Below are positions 1 to 21,215 of a DNA stretch of 21,215 bases, piece by piece. The translations under genes were made by a program, and so were the position numbers. Under the pieces are notes generated by a model. The model was not told the origin of the DNA and did not search any database. It saw only the letters and a list, made by a program, of their open reading frames with translations. This stretch comes from a virus, in the IMG/VR virus record IMGVR_UViG_3300009441_000064, positions 1-21,215 of that record. The stretch is one strand, 5' to 3'. Position 1 is the stretch's first letter. Every line of letters begins with the position of its first letter.

Positions 1-58
1 AGGAGACGGATGGGACAATTTCATGCACGTCGAGGTAAACTCAGACGAGACGCGGTAA
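1..58 (+). CDS. C-terminal end of an upstream gene (partial)
   Basis: The frame starting at base 2 is open to TAA at 56-58 and reads GDGWDNFMHVEVNSDETR. The residue mix looks like real protein, and the gene would converge on the minus-strand oxygenase gene. The W-D-x-F-x-H-V-E-V ending is reminiscent of M15-type peptidase C-termini, where a final His ligates zinc, but 18 residues cannot establish that. The start lies outside the window. Its stop is 46 bases from the stop of the convergent gene. Confidence 0.45.
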   Translation, partial: GDGWDNFMHVEVNSDETR

Positions 59-68
59 TCACATTAGC

Positions 69-118
69 ACACTAAGTTGCACATAAAACCAACACCATGC
101 AACACTAAGTTGCACATA
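69..118. repeat. 17-bp direct repeat at the end of the oxygenase gene
   Basis: ACACTAAGTTGCACATA occurs perfectly at 69-85 and 102-118, a 33-base period. The second copy contains the stop codon and last codons of the minus-strand gene; the first lies just beyond it in the convergent intergenic gap. This looks like a tandem duplication of the gene's 3' end. No hairpin followed by a T-run, as a terminator would need, was found here. Confidence 0.85.
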
Positions 119-683
119 CATTAATATTCATAATCCATCTATTAGAATCCCTAGTATTCTGATACGAATGGTATGACCTCTCAGAAGGTCTAAACATATA
201 GGCATCATTCAACGCCCACTCATGACACCATACACGAGACCCCGAGCTACCATGAAACATCGTAGGGTCACCCATATGACTCAAAGGAACAAGTATAGTA
301 AGAAGCTTACGACTACCCTTATCAGTATGAGGGGGATACAAGTCAGACATAGGAGCATTACCACGTATACTAGAGTCAATCAATAGAGGAGTTGTATGAG
401 ACATACAGTAGTCATTCTTAGTCATACCATCACACTCAGTCAATTCACATACATCGTTCCAGTTATCAAACAACCATTGAGTCTTCTCAGAGGGAGATAT
501 AAAGTCCACTAGTCTCAGAGAAGGAAAGTTATCGGGAGATAGACGAGGTTGCTTTGCTTCTTGGAGACGTATCAGAGTATGATATTCAGACAACTCAGAG
601 GAATCGAAGTAGTTGGGTATACGAAAGATGTGACCAAAATCGTTGATATCGGGGGTGATTGAATATAATTCAAAGGGTATCAT
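105..683 (-). CDS. 2OG-Fe(II) oxygenase family protein
   Basis: This 192-aa protein is probably a 2-oxoglutarate/Fe(II)-dependent dioxygenase. The metal triad can be read as H119-x-D121 (in YPPHTDKGSRK) and H172 (in SYHSYQ), with R182 (in NRWIMNINV) placed to bind the 2-oxoglutarate carboxylate; hydrophobic strands flank each motif as in the double-stranded beta-helix fold. Such enzymes are common in T4-like marine phages, but their substrates are mostly unknown and nothing here gives one. It is the only gene on the minus strand. An AGGA lies 6 nt before the ATG and a sigma70-like promoter lies just upstream. The length (about 190 aa) is normal for a small phage member. Class confidence is good; the substrate is unknown. 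Confidence 0.75.
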   Translation of the reverse strand: MIPFELYSITPDINDFGHIFRIPNYFDSSELSEYHTLIRLQEAKQPRLSPDNFPSLRLVDFISPSEKTQWLFDNWNDVCELTECDGMTKNDYCMSHTTPLLIDSSIRGNAPMSDLYPPHTDKGSRKLLTILVPLSHMGDPTMFHGSSGSRVWCHEWALNDAYMFRPSERSYHSYQNTRDSNRWIMNINVCAT

Positions 684-693
684 GGGAAGTCCT

Positions 694-721
694 ATTATAA
701 TGTGTGGGGATGTGTGGTAAA
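694..721 (-). promoter_or_regulatory. Sigma70-like promoter for the oxygenase gene
   Basis: Read on the minus strand: TTTACC (721-716), a 16-bp spacer, then a perfect TATAAT (699-694). AGGA (693-690) and the ATG (683-681) follow. The -35 box is only a moderate match. It lies back to back with a plus-strand -10 at 728-733. Confidence 0.55.
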
Positions 722-722
722 G

Positions 723-733
723 TGTGGTATAAT
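723..733 (+). promoter_or_regulatory. Extended -10 promoter, divergent
   Basis: TGGTATAAT at 725-733 is a perfect -10 with a TGn extension. The sequence at the -35 position (705-710, TGGGGA) is poor, as is usual for extended -10 promoters. It would transcribe the non-coding 740-998 stretch and then the first small plus-strand genes. Confidence 0.45.
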
Positions 734-962
734 AATGGTATTTAGTCGGTAGGGGAGAAAGTGGAATAAAGTGGGTTTGTGTGCTGTTGTTCGGAGAGGT
801 TAATCAGAGATTTAGTTCGGAGTCAAATTTGTTCGGAGACTGCTAGGCCCTGCTACTACGGGCTTTCCAAAAGTCAAGGCATTTATCGCCAGACTGTCTC
901 GGAGACATCAGTCATATGGCAGGGGCCTAGAGAGCCAGTCAGCACAGGGCTTAGAGAGGGCC
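734..962 (+). other. Non-coding leader/intergenic stretch with short repeats
   Basis: No convincing gene lies between the divergent promoters and 999. The stretch holds three GTTCGGAG copies (789-796, 815-822, 831-838), a perfect inverted repeat GTCTC-G-GAGAC (895-905), a 12-bp direct repeat with one mismatch (GGGCCTAGAGAG 923-934, GGGCTTAGAGAG 947-958), and a possible hairpin AGGCCC/GGGCTT around 845-865. It could be a structured leader RNA or regulator-binding DNA. The frame from 779 is open but begins with a Cys-rich, atypical sequence and has no SD. Confidence 0.5.
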
Positions 963-992
963 TTGACAATGGCTACCAGCATTTGGTATACT
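963..992 (+). promoter_or_regulatory. Sigma70-like promoter, 6 nt before an ATG
   Basis: TTGACA (963-968), an 18-bp spacer and TATACT (987-992). The 15 bases GCCTTGACAATGGCT (960-974) recur exactly at the promoter near 14752. The ATG of the 32-codon gene begins at 999, where transcription would be expected to start, so the message may be leaderless. Confidence 0.7.
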
Positions 993-998
993 GTATAC

Positions 999-1097
999 AT
1001 GATTGAGAAAACAAAGAAACTTGGACTACTAGACACTGACTTCCTTCAAGGAGTCGCAGTGATGTTACTCCCTGTACTCCTTACGGTGGTATCATAA
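999..1097 (+). CDS. Small hydrophobic protein, 32 aa
   Basis: ATG at 999 to TAA at 1095-1097. The charged N-terminus (MIEKTKKLG) is followed by a hydrophobic stretch, VAVMLLPVLLTVVS, long enough for one short membrane helix. There is no SD; the start codon falls at the predicted +1 of the promoter ending at 992. The frame is also open upstream (to about 816) with another ATG at 972, but that ATG would lie inside the promoter. No family is recognised. Confidence is limited by the short length. Confidence 0.4.
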   Translation: MIEKTKKLGLLDTDFLQGVAVMLLPVLLTVVS

Positions 1098-1117
1098 GAT
1101 GGCATCACTATACATGG

Positions 1118-1360
1118 GTGGACTGGATGATTGATTCTTCTATGGAGAATGGTCTATACGGTGTACACCTAGCGACTGATATCCCTGTCTCTATACCTCT
1201 TACTGATGACGAGTTAACGCTTGCATGTAGTAAGGGTGACATAGACGGCGATTGGAGTATCATGTGTGAGAGTGTGTTGAAGCGTACAGGGTACGTCATC
1301 GAGGGATGTCTCATGATAGAATCAATTGTCATAAAGGGGGTTGTCAAAGACTTCCATTAA
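1118..1360 (+). CDS. Hypothetical protein, 80 aa
   Basis: The frame is open from 1040 to TAA at 1358-1360. The only candidate starts are GTG at 1118, ATG at 1130 and ATG at 1142, none with a good SD. The protein is acidic (LTDDELTLACSKGDIDGDWSIM) and reads like genuine coding sequence. Residues encoded before 1118 (PYGGIIRWHHYTWVDW) also look protein-like, so the true start may be an unusual codon upstream or the gene may be a degraded remnant. A promoter overlaps its last codons. No family is recognised. Confidence 0.5.
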   Translation: MDWMIDSSMENGLYGVHLATDIPVSIPLTDDELTLACSKGDIDGDWSIMCESVLKRTGYVIEGCLMIESIVIKGVVKDFH

Positions 1361-1369
1361 TGGTATAAT
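1341..1369 (+). promoter_or_regulatory. Sigma70-like promoter at the end of the 80-aa gene
   Basis: TTGTCA (1341-1346), a 17-bp spacer and TATAAT (1364-1369), preceded by TGG (extended -10). It overlaps the stop codon of the gene ending at 1360 and would transcribe the 1376-1578 stretch. Confidence 0.6.
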
Positions 1370-1442
1370 AGAGTATAAGAAACGGAAGTTAACGAGTGAG
1401 TTGTACCGTGGATTGCTACTGTAGGGCGAGCATATCGTCTCT

Positions 1443-1553
1443 ATGTTAAGTCACTTGGGGTTGTTACCGAAAGCACGTGTGGTGATGAGAAGCGCCACCT
1501 CTGAGATGCTTGTAGCACGGGCATCTACAGGGGCCTTGACAAGAGCACGCTAA
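1443..1553 (+). CDS. Possible small basic protein, 36 aa
   Basis: ATG at 1443 to TAA at 1551-1553. No SD is visible and the protein (MLSHLGLLPKARVVMRSATS...) resembles no known family. One reason to keep it: its final codons, GCC TTG ACA in frame (-GALTRAR), coincide with the -35 box of the next promoter, exactly as in the better-supported genes ending at 13811 and 14766. It may equally be a chance frame in a leader. Confidence 0.25.
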   Translation: MLSHLGLLPKARVVMRSATSEMLVARASTGALTRAR

Positions 1554-1564
1554 TATGTTATAAT
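1536..1564 (+). promoter_or_regulatory. Consensus sigma70 promoter
   Basis: TTGACA (1536-1541), a 17-bp spacer and TATAAT (1559-1564): a full match to both hexamers at the optimal spacing. An AGGAGA ribosome-binding site and an ATG at 1579 follow. It is the strongest-looking promoter in the window and would use the host polymerase early in infection. Confidence 0.8.
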
Positions 1565-1578
1565 AGGAGAGACAGCAT

Positions 1579-1752
1579 ATGACATGGACTACTGTAGATG
1601 TATACAGTATAGACACGAAGGTGACACACATAGATGGGTCACATGACTTGGTGAAGCGTACCGATAAACCTGTGAGTCTATCAGAGGCGCTAGAAGTCTG
1701 TAAGAGACTCGAACGATACAAACATGTAGTCGAACTACGGAGAGTATCTTAG
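1579..1752 (+). CDS. Hypothetical early protein, 57 aa
   Basis: ATG at 1579 with AGGAGA 8-9 nt upstream, directly behind a perfect sigma70 promoter; TAG at 1750-1752. It starts MTWTTVDVYSIDTKVTH and ends in a charged, probably helical segment (LSEALEVCKRLERYKHVVEL). Promoter, SD and position make this one of the best-supported small genes here despite its length. Such early genes of T4-like phages often target host functions, but no family is recognised and no function is assigned. Confidence 0.65.
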   Translation: MTWTTVDVYSIDTKVTHIDGSHDLVKRTDKPVSLSEALEVCKRLERYKHVVELRRVS

Positions 1753-1875
1753 CAGCCCTTAGAACAGTGCTGTGGGACTCCTAGGGTATGTGAGCAGCAA
1801 CTCAACCCCCTACCCTAATAGCTCTGTGAGTATTATATTAGAGGTCAACGAATATTTTTTTTTGGTAATTTTTTT
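1753..1875 (+). other. Intergenic stretch with inverted repeat and T-runs
   Basis: No gene seen. TAGGGTA (about 1785-1791) and TACCCTA (about 1812-1818) can pair across a long loop. Runs of eight or more Ts lie at about 1854-1863 and 1869-1875, immediately before the next ATG. The stem is not adjacent to the T-runs, so this is not a standard intrinsic terminator. TATTAT/TATATT near 1833-1842 could be a weak -10. Confidence 0.35.
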
Positions 1876-2136
1876 ATGAGTAAATTCAAAATCGTACAAG
1901 GTATGAAATCCGACAAGGATAGGATACTCTTATACAATGGACGTGCAGTAGCATTCGAAGATGTTGCAAAGATGTGTATCTTCTTTATTGCAAACGAGGA
2001 CACCCTATACCCACCCCCTAGATATAAAGGTGGTCAGATGTTTATTGATTACATGACAGAGGTCTTGGAGACAAGACGTGTACCTACAGACAGTAAGTAT
2101 GCAATTAAAAAGAACCATGGAGTCGTAAAGGTATGA
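1876..2136 (+). CDS. Hypothetical protein, 86 aa
   Basis: ATG at 1876 follows a U-rich leader with no SD, so initiation may rely on an unstructured mRNA or ribosomal protein S1. The protein begins MSKFKIVQGMKSDKDRI and has a hydrophobic central part (VAKMCIFFIA) followed by YPPPRYKGG. It looks soluble and slightly basic. It overlaps the next gene by ATGA. No family is recognised. Confidence 0.7.
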   Translation: MSKFKIVQGMKSDKDRILLYNGRAVAFEDVAKMCIFFIANEDTLYPPPRYKGGQMFIDYMTEVLETRRVPTDSKYAIKKNHGVVKV

Positions 2137-2360
2137 GTGCAAAGACACGTAAGATACACAGAGAGACTGCTACCACCGTTGGTACAGGTCTACTCATCAA
2201 CTACCCCACCAATCTATTCCTACTCTATATGTTTCTAGAGGTATTCGAATGGACATCCCCCCTACACATAGGTACTACTATCACTGCAATCATGACAGTC
2301 ATAGCTTATACGAGAGTATTCACGATACGTAGATGGTTCACCAATCATGATAGTGTATGA
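2133..2360 (+). CDS. Small two-helix membrane protein, 75 aa
   Basis: ATG at 2133 overlaps the previous stop as ATGA, implying translational coupling. After a basic N-terminus (MSAKTRKIHRET) come two hydrophobic segments, roughly residues 15-37 and 45-62, ending in TRVFTIRRWF. The layout (basic start, two helices, a closing R-R-W-F) resembles a family of small phage membrane proteins of unknown function; that match is from memory. It probably sits in the inner membrane with both ends in the cytoplasm. Confidence 0.75.
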   Translation: MSAKTRKIHRETATTVGTGLLINYPTNLFLLYMFLEVFEWTSPLHIGTTITAIMTVIAYTRVFTIRRWFTNHDSV

Positions 2361-2371
2361 GGAATAGCATC

Positions 2372-2400
2372 TATACAACTAACACACACTATGGTATAAT
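2372..2400 (+). promoter_or_regulatory. Sigma70-like promoter, 6 nt before an ATG
   Basis: TATACA (2372-2377) serves as a -35, followed by a 17-bp spacer and TATAAT (2395-2400) with a TGG extension. The ATG of the next gene is at 2407, the expected +1. TATACA also fills the -35 position at 13477 and 9629. Confidence 0.6.
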
Positions 2401-2406
2401 AGACTT

Positions 2407-2715
2407 ATGATTACAGTATATGGTTCAATGAAACACACTCAGAGTGGACGTAAACGTAAAACCAATGCATGGAAGACACGTACTAAGACTGCACGTGATT
2501 ATTCTTGGGGTGTTACTCCCGAGAGTCCTAGCTCCTATGTGCGTGAGAGTGTATACTACCCAAGCGTTTCTAATAGTGTACATTGTACAGTTAATGAAAC
2601 ACTAAGTAAAGAAGAGAGGCAACGTATCTCGTCCGAGTATACCATTGCACCGTCTTATAATAAGGGTGCATATCAAGTGATACCACGTTCAGAGGTGAAA
2701 CACATAGGCAGATGA
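2407..2715 (+). CDS. Hypothetical basic protein, 102 aa
   Basis: ATG at 2407 lies 6 nt after the -10 box and has no SD, suggesting a leaderless message. The N-terminal third is very basic (HTQSGRKRKTNAWKTRTKTAR), then Ser/Tyr-rich (PESPSSYVRESVYYPSVSNS). This could suit nucleic-acid binding, but there is no recognisable domain. It overlaps the next small gene by ATGA at 2712-2715. Confidence 0.7.
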   Translation: MITVYGSMKHTQSGRKRKTNAWKTRTKTARDYSWGVTPESPSSYVRESVYYPSVSNSVHCTVNETLSKEERQRISSEYTIAPSYNKGAYQVIPRSEVKHIGR

Positions 2716-2807
2716 TAAGTTCTATACTGTGGAGTTGTTTTATTCTTGCATGGTTCTCATACGGAGCTCATGTGATATACAATTTTGTAAAATATAATAG
2801 GAGATAG
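2712..2807 (+). CDS. Small membrane protein, 31 aa
   Basis: ATG overlaps the previous stop (ATGA 2712-2715); TAG at 2805-2807. The peptide is one hydrophobic, aromatic-rich helix (ISSILWSCFILAWFSYG) ending in a basic tail (VKYNRR). Its last codons include the AGGAGA that serves as SD for the next gene. Overlaps on both sides and the clear single-helix character support a real gene. Confidence 0.6.
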   Translation: MISSILWSCFILAWFSYGAHVIYNFVKYNRR

Positions 2808-2809
2808 TC

Positions 2810-3010
2810 GTGTTTAGTTGGATAGGTAGAAAAATAAGTAGAGAATTCGAGAGATTCTTAGAACGTTCCTTCCAAAAAACCGCAGACCGTCTCAACAAAG
2901 AACATGAAATAGAGTATCAGAGAATGTATGATAGTCTTAAAACAGATTACATCAACGAAATAGGAGCAGACGTACCCAGTAAGGGTACCATAGTCGACAA
3001 AAGAATATGA
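2810..3010 (+). CDS. Hypothetical charged protein, 66 aa
   Basis: The start is GTG at 2810 with AGGAGA 6-7 nt upstream, inside the end of the preceding gene. The protein is strongly charged and probably alpha-helical (REFERFLERSFQKTADRLNK), with an amphipathic N-terminus (MFSWIGRKI) that could lie on a membrane. It overlaps the next gene by ATGA. No family is recognised. Confidence 0.7.
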   Translation: MFSWIGRKISREFERFLERSFQKTADRLNKEHEIEYQRMYDSLKTDYINEIGADVPSKGTIVDKRI

Positions 3011-3174
3011 GATTACTAGAACACAGTTACGGAGATGTAAGAATCTTCTCATCAAGACCCTATGGGTATAAAAGATACCACGTAGAGTGGGCAGACGGAC
3101 GTATTAGTATGTTCTCTTCCATATGGTACTCCCTTGAACAAGTCAAATCAAAGGTGGAGATACAATTAACATGA
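3007..3174 (+). CDS. Hypothetical protein, 55 aa
   Basis: ATG at 3007 overlaps the preceding stop as ATGA, and its own TGA (3172-3174) overlaps the next ATG the same way. The sequence is aromatic and basic (SYGDVRIFSSRPYGYKRYHV) with a short predicted helix at the end (YSLEQVKSKVEIQLT). The unbroken chain of 4-nt overlaps is strong evidence of expression. The function is unknown. Confidence 0.65.
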   Translation: MRLLEHSYGDVRIFSSRPYGYKRYHVEWADGRISMFSSIWYSLEQVKSKVEIQLT

Positions 3175-3386
3175 GTATAATGGATTTATTTCTGTTACCA
3201 TGGACAGTCACGGTGTTTATATTGCAGTATGCATGGTCTTTACTCTTATGGAGTGCTTTTGTTATAGGTTCTCACTATCTTTTGGTCACCTATGGCGGTG
3301 GGTTAACTCTTTGGTCTCGACTTAAAGCATTCAAACCCCTAGGAAAGAACTCTAAAGATATAGACATTGACGAGTACTATAAATAA
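3171..3386 (+). CDS. Small membrane protein, 71 aa
   Basis: ATGA overlap with the preceding gene. Two hydrophobic stretches, about residues 4-20 (LFLLPWTVTVFILQYAW) and 22-42 (LLLWSAFVIGSHYLLVTYGG), may form a helical hairpin. A charged soluble tail ends DIDIDEYYK. The size and two-helix form would fit a holin, but several other small membrane proteins in the window fit as well, so no function is assigned. The last codons contain a TATAAATA late-promoter octamer. Confidence 0.7.
   Translation: MSIMDLFLLPWTVTVFILQYAWSLLLWSAFVIGSHYLLVTYGGGLTLWSRLKAFKPLGKNSKDIDIDEYYK
3378..3385 (+). promoter_or_regulatory. T4-type late promoter octamer
   Basis: TATAAATA, preceded by C, matches the T4 late -10 element recognised by the gp55-type sigma. 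It lies over the last codons of the gene ending at 3386 and 5 nt before the ATG at 3391. Confidence 0.5.
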
Positions 3387-3390
3387 AACC

Positions 3391-3552
3391 ATGAGTACTG
3401 AATTATATTTAATACATCTCGGATTTATTGTTGCAATAGTCTTCTTTACGTTCCGTAGTGGACAACGAAGTGGTCGTTCAGAGATGGTCGCACAGTTAAT
3501 TGAAGACAAATTAGTACAAGCAGAAACATTAATCGAACACTATAAAAAATAA
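3391..3552 (+). CDS. Small single-span membrane protein, 53 aa
   Basis: The ATG at 3391 is preferred to an in-frame ATG at 3367, which would overlap the previous gene. No SD is present; the start falls at the expected +1 of the TATAAATA at 3378-3385. An N-terminal helix (YLIHLGFIVAIVFFTF) is followed by a charged helical tail (RSEMVAQLIEDKLVQAETLI). This is the layout of a bitopic membrane protein with a cytoplasmic coiled tail. No family is recognised. Confidence 0.65.
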   Translation: MSTELYLIHLGFIVAIVFFTFRSGQRSGRSEMVAQLIEDKLVQAETLIEHYKK

Positions 3553-3576
3553 TAGTAAACCCTAGGACATTATATT

Positions 3577-4779
3577 ATGAGAATCATTGGAATTAACTCC
3601 AGTCACGACACTTCACTTTGCATTATGGAAGACGGAGTCGTCAGAGAACTCTTCGAAGAAGAAAGAGAACGTAGAGACAAATACTATTCACCCAAATTAG
3701 ACGAACCCGAACTACACGTAGTTAATTCTAAAGGCCTTGCAGATGCATTGACCAATGAAGACGGTGAACCCTGTGGTGAGTTAGTCTTTGCTTCGTTTGA
3801 CAGACGTGACATGAAGCTTCACATGGATAAAGAATACATTATGGACAATCGTTTGATTGCAGAAGACCTTGCAGTTGCATTAGCCAAATCACAATTAACC
3901 ACCGCACGTATCGAAGAACTCAAAGAAGAGTTTCCTAAACTAGGAATGAATGAAGAGTGGATGGAAGAAATGGATGAAACTATTCATGATGCTATGTGCA
4001 AACAGTTTGACAATATGGATGAGTATCATTACGATACCGAACATCATATGTATCATGCATACAGTGGATACTATCTATCACCCTTCTTTGAACGTGGTGA
4101 GGATGCCATTGCGATTGCATGGGACGGCGGTGGTGCAAAGAGTTACCATGAGACCCACCCCAACTATCAAGAGATAGAATCTATATGGTCTTGCAAGTTT
4201 GCAGATAAAACAATTACACCCCAGTGGAAGAAGATGTCTAATCATCGTACCCTAGGTGACATTGCATCTACTTACTTTCCTAACATGTATTATGATTCTG
4301 CTCATTGTTTAACAGACGAAGAGATTACTATGGATGGTATCGACGTGGTGTTAACTAGCTTCCCTTCTAGCGGTATGAACTTCAGTAACATGTCATATGC
4401 CTTCGGTGCAGATACTCAAGGTAGAGCAGCGGGTAAGGTCATGGGAATGGCATCCTATGGTAGACTCATCGAGTCCCAACCCGATAGACACGACAGACAT
4501 ACCGTTGCACAGATGTGTGAAGAGACATCATTTAATAATGCATGTAACGTAATAAGAAAGGCAATGGAATATAATCCCGATTGCAAGAACCTAGTCCTCA
4601 GTGGTGGGTTCAGTTTAAACTGTACTAATAATTATAAGTACCTACGAGAGTTTCCCGAATTAAATATATTCGTTGACACAGTTCCCCATGATTGTGGTAA
4701 TGCAGTCGGAGCTGCGTACTGGTTATATTGGAACATTGAAGCAGGTAAGCAAGATACATCAACAGGAGATACAGAATGA
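3577..4779 (+). CDS. Carbamoyltransferase, N-terminal (Kae1-like) subunit
   Basis: This 400-aa protein is the N-terminal half of a NodU/CmcH/TobZ-type O-carbamoyltransferase, the part that in known members makes carbamoyl-adenylate from carbamoyl phosphate and ATP. It opens with MRIIGINSSHDTSLCIMEDG, the family's ATPase-like first strand. An HxxxH metal motif is visible in EHHMYHAYSGYY, followed by the glycine motif AIAWDGGGAKS and the nucleotide-binding SGGFSLNC and PHDCGNAVGAA. The gene ends right after this domain; the transferase domain is in the next gene, joined by ATGA (4776-4779). A phage enzyme could carbamoylate a sugar of the host surface or a nucleobase or sugar on phage DNA; the sequence does not say which. 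No good SD precedes the ATG. Confidence 0.85.
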   Translation: MRIIGINSSHDTSLCIMEDGVVRELFEEERERRDKYYSPKLDEPELHVVNSKGLADALTNEDGEPCGELVFASFDRRDMKLHMDKEYIMDNRLIAEDLAVALAKSQLTTARIEELKEEFPKLGMNEEWMEEMDETIHDAMCKQFDNMDEYHYDTEHHMYHAYSGYYLSPFFERGEDAIAIAWDGGGAKSYHETHPNYQEIESIWSCKFADKTITPQWKKMSNHRTLGDIASTYFPNMYYDSAHCLTDEEITMDGIDVVLTSFPSSGMNFSNMSYAFGADTQGRAAGKVMGMASYGRLIESQPDRHDRHTVAQMCEETSFNNACNVIRKAMEYNPDCKNLVLSGGFSLNCTNNYKYLREFPELNIFVDTVPHDCGNAVGAAYWLYWNIEAGKQDTSTGDTE

Positions 4780-5420
4780 TTGTCACGGAAGTAGTAAGAG
4801 ATTTAGATGAAGTCATAAGACTTCTAACCGATGAAGAACAAGTCATTGGTATGTTCCAAGGGCCAAGTGAATGGGGCCCACGTGCATTAGGTAATCGTTC
4901 AATATTATTTGACCCTACCAATTCGAATGCAAAACAAATTGTTAATACCATTAAGAAGAGAGAATATTATAGACCCTTTGCTGGAACTGTATTAAAAGAA
5001 AGAGCATCCGAATATTTTGAAATGCTTCAGTTAGAAGAGTCACCTTACATGTCATTTGCAATTCAATGTAAAGAGAAAGCATACAAAGAGATTCCTTCCA
5101 TCGTTCATGCCGACGGTACATGTAGAATACAAACAGTAACCGAAGAACAAAATAAAAACTATTATAATTTAATTAAAGCATTAGGTGAAAAGAATGGCAC
5201 CCCCATTGTATTTAATACTTCATTTAATTTAGGTGGTGAAGCTTTAGTTGAAACTATCTTCGATGCAATCGATACATGTAATCGTTCTATGATTAACTTC
5301 TTGTATGTACCCGAAGACCAAGAACAACATATCCCTTACGAGTTATTTAAACCTAAGTCAACTGAAGAAGCTTTAAAAAACTCTGCCGATGACCATGGTG
5401 TGTGGGACTCTGAAGTATAA
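4776..5420 (+). CDS. Carbamoyltransferase, C-terminal subunit
   Basis: This 214-aa protein matches the C-terminal transferase domain of the NodU/CmcH/TobZ family. GMFQGPSEWGPRALGNRSIL is the family signature, followed by YYRPFAGTVL, SPYMSFAIQ, HADGTCRIQTV and NGTPIVFNTSFNLGGEALV, all in the expected order. In most relatives both domains are in one chain of roughly 550-600 aa; here the break falls in the linker between domains. Its own SD (AGGAG 4764-4768, 7 nt before the ATG) and the ATGA overlap argue for a working two-subunit enzyme rather than a frameshifted pseudogene. Its end carries a TATAAATA promoter octamer. Confidence 0.85.
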   Translation: MIVTEVVRDLDEVIRLLTDEEQVIGMFQGPSEWGPRALGNRSILFDPTNSNAKQIVNTIKKREYYRPFAGTVLKERASEYFEMLQLEESPYMSFAIQCKEKAYKEIPSIVHADGTCRIQTVTEEQNKNYYNLIKALGEKNGTPIVFNTSFNLGGEALVETIFDAIDTCNRSMINFLYVPEDQEQHIPYELFKPKSTEEALKNSADDHGVWDSEV

Positions 5421-5440
5421 ATACTTCTATGATAGAAGTA
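5412..5440 (+). promoter_or_regulatory. Late promoter octamer with two competing hairpins at the Fe-S carrier start
   Basis: TATAAATA at 5416-5423 lies 5 nt before the ATG at 5429. GAAGTAT (5412-5418) can pair with ATACTTC (5421-5427), and TACTTCT (5422-5428) can pair with AGAAGTA (5434-5440), placing the ATG in a 5-nt loop. The two pairings share bases and exclude each other. A transcript starting near 5429 would contain neither hairpin; a read-through transcript would contain both. Confidence 0.45.
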
Positions 5441-5755
5441 ACAGACATTGCAATAGCAAAACTCATAGAGAAGAAAGTAGACTCAGTTAGAATGGGTGTT
5501 ACTGGTGGCGGTTGCAGTGGTTATGAATATGTCTTCGTGGAAGATGAATTCAAGGACGGAGACTTAGAGTTAGATTACGGTAAGTTTAAATTTTTAATAG
5601 ATACAATGAGTCAACCCTTTTTAAATGGAATGACTTTAGATTATGAACAACAGGGATTGAATGAGACGTTCACGTTTCAGAATCCAAATGAAGAAGCCAG
5701 TTGTGGTTGTGGAGTGAGTATTACATTTAATGAAGACATCGTCAGCAAAAGCTAA
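5429..5755 (+). CDS. A-type Fe-S cluster carrier (IscA/ErpA/HesB family)
   Basis: This 108-aa protein matches the A-type iron-sulfur carrier family in length and in its three cysteines: C29 in GGGCSGYEY and C92/C94 in ASCGCGVSITF, followed by the usual short tail. These proteins hold an Fe-S cluster and hand it to client enzymes in the cytoplasm. Phage copies may keep Fe-S enzymes supplied during infection; a possible client is the radical SAM protein at 11689-12663. There is no SD, and the ATG coincides with the expected start of a late transcript. The end overlaps the next gene by 26 nt. The family call is firm; the client is inferred. Confidence 0.9.
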   Translation: MIEVTDIAIAKLIEKKVDSVRMGVTGGGCSGYEYVFVEDEFKDGDLELDYGKFKFLIDTMSQPFLNGMTLDYEQQGLNETFTFQNPNEEASCGCGVSITFNEDIVSKS

Positions 5756-6113
5756 AGGTCGTAAACTACAACAGTGGTTCCGTGACTTACTCGTAGAGAA
5801 ACTTGACCTAGACCCCGAGGATTCAGAGTCTAGACCCATGGGTTCTCAAGGTGAAGATATTATATTAGGGACAGAGTCTAGAAGATTGTTTCCATATAGC
5901 ATCGAATGTAAAAACCAAGAAGCAGTTAATGTTTGGAATGCATATGCACAAGCAGAAAGTAATTGTGGGAAGTACGAACCGATTGTTTGTATTAAAAGAA
6001 ATAGAAGTAAACCATTAGTGTTGGTGGATGCAGAATACTTTGTTGCATTACATAAGAAACCACTAACTGATTTAGAAGTACAAGCCATAGAGGTGGGATT
6101 AAAGAAACTATGA
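5730..6113 (+). CDS. PD-(D/E)XK / resolvase-like endonuclease
   Basis: This 127-aa protein has the pattern of a small restriction-fold nuclease: a basic N-terminal helix (KAKGRKLQQWFRDLL), then SQGEDIIL with E42/D43, then the core IECKNQ with E59-x-K61, then WNAYAQAESN with a helical Gln as in archaeal Hjc-like Holliday junction resolvases. A final YFVALHK segment is typical of phage members. Likely roles are junction resolution or repair; a homing or host-DNA role cannot be excluded. The ATG at 5730 lies within the end of the Fe-S carrier gene, and its stop overlaps the next ATG (ATGA 6110-6113). Confidence 0.65.
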   Translation: MKTSSAKAKGRKLQQWFRDLLVEKLDLDPEDSESRPMGSQGEDIILGTESRRLFPYSIECKNQEAVNVWNAYAQAESNCGKYEPIVCIKRNRSKPLVLVDAEYFVALHKKPLTDLEVQAIEVGLKKL

Positions 6114-7492
6114 AATCGTTCCAAGAAATGATTCAAGAAGATACAGTCAGTAAGACCGACCCTTATCGCCTCGTAGTTCTCGCTGAGAGACCGAAGAAAC
6201 AATCCAAGAACTCAACCTCAGGCAAGATAGTTAAAGTTGCTGAGAAGATGGGTATGGACGTTTACAACGTGCGTATCAATGGTGCATACTTAGAACGTGA
6301 TGAAGACAGTGGAAGTATTACTATTCACAATGCAGACGATGAGAAAGGATTCGAAGTTGATGCAGATACATTAGTCATGATTCGTGGTGGTGTAACTAGT
6401 AAAGATTCATACCTCGATTTAATCTCACAGATTGAACGCTACGGCATTGCAACGTGCAACCCTAGGGAATGTATCGAAGTTTGTTCAGACAAGTTTAGAA
6501 CGTACCTCAGACTGCAAGAGATAGGTCTTAACCAACCTAAGACAGTATTGATTCCTAACGATGAAAAGGATACTGTAGACAGAGCCCATGAAGCATTAGA
6601 CAATGACTTCCCGATGGTACTTAAAACATTACAGGGTTCCAAGGGTGTTGGTGTTCTATTAATTGAAACAGAACGTTCACTACAATCACAGGTCAGCTTG
6701 ATTTATAAGATTGACCCTTACTGTGATATCCTATTACAAGAATACATCGAGTCAGATTACGATGTACGTGTTGTCATTGTCAACAGAGAAATCGTTGGTG
6801 CAATGAGACGAAACAAAATTACAGATGACTTCAGAAGTAATGTATCCCAAGGTGCAGAGGCTGAAGAAGTTAAGTTAACAGAACTAGAGATGGACGTTTG
6901 CCTAAGAGCTAGCAAAGCCGTGAACGGACAATGGTGTGGTGTCGACTTTATTCCTAGCAAAAACAGAAAAACAGAACCACCATACATTCTAGAAGTAAAT
7001 CATTCGCCAGGCACAGAGGGAATCTCCTCAGTCATTGGTGAAGACATTGTTAAGAAAGTTTTAAAGCTCTACAGAGATAGAGACATGTGGAAGAGGTCAC
7101 CAACAGAATGTGGTGTATTAGAAACCATAGAGATTGAAGGAGTTGAAATGACAGCAAAGATGGATACAGGTAATTCCGTATCGGCTTGTTCCCTTCATGC
7201 AGAAGATATTAAGATAAGTGGTAAGAAAGTATCTTGGACAACAGAGGGTGTTAAGTATAATAAACCCCTAATAAGAATGGTTCAACTATTGAAACCAGCA
7301 GAGGAACGTCCAGTAGTAGAATTAGAATTAAACTTTCTAAACACTATATATGAGCAAGAAGTCAGTTTAGATACTAGAGGGATGATACCCTTTCTTGCAA
7401 ATCGTGATTTAATGCAACGTGCAAACTTAATGATTAATCCTGCTCGTAAGTTTATGATTACGAACAAGAGAGATGAGAAAGACGATAGTTAA
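6110..7492 (+). CDS. RimK-type ATP-grasp ligase fused to a RimB-like aspartic protease domain
   Basis: This 460-aa protein joins two domains. Residues about 18-325 form an ATP-grasp ligase of the RimK (glutamate ligase) type: a pre-ATP-grasp domain, then K172 in FPMVLKTLQGSKGVGV, ILLQEYI (210-211), R220, VDF with D279, and LEVNHSPGTEG with E295/N297. Residues about 334-450 match the retropepsin-like RimB/PF05618 family: AKMDTGNSVSACSLHAEDI (D352-T353-G354) and a closing IPFLANRDLMQRANLMINP. In bacteria RimK adds glutamates to a protein C-terminus (ribosomal protein S6 is the best known target) and RimB trims them. A fusion could both extend and trim a tail. The target is unknown. Translation is coupled to the nuclease gene through ATGA. 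Confidence 0.85.
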   Translation: MKSFQEMIQEDTVSKTDPYRLVVLAERPKKQSKNSTSGKIVKVAEKMGMDVYNVRINGAYLERDEDSGSITIHNADDEKGFEVDADTLVMIRGGVTSKDSYLDLISQIERYGIATCNPRECIEVCSDKFRTYLRLQEIGLNQPKTVLIPNDEKDTVDRAHEALDNDFPMVLKTLQGSKGVGVLLIETERSLQSQVSLIYKIDPYCDILLQEYIESDYDVRVVIVNREIVGAMRRNKITDDFRSNVSQGAEAEEVKLTELEMDVCLRASKAVNGQWCGVDFIPSKNRKTEPPYILEVNHSPGTEGISSVIGEDIVKKVLKLYRDRDMWKRSPTECGVLETIEIEGVEMTAKMDTGNSVSACSLHAEDIKISGKKVSWTTEGVKYNKPLIRMVQLLKPAEERPVVELELNFLNTIYEQEVSLDTRGMIPFLANRDLMQRANLMINPARKFMITNKRDEKDDS

Positions 7493-7505
7493 TTTGTAAA
7501 CAGAC

Positions 7506-7535
7506 TTGACAATGCCCTAGGCTTTATTATATACT
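7506..7535 (+). promoter_or_regulatory. Sigma70-like promoter, 6 nt before an ATG
   Basis: TTGACA (7506-7511), an 18-bp spacer containing GGCTTTATTA, and TATACT (7530-7535). The ATG at 7542 is at the expected +1 and has no SD. It heads the unit 7542-9603, which contains RNase H. Confidence 0.7.
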
Positions 7536-7541
7536 GGCTTT

Positions 7542-8255
7542 ATGATTATGAAAACTGAAACAAAAACAATTAACATCCAAGAACGGATGAGAGAAAAAGC
7601 ACTGGATGCCTTCAGTGATGTAGAAGCCCAAATAGATAAATGGATTGACAATAAGAAGTCAGACTTTTCTATGTACAAATATCTAGTTAGATTACAGTAC
7701 AGTGGAAAGGTAGTTTACTTTATGAAGGGACAACTTACGGATGCAATTGCAGAAGTAAAGAACGAGGAGAAGTGTGACCAGTTAGAGGAAGCTTTTAATT
7801 TCCTAACTGCAACACAGAAAAAGAATTACATTAAATTCTTAGAAGGAATCGAATCCGACATCAAAAGATTTTGTGATGAGTATACTCCAGTCAGAAAAAG
7901 AAAACCATTGACACCAAAGAGAATGGTAAGGAAGCTTCCGTTCCTCGAAGAGTGGGAAGGTTACAAGTCTATAGACAAGGAAGAGATACCACGTGCATTA
8001 GACCTATTCACATACAACACAGCATCCAAGAAGTTTACACACTTCAGTGGTCATCTATCCGTTAAGGGTTCAAGGATTACTGGTTACGACTCATGTAAAG
8101 AAAAGACCTTGACAGATTGGAAGTTGCTTGATAGAATAGTACAAGGTGGTAATATAATTGCTCGTGGATTTATGGATGAGATTCCTAGGTCGAAGTTGAA
8201 AGACGGAAACGACTTGATTACCAAAAATACATTATTATTAAAAGTGATTAAATGA
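7542..8255 (+). CDS. Hypothetical protein upstream of RNase H, 237 aa
   Basis: A charged soluble protein, mainly helical in the first 120 residues, with a basic patch (TPVRKRKPLTPKRMVRKLPF, about 125-144) that may contact nucleic acid. A C-terminal part probably contains beta strands (FTHFSGHLSVKGSRITGYD). Two in-frame ATGs (7542, 7548) are possible; the first sits at the predicted +1 of the promoter and no SD precedes either. It overlaps RNase H by ATGA (8252-8255), suggesting a replication or recombination role, but no family is recognised. Confidence 0.75.
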   Translation: MIMKTETKTINIQERMREKALDAFSDVEAQIDKWIDNKKSDFSMYKYLVRLQYSGKVVYFMKGQLTDAIAEVKNEEKCDQLEEAFNFLTATQKKNYIKFLEGIESDIKRFCDEYTPVRKRKPLTPKRMVRKLPFLEEWEGYKSIDKEEIPRALDLFTYNTASKKFTHFSGHLSVKGSRITGYDSCKEKTLTDWKLLDRIVQGGNIIARGFMDEIPRSKLKDGNDLITKNTLLLKVIK

Positions 8256-9094
8256 TACTTATAGACTTTACACAGACCATCATTGCTGGTCTAATGGCAC
8301 AACTGAAAATGAATGATGGTGAGATATCGGAAGATATGCTCAGACACATGATACTTAACTCAGTTCGTAACTACCAAAAAAGATACTCTGCAGAGTACGG
8401 AGAGATAACTCTTTGCACGGATGCATCGCACCCATGGAGAAAGGACTTCTACAAACAGTACAAGGCAAATCGAAAGAAGTCTAGAGAAGCAGATAACAAA
8501 GATTGGGGATTGATATTCGATACCCTACACAAAGTTAAGATGGAAATCAAAGAGAACTTTCCATACCGTTACATGTACGTAGAGAACTGTGAGGCTGATG
8601 ATATAATCGGTATCCTAACTAAACATGCACCCTTCGGAGAGAAGGTACTAATTGTTAGTGGAGATAAAGACTTTCAGCAATTGCATAAATACAAGTATGT
8701 AACTCAATGGAGTCCTAACTTAAACAAAATGATTAAGTGTGAAGACCCCGATTTATTTTTGAGAGAGCACATCCTTACTGGTGACAAGTCAGACGGAGTT
8801 CCAAACATTCTATCTAACGATAATTGTTTAGACGAGGGTATCAGACAGACACCGTTAAGGAAACCTATCAAAGATAAGTACTTAAGAATTACAATACAGA
8901 GTGACGATAAATATTATCGGAACTATTTGAGAAACCAAACTCTAATTGATTTAGAGTTTATACCAGCTGAGATAGAGAAGAACATCTTAGATGAGTTTGA
9001 AAAAACCGAACCTGTTAGAGGTAAAGTTTTTGATTATCTAAGAACACATCGACTAGACCAGTTGTTAAACCATGTAGAGGATTTTACATTATGA
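8252..9094 (+). CDS. rnh: RNase H / 5'-3' exonuclease (T4 Rnh, FEN-1 family)
   Basis: This 280-aa protein matches the T4 RNase H/FEN nuclease family in length (T4: about 305 aa) and in its acidic metal ligands: D5 (MILIDF), D57 (LCTDASHPWRK), E114/D116/D117 (NCEADDIIG), D138/D140 (SGDKDFQQL) and D178/D181 (TGDKSDGVPNI). It removes RNA primers and a few adjoining deoxynucleotides from lagging-strand fragments, working with gp32 and the clamp. The ATP-type bridge residues K and R lie in FYKQYKANRKK. It overlaps both neighbours by 4 nt. Recognition is firm. Confidence 0.93.
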   Translation: MILIDFTQTIIAGLMAQLKMNDGEISEDMLRHMILNSVRNYQKRYSAEYGEITLCTDASHPWRKDFYKQYKANRKKSREADNKDWGLIFDTLHKVKMEIKENFPYRYMYVENCEADDIIGILTKHAPFGEKVLIVSGDKDFQQLHKYKYVTQWSPNLNKMIKCEDPDLFLREHILTGDKSDGVPNILSNDNCLDEGIRQTPLRKPIKDKYLRITIQSDDKYYRNYLRNQTLIDLEFIPAEIEKNILDEFEKTEPVRGKVFDYLRTHRLDQLLNHVEDFTL

Positions 9095-9603
9095 CAGAGA
9101 AGAAAGGAAGAGGGCGACCAAAGGGAGCTCCAAATAAACCTAAAATGAAACTAGTTACTGAAAGAGTAACATTACAAAACGATGCAGATGCATATGAAAT
9201 ATTATGTCAAGCAAATATTGTTGCAGAGGAAGATGCGAGTCTTGCAGCCCAAGGGTTAAGAGTATTCAATGAAAGGAATGCTTCAATCAAACCAATACTG
9301 CAGTGGATGTTTGACCCAGCGATTAACTCGACGTTACCCGAAGGAAAAACTCCTTACGGTAGTAACAATGCTCCGGCATCTGATTTAACAGAATCCTCAC
9401 TTAGATTTGAACACAAGATGTTTAAATACTTTGTAACGGAACAAGTTCCAGTCAGTAAGCGTGAAGCTCTTTGGATTGGATTGCTTGAAGGTATCCCTAA
9501 AGAGGAAGCTGAATTAATAGACCTCGTGAAGGATGGAGTTTGGGCATTCCCAAATATCACTAGTAAAATAGCGAAAGATGCCTTCCCCGAGATTAACGTT
9601 TAG
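9091..9603 (+). CDS. Conserved-looking phage protein, 170 aa, unknown function
   Basis: ATGA overlap with rnh. The N-terminus is an AT-hook-like basic run, KKGRGRPKGAPNKPKMK, suggesting DNA or RNA binding. The rest looks globular, with LQWMFDPAINSTLPEGKTPY and repeated acidic helices (EGIPKEEAELIDLVKDGV). From memory, similar proteins occur in marine T4-like phages near replication genes, without an assigned function. The GRGRP core is the feature most worth attention. Confidence 0.75.
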   Translation: MTEKKGRGRPKGAPNKPKMKLVTERVTLQNDADAYEILCQANIVAEEDASLAAQGLRVFNERNASIKPILQWMFDPAINSTLPEGKTPYGSNNAPASDLTESSLRFEHKMFKYFVTEQVPVSKREALWIGLLEGIPKEEAELIDLVKDGVWAFPNITSKIAKDAFPEINV

Positions 9604-9628
9604 ATAAATAATTACAGTAGACCGAGAC

Positions 9629-9666
9629 TATACATATTAAAAAAGGAAGTTATAATAGTTAACTTC
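9629..9666 (+). promoter_or_regulatory. Possible promoter overlapping a hairpin
   Basis: TATACA (9629-9634), a 16-bp spacer and TATAAT (9651-9656) resemble the other sigma70-like promoters. The -10 is inside a hairpin of GAAGTTA (9646-9652) and TAACTTC (9660-9666) with a 7-base loop. No T-run follows, so it is not a standard terminator. Together with the late octamer at 9704 the next gene may be expressed both early and late. Confidence 0.4.
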
Positions 9667-9703
9667 GTATATAAACTTTCTAGTCTAGTTCTGCTCCATG
9701 GAG

Positions 9704-9711
9704 TATAAATA
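9704..9711 (+). promoter_or_regulatory. T4-type late promoter octamer
   Basis: TATAAATA lies 4 nt before the ATG at 9716, in a true intergenic gap rather than inside a gene, which makes it the most credible late promoter here. GGAG lies just before it, too far from the ATG for a normal SD. Confidence 0.6.
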
Positions 9712-9715
9712 AATT

Positions 9716-11335
9716 ATGGCAACAAATGAAATGAACGAGACTGCATCGCAGTTCTCAAAAGAAACACCCGAACCAACTGAGCTGGAACGAATCCAGCAAA
9801 GGATAGCAGATTACAAAATCGGGTTTACGGTAAACAGTGCTGGTGTTATCAACGCACTTGTACAATCACATCTTAAAAGTGGTTTGGTCACCCAAGGTGA
9901 ACTTATACCTCTTGATGCAGTAACGAGAGAGTACGCACAAGGTCAAGGTGAGTACAATCAGATAGTTGCCAATGCACAACGTAGAGCAGAAGAACTTATC
10001 GCTGCAGACAACCTTGCTAAACAAACAGCAATGATAGAAGCAAAAAGAGTTCAAGATGACTACACTGCAGAACAAAGAATTCTCAGAAAAGCTGCAGACC
10101 TTAAGGTTGCACAACTAGAAGCAGTTCTTGCTTCACACGGAATCAACATGGACTTAAATGGCGACGGAGTCATTGGAGTTAAACAGGGTGAATTAAACTC
10201 TGAAGGATTCGTGGAAATGTCAGCAGAAGAGATTGGTAAACTTGCTAGACAACATGGTTATGAAATACCTACAGACCCACCAATACAACAAACACCTCTT
10301 GCACCTAGAGTAGAGGGTAAGAAGAGTGGAGCGTTTGGTCTTGCACGTGCAATGAATCCTCAAGAAACTGCACCAGTAGATACTACAGAATATGTACACA
10401 GAATGCCTGTGCCTGAAGAAGTGCTTCCCACTCATCAAAACGTACACCCATCTGGCGTACCTTTAAACATACACCCATCTGGCGTACCTTTAGATACACC
10501 TCAATCACATACAGTGATACCTTCCCCAGTAGAAACACATACAACTGAAACGTTACAACCAGCGGAAGAAGTGTTCGATGCACCAGCAACAGAAACACCA
10601 TTGTTCACTCCAAGTGGAACAACAACAGAATCTTTCTTAGCTGAAGTTGAGAATGTTGCAGAAGTTGTTCAGTCTGAATCTGAAATAATGCAAGATGAGT
10701 TAGAACCCATACCACTTTCAGATAAAGAAGAATTTGATTCACAAGTAGAAGAGGCAAGACAATCATTTAAAGAATGGGACGCCTCAGTAAGTGGAGACGA
10801 GACTAACTTTGAAGTATCAGATGAAGTTCAACCATTAGGAACTCGAAGTGAAATGCCCGAGTTTCAAGTACAAGAAGAAGATGACAGAACTGAATCGTCA
10901 CTTGCAAAACCAGTAATCACTGGTGGTAACTTTACACCAAGAGCAGAAACACTTTCAACAGGTGGTACAACAACAGCACCAGTTGATAAAGTAATTCCTA
11001 CTTATGATTCTGAAGAAGAACTACTGGCTGCAGCTCAAGCAAGAATTGATGCACAGACAGATATGGAAGAAGAAGAAGTATTCGACGAGATTACTATTCC
11101 TTCAAGTGCAGAATTAGATTCGATGACTAAAAATCAAATCAAGAAATCTGCAGATGGTCTTAACTTTATTGTCACAACTAAAGATAGTAAAGCAGACATG
11201 ATTGAATCATTTCAAGAACAGACTGATGAGCTAATCCAATCATTACAAGACGATGGTTCATTTGTTTCAGCAGTAGATAGTGAAGAGAGTACCGACAATG
11301 ACGATGATACTGTGCGAGACGGTGGATACTTCTAA
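9716..11335 (+). CDS. Long acidic, modular protein, 539 aa, unknown function
   Basis: Residues 20-140 are helical and partly coiled-coil (IVANAQRRAEELIAADNLAK), containing GFTVNSAGVINALVQSHLKSG. A calcium-loop-like MDLNGDGVIGVKQG (145-158) follows, with D146, N148 and D150 but Gln where the usual twelfth-position acid would be. Then come a Pro/Thr-rich stretch with a tandem 9-residue unit (HPSGVPL twice), a long Glu/Asp-rich region, and a C-terminal helical module (ELDSMTKNQIKKSADGL) like SAP/HeH nucleic-acid-binding helices. A late promoter is consistent with a virion or assembly role, but no homolog is recognised. The next gene overlaps its end. Confidence 0.75.
   Translation: MATNEMNETASQFSKETPEPTELERIQQRIADYKIGFTVNSAGVINALVQSHLKSGLVTQGELIPLDAVTREYAQGQGEYNQIVANAQRRAEELIAADNLAKQTAMIEAKRVQDDYTAEQRILRKAADLKVAQLEAVLASHGINMDLNGDGVIGVKQGELNSEGFVEMSAEEIGKLARQHGYEIPTDPPIQQTPLAPRVEGKKSGAFGLARAMNPQETAPVDTTEYVHRMPVPEEVLPTHQNVHPSGVPLNIHPSGVPLDTPQSHTVIPSPVETHTTETLQPAEEVFDAPATETPLFTPSGTTTESFLAEVENVAEVVQSESEIMQDELEPIPLSDKEEFDSQVEEARQSFKEWDASVSGDETNFEVSDEVQPLGTRSEMPEFQVQEEDDRTESSLAKPVITGGNFTPRAETLSTGGTTTAPVDKVIPTYDSEEELLAAAQARIDAQTDMEEEEVFDEITIPSSAELDSMTKNQIKKSADGLNFIVTTKDSKADMIESFQEQTDELIQSLQDDGSFVSAVDSEESTDNDDDTVRDGGYF
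10443..10492 (+). repeat. 27-bp tandem repeat inside the 539-aa gene
   Basis: Two copies start at 10443 and 10470. The first 23 bases of each unit are identical (begins TACACCCATCTGGCG, ends GTACCTTTA). They encode IHPSGVPL-type 9-residue units and keep the frame. Confidence 0.9.
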
Positions 11336-11744
11336 GGATTCAGAAGTACTACCATTAGACCTTAACCAAATAAGTCCAAGATACGAAGAACGTTTTTCTC
11401 AAATAGAGGATGACGTTTTTCGGTTTAACTTCCCCCTAGAATATACAATCCGCTTAGGCGTTCAATACGATACACCTCACATCTTTCTTTATAAAGAAGA
11501 TGATGAGTTAGTGTTCTCTAATCACGATTTAGAGAAAGACGGATTACTAATCAGACCATATCTTTATAATAGACATGGTGACCCAAAGAGTTGTATGATA
11601 AACGAAAAAGAGTCAGCACAATTCTATGTCATTCCCCGATACTTTGCAGAAGGATTTAATGTAGGTGATACTATCCAGTTTTCTTACCATGAACAACTTT
11701 TGGATGAACAAGAAAGACACATTAGGTGTAGACGTGTCACGTAA
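11298..11744 (+). CDS. Hypothetical protein, 148 aa
   Basis: The frame is open before 11298, with a possible GTG at 11280. ATG 11298 is chosen because a GAGAG lies 8 nt upstream; ATG 11304 is also possible. It overlaps the preceding gene by about 38 nt. The protein looks globular and beta-rich (DDVFRFNFPLEYTIRLGVQY, HIFLYKEDDELVFSNHDLEK) and ends RHIRCRRVT. No domain is recognised. The long overlaps at both ends suggest co-translation with its neighbours. Confidence 0.65.
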   Translation: MTMILCETVDTSKDSEVLPLDLNQISPRYEERFSQIEDDVFRFNFPLEYTIRLGVQYDTPHIFLYKEDDELVFSNHDLEKDGLLIRPYLYNRHGDPKSCMINEKESAQFYVIPRYFAEGFNVGDTIQFSYHEQLLDEQERHIRCRRVT

Positions 11745-12663
11745 CATTCCAGTCACGGCAGTTGACCAACACGACTTCTTAGAACACCGTAGAAAACAGG
11801 AAGCTCTACACTGGGGCAGACAAGACATGTCAGAACTGAACGAACTCAGTTCTATCCTTACAGTCGAAGTTAACACTACAGAGTTATGCAACAGGACGTG
11901 TTCGTTTTGTCCAAGAGCAAATCCCGAAGTGTTTCCAAATAGAAACTTACACATGACCCCCAAGGGTGCAGAACTTATTGGAAAGGAATTACATTCAAAT
12001 GGATTTAGAGGTAAGATATCTTTAAGCGGTTACGGAGAGAATCTACTTAACCCAAGATTTAAAGAAATTGTACATACATTCAGAAGAACAGTTCCTTATG
12101 CAACATTAGAATGTAATACAAACGGTGATAAACTAACAAGGGAATATGCAGAAGAGTTATTTGAGTTTAGTGGATTAGATTTACTTTACATTAATCTATA
12201 TGATGGCATCGAACAGATGGAACACTTCGAGAAAGTTATGAAGACCATCCCCGAAACCAAATATAAGTATCGTATGCATTGGGGAGACTTTGAGAACCAT
12301 GGTCTCATTCTAAACAACCGTAGCGGAGTTATGGATTGGGTTGGAGTAGAAGACAGTACGATAGAAGCACTCCAAGGTAAACCATGTCACTACCCATTCT
12401 ATAAGATGTTTGTTGATTGGAACGGAGACGTGCTATTCTGTTCAAACGATTGGGGTAGAGAACATGTCGTAGGTAACTTAATGCATACTTCATTACACGA
12501 TGTGTGGTTTAGTAAACCTATGAATAAGATTAGAAAGAAATTGATGAAGGGTGACAGAAGTATGTCCCCTTGTAACAAGTGTAGTGTAGATGGAAGTCTA
12601 TTCGGCAAACAATCGTTTGACATTGTCAAGGAATATTATGAGAGTAGCAATAACAGGAAGTAG
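11689..12663 (+). CDS. Radical SAM protein with SPASM-like C-terminus
   Basis: CNRTCSFC (about residues 67-74) is the CxxxCxxC [4Fe-4S] motif of radical SAM enzymes, preceded by the usual strand (ILTVEVNTTEL) and followed by ISLSGYGENLLNP, which resembles the family's glycine motif. The C-terminal part has cysteines in GKPCHYPF, VLFCSNDWG and SPCNKCSVDG, as in SPASM/twitch domains that bind extra clusters. Such enzymes modify peptides, sugars or tRNA; the substrate is unknown. The start is uncertain: ATG 11689 is used; ATG 11704 or GTG 11665 (AGAAGGA 10 nt upstream) are alternatives. The SDR-like gene that follows overlaps it by 26 nt, so the two may share a pathway. Confidence 0.85.
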   Translation: MNNFWMNKKDTLGVDVSRNIPVTAVDQHDFLEHRRKQEALHWGRQDMSELNELSSILTVEVNTTELCNRTCSFCPRANPEVFPNRNLHMTPKGAELIGKELHSNGFRGKISLSGYGENLLNPRFKEIVHTFRRTVPYATLECNTNGDKLTREYAEELFEFSGLDLLYINLYDGIEQMEHFEKVMKTIPETKYKYRMHWGDFENHGLILNNRSGVMDWVGVEDSTIEALQGKPCHYPFYKMFVDWNGDVLFCSNDWGREHVVGNLMHTSLHDVWFSKPMNKIRKKLMKGDRSMSPCNKCSVDGSLFGKQSFDIVKEYYESSNNRK

Positions 12664-13216
12664 TGGTTTAGCAAAAGTCATAGGTGACATGATTGCAAAG
12701 ACTGCTTATATCGGAACGATTCATATCGTTGGACATCACCGCGTTGAAGACATCTTAGATTCTGATTGGGTGTGGAAAGAGAACGATGTCTTTATCAATT
12801 GTGCTCACGTAGAGTTCGAACAATGCAAACTGTTAATGGAAGCTTTCGAAGCTTGGAAAGACGACGAGACTAAAACTATCATCAACATTTCATCCAGAGC
12901 AGCTCAACCAAACATCTCAAAGGGTTACATGTATGCAGCTCAGAAAGCTGCGTTGAATCATTTGGCAAGTAACCTAACATGGAACTCAGATAAGAAATGT
13001 AGAATCACTACAATGAATCTAGGGTTAATGAACCATGACACCTTACCCAGTATTTCCCATAACGAGGTCGCATCATGGATATACAGACATTGTACTGGAA
13101 GCAAACATATCGACGTACCCGAGATAACCTTGCAAAACGCTGCAAACTACCAAGACGTGCAATCAGATAAAGATACATTAAGAACTCTTGAATTTAATAG
13201 GAGTATATTTCCATAA
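12638..13216 (+). CDS. SDR-family NAD(P)-dependent oxidoreductase
   Basis: This 192-aa protein begins MRVAITGSSGLAKVIG, a Rossmann dinucleotide-binding turn. It continues with FINCAHVEF (N54, in the place of the NNAG motif), IINISSRAAQ (S85/S86) and Y99-x-x-x-K103 in YMYAAQKAAL: the Ser-Tyr-Lys core of short-chain dehydrogenases. It is shorter than the typical 250 aa. ATG 12638 is chosen because AAGGA lies 5 nt upstream. It overlaps the radical SAM gene by 26 nt. The substrate could be a sugar nucleotide or a small ketone; this is not determinable. Confidence 0.8.
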   Translation: MRVAITGSSGLAKVIGDMIAKTAYIGTIHIVGHHRVEDILDSDWVWKENDVFINCAHVEFEQCKLLMEAFEAWKDDETKTIINISSRAAQPNISKGYMYAAQKAALNHLASNLTWNSDKKCRITTMNLGLMNHDTLPSISHNEVASWIYRHCTGSKHIDVPEITLQNAANYQDVQSDKDTLRTLEFNRSIFP

Positions 13217-13219
13217 ATA
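13212..13219 (+). promoter_or_regulatory. Near-match to the late promoter octamer
   Basis: CATAAATA differs from TATAAATA by one base and lies 5 nt before the ATG at 13225, the same placement as the three exact octamers. It overlaps the stop of the SDR gene. Confidence 0.3.
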
Positions 13220-13224
13220 CTAAT

Positions 13225-13470
13225 ATGACAGAATATAACGATTTCGGATTTACCGCTATGGATGCAGATGAACTTGCAGCCATTGACACTAAGATTATTG
13301 AGAAGACTACTACTGCAACGGAAGTAATCAAGAAGCTCGATGATTTCGTAAGACCCCTACTTGAGAATCTTGCAAAGGATTCAGACAAGGACTATATCTA
13401 TTGGCCGAATAGAGTAGACATCATAAACACCAAGTTAAAAGAATTGGACGATATCCAAAAAAACCTATAA
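13225..13470 (+). CDS. Small acidic helical protein, 81 aa
   Basis: The N-terminus MTEYNDFGFTAMDADELA is followed by two probable helices (IIEKTTTATEVIKKLDDFV and IINTKLKELDDIQKNL). From memory, short proteins starting with a DFGFTA-like motif are common in T4-like marine phages, with no known function. AGGAG lies about 21 nt before the ATG, too far for a normal SD; the octamer at 13212 could give a leaderless message. Confidence 0.75.
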   Translation: MTEYNDFGFTAMDADELAAIDTKIIEKTTTATEVIKKLDDFVRPLLENLAKDSDKDYIYWPNRVDIINTKLKELDDIQKNL

Positions 13471-13476
13471 AAGGCC

Positions 13477-13506
13477 TATACAGCACCCCCCGCTTTTTGT
13501 TATACT
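13477..13506 (+). promoter_or_regulatory. Sigma70-like promoter with GCTTTTTGT spacer block
   Basis: TATACA (13477-13482), an 18-bp spacer ending GCTTTTTGT, and TATACT (13501-13506). The spacer end and -10 match the promoters at 13797 and 14752 almost exactly. It drives the gene at 13539, which has its own GGAG leader. Confidence 0.65.
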
Positions 13507-13538
13507 AGACTCTAATAATAAAACTTATGGAGTAAGTT

Positions 13539-13811
13539 ATGGACAGAAGTATATACACATCACCCGAACATCAAATGAAGATAGTCAAATTAGGACGAAG
13601 CATTATTACGGCATGTGAGATGGGTGAACTACATGCAGGCAACGATGAGAAATCATTAGTGTTATGGAATGCAGCGGTCACAGCAGGAAACAAAATGACC
13701 ACGATAGGATTGACCTATTCACGGTTTAAGGACTTAACAGATTTGAGCTCATTAGAGTCAGAGGCTGTGATGGTTTACTTAAAGGCTAATGAGGCCTTGA
13801 CAGCAGCCTAA
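13539..13811 (+). CDS. Hypothetical protein, 90 aa
   Basis: ATG at 13539 with GGAG 8-9 nt upstream, in a leader from the promoter at 13477. The protein appears all-helical and soluble (MKIVKLGRSIITACEMGEL, LWNAAVTAGNKMTTIGLTY). Its last codons, EALTAA and stop, are written by the -35 region of the next promoter. No family is recognised. Confidence 0.75.
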   Translation: MDRSIYTSPEHQMKIVKLGRSIITACEMGELHAGNDEKSLVLWNAAVTAGNKMTTIGLTYSRFKDLTDLSSLESEAVMVYLKANEALTAA

Positions 13812-13826
13812 GCTTTTTGTTATACT
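13797..13826 (+). promoter_or_regulatory. Sigma70-like promoter inside a gene end
   Basis: TTGACA (13797-13802), an 18-bp spacer GCAGCCTAAGCTTTTTGT and TATACT (13821-13826). The stop codon of the gene ending at 13811 lies within the spacer. It heads the unit 13860-14766. Confidence 0.75.
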
Positions 13827-13859
13827 ATACGTATAGATTAAACAATGAGGAAACAAACT

Positions 13860-14126
13860 ATGAATGTCCAAACTATCAAAAAAGCAATGTTAATAATGAG
13901 TCAAGATGAATTGAGTCAGATTGTTCACTATGCAAATCAAATAAAATCGGTATCTGCAACGGCAACTTTTTCAGTTGGCCAGAGTGTGATGGTGGTTCAA
14001 AAGACCAAGTCTACTCCTGCTAAGATTCTGAAAATGAACACCAAGAAAGCAGTTGTTGAAATGAACTGGCAAGGAAGGGGTCTTTCAAAAGTCAATGTTC
14101 CTTACTCAATGTTGGAGGCAGCGTAA
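13860..14126 (+). CDS. Hypothetical protein, 88 aa
   Basis: The start at 13860 is chosen over the in-frame ATG at 13845 because GAGGA (13847-13851) then lies 8 nt upstream. A helical N-terminus (TIKKAMLIMSQDELSQIVHY) is followed by a small beta-barrel-like part (FSVGQSVMVVQ, PAKILKMNTKKAVVEM, LSKVNVPYSML) resembling KOW/SH3-type modules that bind RNA or protein; this is a fold impression only. The next ATG overlaps its stop as TAATG. Confidence 0.75.
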   Translation: MNVQTIKKAMLIMSQDELSQIVHYANQIKSVSATATFSVGQSVMVVQKTKSTPAKILKMNTKKAVVEMNWQGRGLSKVNVPYSMLEAA

Positions 14127-14506
14127 TGAAATTATCAACCTTAGTAAATGAAGTCAACCAAGAGCAAGAGCTCTTGGAACTTGTTAATAAATTATGTGAT
14201 GACCTTCTGAAGGCTCACCTTGAACGTTTCCCAACCCTTACAGAGTACTCGTACTCTTATAAAGTATCAAGGAAGTACATTAAGATTATTTCTCAGAGTA
14301 ATAACCAACGTTCAGTTTGGGGATTCATTAACAGAGCAGATTTTACTAGTCCAAAAGGAATTACTTTCAAGTGTGGTGACGTTCTTAAGTCTGCTGGTTG
14401 GGCAACCCCAGCATTGAATGCACCAAGGGGTAACCTTTTTGAGAATGGTGATGAAGGATATGTCATTACTGGAATGAGACAATACGGGCCAGACTATTTA
14501 AGATGA
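14126..14506 (+). CDS. Hypothetical protein, 126 aa
   Basis: Overlaps the preceding stop by one base (TAATG). A helical acidic N-terminus (VNEVNQEQELLELVNKLCDD) is followed by strands (YSYSYKVSRKYIKIISQ, VWGFINRADFT, GITFKCGDVLKSAGW). This looks like a small alpha/beta phage protein. It ends GYVITGMRQYGPDYLR and overlaps the next gene by ATGA. No family is recognised. Confidence 0.75.
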   Translation: MKLSTLVNEVNQEQELLELVNKLCDDLLKAHLERFPTLTEYSYSYKVSRKYIKIISQSNNQRSVWGFINRADFTSPKGITFKCGDVLKSAGWATPALNAPRGNLFENGDEGYVITGMRQYGPDYLR

Positions 14507-14766
14507 GTAAATCAAAATTAGTAAAATCAGTTACACCCAAGTACACTTTAGATTGGTATCTGAAGTGGGCTGCTTCAATTCTTGTCTTGACAGCGATGTC
14601 AATGAGAGGAGTTGAAGGGTATGCGATATATGACTTATCATTTTCTACCCTAGGTATCATGTTATGGTTATGGGTTTCATTAATATGGAATGACCGTGCC
14701 TTAATCCTTTTAAACGGTGTGGGGTTAATCTTCTTATTGAAGAATTTAGCCTTGACAATGGCTTAA
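14503..14766 (+). CDS. Three-helix membrane protein, 87 aa
   Basis: ATGA overlap with the preceding gene. Three hydrophobic segments are visible: about residues 18-34 (WAASILVLTAMSMRGV), 40-62 (LSFSTLGIMLWLWVSLIW) and 65-85 (ALILLNGVGLIFLLKNLA). The WNDRALILLN motif between helices two and three resembles, from memory, small marine bacterial and phage membrane proteins of unknown function. The last codons (LALTMA) contain the -35 box of the next promoter. Confidence 0.75.
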   Translation: MSKSKLVKSVTPKYTLDWYLKWAASILVLTAMSMRGVEGYAIYDLSFSTLGIMLWLWVSLIWNDRALILLNGVGLIFLLKNLALTMA

Positions 14767-14781
14767 GCTTTTTGGTATACT
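14752..14781 (+). promoter_or_regulatory. Sigma70-like promoter inside a gene end
   Basis: TTGACA (14752-14757), an 18-bp spacer ATGGCTTAAGCTTTTTGG and TATACT (14776-14781). The stop of the gene ending at 14766 is in the spacer. It is near-identical to the 13797 promoter and shares 15 bases with the one at 963. Confidence 0.75.
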
Positions 14782-14813
14782 AGTAGAGTAGAAAAATAAA
14801 GAGAGAAAAAAAT

Positions 14814-15341
14814 ATGTTAAACCTAATAATCCAAACCCAGTACAAAGAAAACTATGCAGCGCATAACGAGGACTATGTCCACGGTGTGTCTGAGTCATAC
14901 TGGAAGTTTAAGGGTGGTTCAACATATCTTATTACAGATGTGGATTTCCTTAACACGGAATATCTTCAAGGTCTTGTTGATGCGACTGCATTCATTCACT
15001 CTTATGAGAATTCTGCGTCAATGGAATATGTCCTTGATTGGGAACTTATTGACGAAGAGAATTTGTCAGACCACATTGAACATTGGGAGTCTCCTTACAT
15101 TCTTGAGAAGAATGAGAAGGGTCAATGGACTTCTAAGAAAGTCACTGAGAATGGTGACATGGGTTACATGAGAAGTGAGATTCTTTCTAAGGTTGCCGTG
15201 TGGACTTACGAGAATGGAAAAACCGATGAGAGAAATGTTGAGAGTTATCATGTCGAGTACGTCATGGTAGATGGAACCAAAGTCGTGGGTGAAAAATCCC
15301 TTGGTGAGTGGTTCGAGAATTTAGAAAAAGAGGTAGCATAA
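14814..15341 (+). CDS. Hypothetical protein, 175 aa
   Basis: ATG at 14814 behind an AGAGAG-containing leader from the promoter at 14752. The protein is acidic and rich in Trp and Tyr (TQYKENYAAHNEDYVHGVSE, SYWKFKGGSTYLITD), looks soluble, and has a charged C-terminus (LGEWFENLEKEVA). The next start is one base after its stop. No domain is recognised. Confidence 0.75.
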   Translation: MLNLIIQTQYKENYAAHNEDYVHGVSESYWKFKGGSTYLITDVDFLNTEYLQGLVDATAFIHSYENSASMEYVLDWELIDEENLSDHIEHWESPYILEKNEKGQWTSKKVTENGDMGYMRSEILSKVAVWTYENGKTDERNVESYHVEYVMVDGTKVVGEKSLGEWFENLEKEVA

Positions 15342-15342
15342 T

Positions 15343-15702
15343 ATGTTAATTAAAGAATACGAAATCGAAGATGAAGGTGTAGGTGGCACTTCTCTTCAAG
15401 GATATATCACCACCACATACGACACCCTGTTAGAGTTGTTTGGAAAACCAACCTACATGGATGCCGACCCATATGCAAAAGTTAATTGCGAGTGGGTACT
15501 GAATGTCAAGTACTTTGAAGAAGAAGGTATGGAAGACTTCGACTATGACTATGAGACAGTCACAATTTATAACTGGAAGGACGGACACGTCCCTCTTAAC
15601 GAGTGTTCATGGCACGTAGGTGGAAAATCCTACACGGCTTCTGAGATTGCTCAACTTATTGTAGATGGTGGTATCAAAGCCGAATACAATGCAAATTCAT
15701 AG
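15343..15702 (+). CDS. Hypothetical acidic protein, 119 aa
   Basis: Begins one base after the preceding stop. The sequence (LLELFGKPTYMDADPYAK, CEWVLNVKYFEEEG, VTIYNWKDGHVPLNECSWHV) suggests a small alpha/beta protein with a strongly acidic middle (GMEDFDYDYE). It ends SEIAQLIVDGGIKAEYNANS. The fixed order with its neighbours suggests one transcript. The function is unknown. Confidence 0.75.
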   Translation: MLIKEYEIEDEGVGGTSLQGYITTTYDTLLELFGKPTYMDADPYAKVNCEWVLNVKYFEEEGMEDFDYDYETVTIYNWKDGHVPLNECSWHVGGKSYTASEIAQLIVDGGIKAEYNANS

Positions 15703-15711
15703 GAGATTAAA

Positions 15712-15894
15712 ATGAGTTTAGATTACGAAAATGCAAAGCTGATTGCAAAACAAACAGACGGAAAATTAACAGCCGATGATGTCATCAACCTTATGACATA
15801 TGGTACGACCAATGCACAAGACATGGCACCCGACATGTTCGAAGAACAGGAAGATTTAGAGTTAACCTATTCGGATGTATCAGGCGGTTACTAG
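15712..15894 (+). CDS. Small acidic protein, 60 aa
   Basis: AGGAG lies about 8 nt before the ATG. The 60-residue product is acidic (MSLDYENAKLIAKQTDGKLT, MAPDMFEEQEDLELTYSDV) and probably helical in its first half. No family is recognised. It is followed directly by a small membrane protein gene. Confidence 0.65.
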   Translation: MSLDYENAKLIAKQTDGKLTADDVINLMTYGTTNAQDMAPDMFEEQEDLELTYSDVSGGY

Positions 15895-15895
15895 A

Positions 15896-16108
15896 ATGGA
15901 TGTGAATTCAATTCAAGTAGGTGTGATAATGCTGGTTTGCATTACCACATCAATAGCAGTTCTTTTAATGTTAAGAGAAAACGAAAGAGTAAGAATTTTA
16001 AAGGAAAAAAAGCTCTTTAAACAAATGAAACATCAAGATGAAGATTGGGACAGGTATGATAGACATATGAAACCAATCAGAGAGGCGCAACAGCACAATG
16101 ATAGTTAA
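15896..16108 (+). CDS. Single-span membrane protein with charged tail, 70 aa
   Basis: ATG 15896 is preferred to an in-frame ATG at 15875, which would overlap the previous gene; AGGCGG lies about 8 nt upstream. One N-terminal helix (VGVIMLVCITTSIAVLLML) is followed by a very charged tail (RENERVRILKEKKLFKQMKH). Position three genes before the cell-wall hydrolase and this bitopic form would fit a spanin-like or holin-accessory role, but this is a guess. It overlaps the next gene by 11 nt. Confidence 0.65.
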   Translation: MDVNSIQVGVIMLVCITTSIAVLLMLRENERVRILKEKKLFKQMKHQDEDWDRYDRHMKPIREAQQHNDS

Positions 16109-16346
16109 TACAGAAAATTATAACGGCGGAGTACAGATAATTCACGAATTCGAGAATGGTTATGGTGCTTCAGTAGTTAAACATAAGGGTTCATATGGAT
16201 GGACTCAAGATAAATGGGAATTGGCGGTTCTCAAAGACGGCGACTTGTGTTATACTACTAGTATAACCGAAGATGTTATCGGGTATCTTTCAGATGCAGA
16301 GGTAACAGGGTTATTAAATGATATTGAGGACTTAGATAATGGATAA
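16098..16346 (+). CDS. Hypothetical protein, 82 aa
   Basis: Overlaps its upstream neighbour by 11 nt and its downstream neighbour by 8 nt. The sequence is strand-rich (GGVQIIHEFENGYGASVVKH, WELAVLKDGDLCYTTSI) with an acidic helical end (LSDAEVTGLLNDIEDLDNG). It may be a small beta-sheet protein. No family is recognised. Confidence 0.7.
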   Translation: MIVNTENYNGGVQIIHEFENGYGASVVKHKGSYGWTQDKWELAVLKDGDLCYTTSITEDVIGYLSDAEVTGLLNDIEDLDNG

Positions 16347-16539
16347 TTTGAACCATACACAACTAACAAGGGCAGATTTGCCTTTCGAGGCTGCCGAGTG
16401 GTTTGTCGAATTAGACGAATTGCAAGAAAGTGGCCAAATTAACATGTTTGGGGCCCCTAAGTGGTTAAGGGAACATTATGGATTTAACAAAGAGCAAGCT
16501 TTTGCCATTGTGAATGCATGGATGGAGTACAAATCGTGA
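16339..16539 (+). CDS. Hypothetical protein, 66 aa
   Basis: Starts inside the end of the previous gene. It is helical and acidic (LPFEAAEWFVELDELQESGQ), with an aromatic segment MFGAPKWLREHYGF and an ending AFAIVNAWMEYKS. Its TGA overlaps the GTG start of the cell-wall hydrolase (GTGA at 16536-16539), and its last codons carry that gene's SD. No family is recognised. Confidence 0.7.
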   Translation: MDNLNHTQLTRADLPFEAAEWFVELDELQESGQINMFGAPKWLREHYGFNKEQAFAIVNAWMEYKS

Positions 16540-17060
16540 AAATACCGAATTCTAGTTCCAAATACTTCGTGCCTATGCACATGACCTTAATGACAATCAC
16601 TCTAATAGGTGTTTTCTTCATTAATAAGGTTTGGGCATCCGACCCAAATGGTGAAATTTTCTGTTTGGCAAAGAACATCTACTTCGAAGCAGGTAATCAG
16701 CCGATTGCAGGGAAAATAGCGGTTGCTCAAGTCGTGCAAAATCGAGTTGAGAGTGTCAACTACCCCGATACAATGTGTGGAGTAGTTTATCAAGCCAAAT
16801 GGAGAACAAATTGGAATGGGTCTTTAGTACCTGTTCGAAACAAGTGCCAATTTTCGTGGTATTGTGATGGTAAGTCCGATGTGCCAGAAGATAGTGTCAC
16901 ATGGGAGATATCTCTCATGACTGCAAAGGCAGTTCACTGGGGCGAGTACGGTGACATCACCGAAGGTGCCACTCATTACCATGCAGATTCAGTTTTGCCT
17001 TATTGGGCGGACTCATTAAACGAAACAGTAATTATTAATAATCATAAATTTTATAAGTAA
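16536..17060 (+). CDS. SleB/CwlJ-type cell wall hydrolase (candidate endolysin)
   Basis: The catalytic region matches the SleB/Hydrolase_2 family: LAKNIYFEAGNQPIAGKIAV (catalytic Glu at residue 51), then VAQVVQNRVES, YPDTMCGVVYQ and NKCQFSWYCDG, ending THYHADSVLPYW. These enzymes cut peptidoglycan glycan strands. A hydrophobic N-terminal segment (about residues 11-34, ending VWASDP) could be a signal peptide or a signal-arrest-release anchor, letting the enzyme cross the inner membrane without a classical holin. GTG 16536 is chosen because GGAG lies 8 nt upstream and it overlaps the prior stop; an in-frame ATG at 16518 is the alternative. It is the most likely lysis gene here. Confidence 0.85.
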   Translation: MKIPNSSSKYFVPMHMTLMTITLIGVFFINKVWASDPNGEIFCLAKNIYFEAGNQPIAGKIAVAQVVQNRVESVNYPDTMCGVVYQAKWRTNWNGSLVPVRNKCQFSWYCDGKSDVPEDSVTWEISLMTAKAVHWGEYGDITEGATHYHADSVLPYWADSLNETVIINNHKFYK

Positions 17061-17224
17061 TGGAAAACAGTAAACAATGGCAAGACAACTCAGATGGTTG
17101 GGTTGCTACCATGAATGCATCTAAAGAAAATAAAGAGAAGTATGATGTTTACATGAAAGAAGAATTAAAAAAAACTACAGGTGCAATTATGTCCTATAGA
17201 AAATGGTTAAGAAAAAACAAATGA
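17060..17224 (+). CDS. Small basic protein, 54 aa
   Basis: ATG at 17060 overlaps the hydrolase stop by one base (TAATG); TGA at 17222-17224 overlaps the next ATG. The sequence is hydrophilic and Lys-rich (MENSKQWQDNSDGWVATMNA, ASKENKEKYDVYMKEELKKT). It could work with the lysis gene because of the coupling, but no function can be read. Overlaps on both sides support it. Confidence 0.6.
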   Translation: MENSKQWQDNSDGWVATMNASKENKEKYDVYMKEELKKTTGAIMSYRKWLRKNK

Positions 17225-17451
17225 CAAAAGAAGAACTAATTTTCCTAATAACCCACTTACATAGTGAAGACCAAAATGGTATAATAGATGCTGTAGTGCA
17301 TGATGTCAATGGAGGCATATTTACTACAGATAGTATTAGGGTAGATATGGATGGTGGTAGAATTATAATTTGTCAGAAGAATAGTCCATGTTATGAGAGT
17401 AATAAAACTAACTGGACAAAAGAATTAGAATTTGCAGAGAAACAACAATGA
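17221..17451 (+). CDS. Hypothetical protein, 76 aa
   Basis: ATG 17221 gives an ATGA overlap with the previous gene; an in-frame ATG at 17203 is the alternative. The protein starts MTKEELIFLITHLHSEDQNG and then appears strand-rich (DGGRIIICQKNSPCYES) and acidic. It overlaps the next gene by ATGA (17448-17451). No family is recognised. Confidence 0.7.
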   Translation: MTKEELIFLITHLHSEDQNGIIDAVVHDVNGGIFTTDSIRVDMDGGRIIICQKNSPCYESNKTNWTKELEFAEKQQ

Positions 17452-17984
17452 ACATATTTTACTTAGATGAAAATCCAACAATCGCTGCAGAGTTACATTG
17501 TGACAAACACGTAGTCAAAATGATTATCGAATACGCTCAACTTTTATCTACTGCACACAGAATGTTAGATGGGAAACATTACATCGACGATTCGAGTGGA
17601 CGTAGAATTCAAAGATGGAGATTAAAGGGTGACATGGACAACTTATATAAGGCGTCACACGTCAATCACCCCTCAGCAATTTGGGTTCGCGAGAACGCAG
17701 TACACTATCAATTCGTATATGACTTGTTTGCAGCTTTATGTAAGGAGTACACCTATAGATATGCCAGGGCCCATTTAACAGAGACAAAATTGATATCTCT
17801 ACTAGACCAGTTACCGAACAATATAGACCTTTGTGCATGGAGAGAACCACCTCAATGTATGCCTGATGATGTCAAATCCAAATCAGTCATCACTGCATAC
17901 CATAAATACTATCAAGAATATAAAAAGGATTTTGCAGTATGGACTGCAAGACCAACACCCGAGTTTATGTATGCCTCTATATGA
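17448..17984 (+). CDS. Conserved-looking phage protein, 178 aa, unknown function
   Basis: Recognisable by its start, MNIFYLDENPTIAAELHCDK, followed by HVVKMIIEYAQLLSTAHRML, HPSAIWVRENAVHYQFVYDL and a Pro-rich PPQCMPDDVK. Proteins with this H-C-D-K-H-V-V-K-M core are, from memory, frequent in T4-like and other marine phages and remain uncharacterised. The His/Cys/Asp cluster near residues 17-21 could bind metal or be catalytic. It is predicted helical. It overlaps the next gene's start by 14 nt. Confidence 0.8.
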   Translation: MNIFYLDENPTIAAELHCDKHVVKMIIEYAQLLSTAHRMLDGKHYIDDSSGRRIQRWRLKGDMDNLYKASHVNHPSAIWVRENAVHYQFVYDLFAALCKEYTYRYARAHLTETKLISLLDQLPNNIDLCAWREPPQCMPDDVKSKSVITAYHKYYQEYKKDFAVWTARPTPEFMYASI

Positions 17985-18279
17985 TTTTTTAAATAATGAA
18001 ACTGGTGAGATTGAAGAGCATAATATGTCTTATACCAAACTCGACCAATTCAAAGAAGACAACCCACACCTATCACAACGAATACTTGGAGCTCCAATGA
18101 CCGTAAGTGGCCATGGCGACCGAGTAAAGGTTGATGGTGGATTCAAAGAAGTACTTAACAAGATTTCTTCTGCCAACCCAGGCTCCCCTATGGACAGACA
18201 TAGACAACGTGGCCCCAAAGAAGTTAAGACTCGTGAAACTGTTAAAAAGCATCTTGACTTACAAGCAAAAAAGAAGTAA
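17971..18279 (+). CDS. FmdB-like phage protein lacking cysteines, 102 aa
   Basis: ATG 17971 is chosen; upstream in-frame codons run back inside the previous gene without a better start. The opening MPLYDFLNNETGEIEEHNM resembles the start of FmdB-type zinc ribbons (MPxYxFxCxxCG) but with Asn where the cysteines would be, so it should not bind zinc that way. The rest is basic and probably disordered (VKVDGGFKEVLNKISSANPG, RHRQRGPKEVKTRETVKKHL). Similar cysteine-free versions are, from memory, common in marine T4-like phages; the function is unknown. Confidence 0.7.
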   Translation: MPLYDFLNNETGEIEEHNMSYTKLDQFKEDNPHLSQRILGAPMTVSGHGDRVKVDGGFKEVLNKISSANPGSPMDRHRQRGPKEVKTRETVKKHLDLQAKKK

Positions 18280-18288
18280 AATATAACT

Positions 18289-18969
18289 ATGACAAATTTA
18301 AAAAGAACACTTATTGAATTACATGAGCTCGAACACCTTGATTTGAAAACTACTCAAATCGACGGCAAACGTTTTTACACAGATGGTAACGAATCATTTC
18401 ATTATCCAAGTGTGACGACAGTAACAGGATTACTGAATCGGGAACATATCAAATTATGGAGAGAACGAGTTGGTGAAGAAGAAGCCAATCGTATCTCAAC
18501 TGGTGCAGCCAAACGTGGAACATCATTTCACGAACTTGTAGAAGATTATCTAAGACAAGAAAAAGCAGAGATTACTTTTACAGACATCATTGAAGAAAAC
18601 AGATTTAACGGAATGCAACCATTACTAGATGATATAGTTCCGATTGCTTTAGAAGCACCGATGTTCAGTAACAAGTTACAGATGGCTGGACGTGTGGATT
18701 GTGTTGGAATATTTGAAGATGCACTTTCAATTATAGATTTCAAGACCTCTTCTTCTTACAAGGAAGACTACATGGCAAAACCTTGGTTTTTACAGATGAC
18801 AGCATATGCAATTATGGTAGAGGAACTTACAGGAACCCCTATCGAAGAAGTAACAGCATTAGTTAGTCTTGAGAATGGTAGCTTTCAAATCTTCACAGCA
18901 AATCCTTTGGATTATGTAGAAGAGTTGTACAAGTTAAGAGAACAGTATCGTAATCTACATGGAGTATAA
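18289..18969 (+). CDS. PD-(D/E)XK exonuclease (MGME1/RecB-like)
   Basis: This 226-aa protein shows the RecB-type nuclease set in order: FHYPSVTTV and GAAKRGTSFHELVEDYL (H81 in GxxxHxxxE), AGRVDCVG (D137), SIIDFKTSS (D150-x-K152) and FLQMTAYAIM (Q169-x-x-x-Y173). MGME1-like enzymes of this class are single-strand DNA exonucleases; in T4-like marine phages such a gene commonly sits in the recombination/replication block, consistent with gp33, gp59 and gp32 next to it. The start follows a spacer without a clear SD; two bases separate its stop from the next gene's start. Confidence 0.85.
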   Translation: MTNLKRTLIELHELEHLDLKTTQIDGKRFYTDGNESFHYPSVTTVTGLLNREHIKLWRERVGEEEANRISTGAAKRGTSFHELVEDYLRQEKAEITFTDIIEENRFNGMQPLLDDIVPIALEAPMFSNKLQMAGRVDCVGIFEDALSIIDFKTSSSYKEDYMAKPWFLQMTAYAIMVEELTGTPIEEVTALVSLENGSFQIFTANPLDYVEELYKLREQYRNLHGV

Positions 18970-18971
18970 GA

Positions 18972-19208
18972 GTGATAAGTAAAAAAGAGTTTACTGAACA
19001 AGTCGAGAAGTTATTGATTGGTGGTAAGACCGATGTTATGGGAGCAATCATAAAAGTTTGTGAGAATAACAAGGTTGAACCCGAATCAGCAAAGAGGTTA
19101 ATATCCCAACCTCTCAAAGAAAAGCTAGAAGCAGAAGCAACTAGTTTGAAAATGATAAACAGGGGTTCATCAGCACAAGGAACTATTACTAGTTTCTTTA
19201 ACAAGTAG
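18972..19208 (+). CDS. 33: Late-transcription coactivator, gp33-like
   Basis: A GTG start with GGAG 7 nt upstream gives a 78-aa, charged, helical protein: EFTEQVEKLLIGGKTDVMGA, IIKVCENNKVEPESAKRLIS, then PLKEKLEAEATSLKMINRG. This pattern matches marine T4-like gp33 proteins as remembered, and gene order 33-59-32 supports it. In T4, gp33 links RNA polymerase (beta flap) to the gp45 sliding clamp and activates late promoters. The C-terminus QGTITSFFNK is a textbook clamp-binding motif (Q-x-x-I-x-x-F-F), fitting that role. T4 gp33 is longer (about 112 aa). The TATAAATA octamers here would be its target promoters. Confidence 0.8.
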   Translation: MISKKEFTEQVEKLLIGGKTDVMGAIIKVCENNKVEPESAKRLISQPLKEKLEAEATSLKMINRGSSAQGTITSFFNK

Positions 19209-19214
19209 GTAATT

Positions 19215-19523
19215 ATGAAAAAAGGTGATATAGTCACAGTAGTGGCAATCAGTGGAGAGTATGTTGGGGCGTTCGACAGTCAGTTGGATACAACTATTAC
19301 TTTATCCTCTCCCAAGATGATAGTATCCAATCCCGACGGCGGAATGGGTTTTGCTCATGGGGTAGCGTTAACTGGAGAAGGAAGCCCAGCTTCAATTCAG
19401 TTCAATAATTATGTTTTTGTAACACCATCGAATGAAGGTGTGGCAGATGCATATGCAATTGCAACAGGTGCCAAAGAAGCACCAAGAGTTCAGGCTCCGG
19501 CAGAGAAGAAGATTATTATTTAA
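19215..19523 (+). CDS. Small beta-rich phage protein between gp33 and gp59, 102 aa
   Basis: Begins MKKGDIVTVVAISGEYVGAF, continues with ITLSSPKMIVS and GGMGFAHGVALTGEG, then VFVTPSNEGVADAYAIATG and a Pro/Lys tail. The strand pattern suggests a small Sm/SH3-like barrel. Similar proteins occur, from memory, beside gp33/gp59 in marine T4-like phages without known function. The next ATG overlaps its stop (TAATG at 19521-19525). Placement suggests a replication or transcription accessory role. Confidence 0.75.
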   Translation: MKKGDIVTVVAISGEYVGAFDSQLDTTITLSSPKMIVSNPDGGMGFAHGVALTGEGSPASIQFNNYVFVTPSNEGVADAYAIATGAKEAPRVQAPAEKKIII

Positions 19524-20116
19524 TGACTTCTAGAGAAGGATATGATGCATACACGTTATACCTTGGGATAAAGTTACACTTTCATTCTAAGGATTATGAC
19601 TTCGTTAAGTATAACGGAAAAGTAAAGAGTGATATCAAATCCTTTCTCAAACGTAAAGACAAATACCACTTCGGTAAATTGTTCAGAACATACAAGCAAG
19701 AATTACAAGATTTCTACATTGCAAATCTATCATACAAAGATTTCTGGGCGGGTGACCTTCTAGACAAAGAGTGTGATAAGAGATATAGAGAATGGAAGAA
19801 GAGAAATCAGAAGCTTGGTTACATGTTCGAAACAGAGGTTAGTGATTTGATACGAAAGTTCAAAATACAAACACAACTTAAAGTAGTCGACGGTCAACAC
19901 CCTAGATTGCTTAAAGCTTACATGAGTAAGGATGTAAGTTTAGAAACCATTTGTATCATGGATGAGATAATTGGTTTCACAAAGGATTGGGAAACACTCA
20001 TATCAGAACGAGTAGTATATCCCGACTTACACATTAAGATAAATAAGTATAAGACATTTATAACATATGACCATCAAAAATACAAGAACAAATTGTTAGA
20101 GATATGTCAGAAGTAA
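19523..20116 (+). CDS. 59: Helicase loader gp59-like
   Basis: This 197-aa basic protein (T4 gp59: 217 aa) has the family start REGYDAYTLYLGIKLHF and DYDFVKYNGKV, then YHFGKLFRTYKQELQDFYIA and a C-terminal helical half. gp59 loads the gp41 helicase onto gp32-coated or forked DNA and restrains the polymerase until loading. Position between gp33 and gp32 matches T4. It starts on the last base of the preceding gene's stop and overlaps the following gene by 13 nt. Recognition rests on the N-terminal motif and synteny. Confidence 0.88.
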   Translation: MTSREGYDAYTLYLGIKLHFHSKDYDFVKYNGKVKSDIKSFLKRKDKYHFGKLFRTYKQELQDFYIANLSYKDFWAGDLLDKECDKRYREWKKRNQKLGYMFETEVSDLIRKFKIQTQLKVVDGQHPRLLKAYMSKDVSLETICIMDEIIGFTKDWETLISERVVYPDLHIKINKYKTFITYDHQKYKNKLLEICQK

Positions 20117-20808
20117 CTATATTAGGAAACGGGCCTTCGAGAGAGGGGTTTGATATCTTAGGTTGCAACCACGAAGTGTGGGGTTGTAATGCAATCCATA
20201 GAGACACTACTGCATGTGATATACTTTTTGCAGTAGACATTGTCATGCAAGTAGAAATAGTCAAGTCAGATTACTACAGAGGTAATCTAGTTGCATTTGC
20301 AGACATTGACCCATTACCGATAGAAATGATGGACTTAATGAAGCCGGGCTTTGAATATTCACATGAAGTGAACGTTACGACTAAACCCGACGATACACAC
20401 TTCATCATACAAGGTGATGGAGAAACAACAGATTTTTTGGGTCTAATACGACCCGAATTAATTGTCACTTATAATGACCCATTGTTGAGAAACCTGTTTA
20501 CAGGAATGTCTGCATTAGGTTATGCAATGTTACACAATTACACAACTATTAACATGGTTGGTTTTGATGCATTGCAAGGTGACGATGCTGGCAATATATA
20601 TGCTGGTAGTGATAACTATGCATATCCTCAAGCGTTTAACGCCCAGAGGAGTCAGTTTATTGCACTCTTAAAGGAGTTCAATAATTGTTCAGTATATTTC
20701 AAAAACCCTCTAGACAAAGAAGGTGCAATACGATATAATGAACTACCTTATTATGAAAATAGTGAGAGATGGATACTTGGGGTGGGATTCCCATCTGAAG
20801 TATCTTAA
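20104..20808 (+). CDS. GNGPS-motif Rossmann-like protein, 234 aa
   Basis: Starts MSEVTILGNGPSREGFDILG, then HEVWGCNAIHRDTTACDILF and AVDIVMQVEIV. A GNGPS loop near the N-terminus with a following C-N is shared by several Rossmann-like families (MptE/DUF115 and GT29/GT42 sialyltransferase-like). The middle has FTGMSALGYAMLHNYTTINM and VGFDALQGDD, also Rossmann-like. It may transfer a sugar or modify a nucleotide; this is not established. It is inserted between genes 59 and 32, which are adjacent in T4, and overlaps gp59 by 13 nt. Its stop begins the gp32 leader repeats. Confidence 0.7.
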   Translation: MSEVTILGNGPSREGFDILGCNHEVWGCNAIHRDTTACDILFAVDIVMQVEIVKSDYYRGNLVAFADIDPLPIEMMDLMKPGFEYSHEVNVTTKPDDTHFIIQGDGETTDFLGLIRPELIVTYNDPLLRNLFTGMSALGYAMLHNYTTINMVGFDALQGDDAGNIYAGSDNYAYPQAFNAQRSQFIALLKEFNNCSVYFKNPLDKEGAIRYNELPYYENSERWILGVGFPSEVS

Positions 20809-20851
20809 TAAAATTGTAATAAAATGCGATATAATTGTAATAAAATAGGAG
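20806..20851 (+). promoter_or_regulatory. Gene 32 leader: AU-rich repeats and SD (probable gp32 operator)
   Basis: TAATAAAAT occurs three times (20806-20814, 20817-20825, 20838-20846); the last two belong to a 14-base repeat AATTGTAATAAAAT at 20812-20825 and 20833-20846, 21 bases apart. The third directly abuts the AGGAG SD (20847-20851). T4 gp32 represses its own translation by binding an unstructured A/U-rich leader next to a pseudoknot. The A/U repeats fit; no pseudoknot was identified. ATATAAT within 20829-20835 might act as a -10. Confidence 0.6.
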
Positions 20852-20857
20852 AATACA

Positions 20858-21215
20858 ATGAGTAGTAGTTTAGATAAACTAAGAGCAGCAATGGAAACTG
20901 CTTCCCCAACAGGCGGAGAAAAAAAATCCTTTAATGACGACACGATGTGGAAACCCGAACTTGATAAGAGTGGTAACGGTTACGCAGTAGTTCGTTTCTT
21001 ACCTACCCCCGAGGGTGAAGAGATGCCATGGGTATCATACTTCGACCACGGTTTCCAAGGGCCAGGCGGATGGTATATTGAGAAGTCTTTAACGACTCTT
21101 AATAAACAAGACCCTGTCTCTGAATACAATACCCAGTTATGGAACACAGGTGTTGAGGCTAACAAAGACCAAGCACGTAAACAGAAAAGACGTTTACATT
21201 ATGTGTCTAACATCC
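20858..21215 (+). CDS. 32: Single-stranded DNA-binding protein gp32 (partial, 5' part)
   Basis: ATG at 20858 with AGGAG 6 nt upstream; the reading frame runs off the window after about 119 codons. The N-terminus MSSSLDKLRAAMETASPTGG leads into WKPELDKSGNGYAVVRFLP, then VSYFDHGFQGPGGWYIE and RKQKRRLHYVSNI, the gp32 OB-fold core with its basic LAST-like patch. gp32 coats single-stranded DNA in replication, recombination and repair and binds gp59. The zinc-binding and acidic C-terminal parts lie beyond the window. The call is firm from sequence and gene order. Confidence 0.93.
   Translation, partial: MSSSLDKLRAAMETASPTGGEKKSFNDDTMWKPELDKSGNGYAVVRFLPTPEGEEMPWVSYFDHGFQGPGGWYIEKSLTTLNKQDPVSEYNTQLWNTGVEANKDQARKQKRRLHYVSNI

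Follow-up and report, generated by a model that had tools for sequence, protein, structure and literature searches.

Late transcription in bacteriophage T4, which involves gp55, gp33, gp45 and TATAAATA promoters, is a textbook system in which the messages are leadered and bear a Shine–Dalgarno (SD) sequence. Leaderless mRNAs are known from mycobacteria and from the phage genes lambda cI and P2 V; to our knowledge, the known phage examples are single genes. Ribosomal protein S21 (bS21) is located at the anti-SD platform of the ribosome. The following published statements are given as they stand in excerpts of the papers concerned. The T4 late octamer occupies positions -13 to -6, and C has been reported to be common at -12 of the late promoter of phage Aeh1 (PMC1524935). 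The paper on phage AR9 notes that transcripts of phages often lack a leader. A survey of pelagimyophages reported that late promoters escaped satisfactory prediction (PMC7029224), and the excerpt of the paper on methylophage Melnitz puts the number of late promoters at 15 and says nothing of leaderless messages. Phage bS21 has been suggested to give phage transcripts an advantage late in infection (PMC9723584).

Here, we analyse a 21,215-nucleotide stretch of viral DNA (the window; IMG/VR record IMGVR_UViG_3300009441_000064) together with its relatives, among them pelagimyophages and Melnitz, which encode bS21, gp55 and gp33. As a group, the window and its relatives resemble T4 in the late heptamer, in gp55 and gp33 homologues and in the assumed -13 to -6 geometry, and marine phage late promoters, like that of Aeh1, often have C at -12. 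The difference lies in the placement of the promoter: in T4 no ORF-opening ATG occurs at gaps 0–11 after ATAAATA (N = 65), whereas in the marine phages a gap of 5 is the commonest. With known leaderless mRNAs of bacteria and phages, the starts described here share a predicted 5'-terminal AUG, the lack of an SD and a strong preference for AUG over GUG and UUG; unlike them, they are predicted to be a systematic class, found in lytic T4-like phages and controlled by a sigma factor specific to the phage.

Results

Promoters and starts in the window

On re-reading the window sequence, all seven box and ATG positions of the earlier note proved correct, including gaps of 5, 5, 4 and 5 nt between the four octamers and the ATGs at 3391, 5429, 9716 and 13225 (Table 1). 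Its remark that these starts lack a well-placed SD also holds: six of the seven have no SD 4-mer in -18 to -4, and 9716 has a badly placed GGAG. The late boxes are NATAAATA/TATAAATA-like, as in T4-type late promoters, and several coincide with the end of the preceding gene. The stop codon (3384–3386) of ORF 3171–3386 overlaps the octamer at 3378–3385, ORF 4776–5420 ends within that at 5416–5423 and the TAA (13214–13216) of ORF 12590–13216 falls inside that at 13212–13219. When a -35 and a -10 separated by 16–19 nt were sought, 999 and 7542 were found to have a spacer of 18, and ATG 2407 to have no TTGACA-like -35 upstream of its TATAAT. PHROG and Pfam searches with the 81-aa protein gave no match, and Rfam and tRNA scans of the window found nothing.

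Table 1. Promoter boxes, starts and related features of the window (gap, nucleotides between box and ATG)
Position	Strand	Feature	Evidence
963–992	+	sigma70-type promoter TTGACA-N18-TATACT; predicted +1 at 999	TTGACA 963–968, TATACT 987–992; gap 6
999–1097	+	conserved 32-aa peptide, predicted leaderless	same peptide family and same promoter in 11 relatives
2395–2400	+	-10-like TATAAT, 6 nt before ATG 2407; unsupported as a conserved leaderless promoter	0/12 relatives by the rule used
3378–3385	+	T4-type late promoter octamer TATAAATA; predicted +1 at 3391	gap 5; kept in 14/25
3391–3552	+	53-aa protein, predicted leaderless	orthologues in 25 distinct upstream contexts
5416–5423	+	T4-type late promoter octamer TATAAATA; predicted +1 at 5429	gap 5; kept in 22/31
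5429–5755	+	108-aa Fe-S cluster biosynthesis (A-type carrier-like) protein, predicted leaderless	Pfam PF01521, E 1.3e-14
7506–7535	+	sigma70-type promoter TTGACA-N18-TATACT; predicted +1 at 7542	TTGACA 7506–7511, TATACT 7530–7535; gap 6
7542–8255	+	237-aa protein of unknown function, predicted leaderless early gene	PHROG 11903
9704–9711	+	octamer TATAAATA, 4 nt before ATG 9716; judged outside the class	unconserved: 1/34 at gap 5, 1/34 at gap 4
13212–13219	+	T4-type late promoter octamer CATAAATA; predicted +1 at 13225	gap 5; kept in 37/44
13225–13470	+	81-aa conserved protein of unknown function, predicted leaderless late gene	orthologues in most relatives
18972–19208	+	gp33-like late-transcription coactivator, GTG start	HTVC008M gp33 tblastn match, E 1.7e-5, 18975–19172

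Enrichment of the heptamer at a gap of 5

Every combination of a 7-mer and a gap was counted before the ATGs that open ORFs in five related records (G1–G5). The most enriched pair was ATAAATA at gap 5 (44/215, expected 1.1), which outranked the SD words, and the same pair came top in Mosig, HTVC008M and Melnitz together (19/143), Melnitz taken alone being weak (3/60 at gap 5, 2 at gap 2). It was not the top pair in three cyanophages (only 3/144) or in T4, where it was absent (0/65) and [AC]TAAATA stood at gap 5 once in 96 cases; the earlier note was therefore right that T4 does not typically use this arrangement. One-letter variants (GTAAATA, TTAAATA, ATAAATT, ATAAACA and ATAAGTA) showed no gap-5 peak. 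Gap-5 sites cover 41 gene families and any other gap from 0 to 12 at most nine; gaps 8 and 11 in the marine set hold 7 and 9 families, so that short leaders are not wholly absent. A further 75 loci contain 130 gap-5 sites, with at most 11 at any other gap from 0 to 11 and at least one site in 64 loci.

Gap-5 starts comprise 84 ATG sites, in a count that enters one G2 gene twice, as it has two in-frame ATGs with a heptamer before each, and that omits the last 692 bases of G4, against three GTG/TTG sites; these are raw numbers into which overall start-codon use is not factored. The starts chosen by the depositors coincide with the predicted +1 at 12/12 sites in HTVC008M and 3/3 in Melnitz. The HTVC008M AUGs are at 6280, 7562, 11972, 18943, 19456, 31132, 49760, 75559, 75830 and 142360 and, on the minus strand, at 16007 and 18916. 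As the genomes are related, site counts are not independent and Poisson values are too strong; chance is nevertheless excluded as the source of the late class as a whole.

Two kinds of late start

An SD 4-mer precedes 10/84 predicted leaderless starts, compared with 99/152 leadered late genes. T or C stands at -1 in 92% of the former and in 50% of SD-led starts, giving a pyrimidine–A initiator, and leadered late promoters have a purine at the predicted +1 in 82% of cases. In these genomes leaderless starts exist alongside a second mode, in which many late promoters lie 12–40 nt upstream of a gene with an SD. These leadered genes have the same heptamer, similar A/C use at -12 and an A-rich stretch at -19 to -17. 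The late box was found upstream of virion genes (portal, sheath, baseplate and end protector), and since the same heptamer precedes leadered late genes, including those for the tail sheath, baseplate wedge and head-tail adaptor, it is a promoter and not a translation signal. The median intergenic distance is 15 nt at predicted leaderless starts versus 36 nt.

Conservation of the seven sites

Conservation was assessed in distinct orthologous upstreams from the 75 IMG/VR loci and G1–G5. The spacing is well kept at 13225 (as [AC]TAAATA-N5-ATG), at 5429, where four further upstreams have a gap of 4 or 6, and at 7542, with the -10 at gap 6 or 7 in 21/42; it is moderately kept at 3391 and at 999. 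For 999, a protein-first search found the promoter in 5/11 upstreams, and a promoter-first search recovered a conserved peptide of 32–33 aa in the 11 relatives of Table 1 (gap 6 in nine, gap 8 in two). Mean identity to the window upstream of the late promoters (-45 to -19) is 0.25–0.35; the late motif and its spacing thus persist while their surroundings change. Sigma70-type promoters placed for a +1 on the ATG form a real but smaller class (19/89).

Conservation fails at two of the seven sites. The 2407 site was rejected as a class member on its zero count, obtained under a rule demanding a TTGA -35; a single relative, L006, retains TATAAT at gap 6. The 9716 site was rejected for its gap of 4 and because the octamer is missing from most relatives, which retain an upstream palindrome, CTCCATGGAG or CTCAGCTGAG. 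When the 9716 leader was folded by consensus, no structure emerged on that alignment, and the single-strand fold was no better than those of shuffles. The earlier note was thus largely right in what it observed. Its interpretation, that both promoter classes yield leaderless messages, is partly supported. In both classes the predicted +1 tends to fall on the A of the start codon, and relatives do keep the spacing, the lack of which that note had named as a refutation; 9716 and 2407 are the exceptions.

Discussion

Late promoters so often registered on the ATG suggest that many messages lack a ribosome-binding leader. The late sites are very probably gp55-type promoters that start transcription on the A of AUG and so give leaderless late mRNAs, with a smaller sigma70-type set placed likewise; that the mRNA starts at the AUG is what we infer from promoter geometry. 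The spacing of the gp55-type promoter would set +1 on this A, and the fewer host sigma70-type promoters would do the same for some, presumably early, genes. Lodging the promoter inside a stop/start junction, often with the TAA of the upstream gene within the TATA box, would save both leader and SD. Leaderless (70S-type) initiation would serve the AUG at the 5' end of the short transcript, and on read-through polycistronic RNA the same AUG would be read through coupling or reinitiation because the upstream stop mostly lies within 20 nt. The computation shows the motif with its exact spacing and conservation, the lack of SD, the initiator signature and the presence of gp55 and gp33 in relatives; where the messages begin and how they are translated we infer.

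Genome compaction offers another account, in which lack of space has pushed late promoters into stop/start junctions, their precise distance from the ATG is meaningless and translation occurs mainly by coupling on read-through mRNA, the short transcripts being a by-product. The upstream stop does lie at most 20 nt from the ATG at 51/83 sites and inside the heptamer at 31/84. Compaction, however, predicts an even fill of gaps 3–11 in place of the concentration of gene families at gap 5, and 32/83 sites have more than 20 nt of room. The spacing moreover survives divergent upstream sequence, as at 13225, where it is kept in most relatives at an upstream identity of 0.25, and we consider compaction by itself unlikely.

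A very short leader of 1–3 nt, arising if +1 in these phages lies slightly upstream, is less likely still. Start-site choice in bacteria is flexible, the -10 in relatives of 7542 stands at gap 6 in some and gap 7 in others, and a shift of +1 by 1–2 nt at these promoters is possible; the purine at the predicted +1 of leadered late promoters and the pyrimidine at -1 of leaderless ones nevertheless argue for a start on the A itself. A role for heptamer-N5-ATG as an AU-rich signal for translation initiation, or as an RNA processing site, instead of a promoter would suit A/T-rich sites without SD, but is scarcely credible: the heptamer is also found before SD-led late genes, at a distance of 12–40 nt, both in T4 and in the same genomes, the peak is lost when a single letter is changed and sigma70-type promoters show a parallel arrangement.

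With transcription starting on the AUG as the preferred reading, the T4 late promoter appears to have been re-registered onto the AUG across dozens of gene families in marine T4 relatives. If so, lytic phages of marine heterotrophs have a dedicated sigma factor that serves leaderless genes as a systematic class, and pelagimyophage late promoters may have been hard to predict as they hide in stop/start junctions. In the annotation of these genomes, heptamer–ATG spacing can serve as a rule for choosing start sites, and a role for phage bS21 would become testable.

Matches to gp55 were found in G1–G4, with none in G5, a 66-kb fragment, and matches to gp33 in G1–G5 and the window. bS21 is encoded by 16/16 tested records of this kind and by 0/9 others. 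Marine T4-like phages of heterotrophs might carry a matched pair, in which late promoters giving leaderless messages are accompanied by the phage's own bS21, retuning host ribosomes toward those messages late in infection; we hold this only tentatively and think it rather doubtful. The pair occurs in two lineages separated by cyanophages, which lack both, and would have been gained twice or lost together once. The proposal for bS21 in PMC9723584 concerns Bacteroidetes phages and, in the excerpt, names no message class, whereas here bS21 co-occurs with SD-less late messages. RimK was rejected as a partner of the leaderless trait: it is present in 9/25 records and missing from G1, G2 and HTVC008M, which have the leaderless class.

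A DNA search of GenBank phages with one promoter–start junction gave no match, and a portal-protein scan for further long contigs returned mostly short ones, which were left out of the analysis. An attempt to identify the host from bS21 was dropped: L265, the closest match among genome contigs, is itself a phage contig that had been placed in the bin of a Sphingobacteriales MAG. L265 shares 74% DNA identity with G3 over 2.4 kb, and its 14.7-kb locus has no gap-5 site among eight heptamers, a result against the class. The 4-Mb Sphingobacteriales bin contains 62 gap-5 motif matches, seven of them on contig C79, which we take, from the form of the motifs, to be the phage contig of L265.

Promoter-to-start spacing in the window

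The earlier note had proposed that seven starts in the window lie so close behind a sigma70-like −10 box or a T4-type late octamer that transcription would begin on the A of the ATG, and had named the spacing in relatives as a check. All boxes and ATGs are exactly where it placed them, and the spacing recurs in relatives at five of the seven starts, 9716 and 2407 being unsupported as members of the leaderless class. Farther upstream of 13225, 5429 and 3391, the orthologous sequences average just 25–35% identity to the window.

Coordinates of the starts and neighbouring features in the window (gap, nt between promoter box end and ATG)
Feature	Position	Observation
Late-promoter start	13225	gap 5 kept in 37/44 orthologous upstreams
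Late-promoter start	5429	gap 5 kept in 22/31 orthologous upstreams
Late-promoter start	3391	gap 5 kept in 14/25 orthologous upstreams
Sigma70-type start	7542	−10 at gap 6 or 7 in 21/42 relatives
Sigma70-type start, short ORF	999–1097	conserved 32–33 aa peptide, same promoter in 11 relatives
Candidate late-promoter start, 539-aa gene	9716	not supported by relatives
Candidate sigma70-type start	2407	not supported by relatives
Block upstream of 9716	9635–9712	~90 nt, conserved in relatives
Nol-like carbamoyltransferase	3577–5420	two adjacent ORFs, front and back of one PHROG
RimK-like ATP-grasp protein	6110–7492	zinc-protease-like (PF05618) C-terminal part

The record (21,215 bases, IMG/VR virus) comes from a T4-like phage and encodes a gp33-like coactivator, an Fe–S carrier-like protein, a radical SAM protein and an RNase H-like exonuclease of PHROG 107. 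In GenBank, this exonuclease is closest to proteins from Methylophilales phage Melnitz and marine cyanophages, at 42–46% identity. In bacteria, RimK modifies ribosomal protein S6; PF08443 was detected in 9 of the 25 further records screened for it. The carbamoyltransferase is either a split gene or carries a sequencing frameshift. The 999–1097 peptide, of pattern M(I/M)..GLLDxDF..., has its own early-type promoter and could easily be overlooked in annotation. The block before 9716 combines a pair of GGAAGT/ACTTCC-type arms with a CTCCATGGAG palindrome, which reads CTCAGCTGAG in locus L027 and partly so in L045. The block may act as a regulatory site at the RNA or DNA level; consensus folding of relatives yielded no fold, and the window's own fold was no better than shuffles.

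A late promoter class at gap 5

Every 7-mer at every gap of 0–20 was counted before each ATG opening at least 40 codons. In five related records (G1–G5, behind loci L022, L047, L015, L055 and L007), the most enriched pair was ATAAATA at gap 5 (44 of 215 occurrences, 1.10 expected), ahead of Shine–Dalgarno (SD) words such as AGGAGAA at gap 4 (29/140); CTAAATA at gap 5 gave 15/113 and GTATAAT at gap 6 gave 14/163. ATAAATA at gap 5 likewise ranked first in the pelagiphages Mosig and HTVC008M together with Melnitz (19/143, 0.67 expected); it occurred in 3/144 cases in three cyanophages (0.64 expected) and 0/65 in T4, and five single-letter variants of the heptamer had no comparable gap-5 peak. Since the genomes are related and site counts are not independent, protein families were counted too. 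Across G1–G5, the window, Mosig, HTVC008M and Melnitz, 41 families have gap 5 and at most nine any other gap of 0–12, the (G/T)TAAATA control giving two at gap 5; cyanophages and T4 gave a trace, with four at gap 5 and at most one elsewhere. Another 75 loci hold 130 sites at gap 5 and at most 11 at any other gap of 0–11. Whole-record counts of ATAAATA-N5-ATG agree: HTVC008M 9, Mosig 8 and Melnitz 4; P-SSM2 3, T4, RB49, S-PM2 and P-SSM4 2 each, Syn9 1, and KVP40, Cr30 and phiM12 0 each. The class is real and conserved. Seven genomes, drawn from both lineages, have it at the gene for the gp2 DNA end protector; other families with it are, among others, those of the gp25 wedge, the gp20 portal and a protein resembling tail-fibre assembly factors.

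That the heptamer is a promoter is indicated by its recurrence at leadered late genes of the same genomes. These have it 12–40 nt upstream and carry an SD 4-mer in 99 of 152 cases, against only 10 of 84 in the gap-5 class. Both kinds of promoter share an A-rich stretch at −19 to −17, and base −12 is A or C at 0.69/0.31 in leadered versus 0.79/0.21 in leaderless promoters. The T4 late box spans −13 to −6 (PMC1524935). When this rule is applied to leadered promoters, 82% of them are predicted to begin transcription on a purine. In the leaderless class, 92% of ATGs directly follow a T or C, versus 50% at 775 SD-led starts, pyrimidine–purine being the usual transcription initiator. Depositors' CDS starts coincide with these ATGs at 12/12 sites in HTVC008M and 3/3 in Melnitz. 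Leaderless transcription is the best explanation, and a very probable one. Genome compaction accounts for the benefit of such placement, which pays because junctions are tight: the median distance from upstream stop to start is 15 nt for leaderless and 36 nt for leadered genes, and the upstream stop codon falls within the heptamer at 31 of 84 leaderless sites and within or overlapping the promoter box at three window sites too. Nevertheless, compaction leaves the rarity of gaps 6–10 unaccounted for; it appears that dispensing with the leader altogether is the allowed solution, and that leaders just a few bases long are disfavoured.

The sigma70-type class, sought as TTGAC-N16–19-TAT(A/G)(A/C/T)T before an ATG opening at least 30 codons, is real, yet smaller and less exact than the late class. 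In G1–G5 and the window, 19 of 89 such promoters have the ATG at gap 6 and five at gap 7, with none at gap 6 for wrong −35/−10 spacings (25 and 23 cases); the three cyanophages gave 0/60 at gap 6, and Mosig, HTVC008M and Melnitz 3/70.

Association with bS21 and earlier reports

Ribosomal protein bS21 (PF01165) was found in all 16 such records tested, namely Mosig, HTVC008M, Melnitz and 13 from the window's clade, and in 0/9 others (T4, Syn9, S-PM2, P-SSM4, P-SSM2, KVP40, Cr30, phiM12 and RB49); none was found in the window, which is a fragment. For eight of the 16, scoring of the gap-5 class covered the complete or almost complete record; for the other eight it covered one 11–21 kb locus each, all with at least one gap-5 site. 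A FastTree tree of gp20, gp23, gp18 and gp17 places the cyanophages between the pelagiphage/methylophage group and the clade of the window, with T4 attached to the latter. Rooted on T4, the records that share the class and bS21 therefore do not form a single clade, but this root is uncertain because the T4 branch is long. The bS21 of the clade is much diverged from that of HTVC008M (36% identity), and the association is correlative, with few events that are independent of one another. Among Bacteroidia, bS21 is described as hiding the anti-SD with bS18 and bS6 (PMC9976891); elsewhere bS21 loss is reported to disturb initiation (PMC9723584), so that any effect could run in either direction. In G2, a TATAAT box precedes the ATG of the bS21 gene (near 68680–68829) by 6 nt, which makes a leaderless start possible; the other records compared do not share this arrangement.

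A search of openly available literature, including TATAAATA, found no leaderless late transcription reported for T4-like phages in the texts covered, and a pelagimyophage survey describes late promoters as not satisfactorily predictable (PMC7029224). The 121-kb contig that holds locus L265, from a Sphingobacteriales MAG, matches G3 at 74% DNA identity along 2.4 kb; judged by this similarity it is a phage of the window's clade, probably misbinned with the bacterial genome.

What the first reader, a model, noticed from the sequence alone, without database searches (positions are those of the whole stretch)
6110..7492. RimK-type ligase and RimB-like protease fused in one phage protein
Seen: ATP-grasp motifs (K172, Q210/E211, D279, E295/N297) and, downstream in the same frame, the PF05618-type motif KMDTGNSVSACSLHAEDI with D352-T353-G354 and a matching closing segment. 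Known: in Pseudomonas RimK adds C-terminal glutamates to ribosomal protein S6 and RimB trims them. Inference: this phage carries both a writer and an eraser in one polypeptide, perhaps to edit the tails of host ribosomes or another protein during infection.
Basis: partly seen in the sequence, partly recalled or inferred. Interest (0 to 1): 0.75.

Follow-up and report, generated by a model that had tools for sequence, protein, structure and literature searches.

The report
Phage glutamate-tail ligase–protease fusion
A marine T4-like phage makes one protein joining an enzyme predicted to add glutamate tails to proteins with one predicted to cut such tails off; this kind of phage fusion was first noticed in 2008 but has never been tested, and the most attractive target is the host ribosome.

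Summary
Window 6110-7492 (+) encodes one uninterrupted 460-aa protein: a RimK-family ATP-grasp ligase (TIGR00768, 171 bits, cut-off 143) followed by a PF05618/RimB-like retropepsin domain (28.2 bits, cut-off 27; predicted fold matches RloA, Z 13.0, and HIV protease, Z about 9.5). The catalytic D-T-G and key ligase metal/ATP residues are invariant in 68 distinct viral relatives. Three of four poly-glutamate-contacting basic residues of RloA are conserved. Both domains are under purifying selection. The domains stayed fused in all 67 uncut viral loci checked. The gene is common in marine myoviruses, including pelagiphage Mosig; the Yersinia phage YerA41 homologue was found in virions.

The architecture is not new. 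Monier et al. 2008 reported phage RimK with carboxy-terminal PF05618. Little et al. 2025 showed that RimB removes poly-glutamate and described bacterial RimBK hybrids with the opposite order. Added here: the writer-plus-eraser reading, conserved active sites, separation from bacterial hybrids, and linkage to phage bS21 and RegA.

Most likely it is a bifunctional poly-α-glutamate ligase/endopeptidase. Host S6 is the leading acceptor but unproven; the S6-ligase equivalog model is not met.

The parts
6110..7492 (+). RimK-RimB fusion gene, 460 aa plus stop
   Evidence: open frame; PF08443 and PF05618 hits; relatives aligned over the full length
6161..6484 (+). N-terminal pre-ATP-grasp part (about residues 18-125), with T36 and R92 aligning with S14 and R64, which bind the poly-Glu chain in Pseudomonas RimK
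   Evidence: profile alignment to 7qyr/7qys; R92 68/68, T36 T or S in 68/68; residue roles from PMC10092738
6485..7066 (+). ATP-grasp ligase domain, residues 126-319
   Evidence: PF08443 1.7e-35; TIGR00768 over cut-off; model matches RimK 7qyr/7qys, TM-score on target 0.81-0.86
6623..6625 (+). K172, ATP-binding lysine
   Evidence: invariant 68/68
6944..7000 (+). D279, E295 and N297: metal / glutamate-site residues (D248, E260, N262 in Pseudomonas RimK numbering)
   Evidence: invariant 68/68; alignment to 7qyr
7109..7462 (+). RimB-like retropepsin domain, residues 334-451
   Evidence: PF05618 over gathering score; domain model pLDDT 81; Z 13.0 to RloA 9g58, 14.1 to 2pma, about 9.5 to HIV protease
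7163..7174 (+). catalytic motif D352-T353-G354-N355
   Evidence: invariant 68/68 and 79/79 in the second scan; RimB has D-T-G-A
7157..7159 (+). K350, equivalent of RloA K46 (poly-Glu contact)
   Evidence: 66/68; alignment to 9g58; role from a structural model in PMC12239564
7274..7276 (+). R389, equivalent of RloA R92 (Ala in RimB)
   Evidence: R in 53/68, K in 6
7307..7309 (+). R400, equivalent of RloA R114
   Evidence: 68/68
7376..7378 (+). R423, equivalent of RloA R137
   Evidence: 68/68
5730..6113 (+). PDDEXK/RusA-like nuclease gene overlapping the fusion's start by 4 nt (ATGA), so probably translationally coupled
   Evidence: next to the fusion in 23 of 56 viral loci
7542..8255 (+). conserved downstream neighbour of unknown function (phrog_11903)
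   Evidence: downstream of the fusion in 27 viral loci

Best explanation
The gene encodes a bifunctional enzyme. The ATP-grasp half uses ATP to ligate glutamates, as a poly-alpha-glutamate chain, onto a C-terminal carboxylate. The retropepsin half, acting as a dimer, cuts poly-glutamate and may also stimulate the ligase, as RimB does. Covalent fusion keeps writer and eraser at 1:1, so the phage sets a tail length or turnover rate by itself. The most likely acceptor is host ribosomal protein S6, on the 30S platform next to bS18 and bS21, with the aim of shifting translation towards phage messages. Shown by sequence and predicted structure: both domains, intact active sites, conserved poly-Glu contacts, selection on both halves and retention of the fusion. 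Inferred: catalysis, poly-glutamate as substrate, and dimerisation. Hypothetical: S6 as acceptor. The confidence given is for the poly-glutamate ligase plus endopeptidase reading; S6 as main acceptor I put at about 0.35-0.4.
For: Family models over curated cut-offs for both halves. Retropepsin fold by AlphaFold2, Foldseek and VIA-align, best against the poly-Glu proteases RloA/RloA2 and against Lpg0085. Invariant catalytic residues in both halves; R64, R189 and N262 of the RimK glutamate-chain site are conserved as R92, R220 and N297, and K46, R114 and R137 of the RloA poly-Glu channel as K350, R400 and R423. dN/dS well below 1 in both halves. No stand-alone protease in the viral loci parsed. 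PF05618 proteins RimB and RloA cleave poly-Glu, and RimB stimulates RimK (PMC11957791, PMC12239564). Bacterial rimB sits directly upstream of rimK in most of the loci fetched. Ribosome link: in one phage group the fusion abuts regA, a T4-type translational repressor (27 of 56 loci; Mosig). Phage bS21 is within about 6-16 kb in Mosig and the long contigs, and is present in 9 of 10 fusion-bearing contigs tested, against 0 of 9 relatives without the fusion. A phage precedent for modifying S6 is the T7 kinase (cited in PMC2530865).
Against: No biochemical data for any phage member. D-T-G-N replaces the usual D-T-G-A, and H215/R216 of the RimK lid loop are S246/Q247. The PRK10446 S6-ligase equivalog is far under its cut-off. 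The only hybrid assayed, D. psychrophila RimBK, cut poly-Glu but did not glutamylate Pseudomonas S6 (PMC11957791). The bS21 link is confounded by lineage and by physical linkage; GN1 has the fusion without bS21, and HTVC008M has bS21 without a RimK match. Melnitz phages keep only the ligase, so the eraser is dispensable somewhere. The host of this phage is not known, and no host S6 was examined.
Confidence: 0.62

Rival explanations
1. It makes and turns over free poly-alpha-glutamate rather than tagging a protein: the protease half mainly stimulates the ligase and trims product, shifting glutamate pools or osmotic state during infection.
For: RimK makes free poly-Glu and RimB is needed for it in Pseudomonas (PMC11957791). 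No phage-encoded acceptor with a conserved acidic tail was found among 69 shared genes.
Against: The best-known use of RimK is S6. The RegA and bS21 neighbourhood points to translation. Making free polymer costs ATP and glutamate without an obvious gain in a lytic cycle.
Confidence: 0.17
2. The ligase acts on a different acceptor (a phage protein, another host protein or a cofactor), as in other RimK-family enzymes (LysX, MptN, CofF), with the protease as a matching eraser.
For: The family call is subfamily level; MptN, LysX and CofF models also match. The S6-ligase equivalog is not met. The phage clade is far from bacterial RimK (branch 2.5).
Against: A poly-Glu-type eraser domain fits a chain product, not a single glutamate on a cofactor. 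Screening two genomes gave no conserved acidic-tailed acceptor.
Confidence: 0.28
3. The retropepsin domain is a non-catalytic or structural module (regulator, oligomerisation part) and the protein is only a ligase.
For: D-T-G-N instead of D-T-G-A. The haloarchaeal RimK protein with the same domain order reads D-T-R, so its active site is degenerate. Melnitz lacks the domain.
Against: D-T-G is invariant in 68 of 68 phage fusions, as are two basic channel residues. dN/dS in the domain is about 0.05-0.25.
Confidence: 0.12
4. It is a virion enzyme injected with the DNA, acting on host components at the start of infection or on capsid proteins during assembly.
For: YerA41 lists a 'ribosomal protein modification protein' (g112) among particle-associated proteins (PMC7354516). 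Gene order after ribonucleotide reductase identifies it as the fusion YerA41_066.
Against: That particle list of 63 proteins includes ribonucleotide reductase, polymerases and helicases, so carry-over is possible. There are no proteomic data for the marine group.
Confidence: 0.15

Closest known systems
Putative phage RimK with carboxy-terminal DUF785/PF05618 in Global Ocean Sampling contigs (Monier et al. 2008, PMC2530865)
   Same: Same domain order, marine T4-like contigs, regA next door in one, distant from bacterial RimK
   Different: Described only as an extra domain of unknown function; no protease active-site analysis and no writer/eraser reading. The window belongs to a second gene context (nuclease upstream, RNase H downstream).
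Bacterial RimBK hybrid (Little et al. 2025, PMC11957791)
   Same: Ligase and poly-Glu protease in one chain
   Different: RimB is at the N-terminus there and in the three alphaproteobacterial hybrids whose order was parsed here. Phage fusions form a separate clade (100/100).
Pseudomonas RimK and RimB as separate proteins
   Same: Same two activities predicted; key residues shared
   Different: Separate genes with rimB upstream of rimK; D-T-G-A; about 26% identity of the ligase half to solved RimK
RloA secreted retropepsins (PMC12239564; PDB 9g58, 9g59)
   Same: Closest solved relatives of the protease half (with 2pma); basic poly-Glu channel residues kept
   Different: RloA is secreted and belongs to an operon with an inactive transglutaminase
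Haloarchaeal RimK/LysX protein with C-terminal PF05618-like part (Natronosalvus, L429)
   Same: Same domain order
   Different: PF05618 score under its cut-off; D-T-R instead of D-T-G
Cyanophage and Melnitz RimK-only proteins
   Same: Phage-encoded RimK-type ATP-grasp
   Different: No protease domain; the one cyanophage RimK in the tree groups with bacterial RimK, though on a very long branch

Membership tests
RimK family alpha-L-glutamate ligase (TIGR00768 / PF08443) | score over the curated cut-off | tested here: met
   171.2 against 143.4 bits; PF08443 122.8 against 21 bits
RimK family alpha-L-glutamate ligase (TIGR00768 / PF08443) | ATP/metal and glutamate-chain residues of RimK kept | tested here: met
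   K172, E211, R220, N244, D279, E295, N297, R92 68/68; the S7 and R8 region is not conserved
Ribosomal protein S6-L-glutamate ligase (PRK10446 / NF007764 equivalog) | score over the equivalog cut-off | tested here: not met
   96 against 331 bits
Ribosomal protein S6-L-glutamate ligase (PRK10446 / NF007764 equivalog) | glutamylates S6 | not testable with these tools
   needs enzyme assay or mass spectrometry
PF05618 / RimB-RloA retropepsin-like proteases | score over the Pfam gathering threshold | tested here: met
   28.2 against 27 bits for the window; 20 of 22 relatives match at E of 0.01 or better
PF05618 / RimB-RloA retropepsin-like proteases | retropepsin fold | tested here: met
   predicted model, Z 14.1 to 2pma, 13.0 to 9g58
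PF05618 / RimB-RloA retropepsin-like proteases | catalytic D-T-G | tested here: met
   68/68; followed by N instead of A
PF05618 / RimB-RloA retropepsin-like proteases | active homodimer that cuts poly-glutamate | not testable with these tools
   basic channel residues kept; no assay
Bacterial RimBK hybrid | RimB domain N-terminal to RimK | tested here: not met
   order is RimK then RimB; bacterial hybrids parsed have the reverse
Phage RimK with C-terminal PF05618 (Monier et al. 2008) | PF05618 on the carboxy side of a RimK-like ATP-grasp in T4-like marine contigs | tested here: met
   description in PMC2530865
Rlo (RloABC) system | secreted protease encoded with an inactive transglutaminase and an ATP-grasp protein | not tested
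   here the protease is fused to the ligase; no signal-peptide test was run

The most novel reading that the evidence does not exclude
These phages carry a ribosome-retuning kit: their own bS21 plus a single-chain enzyme that writes and erases glutamate tails on host bS6, its neighbour on the 30S platform, to favour phage translation; in some phages the enzyme travels in the virion.
Probability: 0.2. Interest if true: 0.85.

Novelty: new member of a known kind. Interest (0 to 1): 0.5.

Why it matters
If the activities are real, a common group of marine phages, including one that infects the very abundant SAR11 bacteria, carries a self-contained reversible protein-tail editor. It would give a clean single-chain system for studying how a writer and an eraser set poly-glutamate length, and a direct test of whether phages reprogram ribosomes by modifying S6. 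It also corrects annotations: Mosig's copy is called glutathione synthetase and YerA41's a structural protein.

Tried and rejected
Frame artefact or chimeric assembly: rejected, since relatives at 90, 73 and 45% identity are collinear over the whole length. Bacterial genomes with the same domain order: the two MAG hits (L025, L026) lie on phage contigs (RNase H/nuclease or RegA/clamp/DNA polymerase neighbours). Known defence protein: no PADLOC match. Phage-encoded acceptor with a shared acidic C-terminus: none convincing among 69 reciprocal best hits of two phage genomes; the only match was a 762-aa protein whose tail looks like that of ribonucleotide reductase. Host S6 tails: S6 genes were found in relatives of the TMED93 MAG and nine tails read, but that organism is not shown to be the host, so nothing is concluded. 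Near-identical phage in GenBank: none by megablast. The no-fusion result for DNA-polymerase relatives had no positive control within that search. A first regex count of stand-alone proteases was faulty and was replaced.

Full report
What is there. The frame at 6110-7492 (+) is a single 460-aa open frame starting at an ATG that overlaps the stop of the upstream nuclease gene by four bases. Pfam places RimK (PF08443) at residues 126-319 with E 1.7e-35 and Zn_protease (PF05618) at 338-451 with 28.2 bits, just above its gathering score of 27. NCBIfam gives TIGR00768 RimK family at 171.2 bits (cut-off 143.4), but the specific S6-ligase equivalog only 96 of 331 bits; RloA-type retropepsin models match the C-terminal part weakly.

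Structure. AlphaFold2 with 26 viral relatives gives mean pLDDT 79.9. The N-terminal two thirds match RimK crystal structures with TM-score on the target of 0.81-0.86. The C-terminal 133 residues modelled alone (pLDDT 81) match Lpg0085 2pma (Z 14.1), RloA 9g58 (Z 13.0), RloA2 9g59 (Z 12.6), and retroviral proteases at about Z 9.5-10. The retropepsin fold is therefore supported by prediction.

Active sites. In 68 distinct full-length viral fusions, K172, E211, R220, R242, N244, D279, E295, N297 and R92 are invariant, and D352, T353, G354 and N355 are invariant. Aligned to Pseudomonas RimK, R92, R220 and N297 correspond to R64, R189 and N262, which contact the bound glutamate chain in 7QYR (PMC10092738). 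Lid residues H215 and R216 are replaced by S246 and Q247. Aligned to RloA, K350, R400 and R423 correspond to K46, R114 and R137, basic residues modelled to hold poly-glutamate (PMC12239564); they are present in 66, 68 and 68 of 68. The equivalent of R92 of RloA, R389, is R in 53 and K in 6. The residue after D-T-G is N where RimB has A.

Selection and retention. Pairwise dN/dS between relatives is 0.04-0.24 in the ligase domain and 0.05-0.25 in the protease domain. In a scan that used only the protease domain as query, 67 loci had at least 300 in-frame residues upstream, 12 were cut by a sequence end, one was unparsed, and none was stand-alone. Short phage proteins matching the protease fold alone exist in BFVD as distant structural matches.

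Distribution. Melnitz phages have the ligase only and fall inside the phage clade with weak support. Two gene contexts occur: nuclease upstream and phrog_11903 gene downstream (the window's type, 23 upstream cases), and regA directly upstream with DNA polymerase downstream (Mosig type, 27 upstream cases).

Origin. The phage ligase domains form a clade (100/100) apart from bacterial RimK and from bacterial RimBK hybrids, though branches are long. Bacterial rimB lies just upstream of rimK in most loci fetched, and bacterial hybrids read RimB-RimK. The phage order is the reverse. Haloarchaea have the same order (PMC2530865), but the example examined here has a degraded motif and a sub-threshold PF05618 score.

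Prior knowledge. Monier et al. 2008 (PMC2530865) found more than a hundred Global Ocean Sampling contigs with phage-like RimK, noted PF05618 on the carboxy side in several, noted regA next to one, and suggested modification of host translation, citing T7 phosphorylation of S6. Little et al. [quoted passage not shown] their hybrid cut poly-glutamate but did not glutamylate Pseudomonas S6. Joining these two lines is what makes the phage protein a predicted writer-plus-eraser. I found no paper in the held library that does so, but that library is not complete.

Possible target. Evidence for the ribosome is circumstantial. Phage bS21 genes occur in Mosig, in Melnitz and in 9 of 10 fusion-bearing contigs tested, and in none of 9 T4-like relatives without the fusion. 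Where both positions are known the fusion and bS21 lie about 6-16 kb apart, and all these genomes are related, so this is not independent evidence. bS6, bS18 and bS21 line the same 30S platform (PMC9976891; shown as a pocket in Bacteroidia). By collinearity with the 146-kb relative G001, bS21 of the window's phage should lie just beyond the window's right end, after gp32. No conserved acidic-tailed phage protein was found that could serve as acceptor.

Virion association. YerA41 g112, 'ribosomal protein modification protein', is middle-expressed and marked as particle-associated (PMC7354516). Its position after the ribonucleotide reductase genes identifies it as YerA41_066, the fusion. Carry-over in the particle preparation cannot be excluded.

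Verdict. Real, conserved, probably bifunctional; a new member of a phage fusion family first seen in 2008. Poly-glutamate ligase plus endopeptidase is the best reading (0.62). S6 as main acceptor is plausible but unproven (about 0.35-0.4). The rivals overlap with the best explanation and with each other (they differ in acceptor or place of action), so the confidences are not meant to sum to one.

Noticed in passing
window 3577-4779 and 4776-5420: A carbamoyltransferase (NodU/TobZ type) is split into N- and C-terminal genes overlapping by 4 nt; the two halves also map as separate matches in the 146-kb relative G001.
   Followed up: partly
G001:C1:11244-11390, G002-G004, G280, G281, G283-G285, Mosig L001:3590-3799: Phage bS21 ribosomal protein genes accompany the fusion in the marine lineage.
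   Followed up: partly
window 5429-5755, 11665-12663, 12590-13216: Other auxiliary genes: A-type Fe-S carrier (IscA-like), radical SAM/SPASM protein and a short-chain dehydrogenase, the last two overlapping.
   Followed up: no
L025 and L026: Contigs in a Sphingobacteriales MAG and in the TMED93 alphaproteobacterial MAG carry the phage fusion with phage neighbours, so these bins hold phage contigs.
   Followed up: yes
L001:8995-10380; L288:2704-4125: Public annotations mislead: Mosig fusion is named glutathione synthetase, YerA41/GN1 fusion is named structural protein.
   Followed up: yes
L288:5539-5913: YerA41 has a gene annotated as mono-ADP-ribosylating toxin a few genes after the fusion.
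   Followed up: no
L003:82-1131: Melnitz methylophages keep a RimK-only relative inside the phage clade, suggesting loss of the protease domain (tree support weak).
   Followed up: partly
L429:2489-3814: Haloarchaeal plasmid RimK/LysX protein has a C-terminal PF05618-like part with D-T-R in place of D-T-G.
   Followed up: partly
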